A stretch of 34,472 nt of DNA from Bacillota bacterium (GTDB lineage Bacteria > Bacillota > Clostridia > Peptostreptococcales > Anaerovoracaceae): the NCBI GenBank assembly GCA_029239605.1, contig JARBUO010000045.1, forward strand, positions 1 to 34,472, written 5' to 3'. Under the pieces are notes generated by a model that searched no databases, was not told the DNA's origin, and was given only the letters and a program-made list of their open reading frames with translations. Every line of letters begins with the position of its first letter. Within the stretch, counting starts at the first letter, position 1. Positions 1-34,472 of this stretch are shown one piece after another. The translations under genes were made by a program, and so were the position numbers.

Positions 1-151
1 GAAATATCATATCGTAATTTTCCTTGCGGGATTTGTTCTGGTAACGTACTTTAACCTTTCCACCATGGCCGTAGCGGTTGTGGCGATTATAACGGCTATT
101 TTGTATTATGTAGCAAATTCCAGCTTGGATTCCAGGAAAGGAGTGGCGTAA
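1..151 (+). CDS. PTS mannose/sorbose-family IIC component, C-terminal end (partial)
   Basis: Only the last 49 codons are present, in the frame ending with TAA at 149-151. They encode a strongly hydrophobic stretch (VIFLAGFVLVTYFNLS, then VAVVAIITAILYYVA) and a short polar tail. This matches the membrane-embedded end of a IIC sugar channel, and the IID gene starts 2 bases later, which is the usual IIC-IID order of mannose-family PTS loci. Together with IID it would form the permease that moves and phosphorylates a hexose or amino sugar. Substrate cannot be told. The assignment rests on position plus hydrophobicity, since most of the protein is outside the window. Confidence 0.75.
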   Translation, partial: KYHIVIFLAGFVLVTYFNLSTMAVAVVAIITAILYYVANSSLDSRKGVA

Positions 152-153
152 CG

Positions 154-1020
154 ATGGCTAAGAAACTTAATCCAAAAACACTGAAAAAGTCATGGCTAAA
201 CTGGTTCTTCTGGCATGGATGCTCCCAGCAGGCGGAAAGTATGCTCGGTATGGCGTTCGCTCAGTCCATGTCTCCTGTCATCGAAGAACTCTATGACACA
301 AAGGAAGAGAAGGCAGAGGCTCTGAAGCGGCATGTAACCCTGTTTAACACCGAGCAGCAGGTAGGTTCTATCTGTAACGGCGTTATCTGCGGTCTTGAAG
401 AAGCCAATTCCAATAAACAGTGTACTCCTGAGCTCATCAGCAGCGTCAAGGTTGCATTGATCGGGCCAACATCTGCAATCGGTGATTCCCTGTGGGTAGC
501 TACCTTTATTCCGATTCTGCTGACCATCTGCCTTTCCATCTCTCAGGCGTCTCCCGCGACTTCCTGGCTTGGACCACTGATTTATATGGTTGTTTACCCA
601 ATCGGAACTGCAATTTTAAGCTGGAACCTGTTCAAGCTTGGATATAAGTCCGGAATTGAAGGAATGCACGGGTTCATGTCAACGGGCAAGCTGGATACCC
701 TTACGGATACCATGACCGTTCTGGGCCTCACCGTTGTCGGCGCACTCACTGCTTCCTTCGTAACCGTCTCCATTCCTTTTAAAATCGTGAAGGATGTATT
801 TGATGCGACGCAGGGTGTTGTCCTTGAGGATCAGGTACTCTTTGAGGCCGACAAGATGCTGAATTCAATCTTCCCGCATCTCGTTCCACTGCTGCTGACG
901 CTGGGAATCTATTATCTGTATTCCAAGAAAAAGTGGTCCCCACTAAAACTCATGGGCTTAATCCTTGTAGCAGCAGGCGTACTTACCTTTATCGGATATT
1001 CCACAGGATTTTACGCTTAA
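154..1020 (+). CDS. PTS mannose/fructose/sorbose-family IID component
   Basis: The 288-residue product has the normal length and features of the IID family. It starts with a cytoplasmic region containing WFFWHGCSQQAESMLGMAFAQSM (residues about 17-39), then a GPTSAIGDSLWVATFIPILL segment, several hydrophobic segments and a C-terminal helix ending in GYSTGFYA. IID partners with IIC in the inner membrane to translocate a sugar that IIB phosphorylates. It starts 2 bases after the IIC stop with AGGAAAGGAG about 9 bases upstream, so the two are co-translated. A hairpin overlaps its stop codon. The sugar specificity is unknown; mannose, sorbose, N-acetylgalactosamine and fructose-amine systems all use this family. 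Confidence 0.92.
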   Translation: MAKKLNPKTLKKSWLNWFFWHGCSQQAESMLGMAFAQSMSPVIEELYDTKEEKAEALKRHVTLFNTEQQVGSICNGVICGLEEANSNKQCTPELISSVKVALIGPTSAIGDSLWVATFIPILLTICLSISQASPATSWLGPLIYMVVYPIGTAILSWNLFKLGYKSGIEGMHGFMSTGKLDTLTDTMTVLGLTVVGALTASFVTVSIPFKIVKDVFDATQGVVLEDQVLFEADKMLNSIFPHLVPLLLTLGIYYLYSKKKWSPLKLMGLILVAAGVLTFIGYSTGFYA

Positions 1021-1042
1021 GCATCGGTCCTCACCGTGCTTA
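1018..1042 (+). terminator. Hairpin overlapping the IID stop codon
   Basis: TAAGCA(T)CGGT pairs with ACCGTGCTTA around a CCTC loop, giving ten base pairs with one bulged T. It begins at the IID stop codon. The downstream bases are AAAACAC, not a T-run, so it is more likely an RNA-stabilising or processing hairpin than a true terminator. It would separate expression of IIC-IID from IIA-HPr. Confidence 0.45.
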
Positions 1043-1083
1043 AAACACGAATCTGAGGGAATCATAGAAAGACTGAAAGCATG

Positions 1084-1133
1084 GATGCTCACAGATCAGT
1101 ATAAGACTGAACACTTAGATGCTCATGGATCAG
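1084..1133. repeat. Imperfect 16-bp direct repeat in the IID-IIA gap
   Basis: GATGCTCACAGATCAG (1084-1099) recurs as GATGCTCATGGATCAG (1118-1133), 34 bases apart, with two mismatches. A perfect 12-bp palindrome CCAGGCGCCTGG lies at 1209-1220. Nothing in the roughly 280-bp gap between IID and IIA looks like a gene, so this is probably a leader or regulatory stretch. Confidence 0.45.
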
Positions 1134-1298
1134 CATCTCTGACCTGCGGGCATCCACGCTGTATTTATGACGGCAAATAGGGGTGTATTGAAAACTGCTT
1201 GTATCGGGCCAGGCGCCTGGGATTTGCGGAAGACAAAGAAGGCTTCAGCCTTATGAAGTAGATAAAAAAGGATTTGCCGTTGTGAAATGGAGGACAGA

Positions 1299-1691
1299 AT
1301 GAAACGAATGATCGTGGTCGGACACGGAGGCTATGCCGAAGGTGTCAGATTGAATATGGAAATGATTGCCGGCGTTCCGGAACGGATGTATTTTTTCGAT
1401 CTGAGAAAAGGAGAGGATCTGGCTGATCTGGAAAAACGGATCAAAGAGCTGCTGGAAAGCTTTGATGATGACGAAGTTCTGTTTGCCTGCGATCTTCTCG
1501 GCGCATCGCCTTTCCGTGTGGCTGCAATGCAGTGTGCTGAACATCCCGGAAAATATTTTACTGTTGCGGGATTAAATACCATGGCTTTTCTTGAGTCAAG
1601 CATGAATCTTGAAAGCGAACTTTCCATCGAGGAACTGGCGGATCTGGCGGTGGAAACAGCCAAAAACGCAGTAGCAAGATTTCCGGAATAA
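1299..1691 (+). CDS. PTS mannose-type IIA component
   Basis: The product (130 residues from this start) begins MKRMIVVGHGGYAEGV, the typical first strand of the ManX-like IIA fold, where His9 in GHGG is the phosphorylated residue. DLLGASPF (about residue 66) is another family feature. IIA accepts phosphate from HPr and passes it to IIB in the cytoplasm. An ATG four codons earlier (1287) is possible, but GGAGG at 1289-1293 is placed correctly only for 1299. The gene encodes a free IIA rather than a IIAB fusion. Its position just before an HPr gene suggests that this locus carries its own phosphorelay parts. Confidence 0.9.
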   Translation: MKRMIVVGHGGYAEGVRLNMEMIAGVPERMYFFDLRKGEDLADLEKRIKELLESFDDDEVLFACDLLGASPFRVAAMQCAEHPGKYFTVAGLNTMAFLESSMNLESELSIEELADLAVETAKNAVARFPE

Positions 1692-1783
1692 CAGATGGTT
1701 GTTAGGGAATAGACCTTGATATCCCAATGAAAAAAGACGGAGCGATTCGGTAGATAACCGAAGAAAAATCAGGAGGAATCGAC

Positions 1784-2050
1784 ATGTATTCAGAAAACAT
1801 TGTAGTTCAGAATAAAACAGGACTTCATGCAAGACCCGCAGCAACCTTTGTACAGACTGCGGCAAAGTTTAAATCCAACGTTACCATCGAGAAGGATACG
1901 AAAAAAGCCAACGCAAAATCAATGCTTGCAGTGCTGGCCCTTGGTGTTTCCAAGGATTCGGAAATCAAAATTACAGCAGAGGGTGAAGACGAAAATCACG
2001 CTGTGAAGACACTGAAAGAACTGGTTGAATCAAAATTCGGTGAAGAATAG
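1784..2050 (+). CDS. Phosphocarrier protein HPr
   Basis: The 88-residue product is a full-length HPr. His15 lies in KTGLHARPA, the site phosphorylated by enzyme I, and Ser46 lies in NAKSMLAVLALGV, the site used by HPr kinase/phosphorylase in Bacillota. AGGAGG lies 8 bases before the ATG. It follows the IIA gene by 92 bases and is followed by a strong inverted repeat. No enzyme I gene is seen in the window. Because it sits inside a sugar-specific PTS locus it may be a dedicated or second HPr; whether the genome has another general HPr cannot be seen. A decayed partial copy lies at 3197-3266. Confidence 0.96.
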   Translation: MYSENIVVQNKTGLHARPAATFVQTAAKFKSNVTIEKDTKKANAKSMLAVLALGVSKDSEIKITAEGEDENHAVKTLKELVESKFGEE

Positions 2051-2080
2051 GAATGTGATAAACATTTTTGCCGTGATGTG

Positions 2081-2122
2081 GTAAAATAATCGCAGAAATA
2101 CGTGAAATTACGATTATTTTAC
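2081..2122 (+). terminator. Perfect 12-bp inverted repeat after HPr
   Basis: GTAAAATAATCG (2081-2092) and CGATTATTTTAC (2111-2122) are exact inverted copies with an 18-base loop. They start 30 bases after the HPr stop. The stem is A/T-rich, so it could be a terminator or an operator for the GntR-type gene that follows. A second small hairpin, TTTCGGC/GCCGAAA, lies at 2144-2173. Confidence 0.5.
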
Positions 2123-2254
2123 GGATCGAGTGCCCTGCGGGAATTTCGGCATTTCAAAACGGTGTCGCCGAAAACCCAGATAGCTGTACTGCAAAAAAGC
2201 GAACTTTTCAGGGTATAGCACTTCACGTAAGTATGTTAAATTAGGAGTAGGTGT

Positions 2255-2968
2255 ATGGAACATAAAGTTGCAAAGTACATTCAGATCAAGGAAGACATCA
2301 TCAGTGACATCAAATCGGGAATGTTGCAGCCTGGAGACAAAGTGGACAGCGAGTCTGCCCTGAAGAAAAAGTACAATGTATCCACCATCACGGTCAGGAA
2401 GGCCTTCAATGACCTGATCAGCGAAGGATATCTTATGGGAGTGCAAGGCGTTGGTACCTTTGTAACCAAGAAGCAGATGACCCGCGGACTGACTTCTATC
2501 AGCTTCAGCGATGAACTGCTCCAACAGGGATACCAGATTGGAATGCTCGTGGATCTCATCGAAGAGGTGCGAAATTCCAATGTTGCAGAAAAATTGGAGA
2601 TTCCTGCCGATCAATCGATGATCTGTGTACGTAGAGTGAGACTTGCCAATGATGAGCCCATCGCCTATCAAAGTTCCTTCGTGGACAGCAGAATTTTGAG
2701 TATGGAACAGGCTGAGCATATTCGCGAAAATGCTTCCTTCTATAAAACCTTAAAGGACGCAAAAATTTTCCCCGTATGGGCCAGTGAAAATTATTCTGTC
2801 AAACAGGTCACTGACGGCAGGATTGCAAAACTTATGAATATGAAGAAGAACACCGATACCTTTTTTGTCAAGCGGCTCGCCTTCGATGAATTTGACAAGG
2901 TTATCGAGTATGCAGAGACACATTTTAATAAGGACTGGTATTCTGTGACCATAAATATTAAAATTTAG
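2255..2968 (+). CDS. GntR-family (HutC/UTRA-type) transcriptional regulator
   Basis: Residues 5-73 form a GntR winged helix (YIQIKEDIISDIKSGMLQPG, then DSESALKKKYNVSTITVRKAF and EGYLMGVQGVGTFV). The rest fits a UTRA effector domain (SFSDELLQQGY, ICVRRVRLANDEPIAYQSSFV, TFFVKRLAFDEFDKVIEYAETHF). Regulators of this type usually repress sugar or amino-sugar uptake genes and release DNA on binding a phosphorylated sugar. The length of 237 residues is normal. It starts with AGGAG about 10 bases before the ATG. Its position right after PTS genes on the same strand suggests that it controls that PTS. The effector cannot be read from the sequence. Confidence 0.9.
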   Translation: MEHKVAKYIQIKEDIISDIKSGMLQPGDKVDSESALKKKYNVSTITVRKAFNDLISEGYLMGVQGVGTFVTKKQMTRGLTSISFSDELLQQGYQIGMLVDLIEEVRNSNVAEKLEIPADQSMICVRRVRLANDEPIAYQSSFVDSRILSMEQAEHIRENASFYKTLKDAKIFPVWASENYSVKQVTDGRIAKLMNMKKNTDTFFVKRLAFDEFDKVIEYAETHFNKDWYSVTINIKI

Positions 2969-2989
2969 CCCATGATCGAGCCCGTATTG

Positions 2990-3030
2990 AGCAGACATCT
3001 TTTCGAAAGAAGAAAAGGTGTCTGCTTTTT
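2990..3030 (+). terminator. Rho-independent terminator of the PTS/GntR unit
   Basis: AGCAGACATCTTTTC pairs with GAAAAGGTGTCTGCT (one G-T pair) and is followed by TTTTTTAT. It lies 20 bases after the GntR stop codon. Confidence 0.85.
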
Positions 3031-3196
3031 TATCCGATCGGTTATTTTTTCAATTGACTGTGTCACCAGCACTTTCTTAGATATCGTATCATTTCAATGG
3101 TCTAAACAAACAAACGGAATGTTTCCTTAGATCAACAGAACTTATCGAAAGAAGGAGGAAAGAACAGGATAATGTTGAAAAAATAACTGACTAGTA

Positions 3197-3266
3197 AATA
3201 AAACAGGACTGCATGCAAGACCGGCGGCAACCTTTGCACAGACTACTGCAAAATATAAGTCAGCAT
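3197..3266 (+). pseudogene. Decayed fragment of an HPr gene
   Basis: This stretch closely matches positions 1811-1880 inside the intact HPr gene. Its frame reads NKTGLHARPAATFAQTTAKYKS, compared with NKTGLHARPAATFVQTAAKFKS in the intact copy. No start codon precedes it in frame; there is a TGA at 3188-3190. After about residue 22 the similarity ends and the frame continues into unrelated sequence until a TGA at 3436-3438. The His15 motif survives, but no complete fold can be made. It looks like a remnant of a duplicated or rearranged HPr gene. What the following 3267-3360 sequence derives from is not recognised. Confidence 0.8.
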
Positions 3267-3372
3267 TGAAATTGTCGGTCAACGCAGAGCTGGAAAAACT
3301 CATTCTGGAAAACTGCGGGGGAATGGGTCAGCAGATCTTTTATCCAGGCAGAGGAGCTGTTTTGATTACCCA

Positions 3373-3395
3373 GAGCTTTTTTAGGAAGCTCTTTT
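3373..3395 (+). terminator. Short hairpin with T-run
   Basis: GAGCTT (3373-3378) pairs with AAGCTC (3386-3391) and TTTT follows. It would stop any transcript coming through the decayed HPr fragment just before the operator-like repeat at 3398. Confidence 0.5.
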
Positions 3396-3397
3396 CC

Positions 3398-3437
3398 ATA
3401 TCAAGTTTTTCCACATGGGTATGGAAAAACTTGATAT
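3398..3437. promoter_or_regulatory. Operator-like 16-bp perfect inverted repeat (TTTCC-N10-GGAAA), with promoter downstream
   Basis: ATATCAAGTTTTTCCA (3398-3413) is the exact reverse complement of TGGAAAAACTTGATAT (3422-3437). The core is TTTCC-N10-GGAAA. The right arm and the next bases through AAACAGAT (about 3451) are nearly identical to 16018-16047, and a possible -10 (TATGAT or TAATAT) lies at the same distance in both. Such placement suits an activator bound upstream of a weak -35. It lies about 375 bases before the first importer gene; the intervening space is taken up by the element at 3523-3749. The regulator is probably one of the PRD proteins at 11969 or 13963 (inference). Confidence 0.7.
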
Positions 3438-3522
3438 GAAGTTAAGAAACAGATGGGTTATGATAGGCAATAGAGATGGCATACTTTATGTAAAAATGGT
3501 GCCGGAGAAAACAATTAGTACT

Positions 3523-3749
3523 CTGTAACACTTAAAACTTGGCATTGCCCGGCGAGGAAAATTTCCGTATGACTAGGCAACGGCTCCGCCTCCGACTCGC
3601 TTCGCTCCCTGCTGTCCGTTTTGCTGAGCCAAGCAAGCTTGGAGCAAAAAGGCGGAGGAATCGAGGCATAGCCGTAGCTATGGTGAGTGACGACAACACA
3701 GTCATACGGAAATTCAACCGACGGCAATGTAAGGAATTAGGTGTTACAG
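3523..3749. mobile_element. 227-bp MITE-like palindromic element without coding capacity
   Basis: About 50 bases at each end form an imperfect terminal inverted repeat. CTGTAACAC at 3523-3531 mirrors GTGTTACAG at 3741-3749, and ATTTCCGTATGAC at 3561-3573 exactly mirrors GTCATACGGAAAT at 3701-3713. The middle folds on its own (3619-3634 with 3637-3649), so the whole unit can form one long hairpin. The interior is more GC-rich than the flanks. Short open frames on both strands show no protein features. It lies in the leader between the operator at 3398 and the binding-protein gene at 3812. No target-site duplication was clear by eye, and no transposase is nearby. Confidence 0.65.
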
Positions 3750-3811
3750 CGCACTAGGCAAAGTACCAGGAGATGGTTAAAGGAAGATTTAATAATGGAG
3801 GAGAATCAATT

Positions 3812-4966
3812 ATGAAAAATTCTATGTTCAAAAAATTGAGCCTATGTCTGTCTGTATTTTTGATTGCAAGCACCATGAGCGCCTGCGGGTCCGGAGGCGC
3901 AAGCACAGGTGATTCCAAAGAATCCGATTCCAACAAGGACGGCACGGCTGTTTACTCAATCGGATACAATAACTGGGGTCAGGGCGTATTTCCATTGGAT
4001 ATCATCGAAAAAGAAACAAAAAATGCAACAGAGATATTCGGAAACAATCTGGTGGTGGCAAATGACGAATTTAAAGCCGACAAGGTAATCTCTGATGTTC
4101 AGACACTGATCTCATCCGGGGTAGACGGAATTCAGTTCTTTGGTATTTCTGAAACCATGTTTAACTCGGTTTCCCAAATTTGCCAAGATGCAAAAGTACC
4201 GTTCGTTTTATTTGATAAAATTCCTTCTAACGAGGTTCTCGCAAAGCTGAAGGAGAATCCTTACTTTGTAGGAGCAATATCTGCAGAGGACAAACTGGCC
4301 GGAAAAAGCATAGCGGAAATGGCACTGAAGGATGGATGTGAAACCGCAATTATTGTGGCAGCGGCAAAAGGGGACTCCTCTCATGATCTGAGAATTGAAG
4401 GATTTGTTGAAGCGTTTACAGCCGGAGGTGGCTATGTCCTTGGCGAAGCCCACTGTGCAGACCCAACGGAAGCCGTTCAAAAATCTAACGACCTTCTGAC
4501 AGCCTATCCCGATGCAGACTGCATTTATGGTACAGGCGGCGACTTTGTGGACGGCGCTTTAAATGCGCTGGCAAGCAGAAAAGACACAAACATGGACCCC
4601 AAAATCTACGGCACTGATATTACACCTGATATCGCACAAAAAATGGTAGACCAGCAGATTGATGGTGTTGTAGGCGGACAGTGGGTTGACGGTTCCCTTG
4701 CGAATATGCTGCTACTCAACTATCTTGACGGACATCCAATCCTTGGCGAAGATGGAAAAGCTCCGGTATTTACCAACCTTCCCATGTGTACCCTTGCTCC
4801 GGATCAGGCGGGCGCCTTCATCAAGCTTCTGGAAAACAATGAAAGCCCCATTTCCGACGAAGAGTATCAGAGCTTAAGCTATCGATTCAATCCTGAAGTA
4901 AGCTATCAGACATTCTTTGACTTTATTACTAATTATAATGAAACCTTTAACGCAAAGTTAAAATAA
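3812..4966 (+). CDS. Ribose-type ABC transporter substrate-binding lipoprotein (importer 1)
   Basis: The 384-residue product starts with a lipoprotein signal: MKNSMFKK, a hydrophobic stretch, then STMSAC with Cys25 as lipid anchor, followed by a Gly/Ser/Asp-rich linker. The remainder fits the periplasmic-binding fold of the ribose/galactose family (LISSGVDGIQFFG, VPFVLFDKI, DLRIEGFVEAF, DADCIYGTGGDFVDGALNAL). In this family the protein captures a sugar or related compound outside the membrane. GGAGGAG at 3798-3804 fits the ATG at 3812; an in-frame ATG at 3773 would add 13 residues before the signal and is unlikely. It is the first gene of a four-gene importer and is paralogous to the protein at 23452; both end in a YQTF-DFI-NYN motif. 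The ligand is unknown. Confidence 0.9.
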   Translation: MKNSMFKKLSLCLSVFLIASTMSACGSGGASTGDSKESDSNKDGTAVYSIGYNNWGQGVFPLDIIEKETKNATEIFGNNLVVANDEFKADKVISDVQTLISSGVDGIQFFGISETMFNSVSQICQDAKVPFVLFDKIPSNEVLAKLKENPYFVGAISAEDKLAGKSIAEMALKDGCETAIIVAAAKGDSSHDLRIEGFVEAFTAGGGYVLGEAHCADPTEAVQKSNDLLTAYPDADCIYGTGGDFVDGALNALASRKDTNMDPKIYGTDITPDIAQKMVDQQIDGVVGGQWVDGSLANMLLLNYLDGHPILGEDGKAPVFTNLPMCTLAPDQAGAFIKLLENNESPISDEEYQSLSYRFNPEVSYQTFFDFITNYNETFNAKLK

Positions 4967-5015
4967 ATACATAAACATCGCCGCAGAATTGCGGAATGTG
5001 AAACGTTATCGAAAA

Positions 5016-5067
5016 GCTCCTCTCCTAGCATCAGTACTGATTCGCTATAGCGATGCGGGAGAGGGGC
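5016..5067 (+). terminator. Hairpin between binding protein and permease (importer 1)
   Basis: GCTCCTCTCCTAGCATC (5016-5032) pairs imperfectly with GATGCGGGAGAGGGGC (about 5053-5068), and the bases after it are CTTTCTG. It lies in the 159-base gap after the binding-protein gene. Hairpins here commonly lower read-through or protect the upstream message, so the binding protein is made in excess of the membrane parts. Importer 2 has an analogous hairpin at 24599. Confidence 0.65.
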
Positions 5068-5125
5068 CTTTCTGAAAGCAGCGTACATCCGATATAAAAG
5101 AATTTGTTTGAGGAGAATATTTGAT

Positions 5126-6094
5126 ATGAATCAAGAGGCTTCATCCGCTGCAGCAACAAAAAGGATCAAAGCGGTTATTGTGATTATCCTCGTTGTTCTG
5201 GCCTTTGGAATACTAAATCGTTACGTTGACGGCAAGTTTATCAGTGTTTCGAATTTCAATGTACTGATAACCGGATCTGCCATACCTACCTTTGTCGCCT
5301 GGGGCCTCTGCTTTATTTTTGCAGCAGGCATTACTGACTTCTCCATTGGCGCTGTTCTTATTCTTTCCGCCACAGTGGGCGGAGCCCTGGGAAATAAGAT
5401 GGGATATCCCGGATTGATCCTTGGAGGAATCCTTGTAGGAATGGTTTTACTTCTTATTAATTTTCAGGTGTATAACATTACGAAAATACCATCCTGGATT
5501 GCAGGTCTGGGGATGACAATGATATATGAGGCAGTCGCTGCTTACTATGCGAAGCTCAGGCTGGCGCAGGGCCTTCAGGTCGTGCAGCTGGATCCTCAGC
5601 TGCGTGCTCTCGGACATGTCCCAGCAGTTTATTTTCTGCTGGCTGCAGGACTGGCCGTAGCATACTTGCTTTACAACCGGACAACCGCAGGACTGAATGT
5701 CAGAGCTGTGGGCAGCAATGGGACCATTGCAAAGATGATGGGAATCCATCCGGTAAAAGCACTGATCATCGGAGGCTTGATTGCCGGATTTTTTTTCGGC
5801 ATTGCCGGGGTGATCAAAGAGAGCTACGCAGGCCGTGTGATTGCCATGACGGGCTTATCCAGCATCAGTACTATCTTCCTGCCTTTAGCAGCAGTTTTAC
5901 TGTCCCAGGTGCTTCAAAAGTATATCAATATTATTATTGCAATCCCAATTGCGACCTTATTTATCTCATCCATCTTTAACCTGTTGACCCTTCTGGGGGT
6001 GCCTTCCGGTACATGGCAGGAGACCATACTGGGCGTGATCGTTATTGTTTTCGGAATGATCGCACAGAGAAAAGAGAAAGGGGTAATCAAATAA
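5126..6094 (+). CDS. Ribose-type ABC transporter permease, first subunit (importer 1)
   Basis: The 322-residue product belongs to the RbsC-like permease family. It has 8-10 hydrophobic segments, the FAAGITDFSIGAVLILSATVGG region typical of the family, and a conserved GLNVRAVGSNGTIAKMMGI cytoplasmic loop that contacts the ATPase. AGGAG at 5111-5115 fits the ATG at 5126; an in-frame TTG at 5108 is the only alternative. The stop TAA overlaps the ATPase start by one base (TAATG). With the second permease at 7599 it should form a heterodimeric channel, as in importers with two different permeases. It is paralogous to 24648-25625. Confidence 0.92.
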   Translation: MNQEASSAAATKRIKAVIVIILVVLAFGILNRYVDGKFISVSNFNVLITGSAIPTFVAWGLCFIFAAGITDFSIGAVLILSATVGGALGNKMGYPGLILGGILVGMVLLLINFQVYNITKIPSWIAGLGMTMIYEAVAAYYAKLRLAQGLQVVQLDPQLRALGHVPAVYFLLAAGLAVAYLLYNRTTAGLNVRAVGSNGTIAKMMGIHPVKALIIGGLIAGFFFGIAGVIKESYAGRVIAMTGLSSISTIFLPLAAVLLSQVLQKYINIIIAIPIATLFISSIFNLLTLLGVPSGTWQETILGVIVIVFGMIAQRKEKGVIK

Positions 6095-7602
6095 TGGTGC
6101 AAAATGAATCCATACTGCAAATCGAAAATCTGAACAAAAGCTTCGGTCCGACCCATGCCAATAAAAATATCTGCTTCACACTCAAAAGGGGAGAGGTCAG
6201 AGGTTTGGCGGGAGAAAACGGATCTGGGAAATCCACATTGCTTTCGCAAATTGCCGGGATCCTATGCAAAGACTCGGGCCAAATGCAAAAGGACGGAGCG
6301 GCATACGATCCAAAATCTCCTTTGGAGGCCAACGAAAAGAAAATCGCCATTGTTGTTCAGGAGCTGGGGCTGGTTAATACTCTGCCTGCCGGCATTAATA
6401 TCTTTCTCGGGAGGACCGACCAGTTTTCTCGCTTTGGCATCGTCAACATGAAGAAGGTCTATCAGGCAGCTAATGAGCAGCTTGAAAAGTGGGGCCTTCC
6501 CGCAATTCCGTATCATAGGCTTGCGGGAGAAATGAATGTTGAGACCCGAAAAATGATCGAACTTGCCAGAGCGCTGTCCACAGATCCTGATATCCTGATC
6601 TTGGATGAAGTGACCCAGGCGCTGTCCCATGACAATCGCCTGCGCTTATATGAGATTATTAAAACATTCAAAGAACAGGGTAAGTCCATTATTTTGATTA
6701 CCCACGATCTTGAAGAAATGATTGAAATAACCGATACCATTTCTATTCTTCGGGACGGCGAACTGATTGGAACAGAAACCAGCTGCGAAATCAATTCAGA
6801 TATCCTGAAAACCAAGATGGTCGGCAGAAAACTGGACGGAGAGTACTACCGTGCAGATGCGGAAGAACGTTATGAAGATGAGGTTATTCTCGAAGTGAAA
6901 AATCTTGTATCGGAGGATGGGCTCGCAGACATTTCCTTTGAAGTACATAAAGGGGAGATCCTGGGTTTTTGCGGCCTGAGCGATTCGGGAATCCATGCAG
7001 TGGGCAAGGCGGTCTACGGTCTGAGCAAATTGCAGACAGGAACTGTCTGTCTGAAACAGAAAAACATACGGATCTGCAATCAGACACAAGCACTACAAAA
7101 TGGGATGGCTTACGTTCCAAAGGACAGGGATCATGAAGCGCTTATGATGGCCGCATCCATCAGGGAAAACTTTAGTATGCCGTCACTGGATGCACTGAGA
7201 GGTCCCTTGGGGTATCTGAGCACCAGGAAACTCAATCGCATGGCTGAAGATGCAAAGAATCTGTTCAATGTCAAGTGCACCGGTATCGACCAGCCCATGA
7301 ACGGACTGAGCGGCGGCAACAAACAAAAGGTGAATCTGGGAAGATGGCTTCTGAAAGACCCCGATGTTCTCGTGGTAGATTGTCCTACAAGAGGAGTCGA
7401 TGTAGGAGTAAAGGCATATTTGTATCAGTGTCTGAAGAATGCCAAGGAAAAGGGCGTTGCTATCGTTCTGATTACCGATGAACTGTCGGAGGCAATTGGG
7501 ATGTCAGACAATATTGCAGTAATGAAAAATGGGAAAATCGTTAAAACCATAAAGAGAAGTTCTCATTTCAGTGAAGAAGCCATAATTGAGGTGATGATAT
7601 GA
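6094..7602 (+). CDS. Ribose-type ABC transporter double ATPase (importer 1)
   Basis: The 502 residues hold two nucleotide-binding domains. Domain 1 has Walker A GENGSGKST (40-48), Q-loop Gln in VVQEL (about 89), Walker B ILILDE with Asp171/Glu172 and switch His204 (THDLEE), but its signature is degenerate (AGEMNVETRKM instead of LSxGQ). Domain 2 has an intact signature LSGGNKQ (405-411) but no Walker A lysine pattern (GLSDSGIHAVG), and Walker B reads VVDCPTRGVDVG, with Cys430 where the catalytic Glu is expected. One complete and one dead ATP site are therefore predicted. The start at 6094 overlaps the permease stop; a longer frame from 6013 lies inside the permease. It powers uptake at the cytoplasmic face. 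Confidence 0.93.
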   Translation: MVQNESILQIENLNKSFGPTHANKNICFTLKRGEVRGLAGENGSGKSTLLSQIAGILCKDSGQMQKDGAAYDPKSPLEANEKKIAIVVQELGLVNTLPAGINIFLGRTDQFSRFGIVNMKKVYQAANEQLEKWGLPAIPYHRLAGEMNVETRKMIELARALSTDPDILILDEVTQALSHDNRLRLYEIIKTFKEQGKSIILITHDLEEMIEITDTISILRDGELIGTETSCEINSDILKTKMVGRKLDGEYYRADAEERYEDEVILEVKNLVSEDGLADISFEVHKGEILGFCGLSDSGIHAVGKAVYGLSKLQTGTVCLKQKNIRICNQTQALQNGMAYVPKDRDHEALMMAASIRENFSMPSLDALRGPLGYLSTRKLNRMAEDAKNLFNVKCTGIDQPMNGLSGGNKQKVNLGRWLLKDPDVLVVDCPTRGVDVGVKAYLYQCLKNAKEKGVAIVLITDELSEAIGMSDNIAVMKNGKIVKTIKRSSHFSEEAIIEVMI

Positions 7603-8558
7603 TAAATATGAAATTAAAGGTGAGCAATCTGATTCCTTTTATTGCTTTTTTTGGTCTGTTTCTTGTCTTTGCCATTGCAACAGACGGAACTGTCTGCAGC
7701 AGCTATAATATGAAGGTTATTGTTGGCCAGGTAATCCCTATTGTGCTCGGTGGTTTGGGTGTCATGTTTGTGGTTTCACAGGGGAGCGTGGATCTCTCCA
7801 TTGGCGGTACTGCTGCAGTCTCTGCCACGGTGGGAGCAATGATCGCCGCCCAATACGGCTTTGCTTTCCTGTTTCCCGTCGCTGTTATCATCGGAATTTT
7901 GATTGGTGTGATCAACGGGATGATTATTACCAGATTCAAAGTGTCCTCATTTATGACAACCCTTGCAATGCTCATTTCCCTCAGAGGCTTTCTCAATTAT
8001 CTGCTTTCGAAGGATGTGGTTTTTGCTCCCGATGGGTCCGCTTTTCTGAATGGATTCTATATTCAGCTTATAGCGCTGGTCATTGCAATCATAATTGTAG
8101 GATACCTGTTTGAGTATACAAAGACAGGACGCTGCTGCAAGGCCATCGGAGAGAATGAAACCACAAGCAGATATATCGGAATCAATGTCAGTAAAACCAG
8201 AGTAATCTCCTTTATTCTCTCTGGCGTTATGGCATCCCTCGTTGGTGTTTTCCAGCTGTGCAAGCTGGGGGGATCAAGCTCTACTCTGGGGCAGTTTTTT
8301 GAAATGAGGGTTATGATGGCAATCTTTCTTGGAGGCGTTTTGGTTACGGGTGGAATGTCAGCAAAAATCTATAAGCTGATTGTGGGAGCTTTCACCATCG
8401 TCGTGATTGAAAACGGGCTTTTGATCAGCAATGTGGATGGCTCCATTTCCGAAGCCGTACAGGGAATCCTGCTGATGCTGGTCCTGTTTGTAACCCTTCG
8501 GTTCAGCGGAGGCCCCATAAAGCGCACGAAAAAGGCTGCTGCTGCTGTACAGAAATAA
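7599..8558 (+). CDS. Ribose-type ABC transporter permease, second subunit (importer 1)
   Basis: The 319-residue RbsC-like membrane protein has the family region VVSQGSVDLSIGGTAAVSATVGA (about residues 58-80), GMIITRFKVSSFMTTLAML and the loop GRCCKAIGENETTSRYIGI. It overlaps the ATPase by four bases (ATGA), so translation is coupled; GAGGTG at 7588-7593 serves this start, and an internal ATG at 7608 is less well spaced. It differs clearly from the first permease (5126), supporting a heterodimer. It is the last gene of importer 1; a strong terminator follows. The C-terminus ends in a basic, Ala-rich tail (KRTKKAAAAVQK). Its counterpart in importer 2 is 27121-28083. Confidence 0.92.
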   Translation: MINMKLKVSNLIPFIAFFGLFLVFAIATDGTVCSSYNMKVIVGQVIPIVLGGLGVMFVVSQGSVDLSIGGTAAVSATVGAMIAAQYGFAFLFPVAVIIGILIGVINGMIITRFKVSSFMTTLAMLISLRGFLNYLLSKDVVFAPDGSAFLNGFYIQLIALVIAIIIVGYLFEYTKTGRCCKAIGENETTSRYIGINVSKTRVISFILSGVMASLVGVFQLCKLGGSSSTLGQFFEMRVMMAIFLGGVLVTGGMSAKIYKLIVGAFTIVVIENGLLISNVDGSISEAVQGILLMLVLFVTLRFSGGPIKRTKKAAAAVQK

Positions 8559-8639
8559 TAATCTCTCATAAAACAGAAATTATCTTTAAAAAAAGCAATC
8601 TTCTCAATCATTTATCGTTTCCTCTCAAATTAAATCATA

Positions 8640-8678
8640 CATATGAAAAGGGCTGCCGTTGGCAGCCCTTTTCATATG
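8640..8678. terminator. Perfect 18-bp bidirectional terminator
   Basis: CATATGAAAAGGGCTGCC (8640-8657) is the exact inverse of 8661-8678 with a three-base GTT loop. The stem ends AAAAGGGC...GCCCTTTT, so it works in both directions. It lies between the converging importer 1 and kinase genes. The remaining bases to 8770 hold four TTCAAT words but no gene. Confidence 0.88.
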
Positions 8679-8770
8679 GGATTCATACTACTTTCCTTGC
8701 AGCAGCTTTGAATTGCTTCAGCAGAGGCTCAATGATGTTCAATCTGTTTCAATGTATCGTTTGAATAGGT

Positions 8771-10324
8771 TCAATCCATAAAGATCTTTTTCAGCTGAAT
8801 CAAGTCACCGTCAAGATGGCGGTACATTTCCAGATAGAGAGGGTACATCCTGTCATAAATACGGGCCCATTCATCTACTGGCTCAATGATCTCCTTAATC
8901 TGTATCAGCTTATTGATGCTCGCTGTGAGGTCGGGAAATACGCCTGTAGCACGGCCTGCAATAATGGCATCGCCAAAGGGAACGTCTCCGGACTTTTCAT
9001 CCATAAGGTAGACGGGCATATTCAGCATAGAAGCTTTGATCTGAGACCAGGTACGGCTTTTGGCTCCTCCGCCGGTAATCCGCAGGCAATGAGCTTCTGC
9101 GCCTGCTTCCTTGATGGTATTCATCACATGGCGCAATGCAAAAGCAGTTCCCTCCATAATGGAACGGATCATTGCGCTTCGCTGTGTATCAAGGGATAAT
9201 CCGATAAACATCCCCCGTGCATGCGAGTTCCAAAGCGGGGCCCGCTCTCCCATCATATAGGGGAAGAACATAAGGCCGTTGCTTCCGGCAGGGACTTCTG
9301 CTGCAAGCTCATTGATATATTCAAAGACGTTCTTACCCTGTAGAGCCGCAGCTTCCTTTTCCTCCTTGCCCAGCGTATTCAGATACCAGTTGAGGGAAGC
9401 ACCGGTGGCATTGATGGGAGCGTCAAACAAGTAAGGCATCCCAGCGATAGAACATGGTTTCGTTACAACGGGTATATCCGTCGCGCTTTGGCGAGTATGA
9501 CCTACAAAGACCAAAGAGGTCGTGCCGGAGGACTCACCCGCCTCACCGATCCTGCAAAGCCCTGTGGCATACATGGAAGCCATGGCATCGCTGGCACCGG
9601 CTACCACCGGAATGCCGCTGATCAGCCCTGTTTCTGCCGCAGCCTCATTGGTAACATGGCCGATGATTTCATCCGGTGCCTTTACTTGCGGCAGCAGAAG
9701 ATTCAGATCAGCACCGATGGCCTGTGAGATCTCATCGGACCATTTCAGCGTATTGATATTAAGGCATTGACATCTGGATGCCTGGTCGATATCCATGATC
9801 ATCTGCCCTGTCAGCTTATAATTAATATAGGAGCTTGCCTGAAGAACGCAGGCTGTCTTTGCGAAGAGCTCGGGCTCATTTCGTTTGAACCATAGTATTT
9901 TGTTGGGCAGGAAGGCCACATCAGGCTGAGCGCCTACAATGGATACAAATTCGGAACATCCGATTTCATCCAGAATGTACTGCAATTCTCTGTCGGAACG
10001 ATTATCCATCCAGATCATGGCGTTTCGGAGCGGATTTCCGTCTTTATCGACGGGCAGCATGGAGACAATGTGCGAGCTGACACAAATACCGCGGACCTTC
10101 TTCACGATATCCGGGCCAACTTGCCTGGTAATTGTTCTGATGATTTGAGCTGTATTCTCCCACCAGTGCACCGGATTCTGTTCGGCCATACCCGGACCTG
10201 GAAAAACCAATTCATTTCCTTTTGCAGAGGAGGCGACGACGGTACCATTCTCATCCATAATGATTGCTTTCACATTTGTCGTACCCAGATCGATTCCAAG
10301 TAAATAATTTTCAGCGGTTTTCAT
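8771..10324 (-). CDS. FGGY-family carbohydrate kinase (xylulokinase-like)
   Basis: The 517-residue product has the ASKHA kinase fold of FGGY enzymes: N-terminal phosphate motif YLLGIDLGTTNVKAIIMD (residues 7-24), sugar-site region AMIWMDNRSDRE (102-113), catalytic-base Asp246 in VVAGASDAMASM, and C-terminal ATP-binding ITGGGAKSRTWSQIKA. These enzymes phosphorylate a ketose or polyol with ATP in the cytoplasm. It most resembles xylulokinases in layout, but specificity in this family cannot be assigned from motifs. TCCTCC at 10334-10339 is the ribosome site on this strand. It diverges from the dehydrogenase at 10573 across a region with two operator-like repeats, and so probably shares a regulon with importer 1. 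An LsrK-like AI-2 kinase is less likely, as no LsrF/LsrG-like genes are nearby. Confidence 0.9.
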   Translation of the reverse strand: MKTAENYLLGIDLGTTNVKAIIMDENGTVVASSAKGNELVFPGPGMAEQNPVHWWENTAQIIRTITRQVGPDIVKKVRGICVSSHIVSMLPVDKDGNPLRNAMIWMDNRSDRELQYILDEIGCSEFVSIVGAQPDVAFLPNKILWFKRNEPELFAKTACVLQASSYINYKLTGQMIMDIDQASRCQCLNINTLKWSDEISQAIGADLNLLLPQVKAPDEIIGHVTNEAAAETGLISGIPVVAGASDAMASMYATGLCRIGEAGESSGTTSLVFVGHTRQSATDIPVVTKPCSIAGMPYLFDAPINATGASLNWYLNTLGKEEKEAAALQGKNVFEYINELAAEVPAGSNGLMFFPYMMGERAPLWNSHARGMFIGLSLDTQRSAMIRSIMEGTAFALRHVMNTIKEAGAEAHCLRITGGGAKSRTWSQIKASMLNMPVYLMDEKSGDVPFGDAIIAGRATGVFPDLTASINKLIQIKEIIEPVDEWARIYDRMYPLYLEMYRHLDGDLIQLKKIFMD

Positions 10325-10433
10325 ATGTTATTGTCCTCCGTACGGTTTTTGCCGATCTGCTTCACTTTGAGACCGGGGGTAGTAGTACCCAATCAAATCA
10401 TATCAAATGACAAAACCCGGAACAACTCCAAGG

Positions 10434-10455
10434 ATTTCCGGTACAAGGCGGAAAT
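10434..10455. promoter_or_regulatory. Operator-like repeat, kinase/dehydrogenase site 1
   Basis: GATTTCCG (10433-10440) and CGGAAATC (10449-10456) form an 8-bp inverted repeat whose core is TTTCC-N10-GGAAA. It is the same core as at 3408 and 16003. It lies between the divergent kinase and dehydrogenase and could serve both. Confidence 0.6.
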
Positions 10456-10474
10456 CATGGGAAGGTGCAGGTAC

Positions 10475-10496
10475 ATTTCCTTTACGTAGTGGAAAT
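10475..10496. promoter_or_regulatory. Operator-like repeat, kinase/dehydrogenase site 2
   Basis: ATTTCC (10475-10480) and GGAAAT (10491-10496) again have a 10-base spacer. The centre lies 41 bases from that of site 1, about four DNA turns, so both would be on the same helix face. It is immediately upstream of the predicted -35 at 10504. Confidence 0.6.
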
Positions 10497-10503
10497 TACA
10501 AGT

Positions 10504-10533
10504 TTGATGCAGTACAGCGGGGTGCTTTATACT
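10504..10533 (+). promoter_or_regulatory. Predicted sigma-A promoter of the zinc-type dehydrogenase
   Basis: TTGATG (10504-10509) and TATACT (10528-10533) are separated by 18 bases. It lies just downstream of operator site 2 and 40 bases before the gene start. Confidence 0.5.
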
Positions 10534-10572
10534 GAATTTATAACAAAGAAGTAAAAAAAGGAGATGCGGAGT

Positions 10573-11529
10573 ATGAAAATGAAAGCTGCCATGATGTATG
10601 GCCCAAATGATATACGGGTGGAGATGGTAGAGAGACCCAGCTGCCCAATAGATGGTCTGGTTTTAAAAATTATGGCGGTAGGCCTTTGCGGATCGGATAT
10701 CAGAAATCTGACATATCAGATCGGAGATCGACTCTTCCTATTCCCCGGAACCTATTGTATGGAATGCGACGATTGTATCAGCGGGCACAGTGAAAATTGC
10801 ACCAACGTTGAGAAGGATCTGGCAGGGACAGGCGGCTTTGCTCAGTATGTAGCGGTATCCGGCCGCAAAATTCAGCTGGGTGGTATCTATCACATTCCAG
10901 AGGACGTCACCTTTGAGGCAGCAAGCCTGGGAGAGCCTCTGACCTCGGTGTATGCCTGCTTGGAGAATATCCGTGTCGGCTATGGGGATACCCTTGTGAT
11001 TATAGGTGCCGGTCCCATCGGCTGCTTTATGGCACAGCTGGCCAAGCTGAGGGGTGCCCAGACCGTAATTATGGTCGATATCAATGAAAAACGTCTTGAG
11101 ATGTCACGAGAATTTGGTGTGGATCATCTGGTAAACAGTGCAGAGAAGGACCCCATTGAAGCGGTCAATCAGTTGACCGGCAGGTTAGGTGCAGACAAAG
11201 TAATTTCAGCAAATCCTTCCAATGCGGCTCAGGCCCAGAGTATCTTTATGGTTAAGAAGGGCGGGATTGTTGTTTTCTTTGGTGGTGTTCCCAAAGGTTC
11301 TCTGACTGAAATTGACACCAACTACATCCACTATAGTAATATCTGGATCAAGGGGCATTTCGGAGCTTCGTATATCCAATCAAAAAGAGCGTATGAATTA
11401 GCCATCGATAAGAATTTTCCAAGCCATAAGTTTATCACCCATAAGCTTCCTCTTGATAAAATCAATGATGGCATCGAACTGACAAGAAGCGGTGAAGCCA
11501 TCAAGGTAGTTCTGCTTCCTCAGGATTAA
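10573..11529 (+). CDS. Zinc-type (MDR) alcohol/polyol dehydrogenase lacking the GHE metal-ligand segment
   Basis: The 318-residue product belongs to the medium-chain dehydrogenase family. Cys39 (GLCGSD) is the first catalytic zinc ligand, Cys62/65/68/76 (CMECDDC...C) are the structural zinc site, GAGPIG (145-150) binds NAD(P), and Glu121 (LGEPL) is present. The usual segment between CGSD and GDR that carries the GHE zinc ligands is missing: CGSDIRNLTY runs straight into QIGDRLF. About 25-30 residues are lost in frame, agreeing with 318 rather than the usual 340-350. The enzyme may be inactive, bind metal differently, or reflect a deletion in this strain or assembly. AAGGAG at 10558-10563 favours the start at 10573 over 10564. 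An intact relative would oxidise a polyol or sugar alcohol before kinase action. Confidence 0.85.
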   Translation: MKMKAAMMYGPNDIRVEMVERPSCPIDGLVLKIMAVGLCGSDIRNLTYQIGDRLFLFPGTYCMECDDCISGHSENCTNVEKDLAGTGGFAQYVAVSGRKIQLGGIYHIPEDVTFEAASLGEPLTSVYACLENIRVGYGDTLVIIGAGPIGCFMAQLAKLRGAQTVIMVDINEKRLEMSREFGVDHLVNSAEKDPIEAVNQLTGRLGADKVISANPSNAAQAQSIFMVKKGGIVVFFGGVPKGSLTEIDTNYIHYSNIWIKGHFGASYIQSKRAYELAIDKNFPSHKFITHKLPLDKINDGIELTRSGEAIKVVLLPQD

Positions 11530-11571
11530 GTATTACTTAAGGGTTCATAAAACAAAAAATGCAATTTTGAC

Positions 11572-11616
11572 TGCCCGATTTCGGTAATATGAAACTACCG
11601 AGTCGGGCAATTTTTT
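11572..11616 (+). terminator. Rho-independent terminator after the dehydrogenase
   Basis: TGCCCGA (11572-11578) pairs with TCGGGCA (11603-11609), with an inner stem CGGTA/TACCG, followed by ATTTTTT. It is 42 bases after the dehydrogenase stop. Confidence 0.85.
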
Positions 11617-11718
11617 ATACAGGAGGAAATATCGTTCTGCGCCTTTTATTGCTTCTGTCAGATACAGCCTCTTCCTGTATTTCCATAAAATATCCTTCTG
11701 ATGATTCGCCTGGGTTTG

Positions 11719-11727
11719 TGCTATAAT
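11719..11727 (+). promoter_or_regulatory. Extended -10 promoter, copy 1
   Basis: TGCTATAAT is a perfect TGn-TATAAT extended -10. No good -35 is visible, which is usual for this promoter class. It lies 242 bases before the chosen start of the regulator gene. Confidence 0.5.
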
Positions 11728-11820
11728 AAATTGCGCATTAAGAAACAAAATCTCATAGCTTTTGTACCCATGAATTTATTGTATCAGTGTGAAGCAAACC
11801 GGAGCAGCGGTTTGCACGTA

Positions 11821-11829
11821 TGGTATAAT
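11821..11829 (+). promoter_or_regulatory. Extended -10 promoter, copy 2
   Basis: TGGTATAAT repeats the copy 1 arrangement 102 bases downstream. It is followed 15 bases later by an ACAAAA-N9-TTTTGT repeat, as copy 1 is. Confidence 0.5.
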
Positions 11830-11968
11830 AAATGCTAATATGAAACAAAATTATGTGGATTTTGTCGGAGGCATTAATTGTATTGGTGTGAGACAAATTG
11901 GAGCAGGGTTTTGTACCGATGAAAGAATGAATGCAAATTGGCTTTTGCTATTAAGTTGGAGTATCATT

Positions 11969-13888
11969 ATGGAAACCTTTACGTTGCATGCAAGACAGCG
12001 GAAGCTGCTTTATATACTGAACTACAAGCACGGCATTATAACTGGAAAAGAACTTTCCTCTCAACTCGGGGTTTCGGAGAGAACCATCCGAAGCGACATC
12101 GCTGAAATAAATCGATTAATGAAGGCTTATGGAACACAGATCAACTCCCTTCACGGCAAAGGCTATTGTCTTGAGGTGGGAGACCGCCAGGCATTTCATC
12201 ATCTTTTTCTGGAGAAGGAAAATCTTCAAACGAAGGAAGACAGAATCAGATATCTGATTCTGAAACTGATCAGTCAGACGGACTGGTATGATTTGGGGTT
12301 GCTTGAGGATGAAATGTTTATCAGCCGCACAACCCTGGAAAATGATATGAAAGCGCTGAAGTGCCGCTTTTCGGACCGCAAGCCTCACTTGGCCCTGATA
12401 AGGCGGGGAACGTATGTAAAGCTGGAAGAAGATGAGATTAAAAAAAGAAATATACTGATCCGGTTGTATTGTGAAAACTGGGATTATGATTCCCGTGACG
12501 GGATCATACTGAAGGAGGATCTGATCAATCATGAAATGCTGAACCAGATCCGATTGGCTTTGAAAGAAGTATTAAGGAAATACCACATTGACCTGGATGA
12601 TTTTGGATTGATCTATATGATTCTTGCCGTAGCGGTATCCTATTCAAGAGTCCAGTCTGGTTTTAGAGTCGGTGCGGGAGCGGGAGCCGGCGAGGGAGAG
12701 GGGGTCGGCGCGGTGTCGCTTTCCACTTCGGGTGCCTCTGCCGATGCGGTGAGGCAGCTCTTTGAGCAATTACGCAAAACCTGGGGTCTGGAGCCAGACG
12801 AATCCGAGCAGCAATGGATCGCAGGAATTCTAATGCAGTTATGCACACAGAACTTTACCGACTCCAAAAGGGAATCGGTCTTGGAACATACTTCCGAAAC
12901 CTGTGCGCTTCTTGTAGATCAACTGCTACAAGAGGTGAAATCTGAGTACCTGCTGGATTTTCGCATGGATGACAACTTCTGCAGGGATATGCTGCTCCAT
13001 GTACAGGCGCTGATGAACGGAATGATTTCAGTCCAACTGCAAAGCAAGCATTTGGCGGACAAATTAAGGCTGCAATATCCTTATCTGAGCTGTGTGGCAC
13101 AATACTTATGTGAACGATTGGAGCAAATTTGTGAGCTGGAGCTTGGGATGGAAGAAGAAAACTACCTTCTTCCGCTGTTGATTACCGGGCAGAAGCATGA
13201 TTTGGAACAAAAGAGAGAGAGCGGAATCCAAGTGGCTGTGGCGAGCCATATGAATTCCAGTCTGACCAGTTATTTTATTGGAAGATTGCGGGAAGTCTAC
13301 GGAGGAAGAATTGAGATTAAGGGCCCCTTTCCCATTTATGACAGACAGAGAATCGACCGGGCGGAACCGGCTCTGGTTCTGACCACCGCTCAAATGGATG
13401 CGTTCCGCAGGTTTGATGTTCCGGTGATCACAGTATCCCCTTTGATCGAAGCGGAAGACCAGAAAAGGATCAATGATCATTTGAATCGGATTGAGGCTGA
13501 TCTGCTATATCAAAAGTTTTCAGCCCATCAAGAGGCTGGACTGCGGGAGATGAACTGGCTGCGGATTGATGGAAAACCAGATCTCGGTGAGGTGTTCCGT
13601 ATGCTGACAAATCACGTCAAGACAAGCAGGGGGCTAGATCTGAATCATGAAGCGGAATCATACCGATATGTAGTTTTGAAGAACAATGTTGTGTTTTTCT
13701 ATCTGGAACTGGGTCAGGATACCCCCTTATCAATGGATGGGGCAATCTGTAAAAATACCTTTTCCTGGAGTCATAACAGAAATCTGCGGGGCGTCATTCT
13801 TGCGGTTTTGCCTGATAAAAAACAACTGGGGAGGTTGCTGGTGCTTGCAGAAGAGCTTTCTAACTTTGAGGGCATTTCCCTGCTTTGA
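11969..13888 (+). CDS. PRD-containing MtlR/LicR-like transcriptional regulator 1
   Basis: The 639-residue product has an N-terminal helix-turn-helix (residues 5-50, TGKELSSQLGVSERTIRSDI), two PTS-regulation domains (about 190-295 and 310-410), an EIIB-like region (about 420-500) and a degenerate EIIA-like end. PRD2 keeps its His344 (LLHVQALMN). PRD1 has Ala where the first phosphorylatable His is expected (MILAVAVSYSR), and the EIIB-like Cys position is Ser (ASHMNSS). A Gly/Ala/Glu-rich stretch, GAGAGAGEGEGVGA (235-248), interrupts PRD1. Such proteins activate sugar operons in response to PTS phosphorylation. TTGGAG at 11955 supports this start; the frame is open from 11789, but that part is repetitive leader. 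It probably controls the TTTCC-N10-GGAAA sites (inference). Confidence 0.85.
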   Translation: METFTLHARQRKLLYILNYKHGIITGKELSSQLGVSERTIRSDIAEINRLMKAYGTQINSLHGKGYCLEVGDRQAFHHLFLEKENLQTKEDRIRYLILKLISQTDWYDLGLLEDEMFISRTTLENDMKALKCRFSDRKPHLALIRRGTYVKLEEDEIKKRNILIRLYCENWDYDSRDGIILKEDLINHEMLNQIRLALKEVLRKYHIDLDDFGLIYMILAVAVSYSRVQSGFRVGAGAGAGEGEGVGAVSLSTSGASADAVRQLFEQLRKTWGLEPDESEQQWIAGILMQLCTQNFTDSKRESVLEHTSETCALLVDQLLQEVKSEYLLDFRMDDNFCRDMLLHVQALMNGMISVQLQSKHLADKLRLQYPYLSCVAQYLCERLEQICELELGMEEENYLLPLLITGQKHDLEQKRESGIQVAVASHMNSSLTSYFIGRLREVYGGRIEIKGPFPIYDRQRIDRAEPALVLTTAQMDAFRRFDVPVITVSPLIEAEDQKRINDHLNRIEADLLYQKFSAHQEAGLREMNWLRIDGKPDLGEVFRMLTNHVKTSRGLDLNHEAESYRYVVLKNNVVFFYLELGQDTPLSMDGAICKNTFSWSHNRNLRGVILAVLPDKKQLGRLLVLAEELSNFEGISLL

Positions 13889-13962
13889 AAAGTGTAGCTC
13901 GGTTTGCAGGTGATAAGGTTTAACGATTAGGGTGTATGGTGCCTTTGCGAAGGAGGCTGAAT

Positions 13963-15909
13963 ATGGAATTTAATGGATTGTTGCTTCGGCAGCGAAAACT
14001 GATCTTTTATTTATACGGAAAACAGGATTATGTTACGGCAGGGGATCTCTCTGAATTTTTAAAGGTTTCTGACCGAACTGTTAGGAGCGATGTTAACAAC
14101 ATTAATCATCTCTTCAATCAGTTCCACATTTCTGTAGAATCCCAGAGGGGCAAAGGGTATCGGCTGATTGCAGGCAATGAAGAAATCATGCATGAACTTA
14201 TTAAGACCAACGAGAATTTCATGACAAAGGAGGATCGCATCCGGTATCTTGCCATAAAGCTGGTGCGGTCTAATGAAAAGATCAATGTAATTGATCTGGA
14301 AGATGAGATGTTTGTCAGTATTGCTACCATAGAACGGGATCTTCAGGAAATTAAAAAGCGCTTCGTGGAGAATCCTCCTTATCTTATCCTGAACCGGGAA
14401 GACGGAAATATATGGTTTGAAGAGGATGAGTATAAAAAAAGAGTGCTGCTCAACAATCTGCTTTCGGCCGACTGGAATTACGATGCGAAAGACAGTCAGT
14501 ATTACAGGAACGACTATATTGACAGAGCAACGTTTGAAGTGGTTCTGAACACCGTGAACAAGTACTTCAGAATCCACAATATTCAAATGAACGATTCGGG
14601 ACTGGTCTCTGTGATCTATTCCATTGCCATTTCATTCAAACGGCTCAGGGAAGGCCATCGACTCAGTGAAGAACTTCGAATCAGGAGAAGGCATGAGCTT
14701 CGGATCAAGATGCTTCCAAACGTACTAACGGCCATGAACGAGATTTTGGATCACCTGGAAGTTGATCTGGAATGCGGATTTGACGATAGTGAACGATATG
14801 AGATTGCCCGGCTGGTGCTCAACAATACGCTTCTTGATCTTGGGAGCATGACCAGGGAAAATGTTTACGATTATATTGACAAAAGCATTATCGGTGCGGC
14901 AGATCTTTTCCTTGAGAGAATTCAAACGACGTTCCATCTGAACCTTGCAGAGGATGATACGTTTTATTTTGTGCTGCTGCTGCACATTAGAGCGCTGCAA
15001 AATCGAATGTATACAGAACAAAAACTCGGAACGGAAGAGCATCAGATCAGAGAGAGCTGTCTTTTAGAATATGAAATGGCACTGCTGTTTCAGGATATTG
15101 CTCTCGGCTGCTTTGACTTCTGTCTGAATGAGACGGAGCTGCTGCATCTTTCACTGCTGTTGTCCGGTGCAGTGAGGCAGAGCAAGCACCCGGTCCGGAT
15201 TTTGATTATTTGCCATCTGAGCAGCAGTGTAAAATGGGTATTGAAACAAAAGCTGCAATGGTACTTCAATCAGGAAGCAGTTGTTGTGAATACGATCTCT
15301 GTTTATGAAAAGCAGAAGGTCAAGGCAGAAAACTTTGATATTATTGTATCCACGGCAAGTAAAAGGATCGTTACGAAGATGGAGGTTCCTTTTTTTGAAA
15401 TCTCGCCGCTTTTGAATGATACAGACCTAGATGCAATCCGCATGTTTATCAATAAGAGACGAGAGGCGACCTACCATGAAGCACAGGATAACCCCCTCAG
15501 AAAACTGGCTGACCGGAGCTTGATTTATGAGAATGCAGATTTTCTGAATAAAGAAAGCGCACTAAAATTTCTTGTGAGCCGCATGGCAGAGCAAAACTGC
15601 TGTGAAGAAAACTACTTCGAGCAAGTTATGATGAGAGATAAAGTTTCGCCTCTTGCATTTAAGAAAGGCCTGGTTCTGGCGTATTCCATCAGTCCTTGCG
15701 AAAAAACCGCAATGTCATTTGCAATCATTCGCCATCGCTTTCTTTGGAACGACTGCAAGATCAGGATTTTGTGCCTGCTCACCATGAGACCGGAAGATTA
15801 CAGCCAGTTCGGCACGTTGCTGAAGCTGTTTTATCAGGAGGGCAGTGCCATACCCGCCTCCGAGGTAAAATCTGTGGAGCAGCTGACCCGGTATTTTCAT
15901 CTGGACTAG
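13963..15909 (+). CDS. PRD-containing MtlR/LicR-like transcriptional regulator 2
   Basis: The 648-residue paralogue of the preceding gene has the same order: helix-turn-helix (residues 8-50, TAGDLSEFLKVSDRTVRSDV), PRD1 and PRD2, EIIB-like and EIIA-like regions. PRD2 has His341 (LLLHIRALQNRM), and the EIIB-like region keeps Cys417 (LIICHLSSSV), the phosphorylatable position. PRD1 has Ser in place of the first His (IYSIAISFKRL). The C-terminal EIIA-like part shows no PH active-site histidine. GAAGGAGG lies 8 bases before the ATG; an in-frame GTG/ATG further up (13936) is less likely. It follows regulator 1 by 74 bases and is closed by a terminator. Two linked regulators may divide control of duplicated modules or act as a heterodimer. 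Confidence 0.88.
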   Translation: MEFNGLLLRQRKLIFYLYGKQDYVTAGDLSEFLKVSDRTVRSDVNNINHLFNQFHISVESQRGKGYRLIAGNEEIMHELIKTNENFMTKEDRIRYLAIKLVRSNEKINVIDLEDEMFVSIATIERDLQEIKKRFVENPPYLILNREDGNIWFEEDEYKKRVLLNNLLSADWNYDAKDSQYYRNDYIDRATFEVVLNTVNKYFRIHNIQMNDSGLVSVIYSIAISFKRLREGHRLSEELRIRRRHELRIKMLPNVLTAMNEILDHLEVDLECGFDDSERYEIARLVLNNTLLDLGSMTRENVYDYIDKSIIGAADLFLERIQTTFHLNLAEDDTFYFVLLLHIRALQNRMYTEQKLGTEEHQIRESCLLEYEMALLFQDIALGCFDFCLNETELLHLSLLLSGAVRQSKHPVRILIICHLSSSVKWVLKQKLQWYFNQEAVVVNTISVYEKQKVKAENFDIIVSTASKRIVTKMEVPFFEISPLLNDTDLDAIRMFINKRREATYHEAQDNPLRKLADRSLIYENADFLNKESALKFLVSRMAEQNCCEENYFEQVMMRDKVSPLAFKKGLVLAYSISPCEKTAMSFAIIRHRFLWNDCKIRILCLLTMRPEDYSQFGTLLKLFYQEGSAIPASEVKSVEQLTRYFHLD

Positions 15910-15938
15910 CGCACATATTCTAATCACACATCAGAAGA

Positions 15939-15980
15939 GCCTTCATTCCGCAATTACAGGTCGGAATGAGGGCTTTTTTT
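15939..15980 (+). terminator. Rho-independent terminator after regulator 2
   Basis: GCCTTCATTCCG (15939-15950) pairs with CGGAATGAGGGC (15962-15973) with one G-T pair, followed by TTTTTTT. It separates the regulators from the operator of the ene-reductase operon. Confidence 0.9.
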
Positions 15981-15993
15981 CATTATTCCTTTC

Positions 15994-16031
15994 TATCAAA
16001 TTTTTCCTCAAGTGAATGGAAAAACTTGATA
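15994..16031. promoter_or_regulatory. Operator-like inverted repeat upstream of the ene-reductase operon
   Basis: TATCAAATTTTTCC (15994-16007) mirrors GGAAAAACTTGATA (16018-16031) with one mismatch. The core is TTTCC-N10-GGAAA. From the right arm on, 30 or so bases are almost the same as at 3423-3451 (GAAGTT then three variable bases then AAACAGAT). A possible -10, TAATAT, follows at about 16054. The ene-reductase gene starts 55 bases after the repeat. Confidence 0.72.
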
Positions 16032-16085
16032 TGAAGTTTCCAAACAGATCGTTTAATATAAGCTATATACAAGGAGGGATAGAAA

Positions 16086-18068
16086 ATGAGTATGGATCAG
16101 AAAAAACAGTATTCCGGCAAGGAACGTTACAGCAATCTGTTTTCTCCCATCAGAATCGGGAACATCAGATTGAAGAATAGAATCATAGCGGCGCCAACCA
16201 GTCCGAGCATGATAACAACAGAAGGACATATGACACAGGAGATGACCGCCTATCTCGAAGAAAAGGCATTGGGAGGGGCTGCGGTAGTCACCTACGGGGA
16301 AGCCATCGTGCATTCTGCCACTGGGCAATCCCACGCCAAACAGCTTCAGCTGGACGCCTTTGGAGTAAGGACCTCGCTGGTGAACACGGCGAGAGCGATT
16401 CATAACGCCGGTGCATATGCAAATATCCAACTCTCCCACGGCGGAAAATACGGGGGCATTTCCAGCATCGGAGGCGAAGTTGCAAGTGCAAAGACCGCAT
16501 ACGGACCGTCTGAAGAGGTCACCGATAAGGGCGAAATCATACAAGAGATGCCCAAAGAACTAATCTATGAAATCATAGAATCCTATGAGAAGGGCGCAAG
16601 GCTTTGCAAGGATTGCGGCTTTGACATGGTTCAGGTTCATGCGGCACATGGATGGTTGTTCTCTCAGTTTTTATCACCGGTTCAAAATCGTAGGAATGAT
16701 GAGTTTGGTGGAAGCCTGGAAAACAGAGCGAGATTTCTGATGCTTTCGCTGGATGCTGTCAGAGCCGGCGTCGGACCTGGTTTTCCCATCGAGATCAGGC
16801 TTTCCGGTGATGACTTCAGTTTATCGGGACTGAGCCAGAAGGACTGCATCGAGGTGGCTGTCATGATTGATTCCAAGGTGGATCTGATCAATGTATCCTG
16901 TGGAAATCATGAAGATCCTGATCTGTTCTGCAGAACTCATCCGTCAGCATTCTTCCCCCGTGGCTGCAATGTCTATCTTGCGGCAGAAATTAAAAAACAT
17001 GTGAAAACCCCCGTAGCTTGTGTGGGCGGCCTGAATGATCCCGGACAAATGGAACAAATCATAGCGTCAGGGCAGGCCGATCTGGTGGAAGTGGCTCGTG
17101 CACTGTTGGCGGACCCCTATCTTCCGAAAAAAGCCCTGGCTGGCAATGCAGAGGACATCACCCCATGTCTCAGGTGCTATGAATGCTTTGGTGAAACCAT
17201 AAAAGGAGAATCCGTGAAATGCACGGTAAACCCGGTCATGGGACAGCAGATGGCTGCCAAACTGCCGGAAAAGGCACCGGAATGGAAGAAGCGGATTCTC
17301 ATTGCAGGGGGAGGCCCTGCGGGAATGGAAGCGGCTATCGTAGCGGCAGAGCGCGGACATTCTGTGACGCTGGTGGAAAAGAGCAAAACGCTGGGAGGAA
17401 ATCTTCACGCGGCAGGGGCGTCCTTTTTTAAAAAAGACATTATTGATTTTTGTATTGTTATGCAAAAGAGAGTGGAAAAAGCCGGGGTTAACGTTGTCCT
17501 GAATACGGAAGTAACCCCCGAATATATTAAAGAATTTAAACCAGATGCGCTGTTCGTTGCCATCGGGTCAAGAGAAATCATTCCTCCGGTGAAGGGCATC
17601 GAACTTCCGCTCGTTGTAATGGCAGCAGATGCGGAACTGAATCCAGAGAAACTCGGAAAGAGGATCGTAATCATCGGAGGCGGTCTTGTGGGCTGTGAAG
17701 CAGGAGTCTCTTTTGGAAAAGAGGGAAAAGAGATCAAGCTTGTAGAGATGAAAGAAGAATTGATCAGCGATTACAATTTCTTCTATAAGGGTGCATTGCT
17801 TCCCGAACTGAAAAAGTATGCGGAAGTGTATTTGAAAACCACCGTAAAGGAGATCACTCCTCAAGGAGTGATCTGTGAAAACCCGGAAGGCCGTTTCGTC
17901 CTGGAAGCAGATACGGTAATTTGTGCAGCAGGCTACAAAGCACCCTACGACGCTGTTGACAGGCTCTGCGAAACTGTTGATGAATATTATATCATTGGCG
18001 ACTGCAGAAATGCAGGCCAGATTTATCAGGCCGTCAGCACTGCTTACTACGCGGCAAAGGCTGTATAG
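16086..18068 (+). CDS. Old-yellow-enzyme/2,4-dienoyl-CoA-reductase-like 4Fe-4S flavoprotein 1 (ene-reductase)
   Basis: The 660 residues comprise an FMN TIM barrel (about 15-350), a 4Fe-4S motif Cys361/364/367/379 (CLRCYEC...C), an FAD-binding domain (LIAGGGPAGMEAA) and an NAD(P)-binding domain (VIIGGGLVGCEAG), ending in YIIGDCRNAGQIYQA. This is the build of enoate reductases, BaiCD/BaiH bile-acid enzymes and FadH: electrons pass from NAD(P)H via FAD and the cluster to FMN, which reduces an activated C=C bond. The active-site loop reads HAAHGW (185-190); Trp190 replaces the Tyr usually acting as proton donor. AAGGAGGG precedes the ATG. It heads a five-gene operon and is paralogous to 28238-30199. 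The substrate is unknown and need not be a CoA ester. Confidence 0.9.
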   Translation: MSMDQKKQYSGKERYSNLFSPIRIGNIRLKNRIIAAPTSPSMITTEGHMTQEMTAYLEEKALGGAAVVTYGEAIVHSATGQSHAKQLQLDAFGVRTSLVNTARAIHNAGAYANIQLSHGGKYGGISSIGGEVASAKTAYGPSEEVTDKGEIIQEMPKELIYEIIESYEKGARLCKDCGFDMVQVHAAHGWLFSQFLSPVQNRRNDEFGGSLENRARFLMLSLDAVRAGVGPGFPIEIRLSGDDFSLSGLSQKDCIEVAVMIDSKVDLINVSCGNHEDPDLFCRTHPSAFFPRGCNVYLAAEIKKHVKTPVACVGGLNDPGQMEQIIASGQADLVEVARALLADPYLPKKALAGNAEDITPCLRCYECFGETIKGESVKCTVNPVMGQQMAAKLPEKAPEWKKRILIAGGGPAGMEAAIVAAERGHSVTLVEKSKTLGGNLHAAGASFFKKDIIDFCIVMQKRVEKAGVNVVLNTEVTPEYIKEFKPDALFVAIGSREIIPPVKGIELPLVVMAADAELNPEKLGKRIVIIGGGLVGCEAGVSFGKEGKEIKLVEMKEELISDYNFFYKGALLPELKKYAEVYLKTTVKEITPQGVICENPEGRFVLEADTVICAAGYKAPYDAVDRLCETVDEYYIIGDCRNAGQIYQAVSTAYYAAKAV

Positions 18069-18094
18069 AAACAAAAGACATAAGGAGCAAACTA

Positions 18095-19240
18095 ATGAAT
18101 TACCAATTTTTTGTGCAAAGTGATATAACATTTGGACTGAATTCCGTGGAAAAGCTGCCGGAGATTCTTGCATCTTACGGAGCGAAGCAGGTTATGGTCA
18201 TTTATGATGAAGGCGTTAAACTCGCAGGAATTTCAGAAAAAGTTCTGGCAGAGGTCCGTAAGGCTGGCGTAAGCGTCACCGTCTACGATAAGGTTCTGCC
18301 CAATCCATCCAATGAGCTTGTTGAGGAAGCCGGCGAGCTAGCAAGAGCAAGCGGCATTGACGTATTTGTAGCGGTAGGAGGCGGCAGCAGCATCGATCTT
18401 GCCAAGGCAGTGAATGTACTGATGACAAACCCGTCCCCCATCGGACAGTACGGTGGAATCGGCAACGTGAAGCACGCGGTACTTCCTCTGGTGGCCATAC
18501 CCACAACCGCAGGAACATCGAGTGAAATCACCAACGTAGTGGCGCTGACCGATACAAAAGCGGTATGCAAATACGTGATTATCGACAATAAAATTACAGC
18601 CACCAACGTGATCATTGATCCCGCTTTCACAAGAACCATGCCAAAGTCAGTGACTGCGGCCACGGGCATGGATGCCATTACCCATGCGGTTGAAAGCTTT
18701 ATTTCCAACATGGCAACACCTTTGACGGAGTACCACTCGCTAAAAGGGCTTCAGATTCTGTATCAAAATCTGCCATTGGCTGTTGAGAATGGTGAAAACA
18801 TGGAAGCAAGAGAGCAGATGATGCTGGGTTGTATCATTGCAGGGTTTGGCTTCTCCAATGCGAACCTGGGTCTTGTCCACGGCATCGCGCATACGCTGAG
18901 CGCACATTTTCATCTGGCCCATGGGATGGCGAACGCTACGGTTCTCCCCTATGTAATGGAATTCAATGCACAGAGCTGCCCTGAGAAGATGATTGAAATG
19001 GCAAAGGCCATCGGTCTTGCTGTGTCAGGCAATGCAGACGAAGACAAATACGTGTTTGCAAAGGAATTAGAAAGAATGACTGCTTCTTTGGGAATTAAAA
19101 AATTGTCCGAACAGGGAATTCAGGAGAAAGATTTGGAAATGCTTGCTGGTGAAGTTCTGAAGGAACCAGTGCTTAACTTCAATCCAAGACAAAACATTAC
19201 AAAGGAACAAGTTCTGGAGATTCTCAGGAAAGCATTGTAA
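18095..19240 (+). CDS. Iron-containing alcohol dehydrogenase (FucO/AdhB-like)
   Basis: The 381-residue product is full length for group III alcohol dehydrogenases. The NAD(P) motif is VGGGSSIDLAKAV (94-106), and the metal ligands are Asp193 and His197 (GMDAITHAVES), His262 (LVHGIAH) and His276 (LAHGMANA). It is closest in style to lactaldehyde/1,2-propanediol oxidoreductase and broad alcohol dehydrogenases. Such enzymes reversibly reduce aldehydes with NAD(P)H, which regenerates cofactor in anaerobes. It follows the ene-reductase by 26 bases with AAGGAG upstream and precedes a class II aldolase, so it may reduce the aldehyde released by that enzyme (inference). A more distant iron dehydrogenase closes the same operon. 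Confidence 0.93.
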   Translation: MNYQFFVQSDITFGLNSVEKLPEILASYGAKQVMVIYDEGVKLAGISEKVLAEVRKAGVSVTVYDKVLPNPSNELVEEAGELARASGIDVFVAVGGGSSIDLAKAVNVLMTNPSPIGQYGGIGNVKHAVLPLVAIPTTAGTSSEITNVVALTDTKAVCKYVIIDNKITATNVIIDPAFTRTMPKSVTAATGMDAITHAVESFISNMATPLTEYHSLKGLQILYQNLPLAVENGENMEAREQMMLGCIIAGFGFSNANLGLVHGIAHTLSAHFHLAHGMANATVLPYVMEFNAQSCPEKMIEMAKAIGLAVSGNADEDKYVFAKELERMTASLGIKKLSEQGIQEKDLEMLAGEVLKEPVLNFNPRQNITKEQVLEILRKAL

Positions 19241-19317
19241 TGCAACAAATAAATCAATAGCGGTTCATTGCCGGAAACTGCCGGCGCACTGAAACCAATC
19301 AATGGAAAGGACTTACT

Positions 19318-19959
19318 ATGAAATACGAAAAGATTAGAAAACAAGTTTTAGAGGCTATTTTAGAAGCGGTAGAGATGGGACTGATAAAGGGAACTTCTGG
19401 AAACATCGCAGTGAGGGATGAGGTGGAAGATGTCATTGCCATAACACCCAGCAGCGTTGCATATAAAACGATGAAAGCCGAAGATATTGCAATTGTTGAT
19501 CTCAATGGAAAATGGATCGATGGGCCATATAAGCCTTCTTCTGAAACACCGATGCACACCGCAGTACTGAGAGCAAGAAAGGATGTCAAGGCAACCGTAC
19601 ATACTCATGGCATGTTTGCTACAATCATGGCAATGGATGATGAGGCGCTGCAGCCAACAACACCACCCCAGGCAGAATTTGCACCTGTTGAGATTGTACC
19701 GTTCATCATGCCTGGAAGTGATGATCTTGCAGACTGCGTTGTGTCAACCCTTGGCGCGGACGGAAGAGCTGTTCTGTTGAAAAACCACGGAATGTTCTGC
19801 TGCGGAAAAACCATCAAAGATGCAATGGCAGCGACGGTTTATACGGAAGAAATGGCTACTACTGCATATTATGCAAAGCTTCATGGGAATTTTAAACCAC
19901 TGCCTGAAGCTGCAATTATGAAAATGAAAGAACTGATCGCAGCAGATAAAGCAGTCTAA
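19318..19959 (+). CDS. Class II aldolase/epimerase family protein (fuculose-phosphate-aldolase-like)
   Basis: The 213-residue product has the FucA/AraD fold. Zinc ligands His95 and His97 (VHTHG) and His157 (KNHG), and catalytic Glu76 (SSETPMH), line up closely with FucA positions 92, 94, 155 and 73. GTSGNIAVR (25-33) is the phosphate-binding loop. In this family the enzyme cleaves a ketose 1-phosphate to dihydroxyacetone phosphate and an aldehyde, or epimerises a pentulose phosphate. It sits between an alcohol dehydrogenase and a hydroxyacid dehydrogenase, fitting the aldolase role more than the epimerase role. The distant FGGY kinase, with the same type of operator, is a candidate source of its substrate (inference). 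AAAGGAC precedes the ATG. Confidence 0.9.
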   Translation: MKYEKIRKQVLEAILEAVEMGLIKGTSGNIAVRDEVEDVIAITPSSVAYKTMKAEDIAIVDLNGKWIDGPYKPSSETPMHTAVLRARKDVKATVHTHGMFATIMAMDDEALQPTTPPQAEFAPVEIVPFIMPGSDDLADCVVSTLGADGRAVLLKNHGMFCCGKTIKDAMAATVYTEEMATTAYYAKLHGNFKPLPEAAIMKMKELIAADKAV

Positions 19960-20001
19960 AAGCAGTTTAAGGAGAAAAGCTATTTAAGCAGAAAAGAAGA
20001 A

Positions 20002-20019
20002 AAACTGTTTAAACAGTTT
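20002..20019. repeat. Perfect 18-bp palindrome in the aldolase/hydroxyacid dehydrogenase gap
   Basis: AAACTGTTTAAACAGTTT reads the same on both strands. Around it the gap (19960-20067) contains several AGCAGT/TTAAGC words (for example 19970, 19986, 20030), giving a repetitive purine-rich leader. It may be a regulator site or RNA structure inside the operon. Confidence 0.4.
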
Positions 20020-20067
20020 CACAGGAAAAGCAGTTAAGCCCAAAAAAGCAATATGGAGGCCTATGAA

Positions 20068-21120
20068 ATGAAAAAGAAGCTAGCACTTTGTACACCGATT
20101 CCGGAGAAAAAATTAAATTTGATTAAAGAATATTGTGATATAACGATCTGCGGTGAATTAAAACACGGAAAAGGAAATGCTGCGGAAGAACAGACAAAAA
20201 ATGAATGCATGGGAAATGAACTTATCGTGCTTGGAGATGAATATGCCGGTGCGGAGACCATAAAGGCCTGGACGGATGCGGGAATGAAATTCATCGGCGT
20301 TGCCAAAGGTACCCCTGTCACGGTGGATCATAGCGCAATCAGAGAAGCTGCCCTTGAACTTTCCTATACACCGGGAAGAAATGCTGTTGCTGTTGCGGAA
20401 TTCACCATCGGGCTGATGATTGCTTCTACGAGAAACCTGGCGGTAAGCAGTACCGGGCTGCACCTGGGAGAACATCTTGGGGCACCTTCTGCGGATGTGT
20501 ATCAGGTACCTGATATTAAGAATGTGGTCTGGGGACCCCTAGACGAGAATCATCCGTTTACAGATTATGGCATTGGCTTTGAGCTTTATGGAAGAACGCT
20601 TGGAATCGCCGGATACGGCGCCATTGGTTCGGAAGTTGCAAAACGGGCCATCGCACTAGGCATGGAAGTCATCGCCTACGATCCTTATTGCCCGGAGGAG
20701 CGGATCAAGGCCGACGGAGTTGTGCCTGTGAATCTGGATACGATGCTTGGAAAGAGCGATATCGTCAGCATCCATCTGCCGGTTCTGCCGTCCACCACTG
20801 CAATTGTCAACAAGGACTGGTTCTCAAAGATGAAGCCCACCGCTTATGTAGTGAATACAGCCAGAGCCGCGGTGATCCATCAGCAAGATTTTGTCGAAGC
20901 GCTGCAGAACAAGGTAATCGCAGGTGCTGCGGTGGATGTTTACTGGCAGGAGCCGATTCCGGCGAATCATCCGCTCCTCTCCATGAGAAATGTTACGCTA
21001 ACGCCACATATGGCAGGACTCACGGTTGATGTGGACCGTTGGTCGGGAGAAATCATGGGGGATGAGGTCATTGCGTATCTAAAAGGAGAAACGAGAAAAC
21101 ATCTCTGGAAATTAGGTTAG
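20068..21120 (+). CDS. D-isomer-specific 2-hydroxyacid dehydrogenase family protein
   Basis: The 350-residue product has the two-domain fold of the D-2-hydroxyacid dehydrogenases: NAD-binding GYGAIG (182-187) followed by the acidic YDPY, and the catalytic set Arg266 (NTARAA), Glu295 (WQEPI) and His314 (TPHMAG). Family members interconvert 2-keto acids and D-2-hydroxy acids, such as lactate, glycerate, phosphoglycerate or erythronate phosphate. GGAGG at 20055-20059 fits the ATG at 20068; an ATG at 20053 would overlap the ribosome site. It ends 4 bases before the next gene, so the two are translationally linked. In this operon it may act on a 2-keto or 2-hydroxy acid product of the pathway; which one is not visible. 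Confidence 0.9.
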   Translation: MKKKLALCTPIPEKKLNLIKEYCDITICGELKHGKGNAAEEQTKNECMGNELIVLGDEYAGAETIKAWTDAGMKFIGVAKGTPVTVDHSAIREAALELSYTPGRNAVAVAEFTIGLMIASTRNLAVSSTGLHLGEHLGAPSADVYQVPDIKNVVWGPLDENHPFTDYGIGFELYGRTLGIAGYGAIGSEVAKRAIALGMEVIAYDPYCPEERIKADGVVPVNLDTMLGKSDIVSIHLPVLPSTTAIVNKDWFSKMKPTAYVVNTARAAVIHQQDFVEALQNKVIAGAAVDVYWQEPIPANHPLLSMRNVTLTPHMAGLTVDVDRWSGEIMGDEVIAYLKGETRKHLWKLG

Positions 21121-21124
21121 AAAA

Positions 21125-22279
21125 ATGATTGATTTCAACTTTACATTACCCACAGAAATAAAATTCGGACGGGGTACTCATCTTGAAGCGGGAAAGCTTG
21201 TTCGAAAACTGGGAAGAAAAGCACTCATTCATTACGGAAGCGATCGCATCCGCAAGAACGGTCTTCTGGAACAGATCGAAGCGCAGCTTCGGCAGGAAGG
21301 CGTCTCGTTCGTCGAATGGGGAGGTGTTCGGCCCAATCCTTCGGTGGAGGATGCAAGAAAAGCGGCGTATCGATGCAAAGAGGAACGAATTGACTGCATT
21401 CTGGCCATCGGAGGAGGAAGCGTTGTGGATTCTGCAAAGGCAGTAGCCATGGGAGCTCGATTTGAGGGAGATCTTTGGTCGATTTACTGCGGAGAGCAGC
21501 AGATCCCCGCAGATCCACTTCCTGTCGGTGTTGTGCTTACCATTCCGGCAACAGGCAGCGAAGCAAACGGGGTATCTGTTCTTTCCAATTACGAGTTGGG
21601 GGATAAGGCAGCCATTGCCAGTCCTGCATCGATTCCGAAATTTGCTGTACTCAATCCGGAACTGACCCTGTCCATACCGCAAAAGGAGACTGCAATTGCT
21701 GCTGCCGATATCTTTTCTCATTGCTTTGAAAGGTATTTCGATCTGAGAAGAACGAGCCGGATCTGGGATGAACTTTGTGAGGGCGCAATGCGAACGGTGG
21801 TGAGCATCACGCCGCCGCTGTTAGGTGAACTCAAGAACTATGTCCTGCGCAGTGAGCTGATGTGGAGCGCCACGGTTGCCCACAGCAATATGTTGGGACC
21901 GGGCGGTGATTTCGCATGCCACGGCCTTGCTCATGCTCTTACCGTCGAATATGGTATTCCTCACGGGGCAGCCCTTGCCCTGATTATGCCGGCCTGGAGC
22001 AGCTACGCCTATCCCCATGCAAGGGAGCGTTTTGATCAATTTGCAGCTACTGTTTGGGGTGAGGCTGACGGTTTGGCGGGAATCGAGAAGCTGACAAAAT
22101 TCTTACGCGCTCTTGGCCTGGCAACAAGCCTTGGAGAATGGGGAGTTGTAGATTTCAGCCCTGATCAGCTAGCAGATAAAGCCTTTGCTCACGGACAGGA
22201 ATATCTTGGCGGAGGGCTTATGAATATAAAACGCTTCGATGCGGAAGCAATCTATCAAAAACTAGCACAGCGTATTTAA
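21125..22279 (+). CDS. Iron-containing alcohol dehydrogenase (BdhA/YqhD-like)
   Basis: The 384 residues form a second iron-type dehydrogenase of another subfamily, like NADPH butanol dehydrogenases: LAIGGGSVVDSAKA (93-106), IPATGSEANGVSVL (140-153), metal ligands Asp195, His199 (DIFSHCFE), His266 (CHGLAH) and His280 (GIPHGAAL). YqhD-type enzymes mainly reduce toxic or short-chain aldehydes in the cytoplasm. Only four bases separate it from the preceding stop, and no good ribosome site is visible, so it probably depends on the upstream gene for translation. It is the last gene of the operon; a terminator follows at 22362. Confidence 0.93.
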   Translation: MIDFNFTLPTEIKFGRGTHLEAGKLVRKLGRKALIHYGSDRIRKNGLLEQIEAQLRQEGVSFVEWGGVRPNPSVEDARKAAYRCKEERIDCILAIGGGSVVDSAKAVAMGARFEGDLWSIYCGEQQIPADPLPVGVVLTIPATGSEANGVSVLSNYELGDKAAIASPASIPKFAVLNPELTLSIPQKETAIAAADIFSHCFERYFDLRRTSRIWDELCEGAMRTVVSITPPLLGELKNYVLRSELMWSATVAHSNMLGPGGDFACHGLAHALTVEYGIPHGAALALIMPAWSSYAYPHARERFDQFAATVWGEADGLAGIEKLTKFLRALGLATSLGEWGVVDFSPDQLADKAFAHGQEYLGGGLMNIKRFDAEAIYQKLAQRI

Positions 22280-22361
22280 ATTAACTAGCCGTTAAACATG
22301 TCTGAACAGTGTACTTAAATTAACTGGACATGAAACGCTGTACTAGCATAATTTCTCTTTA

Positions 22362-22389
22362 CAGGCGCCTCATGAAAGTGAGGCGCCTG
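22362..22389. terminator. Bidirectional hairpin between the converging operon and Crp/Fnr gene
   Basis: CAGGCGCCTCA (22362-22372) and TGAGGCGCCTG (22379-22389) are exact inverted copies with a TGAAAG loop. No long T-run follows. A partial copy, AAAGTGAGGCGCTTT, occurs at about 22452-22466, nearer the regulator stop. Between 22280 and 22361 are two imperfect copies of a word beginning TTAAATTAACT and ending CTGTAC or GTGTAC. Confidence 0.7.
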
Positions 22390-22471
22390 CTGCAATTTGA
22401 CTCATATTGCAGCTTGACGTAGCCCAGTTTGACATAGGCCCTCGTAACCTTTAAAGTGAGGCGCTTTGCAT

Positions 22472-23179
22472 CTACATATATTGATCCGAGGAAAGGCGCA
22501 TCAGCTGATCGGGATCGAGAACCCGGTAGCCCCCTTTCCCTTTCTCTATGATTCCTTTTTCCTTGAGCTCCTTTAAAGTACGGTGGAGGTGACGATAACT
22601 GGTCCCGAGGATTTCCGCCGTTTCTGAAAGTCCTTCCTTAAAGATCAAAACCTCTTTCTCGTGTTCCAGACCTTTCTCAGCAGAAGCGAGGATATAGGCA
22701 CAGAGCCTGTTTTCCAATGAGTAATAAATATTCAGGGAAGAATTGCTGGAAGAGTTGCAAAGTTTCTGGGCAAGCAGTTCTGCCATCTGGCGCAGAAAGA
22801 TGGGATCATCGTAAAGAAGATGTTTTGTATAAGCGAGAGGCAGGGCAATGCAGTAGGAATCCTGAGCGGCCTGAATGAGAGTGTAGGGATTGGACTTGTT
22901 AAACAACTCAAGGTCACCTAAAATTCCAAACTTGGTATAAAAGTACAGGAGCTGACGCTTTCCGTTGCTTAATAGAGAGCATACTTTGATCCTGCCCTCG
23001 ACAAAAAAATAGATGTATTGAATATTCTCCTTCTGTTTGTAGATGTACTCACCCTTTGAGAACTTTACAAGAGACATATATTTCAAATACTCAGGATAAT
23101 AGTCGGGACGAAAGAATTCTTTCAGCCGAAACCGCTTCATATAGTAATATATTTTATCTCGATTATCCATAAATTCCAT
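22472..23179 (-). CDS. Crp/Fnr-family transcriptional regulator
   Basis: The 235-residue product has an N-terminal cyclic-nucleotide-like sensor domain (KFSKGEYIYKQKENIQYIYFFVEGRIKV, GILGDLELF) and a C-terminal winged helix (LSETAEILGTSYRHLHRTLKELKEKGII, about 183-210). It has few cysteines and no Fnr-type N-terminal cluster, so oxygen sensing through iron-sulfur is not supported; the ligand is unknown. GGAGT lies 11-12 bases before this ATG; a second ATG four codons on is possible. It diverges from importer 2, and the shared 270-base gap holds a 12-bp palindrome, so it probably controls importer 2 and the second ene-reductase, and perhaps itself (inference). Confidence 0.88.
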   Translation of the reverse strand: MEFMDNRDKIYYYMKRFRLKEFFRPDYYPEYLKYMSLVKFSKGEYIYKQKENIQYIYFFVEGRIKVCSLLSNGKRQLLYFYTKFGILGDLELFNKSNPYTLIQAAQDSYCIALPLAYTKHLLYDDPIFLRQMAELLAQKLCNSSSNSSLNIYYSLENRLCAYILASAEKGLEHEKEVLIFKEGLSETAEILGTSYRHLHRTLKELKEKGIIEKGKGGYRVLDPDQLMRLSSDQYM

Positions 23180-23271
23180 GCGATATTATCACTCCTAATA
23201 TAATCCTCTAGCCATCATAATCTTGTTTTTTAGACCTTTCTAAACGTAAATACAAATGGGACGAGGAATTG

Positions 23272-23320
23272 GGACATATGTCCTAAAAATAATCAATTTC
23301 ATTATGACACAGGTCCTAAT
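23272..23320. promoter_or_regulatory. Palindrome GGACATATGTCC and a related half-site
   Basis: A perfect 12-bp palindrome, GGACATATGTCC, lies at 23272-23283, followed by TAAA. A related word, GACACAGGTCCTAAT, occurs at 23306-23320; the two TCCTAA words are 33 bases apart, about three DNA turns. They lie between the Crp/Fnr gene and importer 2 and are the best candidates for that regulator's target. They do not match the TTGAT-N4-ATCAA Fnr site or the TTTCC-N10-GGAAA repeats. Confidence 0.5.
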
Positions 23321-23451
23321 TGTTATCAAGCAAATTATGATACCTTATAGAAGAACAAAGCAACGGCAAACCAGTTGACACATAAGGGCAAACCCTATTT
23401 ATGGCAAGTCTGGTGGCAAAAGAAAAAAATAATGGAAATGGGAGAAAAATC

Positions 23452-24582
23452 ATGAAAAAGTTAGTGAAAAATGTGCTGCCCGGAGTACTGGCATGCTCCT
23501 TGATTCTATTTAGTTTTACAGGCTGCGGTGGTGGTGAAAATGCTGCATCCGGCGGTGGAGAGACCCCTGATGGTGCAGCAACAGGCAAATATGCCGTCAG
23601 CGGCAACATCTGGGGCCAAGGCGTCAATGCACTGGATGTCATTGCAGGAGAAGCACAGTATGTAAACGAATCGTTAGGAAACTCTTTCAAGATATACAAC
23701 GATAACTTTACGGCTGATACCCAGGCCAGCAATATCCAGAACATGGCATCCTCAGGGACACAGGGTATGATGATCTTCGGATCCGTTCCTACGCTGTATC
23801 AGACGCTTTCCTCAACCTGCGAAAAGGCTAAGATTCCCTTCGTTATATTTGATCAGATTCCTACGGATGAGAAAATTCTTGATAAGCTGGAGCAAAACGC
23901 ATTCTATGTAGGCAGTGTGGGAACCGACAACTATTCCGCGGGTGCCAACGCTGCAAGAAAAATGCAGGAAAACGGAATTGAATCAGCATTCATCCTTGGC
24001 GGTGCAGTAGGAGATCCTGTTCATGACGCCAGAGTAAAGGGCTTCACCGAGACCTTTGAAAAAGGAGGCGGAAAGGTACTGGCCGCAGGTCGCTGTGATT
24101 CTCCTTCTGATGCCGCAACAAAAGGTGACGATCTTGTATCCGCAAACCCAGATTGCCAGGGAATCTATGCACTGACCGGTGATTATGCCATCGGCTCAAT
24201 CACAGCACTTTCCAATCACAATAAAGAAATGGCCATTTATTGCTCCGATACCACTGAAGAATGTATCAGCCATATTCAGGACGGCACAATTGCTTACGGA
24301 GATGGCGGCTCAAAAATCGTAACGACCCTTGCCGCATTACTCTTGAATAATTATCTGAATGGGAACGCAATTAAGGGAAATGATGGAGTAGCGCCTTACT
24401 TTAATACCATCGTGCCATTTGAAATCAATGCAGAGAATGCTTCGCTGTATTCCGAGTATTTTCTGAAAGGTCATCCGATGAATGCCGATGCATTAAAGAC
24501 CTTAGTAGGAGAAGGAGTTACTTATCAGACCTTCATTGACTTCATCATAAATTACAACTTGGAAGAAATCGCTTCTAAATAA
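23452..24582 (+). CDS. Ribose-type ABC transporter substrate-binding lipoprotein (importer 2)
   Basis: The 376-residue product is a paralogue of 3812-4966. It has a lipoprotein signal (MKKLVKNV, hydrophobic core, FSFTGC with Cys25), a Gly-rich linker, then the ribose-type fold (NIWGQGVNALDVIAGEAQYVNESLG, TQGMMIFGSVPTLYQTL, IPFVIFDQIPTDE, DARVKGFTETFEKGGG). It has the same WGQGV near the start and YQTF-DFI-NYN at the end as the first copy, suggesting related ligands. GGGAG at 23440 fits the ATG at 23452; the open frame extends up to 23401 but lacks a signal there. It begins a five-gene unit that ends with an ene-reductase. The ligand is unknown. Confidence 0.9.
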   Translation: MKKLVKNVLPGVLACSLILFSFTGCGGGENAASGGGETPDGAATGKYAVSGNIWGQGVNALDVIAGEAQYVNESLGNSFKIYNDNFTADTQASNIQNMASSGTQGMMIFGSVPTLYQTLSSTCEKAKIPFVIFDQIPTDEKILDKLEQNAFYVGSVGTDNYSAGANAARKMQENGIESAFILGGAVGDPVHDARVKGFTETFEKGGGKVLAAGRCDSPSDAATKGDDLVSANPDCQGIYALTGDYAIGSITALSNHNKEMAIYCSDTTEECISHIQDGTIAYGDGGSKIVTTLAALLLNNYLNGNAIKGNDGVAPYFNTIVPFEINAENASLYSEYFLKGHPMNADALKTLVGEGVTYQTFIDFIINYNLEEIASK

Positions 24583-24598
24583 ATCACGAAGGAAAGTT

Positions 24599-24622
24599 GA
24601 GCCGCCGGTTTTTTGGCGGCTC
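24599..24622 (+). terminator. Hairpin between binding protein and permease (importer 2)
   Basis: GAGCCGCC pairs with GGCGGCTC around GGTTTTTT. It occupies the same place as the hairpin at 5016-5067 in importer 1. Six T's lie in the loop rather than after the stem, so partial attenuation or 3'-end protection of the binding-protein message is more likely than complete termination. Confidence 0.65.
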
Positions 24623-24647
24623 TCATAAAGAATGCGTGGGGTGCAAC

Positions 24648-25625
24648 GTGACAATAAAAAATAATATCAACAGAGGAGAAAGCTGGAAACAATGGTTTTT
24701 TCTCTTTCTGATTCTTTTACTCATAGCGGCGGTTTGCTATCTCTTCGATTTTTGTTTCGATGGTAAATTTTTAACCAAAAGCAATCTCACAGTACTAATC
24801 TCACATGCAATTATACCTGCTTTCGTGGCTTGGGGACTTTGTTTTATCTTTGCCTGTGAATTTACTGATATGTCTATCGGAGCTGTGATCGTAATTGCCG
24901 CCAACGTTTCTGGCATGCTTGGAAGTGCGTTCGGGTATCCCGGAATCATCCTTGGCGGGATCGGTACTGGAATGCTGCTAATTGCGTTCAATTTCTTCAT
25001 CTTTGTAAAAACCAACATTCCATCGTGGATTGCGGGAATCGGACTGGCAATGATCTATGAAGCTTTGGCAGTACTGTATTCCAACAAGGTTACCCAAAGC
25101 GGGGGAACCATTGCACAGCTGGACAATTCCTTGCGGCTGCTGGCAAAGCCCCCTTATATTTATCTGGTATTTTTCCTTGGATTTATTGCTGCTTATCTAA
25201 TTTATAACAGAACCCAGGTGGGATTGAATATCCGGGCCTTGGGAAGCGGGCTGAAGGTCTCCGCTGACCTTGGAATTGATATAAAGAAAACACTGCTTTA
25301 TGTAGGCCTTATCTGTGGCTTCTTTGTGGGCTGCTCCGCCTTCCTCAACGAGAGTTATAATGCCAGAATGACAGCAAAAACAGGACTGACAAGTCTGGCG
25401 ATGATCTTTCAGCCAATGGCAGCATTGATGCTTGCTCAGGTGCTGCAGTCAAGGATTAATATCATTGTAGGAATCCCCATCTGTTCCCTGCTGGTTTACA
25501 GCATCTTCAACATGCTTACAATAGCGGGGGTTCCATCAGGTACGTGGCAGGAAGCCATTCTCGGCTTTATCGTAATCCTGTTTGGAGTGATAGCGCAAAG
25601 GAACACAAAGGGGGTAGTGAAATGA
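24648..25625 (+). CDS. Ribose-type ABC transporter permease, first subunit (importer 2)
   Basis: The 325-residue RbsC-like protein is the paralogue of 5126-6094. Shared stretches include AWGLCFIFA, FTDMSIGAVI, FGYPGIILGGI, IPSWIAGIGLAMIYEA and VPSGTWQEAILG. It has 8-10 hydrophobic segments. The GTG at 24648 is preferred because GTGGGG lies just upstream and the length then equals that of the importer 1 copy. A longer frame from a TTG at 24597 would run through the hairpin at 24599-24622. The end overlaps the ATPase start by four bases (ATGA). Confidence 0.88.
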   Translation: MTIKNNINRGESWKQWFFLFLILLLIAAVCYLFDFCFDGKFLTKSNLTVLISHAIIPAFVAWGLCFIFACEFTDMSIGAVIVIAANVSGMLGSAFGYPGIILGGIGTGMLLIAFNFFIFVKTNIPSWIAGIGLAMIYEALAVLYSNKVTQSGGTIAQLDNSLRLLAKPPYIYLVFFLGFIAAYLIYNRTQVGLNIRALGSGLKVSADLGIDIKKTLLYVGLICGFFVGCSAFLNESYNARMTAKTGLTSLAMIFQPMAALMLAQVLQSRINIIVGIPICSLLVYSIFNMLTIAGVPSGTWQEAILGFIVILFGVIAQRNTKGVVK

Positions 25626-27124
25626 CAGACATCATCCTTGACGTAAAGGGACTTTATAAGCATTTCGGGTCAACCTGTGCAAATAAAAACGTTGATTTCT
25701 CTTTGAAGAAGGGAGAGGTTAGAGGCCTTGCAGGCGAAAATGGTTCGGGTAAATCAACGCTCCTGTCTCAGATTTCAGGCATCTGCCGCAAAGATGCAGG
25801 AGAGATGATTCTGAACGGCGAACCCTACGATCCCCATAGCCCTTTGCAGGCAGCAAACCATAAGATTGGTATTGTCGTTCAGGAACTGGGTGTACTCTCA
25901 ACATTGCCAGCAGGAGTCAATGTATTTGCCGGCAGGCTTTCCCAATTTACGCGCTTTGGAATTATCAATATGAGTGCGCTGTATCAGGAAGCGGAAAAGC
26001 AATTTAAAAAATGGGGGCTGATGCCAGTTCCTCTTAAGAAAACCTGCGGCAATATGCAAATTGAAACAAGAAAAATGATTGAGCTTGCAAGAGCACTCTC
26101 TATAGACCCTGATCTGCTGATTCTGGATGAGGTTACCCAGTCTTTGTCTCAAAATAATCGGGACATGCTGTATCAACTGATTGAATATCTAAAGGCTGCG
26201 GGAAAAACCATCGTGATTATCACCCATGACTTGGAAGAGATGATTCGCCTGTGCGACAACATAACCGTTTTAAGAGATGGTGAAGTGGTGGGAACGAAAG
26301 CGTGTGACGGTCTTGAACCCGATGAACTGAAGCGAATGATGGTAGGGCGGGAAGTAAGCTGCGCATATTATCGAGAGGATTGGGTTCCTGACTACGAGGA
26401 TGAGATTGTCCTAAAGGCAGAAGAACTATCCGTTTCCGGTGAAATCGAAGCGGTGTCCTTCAACGTGCATCGGGGAGAGATTCTGGGTTTTTGCGGTCTT
26501 AGCGATTCCGGGATACATACTGTTGGAAAAGCCGTCTATGGTCTTGCGCCATCCATGAAGGGCAGAGTAGTCTTATCAAAAAAATCATTGGAAATAAAAA
26601 ATGCCGGGACGGCACTTTGTAACGGTATGGCCTATGTTCCCAAGGATCGGGACGGGGAAGCCTTGATGATGCAGGACAGTATCGTGAATAATTTTGTATT
26701 TCCTTCCACTACATCACTGAAGGGCAGACTGAGCTTTCTCAATCCCCGAAAGCTAAGGACTGTGGCAGAAAAAGGCATCGCAGACTTCCAAATTAAGTGC
26801 AGTGGTGTCAATCAGCGAATGGACGGCCTCTCCGGAGGAAATAAGCAGAAAGTAAACCTGGGCCGTTGGCTGATCAAAGATCTGGATGTGCTGATTTTGG
26901 ATTGTCCCACAAGAGGTGTTGATGTAGGTGTGAAAGCGTATATCTATCAGTTGATGCGTCAGGCAAAGGCACAAGGTCTTGCAATCCTATTGATCTCTGA
27001 TGAACTGCCGGAAATCATAGGGATGTCGGATCGTGTAATTATCATGAAAGATGGCAGAATCAACGGCGAATTTGAACGGGGAGATGACTTTATACAGGAG
27101 AAATTGATTGAGGTAATGGTATGA
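25622..27124 (+). CDS. Ribose-type ABC transporter double ATPase (importer 2)
   Basis: The 500-residue protein is the paralogue of 6094-7602 with the same unusual sites. Domain 1: GENGSGKST (38-46), LILDEVTQSLS, ITHDLEE, and a degenerate signature CGNMQIETRKM. Domain 2: LSGGNKQ intact, Walker A replaced by GLSDSGIHTVG, and Walker B LILDCPTRGVDVG with Cys428 at the usual catalytic Glu position. That both copies share these changes shows they arose before the duplication and were kept. The ATG at 25622 overlaps the permease stop; the frame from 25544 is inside that gene. It energises importer 2. Confidence 0.93.
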   Translation: MTDIILDVKGLYKHFGSTCANKNVDFSLKKGEVRGLAGENGSGKSTLLSQISGICRKDAGEMILNGEPYDPHSPLQAANHKIGIVVQELGVLSTLPAGVNVFAGRLSQFTRFGIINMSALYQEAEKQFKKWGLMPVPLKKTCGNMQIETRKMIELARALSIDPDLLILDEVTQSLSQNNRDMLYQLIEYLKAAGKTIVIITHDLEEMIRLCDNITVLRDGEVVGTKACDGLEPDELKRMMVGREVSCAYYREDWVPDYEDEIVLKAEELSVSGEIEAVSFNVHRGEILGFCGLSDSGIHTVGKAVYGLAPSMKGRVVLSKKSLEIKNAGTALCNGMAYVPKDRDGEALMMQDSIVNNFVFPSTTSLKGRLSFLNPRKLRTVAEKGIADFQIKCSGVNQRMDGLSGGNKQKVNLGRWLIKDLDVLILDCPTRGVDVGVKAYIYQLMRQAKAQGLAILLISDELPEIIGMSDRVIIMKDGRINGEFERGDDFIQEKLIEVMV

Positions 27125-28083
27125 AAAAAGAACGATTTGAATTGAACAAACTTACCCCTTTTGTGTCCTTGATCGTAATGCTTCTCGTATTTACCGTTCT
27201 GACAAAGGGGAGCATGATTTCACCGTATAATATTTCGATGCTGATCGATCAGTCGGTGGTCCTGATCATCGCCTGCTGCGGCACCATTTTCGTATCTGCT
27301 CAGGGACGTGTTGATTTGTCTGTGGGTGTGAACTGTGCATTCTCTGCGGTGATCGGTGATCTTGCATATCGGGCAACGGGTTCTTCTCTGATCATGATCG
27401 TGACAGCCTTGCTGGTGGGTGTCGGAATCGGGCTGGTAAATGGAATGCTGATTAGCAGATTCAAGGTACCGTCCTTTATGGCCACCTTGGCCATCCTGAT
27501 CGGACTTCGGGGAATTGTCAACTATATCCAAAGCATTGCCAGTGTGAATTATGCCAGTGATGTAATTATGATGCTTTCAGATAATCAGATCAAACTGCCG
27601 CTTTTGATCCTGATTGTTGTGGTATTCTGGTACCTTTTCGAGTATACAAGTCTGGGAAGATACTGCAAAGCCATTGGTGAAAATGAGGTGGTGGCATACT
27701 CTGTGGGAATGCCGGTGGGAAGAAGCAAGATTGTTGCATATGCGCTCTCGGGATTGACTGCGGCTATTTCATGTATTTTCCTCATTGCCCGGCTGGGTGG
27801 AACCAGTACAACCATGGGAACCTTCTTCGAAATGAAAGTGATGACCGCAATTTATGTGGGCGGCGTTCTGGTACGGGGCGGCTCCACTGCAAAGATGTAT
27901 AAAGCTATTCTGGGTGCTTTTATCGTCATGATTATCGAAAACGGATTGAAAATTATGGGATATGCGTCCAGTGAGGTTTCTGAATTTGTTCAGGGGCTCT
28001 TGCTGATGGTCATTCTGTTTCTGACGGTATTCTTTGAACTTCGCAGACAGAAAGTCAAAAAAACAGCAGGACAGGAAGCATAG
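27121..28083 (+). CDS. Ribose-type ABC transporter permease, second subunit (importer 2)
   Basis: The 320-residue RbsC-like protein is the paralogue of 7599-8558 (SAQGRVDLSVGVNCAFSAVIG, GMLISRFKVPSFMATLAIL, GRYCKAIGENEVVAYSVGM, GGTSTTMGTFFEMKVMTAIYVGGVLVRGG). It overlaps the ATPase by four bases (ATGA). The C-terminal tail is basic. Importer 2 is continuous with the second ene-reductase: there is no terminator in the 154 bases before it. Confidence 0.92.
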   Translation: MKKERFELNKLTPFVSLIVMLLVFTVLTKGSMISPYNISMLIDQSVVLIIACCGTIFVSAQGRVDLSVGVNCAFSAVIGDLAYRATGSSLIMIVTALLVGVGIGLVNGMLISRFKVPSFMATLAILIGLRGIVNYIQSIASVNYASDVIMMLSDNQIKLPLLILIVVVFWYLFEYTSLGRYCKAIGENEVVAYSVGMPVGRSKIVAYALSGLTAAISCIFLIARLGGTSTTMGTFFEMKVMTAIYVGGVLVRGGSTAKMYKAILGAFIVMIIENGLKIMGYASSEVSEFVQGLLLMVILFLTVFFELRRQKVKKTAGQEA

Positions 28084-28110
28084 CAGATCCATTTATCAAG
28101 CAGTTGAGGC

Positions 28111-28170
28111 GAGGCAGCCCATTGTTAAAGAAGTCGGGATGAGGCAGCTTATCGTCAAAGAAGCCTGCTA
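28111..28170 (+). repeat. Two tandem 30-bp imperfect repeats
   Basis: GAGGCAGCCCATTGTTAAAG at 28111 recurs as GAGGCAGCTTATCGTCAAAG at 28141, both followed by AAG. The spacing is exactly 30 bases. They lie in the leader between the permease and the ene-reductase. The reading frame is open here, so a repetitive N-terminal extension of the ene-reductase cannot be excluded, but no conserved residues or ribosome site support it. Confidence 0.55.
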
Positions 28171-28237
28171 TCACGGGCAGGACAACCGGCACAAGTCAGC
28201 GCTGCGAGCATTAATTATGAAAGGAATCAAATCATCC

Positions 28238-30199
28238 ATGAAATATAACAACCATTATCCAAATCTTTTTAAACCAATTAAAATCGGAAATCTAACACTG
28301 AAGAACCGGATTTTTTCAGCACCTACTTCCTTGAACTGGGGAGCGGTGGACGGCAATCTCACGCCGGAAACCATCGCTTATTATGAGCTGAAAGCAAAAG
28401 GCGGTGCAGCGGTGGTAACCATGGGAGAAAGCATTGTACATACTGTCACCGGAAAATCCCATGACCGGCAGATTGAGCTTGATAATCCTACCTCTCTTGT
28501 GGGTTTGTCCCAGCTGGCAAAGGCAATCAAACGCCACGGAGCAGTGCCCAGCGCTGAATTGTCTCATGGAGGAAAATGGGGCGGACTTGTCAGCATGGCA
28601 GGCAGTATGAAAGAGGGAAGAATTGCGTACGGTGCCAGTGATGAAATGCTGGCGGAGGGGCCCGTGAAGGAAATGCCGGAGGCATTGCTGCTGGAAGTGA
28701 TTGAATCCTTCGGAAAGGGAGCCGCCGTTCTGAAACGGGCAGGGTTTGAAATGTGCATGGTGCATGCAGGCCACGGCTGGTTTTTCGGCCAGTTTCTTTC
28801 CAAAAGGACGAACCATCGTACCGATCGGTTTGGCGGCAGTTTTGAGAATCGAGCAAGAGCCCTTACCATGGCACTGGAATCCATTCGGCGTCATGTTGGC
28901 CCCGGATTTCCCATAGAGGTTCGTATGAGCGGAGATGAATTTGTAGAAGGAGGAATTGACCTGAATGAGGGAATACTACTTGCAAAGCTCATCGAAAATC
29001 AATGCGATCTGATTAATGTTTCCGCAGGAATGCATGAGGACCTCGAACTGTATCTCAGAACCCATCCCACACAGTTCATGGAAAAGGGCGCAAATGTCTA
29101 TCTTGCGGAAGCCATTCGCAGAGAAGTCAGCATACCGATCTCCACGGTAGGGGGCATCGTCGATCCGGCGATGATGGAAGACATTATTGCATCAGGGAAA
29201 GCAGATTTGGTTGAACTGGGAAGACCACTTCTTGCAGACCCCTATCTGCCGCAGAAACTGAGAGAAGGCAGAGAGCGGGAGATTACAAAGTGCCTCAGAT
29301 GTATGGGGTGCTTCGGTGAGTCCCTGAAAACAGAAACTACATCCTGTGTGATCAATCCGGTCATAGGGAACGAGTTTAACGAAAGCATTGCCAAATGCCA
29401 GCCTACAGAACGGAAGAAGGTTCTGGTTGCCGGAGGCGGTCCCGGGGGAATGAAAGCGGCTCTGACAGCGGCTGAGCGGGGACACGAGGTGGTGCTGTGT
29501 GAAAAAACTGATGCGCTGGGAGGAGCTCTTGCTTTTGCGCAATACGTACCATTCAAGTATGGTCTCTACGAATACAAGGACGTGCTGGAATACTTGCTGA
29601 AGAAGAACGGGGTTGAGATCAGACTGAATACAGAAGTTACGTCTGAACTTGTAGCACAGGAAAAGCCGGATGCCCTGCTGCTGGCTGTGGGAGCCACTCC
29701 CATTACTCCGAATCTTCCTGGCATTGACAGCGATCATGTGAGATTCGCCCAGGACATCTACGGAAAAGAAGATCAGCTGGGTGATACCGTTGCTGTCCTG
29801 GGGGGCGGTCTGGTGGGCTGTGAAACAGCAGCACATCTTGCTAGACTCGGAAAAAATGTGACGCTTATCGAGCTGCGTGAGGATCTTGCTATGGATGCAG
29901 ACCTATTTTATCAGACCGCAGTGAAAGGCGATCTTCGCAGAAATAATGCAAAGATCTTTGTTAGCTCCGCAGGGCGCAAGGTTACGAAAGACGGAATCCT
30001 GATCAGCACAGCGGAAGGCTTGGAAGTGCTGGTGCAGGCAGACACGGTGATCAATGCTGCAGGATATCGTGCCGATGATACCGCGTTCCAGAATCTGAAT
30101 GGCGCAGCGCCGGTGGTGCAGCGGATCGGAGACTGCAGACGCCCGGGGAAGGTCACCAATGCAGTGACAGACGGATATTACATGACCCTTGATCTATAA
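28238..30199 (+). CDS. Old-yellow-enzyme/2,4-dienoyl-CoA-reductase-like 4Fe-4S flavoprotein 2 (ene-reductase)
   Basis: The 653 residues from this start follow the plan of 16086-18068: FMN barrel from YPNLFKPIKIGNLTLKNRIF, 4Fe-4S ligands Cys352/355/358/370 (CLRCMGC...C), FAD motif VAGGGPGGMKAA, NAD(P) motif AVLGGGLVGCETA and a terminal RIGDCRRPGKVTNAV. The active-site loop is HAGHGW (176-181), again Trp181 instead of Tyr. It should reduce an activated double bond with NAD(P)H in the cytoplasm. An in-frame ATG at 28217 is also possible; AAAGGA at 28219-28224 favours 28238, if at a long spacing. The open frame reaches back to 28034 inside the permease. It is the fifth gene of the importer 2 operon. 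Confidence 0.88.
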   Translation: MKYNNHYPNLFKPIKIGNLTLKNRIFSAPTSLNWGAVDGNLTPETIAYYELKAKGGAAVVTMGESIVHTVTGKSHDRQIELDNPTSLVGLSQLAKAIKRHGAVPSAELSHGGKWGGLVSMAGSMKEGRIAYGASDEMLAEGPVKEMPEALLLEVIESFGKGAAVLKRAGFEMCMVHAGHGWFFGQFLSKRTNHRTDRFGGSFENRARALTMALESIRRHVGPGFPIEVRMSGDEFVEGGIDLNEGILLAKLIENQCDLINVSAGMHEDLELYLRTHPTQFMEKGANVYLAEAIRREVSIPISTVGGIVDPAMMEDIIASGKADLVELGRPLLADPYLPQKLREGREREITKCLRCMGCFGESLKTETTSCVINPVIGNEFNESIAKCQPTERKKVLVAGGGPGGMKAALTAAERGHEVVLCEKTDALGGALAFAQYVPFKYGLYEYKDVLEYLLKKNGVEIRLNTEVTSELVAQEKPDALLLAVGATPITPNLPGIDSDHVRFAQDIYGKEDQLGDTVAVLGGGLVGCETAAHLARLGKNVTLIELREDLAMDADLFYQTAVKGDLRRNNAKIFVSSAGRKVTKDGILISTAEGLEVLVQADTVINAAGYRADDTAFQNLNGAAPVVQRIGDCRRPGKVTNAVTDGYYMTLDL

Positions 30200-30214
30200 A
30201 TCTCCCGGGATAGG

Positions 30215-30283
30215 CGAATATAAATTTCTACGTTAAACGAGTGTAAATTCCTATAATAAACAAATACAAATTCCTTATAATAG
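30215..30283. repeat. Three tandem 23-bp A/T-rich repeats
   Basis: Imperfect units start at 30215, 30238 and 30261, each of the form C-A/G-A-x-TA-x-AAATT-C-TA followed by AA or ATAA/ATAG. They are non-coding and lie after the ene-reductase stop, before the terminator at 30316. Confidence 0.55.
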
Positions 30284-30315
30284 CAAGTCCCCCCCAATTG
30301 ATATGAGGAGAAATC

Positions 30316-30355
30316 AAAAGCTGCCGCACGAGGTAAAATTAGTGCGGCAGCTTTT
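30316..30355. terminator. Bidirectional Rho-independent terminator
   Basis: AAAAGCTGCCGCAC (30316-30329) is the exact inverse of GTGCGGCAGCTTTT (30342-30355), followed by TTTATT. It lies between the converging ene-reductase and BKACE genes. The rest of 30356-30470 shows no gene. Confidence 0.9.
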
Positions 30356-30470
30356 TTATTGAGCATAGTTGCTGGGCTCTCTGGCGAAAACAGCTACTTA
30401 TTGCAGAAGTAACGTTAATCACTTTTCTATAGCGTTATGTTGTTAAATAATATACAATCTAATTTGCTGT

Positions 30471-31319
30471 CTACTTCAGTCCGAGAATCTCACGGGCTTC
30501 ATCGGGAGTTGCAAGGGTCTTGTTCGCTTCCAGTGCAAGGCGTTTGATCCGGCTTACAAACTGAGCGTTGGATGTGGCAAGCTCACCGTAATTGAAATAG
30601 ACATTATCTTCAAAACCTGTTCGGATGTTACCTCCCAGAGCAAGGGCCGCCAACGTGATTTCCATGGCTCCTCTTCCGATACCAAAGGTGCCCCAGGTGC
30701 AGTTCTCAGGCAGGTGATTGACTACGTATAACAGGTTTTCCACATCTGCTTTCATTCCGCCGGGAGCACCGAGACAAATCTGAAAATGGAGAGGTCCCTT
30801 GAGGATTCCCTTCTTTTCATAATAGAGGGCGGTGTTCAGCATTCCCATGTCAAAGATTTCGATTTCCGGCTTCACGTTGTACTCTTGCATCCGGAGTCCG
30901 AGCTTTTCCAAAAATGCAGGTTCGTTCATGAAGACGCTGGAGTGCATCCAGTTCATGGTGCCGGCATCGAAGGAAGCCAGCTCCGGTGAGAGCTTCATAA
31001 AGGGTAGCATTCGGTCTTCGTCCGTGGCGCCGATGGCACCGGAAGTCGTCAGATTTAGTACGATGGGGCATTTTGCCGCTCTGATGAGACTGACGGTCTT
31101 TTCAAATTTTTCAAAGCTCATGCTGGAGCGATCGTTATCGTCTCGGACATGAATATGAGCAACGGCAGCGCCGGCCTCGTAACAGGCGATGACAGATTCG
31201 GCAATTTCTTCAGGTTGTGTGGGTAAATTCGGATTGTCATTTTTTGTGGGGATGGCGCCGCAAACTGCAGCTGTTACAATGACTTTATCCCTTGCATTTG
31301 ATCTTCTTGTTTCAAACAA
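30471..31319 (-). CDS. BKACE-family beta-keto acid cleavage enzyme (DUF849)
   Basis: The 282-residue product matches the beta-keto acid cleavage family in fold signatures: VIVTAAVCGAIPTKNDNPNLP at the start, zinc ligands His55 and His57 (AHIHVRD), LNLTTSGAI (88-96), an ICLGAPGGM strand and Glu237 (RTGFEDNVYF). Such enzymes transfer an acyl group: a beta-keto acid plus acetyl-CoA gives acetoacetate and a new acyl-CoA. The lysine-fermentation enzyme Kce is the best-known member; others act on dehydrocarnitine or different keto acids. The start is TTG, because AAAGGAGG lies 8 bases upstream and no ATG fits. It diverges from the DUF362-MFS-thiolase unit, and a thiolase could use the acetoacetyl product (inference). 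Confidence 0.9.
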   Translation of the reverse strand: MFETRRSNARDKVIVTAAVCGAIPTKNDNPNLPTQPEEIAESVIACYEAGAAVAHIHVRDDNDRSSMSFEKFEKTVSLIRAAKCPIVLNLTTSGAIGATDEDRMLPFMKLSPELASFDAGTMNWMHSSVFMNEPAFLEKLGLRMQEYNVKPEIEIFDMGMLNTALYYEKKGILKGPLHFQICLGAPGGMKADVENLLYVVNHLPENCTWGTFGIGRGAMEITLAALALGGNIRTGFEDNVYFNYGELATSNAQFVSRIKRLALEANKTLATPDEAREILGLK

Positions 31320-31501
31320 TGATATGTCCTCCTTTTATTCGTTACCTATTGTGAAAAGCAAGATGTATGCCAAAGATGACCGGAAGGGATGCGCGGTGTT
31401 AATCTTCTCCGTTTGCCGGATGTTTTATGGATAGGGAGGCAGGAAAGTCAGAATGAATGCGGAGAAATCTGTTGCAATGCTGCAATGCCCGTTAAAAAAG
31501 C

Positions 31502-31526
31502 AACAAGTGACAATCTGCTACTTGTT
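31502..31526. promoter_or_regulatory. 7-bp inverted repeat in the BKACE/DUF362 divergent region
   Basis: AACAAGT (31502-31508) and ACTTGTT (31520-31526) are exact inverse copies with an 11-base spacer. They lie in the 354-base divergent gap (31320-31673) and could bind a regulator of both units. No regulator gene for this region is in the window. No further gene is evident in the gap; it is A/T-rich near the DUF362 start. Confidence 0.4.
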
Positions 31527-31673
31527 CAGAGAATATCGAAAGAACACCAAAAAAAGGCGATTCATAACAATTTACAGGAAGAAATATGAACGGCACGGAA
31601 ATTGCACTATACAAAAATGTATAAAGCTTTATATGAATATATCATTACGTTTTTTCGCGAGAGGAGTATCTGA

Positions 31674-32936
31674 ATGACAAAATCTATTGTAGCCATCGCC
31701 AAAGACCCAAGCATTGATGTTATGGTAGAGCAAGTTTTAACTGAGCTGGGCGGGGCGGAACAATTAATTAGAAAAAATTCCACCGTCATCCTAAAACCAA
31801 ATGCGGGGCACCTGGGGCCTCCGGGAACAAGCATTAACACGAATCATGATTTCCTGAGGGCTGTCATCAAAGCAGTAAAAGCCGCAGGAGCGAAAAGGGT
31901 TATCGTCGGAGAAGCTGCTGCTATCGGGTGTGATACCATGGCCTGCTTTGAGTCTGCCGGTCATGCCCAGGTCGCAAGAGAAGAAGGCGCAGAGCTCTAT
32001 GATATCAAATCGGATAAAGATCTGATCAAGGTTCAGATCCGAGATGCCAAATCAGAGATCACCCATGTGATGCTGCCGCGGCTGATTCTTGAAGCAGAGC
32101 ATATTATCAACCTTCCTGTTTTCAAATCACATGCCAGCATGGTTTTCAGCTGTGCCTTAAAGAATATTAAGGGCGTGGTGCAGGATAAGGTTCATTATGA
32201 AATGCACAAAACAAATTTAGCAATGGCCATGATGGACATTTGGTCTGTCGTAAAAGCCGACCTGACCATTGCGGATTTAATCTATCCGGCAGAGGGTTTT
32301 GGTCCCCACTCGGCAGTTCCGCTTGATTTTGGATGCGTGGTAGCAAGTAAGGACCCTGTTGCACTGGACGCCACCGCGTGCAGAATGGTGGGACTTGACA
32401 TCAGCATGGTGGACTACTTTGAAGCAGCCAGGCAGAGAGGTCTTGGAACAAGTGATGAGGATCAGATCATCGTCAAGGGAAAGCAGATCAAAGATGTCTA
32501 TAAAAAAATGTGGCTGCCGTATCTTGAACGGTTTGACACTTGGCCGGAGTATAACATCATGCATGAGAATTCATGTTCCAGCTGCCAGTCACTGGTCGCA
32601 TTCACCATGGAAAAGCTCAAGGCGCTTGGAGAATACGACAAGAATACGGATGCAGTTATCGTGCTGGGCGCAAAAAAAGAGATTTCAGAGGACATTCCTC
32701 CGGAAAAGCTGATTTTGTGTGGAAACTGTACAGCGAAATACAGAAATAGAGGCGTTGCGGTACACGGGTGTCCGCCGTCAGAGCCCCATATTGCATGGGC
32801 GATTATTGACCGTATGGATCAGACAGAGATTGGGCCGGGATTCCGTGAACGTATGGCAGCGGAAGAACCGATTTGGAATGCCTATATTGACAAGATTGTT
32901 GCAGAAAAAAGAGAAGAAGATAAAAAGACAAAATAA
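31674..32936 (+). CDS. DUF362-domain protein with unusual C-terminal cysteines
   Basis: The 420-residue product has the DUF362 fold over about residues 1-280 (VILKPNAGHLGPPGTSINTN, INLPVFKSHASMVFSCALKNIKGVV, DLTIADLIYPAEGFGPH, ASKDPVALDATACRMVGLD). Family members often continue into a 4Fe-4S ferredoxin domain. Here the end instead has two CxxC pairs (Cys301/304 and Cys349/352) and Cys366 in HGCPP, which could bind metal or a single cluster but is not the ferredoxin pattern. The function of DUF362 is unproven. GAGGAG lies 8 bases before the ATG. It leads the unit with the MFS carrier 42 bases downstream. A redox or metal role beside BKACE and thiolase is only a guess. Confidence 0.8.
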   Translation: MTKSIVAIAKDPSIDVMVEQVLTELGGAEQLIRKNSTVILKPNAGHLGPPGTSINTNHDFLRAVIKAVKAAGAKRVIVGEAAAIGCDTMACFESAGHAQVAREEGAELYDIKSDKDLIKVQIRDAKSEITHVMLPRLILEAEHIINLPVFKSHASMVFSCALKNIKGVVQDKVHYEMHKTNLAMAMMDIWSVVKADLTIADLIYPAEGFGPHSAVPLDFGCVVASKDPVALDATACRMVGLDISMVDYFEAARQRGLGTSDEDQIIVKGKQIKDVYKKMWLPYLERFDTWPEYNIMHENSCSSCQSLVAFTMEKLKALGEYDKNTDAVIVLGAKKEISEDIPPEKLILCGNCTAKYRNRGVAVHGCPPSEPHIAWAIIDRMDQTEIGPGFRERMAAEEPIWNAYIDKIVAEKREEDKKTK

Positions 32937-32978
32937 ATAAAATAATAATGTATGATAAATTTTGGGAGGAAATCTTTT

Positions 32979-34292
32979 ATGGAAACGCAGCAAATGAAAA
33001 AAAAACTTGCCAGTGAAAACACAAATATCAAATTTGGGAAAGCAGGCTGGGGTATCATTCTCTACTGCGGTGCAATGTTCTTCTTTTTAATCGGCTTTTC
33101 TATTGATGGCCTGAATATTGTTGCCCCTGCTTTTGCAGCAAAGACTGGAATTGAATATGCAGACGTGCTTAGTGTTGCTACAATTGCAGGTTTTATCGGA
33201 ATCCTATCCTACATACTGATCGGCAGAATCAACGTCAAAATCGGCGCAAGAGTGACTTCTGGAATCTGCATGATCGGCGCTGGACTGTCCTATATCTACT
33301 GGGGCAGCACTGAAACGCTGTTCACCTACGGTGTAGGCCTGACCTTAGTAACGAGCTTTATAAACGGTGCTGCTTACATTGCAGGAGGCGCTTTGGTTGC
33401 GCAGTGGTTTCCGAAAAAGAAAGGTCTGGTCAACGGGTTTACCACAATGGGGCACAACCTTGGATCAGCTTTTTATGTTCCGCTGATTGCATTCCTGATC
33501 GGAGCGTTTCAGATGGCAAAGGGAATGACGTTTACCGGTGTTGCCGGAATCGTGCTTGGCCTTATCGGGCTGGCCTTCGTCAAAAACCTTCCTCAGGATA
33601 TGGGCTTATATCCTGACAATGTAACAAAAGATGTTTATGAGAGTGAATACTGCACTGAAGCCGTTGGAGAAGCAAAACTTTGGACGCTGGCAAAGGTGCT
33701 TAAAACGAAAGAAGTTTGGATGGTATCTCTTGTGATCGGCATCAACCAGCTTGTGACCACAGGCGTAATGAGTCAGCTTGTTGTCCGAAACATGGGCATC
33801 GGTTTTTCACAGGCGAAAGCGATCTCTCTGATGACGATGTGTGCTTGTGTCGGCGTTGCAGGTAGCTATTTGTTCGGCTTCATCGATCAGAAATTCGGCG
33901 TAAAAAAAGCAATCATTATCTTCCTGGTATGGTATGCCGCGGCGCTGGCTGTCAACGTAACAGATACGGTCATGGGGGTTTATATCTCTGTAGGAATGGT
34001 AGGAATTGCCATCGGTGCAGCAGCAAACTTCATTGTATCTCTGCCGGCATCTGTATTCGGACGTCACGGATTTGCAGAGGTCTATGCAGCTTATTTCCCA
34101 ATTATGCAGGCAGTACTTATGACCAATTACATCATCAATGCGCAGGCAATCAGAATAACAGGCAGCCTGAGAGGCGCCTATATGGTCTATATTGGTCTAC
34201 TGATTGTAAATATTATTATCATCTGCAGTATCAATGTCAGAAAATACAATAAAGACTATCTTGCAGAAGACCAAGCGTTAGGAAAACGCTAA
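32979..34292 (+). CDS. MFS transporter (oxalate/formate-antiporter-like monocarboxylate carrier)
   Basis: The 437-residue membrane protein has about 12 hydrophobic segments in two halves with a central cytoplasmic loop (residues about 205-245, NLPQDMGLYPDNVTKDVYESEY). Features of the OFA-type subfamily are AQWFPKKKGLVNGFTTMGHNLGSAFYVPL (about 145-173) and the LPQDMGLYPDN motif before the loop. These carriers move small carboxylates or exchange them. GGGAGG lies 9-10 bases before the ATG at 32979; an earlier in-frame ATG at 32952 lacks a site. It is 42 bases after DUF362 and before a thiolase, so a keto acid or short-chain acid is a reasonable substrate (inference). Confidence 0.85.
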   Translation: METQQMKKKLASENTNIKFGKAGWGIILYCGAMFFFLIGFSIDGLNIVAPAFAAKTGIEYADVLSVATIAGFIGILSYILIGRINVKIGARVTSGICMIGAGLSYIYWGSTETLFTYGVGLTLVTSFINGAAYIAGGALVAQWFPKKKGLVNGFTTMGHNLGSAFYVPLIAFLIGAFQMAKGMTFTGVAGIVLGLIGLAFVKNLPQDMGLYPDNVTKDVYESEYCTEAVGEAKLWTLAKVLKTKEVWMVSLVIGINQLVTTGVMSQLVVRNMGIGFSQAKAISLMTMCACVGVAGSYLFGFIDQKFGVKKAIIIFLVWYAAALAVNVTDTVMGVYISVGMVGIAIGAAANFIVSLPASVFGRHGFAEVYAAYFPIMQAVLMTNYIINAQAIRITGSLRGAYMVYIGLLIVNIIIICSINVRKYNKDYLAEDQALGKR

Positions 34293-34373
34293 TCTATTTT
34301 GGAGCGCATATCATTTGGTCAGTGCTTGGTCAAAAGAGAACAAGGAAAAAATATACAAAACGAGTAAATATGA

Positions 34374-34410
34374 CAACGGCCTCTTCGGCGGAAAGCCGGC
34401 GGGGTCGTTG
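34374..34410 (+). other. Strong hairpin upstream of the thiolase
   Basis: Positions 34374-34389 (CAACGGCC...) pair with 34395-34410 (...GGGTCGTTG) around a GGAAA loop, with one mismatch and a few G-T pairs. No T-run follows; CCGCATACGGAGG, holding the thiolase ribosome site, begins at 34411. It could stabilise or attenuate the thiolase message. Confidence 0.5.
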
Positions 34411-34428
34411 CCGCATACGGAGGAATGA

Positions 34429-34472
34429 ATGAGAAATGTTGTAATTGTCGCGGGATGCAGAACCCCAATCGG
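34429..34472 (+). CDS. Acetyl-CoA acetyltransferase (thiolase), N-terminal start only
   Basis: The 14 full codons read MRNVVIVAGCRTPI, followed by GG of a probable Gly codon. This is the first strand and the RTPIG motif of thiolases, with Cys where many have Val. GGAGG at 34419-34423 fits this ATG rather than the out-of-frame ATG at 34425. Thiolases cleave acetoacetyl-CoA or join two acetyl-CoA. The catalytic cysteines and histidine lie beyond the window. Confidence 0.8.
   Translation, partial: MRNVVIVAGCRTPI

Follow-up and report, generated by a model that had tools for sequence, protein, structure and literature searches.

The ribose importer RbsABC is a CUT2 system in which the permease RbsC works as a homodimer. 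In classical OYEs, the Tyr of the H-G-Y motif serves as proton donor, and Fcr and daidzein reductase belong to the same superfamily. The usual deoxy-sugar pattern consists of an FGGY kinase, a FucA-type aldolase and a lactaldehyde-reductase-like Fe-ADH, and PRD regulators usually answer to carbohydrate supply. To our knowledge, an OYE-type reductase is not part of the usual deoxy-sugar, pentitol or cyclitol routes.

C-glycoside deglycosidases (CGDs) release 1,5-anhydro-D-erythro-hex-1-en-3-ulose, an enone sugar (accessible portions of PMC8563793 and PMC10628242). In the accessible descriptions, this sugar is hydrated to 3-keto-glucose and then reduced to glucose, without an ene-reductase. OYE, FGGY kinase and aldolase are likewise not described for the DgpABC/CGD system and the levoglucosan/O-glycoside eliminase operons in the accessible portions of PMC8563793, PMC10628242 and PMC7676230.

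Importers and flavoproteins of the window

The window, i.e., the whole stretch of 34,472 nucleotides that was analyzed, encodes two paralogous CUT2 (ribose-type) importers alongside two OYE-like reductases of the 4Fe-4S/FAD type. An earlier sequence-only reading had described a doubled order of binding protein, permease, double ATPase and permease, and Pfam confirmed it: each copy comprises a Peripla_BP_4 binding protein (PF13407), a BPD_transp_2 permease (PF02653), a fused double ATPase with two ABC_tran stretches and a second PF02653 permease, as in CUT2 systems. Copy 1 consists of SBP1 (3773..4966; alternative start 3812), permease A1 (5108..6094), double ATPase 1 (~6091..7602; ORF 6013-7602) and permease B1 (7599..8558). 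Copy 2 consists of SBP2 (23401..24582), permease A2 (24597..25625), double ATPase 2 (~25601..27124; ORF 25544-27124) and permease B2 (27121..28083); all eight genes lie on the forward strand. The identities between the copies (SBP 37%, permease A 55%, ATPase 57%, permease B 43%, OYE 46%) indicate old paralogues rather than chance matches.

The importers share component families and the SBP fold with RbsABC. The predicted model of SBP1 (mean pLDDT 73) resembled CUT2 sugar-binding proteins with Z of 26–29; its ligand was not readable from the predicted structure. Where RbsABC has a single RbsC homodimer, both importers have two distinct permeases. In an NCBIfam scan of the copy 1 proteins, the equivalog cut-offs were missed (ATPase 1 with 398 bits vs. 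745 for RbsA, SBP1 with 30 vs. 337 for RbsB), and importer 1 was rejected as RbsABC proper.

The two flavoproteins had been claimed to be paralogous and OYE-like, which holds. OYE1 (16086..18068, forward strand) and OYE2 (~28217..30199, forward strand; ORF 28034-30199, start unsure) both contain PF00724 and PF07992 and a C-x2-C-x2-C-x11-C motif. By these domains and the cysteine cluster, they are predicted FMN-4Fe-4S-FAD reductases of the OYE/2,4-dienoyl-CoA-reductase-like type. Where classical OYEs have H-G-Y, 38 of 40 related rows have H-G-W. The domain order is that of the BaiCD-like/bilirubin-reductase-like OYE family. However, the best NCBIfam scores (OYE1 vs. BaiCD 433 bits; OYE2 vs. mycofactocin OYE_2 430 and vs. 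the long form of BilR 393) lie far under the cut-offs for BaiCD, mycofactocin OYE and BilR (825, 793 and 750), and these identities were rejected. In the tree, OYE1 falls into a clade of 11 rows (support 100/100), and OYE2 forms a separate lineage with rows only from the window and from G280, a genome of the same genus. The OYE1 clade is also set apart by score: among 393 genomes, four scored above 1,100 bits and the next 806, and among 200 genomes, five scored above 1,060 bits and the next 690.

Operator, gene set and importer around OYE1

A putative operator, a 38-bp inverted repeat, lies upstream of importer 1 (3399..3436) and again upstream of OYE1 (15994..16031), which bears out the proposal that importer 1 and the OYE1 operon share an operator. 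The copies are alike at 33 of 38 positions (5/38 differ), with one arm identical. The 19-base arm pattern, with up to three mismatches, occurred four times in the window, each time within these two places, compared to 0.01 expected from shuffles; copy 2 carries no such site by this search. The arrangement of the window is syntenic in G280 (85–100% identity), where two operator sites stand at the homologous places and no third was found in the 75 kb read.

Seven genes recur as a set with OYE1 as its constant member, and the importer is variable. The set was found in two bacterial groups and consists of OYE, FGGY kinase, Zn-ADH, PRD regulator, class II aldolase, Fe-ADH and 2-hydroxyacid dehydrogenase. 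The six partners are complete at nine of the ten well-covered OYE1-clade loci (window, G280, G169, G292, G764, G765, G877, G803 and G801), with the PRD match only 26–50% identical outside the window's genus. At the tenth locus, G834, four of the six are present; FGGY kinase and Zn-ADH were not found within the 39.8 kb read. An eleventh locus, in the near-identical relative G767, is cut by a contig of 4.7 kb that leaves three partners visible. All these loci were located via OYE1, so that sets lacking it would have escaped.

In the window, the set includes the FGGY sugar kinase (8771..10324, reverse strand; PF00370/PF02782), which accompanies OYE1 at 9 of 10 loci. The other members lie on the forward strand. 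The Zn alcohol/polyol dehydrogenase (10564..11529; PF00107/PF08240) lacks 29 residues, including the G-H-E segment, in alignments with its counterparts from G280 and G292. It is followed by PRD-type regulators 1 (11789..13888; HTH_11, PRD) and 2 (13936..15909; HTH_11, PRD and an EIIA-like end, PTS_EIIA_2). Beyond OYE1 lie the lactaldehyde-reductase-like Fe-ADH 1 (18095..19240; PF25137/PF00465), a class II, FucA-like aldolase (19318..19959; PF00596) and a D-2-hydroxyacid dehydrogenase (20053..21120; PF02826). Fe-ADH 1 scored 330 bits against ErcA and 326 bits against lactaldehyde reductase, both under the cut-offs. Against the 25 named NCBIfam models among the matches listed, the aldolase scored below cut-off; its best PDB matches were L-fuculose-phosphate aldolase chains, in keeping with the FucA type.

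The sequence-only reading took the compound imported to be the compound reduced, and this interpretation is partly supported. Besides the shared operator, importer 1-type genes stand immediately next to OYE1 in a second genus (G169, G292). Moreover, in a sample of 393 genomes, the four with a close SBP relative (E < 1e-100) are also the four with an OYE1 orthologue; they represent two genera and hence two lineages. A CUT2 importer is near OYE1 at five of the ten well-covered loci (window, G280, G169, G292, G834), whereas none was present in the flanks read at G764, G765, G877, G803 and G801. At E <= 1e-30, no window-family SBP was found in three of these, G877, G803 and G801, which make up half of the six genomes with the set in the second group. 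The fixed partners of OYE1 are sugar enzymes and not the importer, which counts against a strict unit of import and reduction.

The gene-neighborhood comparison that had been proposed gave a similarly divided answer. The importer 1/OYE1 pair recurs in two genera, but among the 28 other OYE matches, 22 were covered, in 20 regions, and a CUT2 importer was close by in just one of these regions, G334:C136. The importer 2/OYE2 pair was seen in the window and G280 alone, two genomes of one genus; in G767, importer 2 is present and no OYE2-like match was found. The importer-2 relative L021 adjoins an OYE of a different clade, and no OYE was present in the flanks read for L020 and L022. At 9 of 17 window-family importer loci, the flank read contained no OYE. 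The narrow distribution of the copy 2 pair and these nine loci would suit a coincidental pairing in a region that collects catabolic genes, which is very improbable overall; for copy 1, the operator, the adjacency in a second genus and the identical genome sets make coincidence unlikely. As the sequence-only reading had supposed, no pathway with this pairing was described in the literature searched.

C-glycoside deglycosidases and the possible role of copy 1

In the family of G764, CGD-beta (PF19906) scored over the cut-off in five of six set-bearing genomes, compared to 6 of 110 lacking the set. With kinship among related genomes ignored, this association has p = 1.7e-5, or 1.5e-4 without G765; without both G764 and G765, which had entered via the importer scan, p = 1.3e-3, again ignoring kinship. 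The OYE1 set is physically linked to CGD genes in G877 and G834. In G877, a CGD array continues from the set's aldolase without a change of strand: Gfo/Idh/MocA, CGD-beta, a CGD-alpha-like barrel, a fused CGD-beta/alpha and further genes. On the other side, a further fused CGD ends some 1 kb ahead of the set's Fe-ADH. CGD-alpha and CGD-beta also lie next to window-family importers in G764, G765 and G834; in the last, the set's Fe-ADH lies ~4.4 kb beyond the importer/CGD genes, and a 439-aa gene, read by eye as a putative aspartate kinase, stands between importer and set. CGD genes resembling the DgpABC/CGD system accompany the set or the importer family in these four genomes. By contrast, the PF19906 scan detected no CGD-beta in the window's genome (G000, ~90% complete) or in its set-bearing relatives G280, G767, G169 and G292. 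Since none was detected in any of the five, the link to CGD is absent from the window's own lineage.

The genes present, the conserved set, the operator common to importer 1 and OYE1 and the CGD linkage elsewhere lead us to infer, tentatively and at somewhat less than an even chance, that copy 1 serves to salvage the enone sugar released by CGDs, or a close relative, with OYE1 reducing its C=C bond. The organism would import this sugar through importer 1, and OYE1 would reduce the double bond with NAD(P)H via its FAD, 4Fe-4S and FMN. The product could then be treated as an ordinary sugar, by redox conversion through Zn-ADH and phosphorylation by the FGGY kinase. FucA-type aldol cleavage would yield DHAP and a short aldehyde, Fe-ADH 1 would reduce the aldehyde, and the 2-hydroxyacid dehydrogenase would act on a 2-oxoacid. 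No complete chemical path could be drawn that would turn the reduced 1,5-anhydro sugar into a substrate for FucA, because the sugar's ring is no acetal. Also counting against this reading are the hydration described for the enone, the shortened Zn-ADH of the window, the CGD link missing from its lineage and from G801, the incomplete set of G834, and the three genomes of the second group in which no window-family SBP was found. Without detectable CGD-beta, the window's organism and its four set-bearing relatives would feed on sugar that other bacteria set free. Among the suggestions of the sequence-only reading, that of unsaturated sugars gained the most support, from the CGD linkage and the enone product, with the substrate itself a matter of inference.

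The substrate of the set may instead be a deoxy sugar, pentitol or cyclitol of the ordinary kind. OYE1 would then handle a side product or an enone formed within the route, and the tie to CGD would reflect only a common plant-glycoside lifestyle. The kinase, aldolase and Fe-ADH fit the deoxy-sugar pattern, the PRD regulators fit a carbohydrate, and G801 carries the set with no CGD-beta detected by PF19906. However, OYE1 is present at every set locus seen, all found through OYE1, and the CGD array of G877 is continuous with the set's aldolase; this alternative appears rather unlikely.

Alternatively, OYE1 and OYE2 could reduce the aromatic half of an imported phenolic glycoside or aglycone, as do Fcr (flavanones) or daidzein reductase, while the kinase and aldolase genes consume the sugar half. 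OYEs of other clades adjoin aromatic genes (AhtL-like Mo enzyme, DPGC-like cyclase and DUF362 at G334:C136 and G329:C149), and among the window-family importers, those at L022 and L211 have a phloretin-hydrolase-type protein and a Mo oxidoreductase nearby, respectively. Gut bacteria have known reductive flavonoid enzymes, according to the accessible part of PMC8398226. The OYE1 clade, however, is accompanied by sugar enzymes at every locus seen, and no ring-cleavage gene was found among its labelled neighbors outside the window's genus, which makes this explanation unlikely.

Enone-sugar salvage by copy 1 can be extended to a new reductive route, although we doubt that the whole holds. Bacteria without CGD would take up, via a dedicated CUT2 importer, the electrophilic 2-hydroxy-3-keto-glycal that others set free from plant polyphenol C-glycosides, reduce its double bond by an Fe-S ene-reductase instead of hydrating it, and ferment the product via kinase and aldolase; copy 2 would be a parallel pair for another fragment of the same glycosides. 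No such pathway was found in the literature searched. If true, it would show the fate of the sugar half of C-glycosides outside the known hydration route, assign a function to a seven-gene set conserved in two bacterial groups, and point to bacteria exchanging a reactive enone sugar. Direct tests are feasible, given that the enzymes are separable and that the candidate substrate is accessible by enzymatic synthesis.

Copy 2 and the ring-cleavage cluster

OYE2 is the next gene after permease B2, as had been noted. Beyond it lie three genes conserved in a ring-cleavage cluster: the beta-keto acid cleavage enzyme BKACE (30471..31319, reverse strand; PF05853), a DUF362 protein (31674..32936, forward strand; PF04015) and an MFS transporter (32952..34292, forward strand; matching lactate/oxalate-type MFS models below the cut-off). 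Past the position corresponding to the window's end, thiolase, PF04199 cyclase, 3HCDH and CtfB come next in G280; all four are also found, at 97–99%, on contig G000:C58. Compared with the phloroglucinol cluster, as far as the accessible portion of PMC10470551 describes it, BKACE, DPGC-like cyclase, TfD-like 3HCDH, thiolase, a CoA-transferase subunit, MFS and a regulator are found by copy 2 in G280. The combination of DPGC-like cyclase, TfD-like dehydrogenase and BKACE that marks such clusters is present, with BKACE in the window and the rest on G280 and G000:C58. The window-side cluster differs in its additional DUF362 and Lar-like genes and in a BKACE pocket residue, which is Ile, neither Glu nor Trp; the characterized TAL has Trp (same portion of that source). 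Our best guess is that copy 2 is the same kind of importer and OYE pair for a different compound, standing beside a phloroglucinol-type ring-cleavage cluster.

OYE2 might also work with this cluster and act ahead of the DPGC-like cyclase, reducing the di- or trihydroxybenzene-type ring that the cyclase then opens, with importer 2 bringing in the phenol. The continuation of the cluster in G280 matches the portion of PMC10470551 available apart from the SDR-type reductase PGR, which was not recognized among the G280 proteins scanned. Moreover, OYE and cyclase occur together in G329:C149, in G369:C24 and in G334:C136, where CUT2 importers, two OYEs, cyclase, 3HCDH and thiolase lie on one strand. 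However, in 11 other regions (G267, G202, G278, G152, G371, G169, G292, G072, G362, G120, G218) the cyclase has neither an OYE nor a window-family importer beside it. BKACE is convergent with OYE2, with a stem-loop and T run between them (~30316-30357; seen by eye, not listed by the scan), and its Ile likewise speaks against this role, which is improbable.

Two genes lie between the OYE1 set and copy 2. Fe-ADH 2 (21125..22279, forward strand) has relatives of 40–53% in the ring-cleavage clusters of G267, G202, G152, G278 and G120 and, by homology, belongs to the ring-cleavage cluster rather than to the OYE1 set. It is followed by a Crp/Fnr-type regulator (22472..23179, reverse strand; PF00027/PF13545). 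As a separate observation, the cyclase region of G169 holds one distant double ATPase (26%).

Two importer-reductase modules and a shared operator

The window comprises the entire contig C107 of a genome (G000) of 3.95 Mb, which is distributed over 248 contigs and is about 90% complete. It encodes two CUT2 (ribose-type) importers, each ordered binding protein, permease, double ATPase, permease, and two flavoproteins combining an OYE barrel with a cysteine cluster and a FAD/NAD domain. The coordinates and gene calls of the sequence-only reading were correct, and its observation of two importers and two reductases was confirmed. Between the importers lie genes for an FGGY kinase, a Zn-ADH, two PRD regulators, OYE1, Fe-ADH 1, a class II aldolase, a 2-hydroxyacid dehydrogenase, Fe-ADH 2 and a Crp-type regulator; beyond OYE2 lie those for BKACE, a DUF362 protein and an MFS transporter. 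The importer and OYE counterparts of copies 1 and 2 share 37-57% identity, and in the tree OYE2 formed a separate lineage of rows from the window and the congeneric genome G280 only, which together ruled out a recent duplication of copy 1 as the origin of copy 2. All 11 OYE1 rows fell into one clade with a support of 100/100.

An assignment of the OYE to the amine dehydrogenases of the TMADH/histamine dehydrogenase type was rejected, since the alignment shows Ser at position 39, where TMADH has its flavin-linking Cys. A bile-acid or bilirubin enzyme was rejected because the NCBIfam cut-offs were missed. The predicted structure of OYE1, with a mean pLDDT of 67, was set aside.

A 38-bp inverted repeat was found upstream of the gene for the solute-binding protein of importer 1 (SBP1), at 3399-3436, and again ahead of OYE1, at 15994-16031, with 33 of the 38 positions identical. 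Its arm pattern (≤3 mismatches) was confined to these two places in the window, with 0.01 expected from shuffles. G280 carries two sites, before the counterparts of SBP1 and OYE1, and none elsewhere in the 75 kb read; one site precedes SBP1 in L018, a locus of the near-identical relative G767. The operator was absent from copy 2. Outside G280 and L018, it was found in none of the loci searched, including the stretches searched of G169 and G292, two genomes of another genus. In these two genomes, OYE1 and the importer stand directly side by side, and the genes of both form one cluster. Since the operator is common to both units in the window and in G280, co-regulation of importer 1 with the OYE1 operon is very probable.

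Between operator and SBP1, the window contains an insert of about 250 bp (about 3515-3774, core 3560-3714) that is missing in G280. Its core of 155 bp is bounded by perfect terminal inverted repeats of 15 bp, has a highly stable predicted fold and looks like a small MITE-type element.

Occurrence of the OYE1 gene set

OYE1 belongs to a set of seven genes, its partners being the FGGY kinase, the Zn-ADH, a PRD regulator, the FucA-like class II aldolase, Fe-ADH 1 and the 2-hydroxyacid dehydrogenase. All six partners were present at nine of the ten loci with enough flank, i.e., in the window, G280, G169 and G292 and, within a second group of genomes (family of G764), in G764, G765, G877, G803 and G801. 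Beyond the window's genus, the match to the PRD regulator reached only 26-50% identity and may not be an orthologue. G834, of the second group, showed four partners, the FGGY kinase and Zn-ADH not being found in the 39.8 kb read, and G767 showed three on a 4.7-kb contig that cuts the locus. The loci were located via OYE1, so that sets lacking it would have escaped. For the aldolase, nothing was obtained from viral contigs. The Zn-ADH of the window (10564-11529) lacks 29 residues, including a G-H-E segment, at about 10714; they are present in G280 and G292, and G169 has the identical gap. The gap may reflect either a true deletion or an assembly error, and the strain may thus have an inactive enzyme.

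The transporter changed across the set loci. A window-type CUT2 importer accompanies the set in the window, G280, G169 and G292, and a more distant member of the same importer family lies near it in G834. An MFS protein was assigned by family search within the set of G764 and G877, and a protein of similar length was seen by eye at this position in G765, G169 and G292. G801 has MFS proteins, and an SBP_bac_1-type importer lies near the set in G877. Therefore, the reductase is the constant and the importer the variable member.

Among 393 genomes of the order, the same four, G000, G280, G169 and G292, yielded all close SBP relatives (E < 1e-100) and all OYE1 orthologues (>1,100 bits; next 806); these four represent two genera and therefore two lineages. 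Neither was found in four further genomes sampled from the window's genus. G334 and G369 carry SBP relatives at a greater distance (E about 1e-50), with no OYE in the flank read. In the G764 family, five of 200 genomes carried OYE1 orthologues (>1,060 bits; next 690), with G765 adding a sixth; it was the importer scan that led to G764 and G765. In three of the six set-bearing genomes of this second group, no window-family SBP was found at E ≤ 1e-30. As the best three (OYE) and four (SBP) candidates per genome were scored among the 393 genomes and the best six (OYE) among the 200, absences are not absolute. All counts refer to genomes rather than independent events, and several sampled genomes are incomplete.

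In a neighbourhood comparison of the kind proposed by the sequence-only reading, an OYE lay within 10 kb at 8 of 17 loci of window-family importers (two each in the window and G280, and G169, G292, L021 and G834), several of the other nine having less than 10 kb of flank read on one side. L018 and L019 stand outside the 17, as their contigs end too soon to judge. Around other OYE matches, a CUT2 importer was nearby in 1 of 20 regions (22 of 28 matches; some regions are short contigs) and in none of an additional region from G267. Many of the neighbours were labelled by BLAST comparison with proteins of the window or of the loci, and some are unlabelled.

Copy 2 and the ring-cleavage cluster

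Importer 2 adjoins OYE2 in the window and in G280. In G767 (L018, L019), importer 2 lies on a 3.9-kb contig ending ahead of any OYE, and no match resembling OYE2 was found in this fragmented MAG, whose remaining OYEs reached 527 and 351 bits. A general rule of importer-2/OYE pairing was rejected on this ground, and because the OYE of L021 belongs to another clade and L020 and L022 showed no OYE in the flank read. The importer-reductase pairing put forward by the sequence-only reading was borne out in part: for copy 1, the linkage is real and co-regulation very probable, but the unit that matters is the sugar set of seven genes rather than the pair, and copy 2 is specific to its lineage among the genomes covered.

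The importer-2 relative L020 adjoins two SnoaL_4 proteins, and near-identical ones lie beside L021. Tandem SnoaL_4 pairs downstream of importer-2-type transporters were observed in two Lachnospiraceae MAGs (L214:7974-9279 and L021:13331-14636); they are possibly dehydratases for the imported compound.

Beyond copy 2, G280 carries a cluster encoding a thiolase, a LarE-like protein, a sigma-54 regulator, a DPGC-like cyclase (PF04199), 3HCDH, CtfB and LarC/LarB-like proteins, the first six genes of which (thiolase to CtfB) are found at 95-99% on contig C58 of G000. This cluster resembles the phloroglucinol cluster in the accessible part of PMC10470551; compared with what is described there, it has no recognised PGR in the stretch read, and the BKACE pocket differs. 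The cyclase had no equivalog among the models. In the 11 further regions read around a cyclase, neither an OYE nor a window-family importer adjoined, one distant double ATPase (26%) being seen in the G169 region; therefore, the ring-cleavage cluster can stand alone. By contrast, OYE and cyclase occur together in G334:C136, G329:C149 and G369:C24. The cyclase was present in 28 of the 393 genomes of the order, including 4/4 with the OYE1 set, and in the second group in 3/6 set-bearing versus 1/30 set-lacking genomes.

On one strand, G334:C136 (1-20662; L077, L078) encodes two CUT2 importers, two OYEs, a DPGC-like cyclase, 3HCDH, a thiolase, an AhtL-like Mo enzyme and DUF362. Therefore, import and reduction beside ring cleavage occur elsewhere, although in the tree the importers of this array lie outside the clade of the window's importers. 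The array is a candidate operon for polyphenol degradation. The AhtL-like Mo enzyme was rejected as part of the window's system, with none at E<1e-50 in G000 or G280. LarB-, LarC- or LarE-like genes (nickel-pincer cofactor synthesis) were observed by DUF362 in the ring-cleavage cluster (L023:17-841, L026:6497-9223, L124, L125 and L127); no LarA was noticed there, and DUF362 might be a user of this cofactor.

C-glycoside deglycosidases and a proposed route for an enone sugar

The window-family importers formed one clade of 18 ATPase rows. Genes for the C-glycoside deglycosidase (CGD) subunits CGD-alpha and CGD-beta adjoin them in G764, G765 and G834; in G834, the Fe-ADH of the set lies about 4.4 kb past the importer, across a PRD gene and a putative aspartate kinase (read by eye). 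Importers closer to importer 1 adjoin a Mo oxidoreductase in G764 (family search) and G765 (BLAST), and a phloretin-hydrolase-type protein is encoded about 1.7 kb away from L022, a relative of importer 2. Thus, the importer family recurs next to plant-phenolic breakdown genes. Fold comparison of SBP1 yielded many CUT2 sugar binders at tied Z, with no ligand indicated.

The CGD-beta family (PF19906) was counted in 71 genomes and then in 80 more. In the G764 family, it scored above cut-off in 5/6 set-bearing versus 3/30 and 3/80 set-lacking genomes. The Fisher p for the association between set and CGD-beta was 1.7e-5 (1.5e-4 without G765; 1.3e-3 without G764 and G765), calculated on related genomes and uncorrected for ancestry. 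On the window's side, PF19906 was found in 0/5 set-bearing and 0/30 set-lacking genomes. In G877, the aldolase of the set is followed on the same strand by genes for a Gfo/Idh/MocA oxidoreductase, CGD-beta, a CGD-alpha-like barrel (slightly below the Pfam cut-off), a fused CGD and further CGDs, and the end of another fused CGD lies about 1 kb ahead of the Fe-ADH of the set.

According to the accessible parts of PMC8563793 and PMC10628242, CGD and O-glycoside eliminases release the enone sugar 1,5-anhydro-D-erythro-hex-1-en-3-ulose. In the operons described in those of PMC7676230 and PMC10628242, it is hydrated to 3-keto-glucose, which is then reduced to glucose. From the observed gene sets, operator, linkages and counts, we infer a substrate and chemical steps that differ from this hydration: OYE1 would reduce the activated C=C of this enone, or of a sugar closely related to it, to a product that the kinase, aldolase and dehydrogenases would ferment. 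Importer 1 would scavenge sugar that other organisms release, because CGD-beta is not detectable in the window's genome. The weakest point of the mechanism is chemical, as no complete route could be drawn that turns a reduced 1,5-anhydro sugar into a compound on which a FucA-type aldolase would act. A literature search, with few subscription papers and no preprints, returned no described pathway of OYE, FGGY kinase, aldolase and importer.

Fusions of an AraC-type DNA-binding domain with a GH39-like domain were observed near CGD genes and the OYE1 set (L209:16859-19321, L213:9448-11958, L159:6272-8851 and L162:1716-4076); they look like glycoside-sensing regulators.
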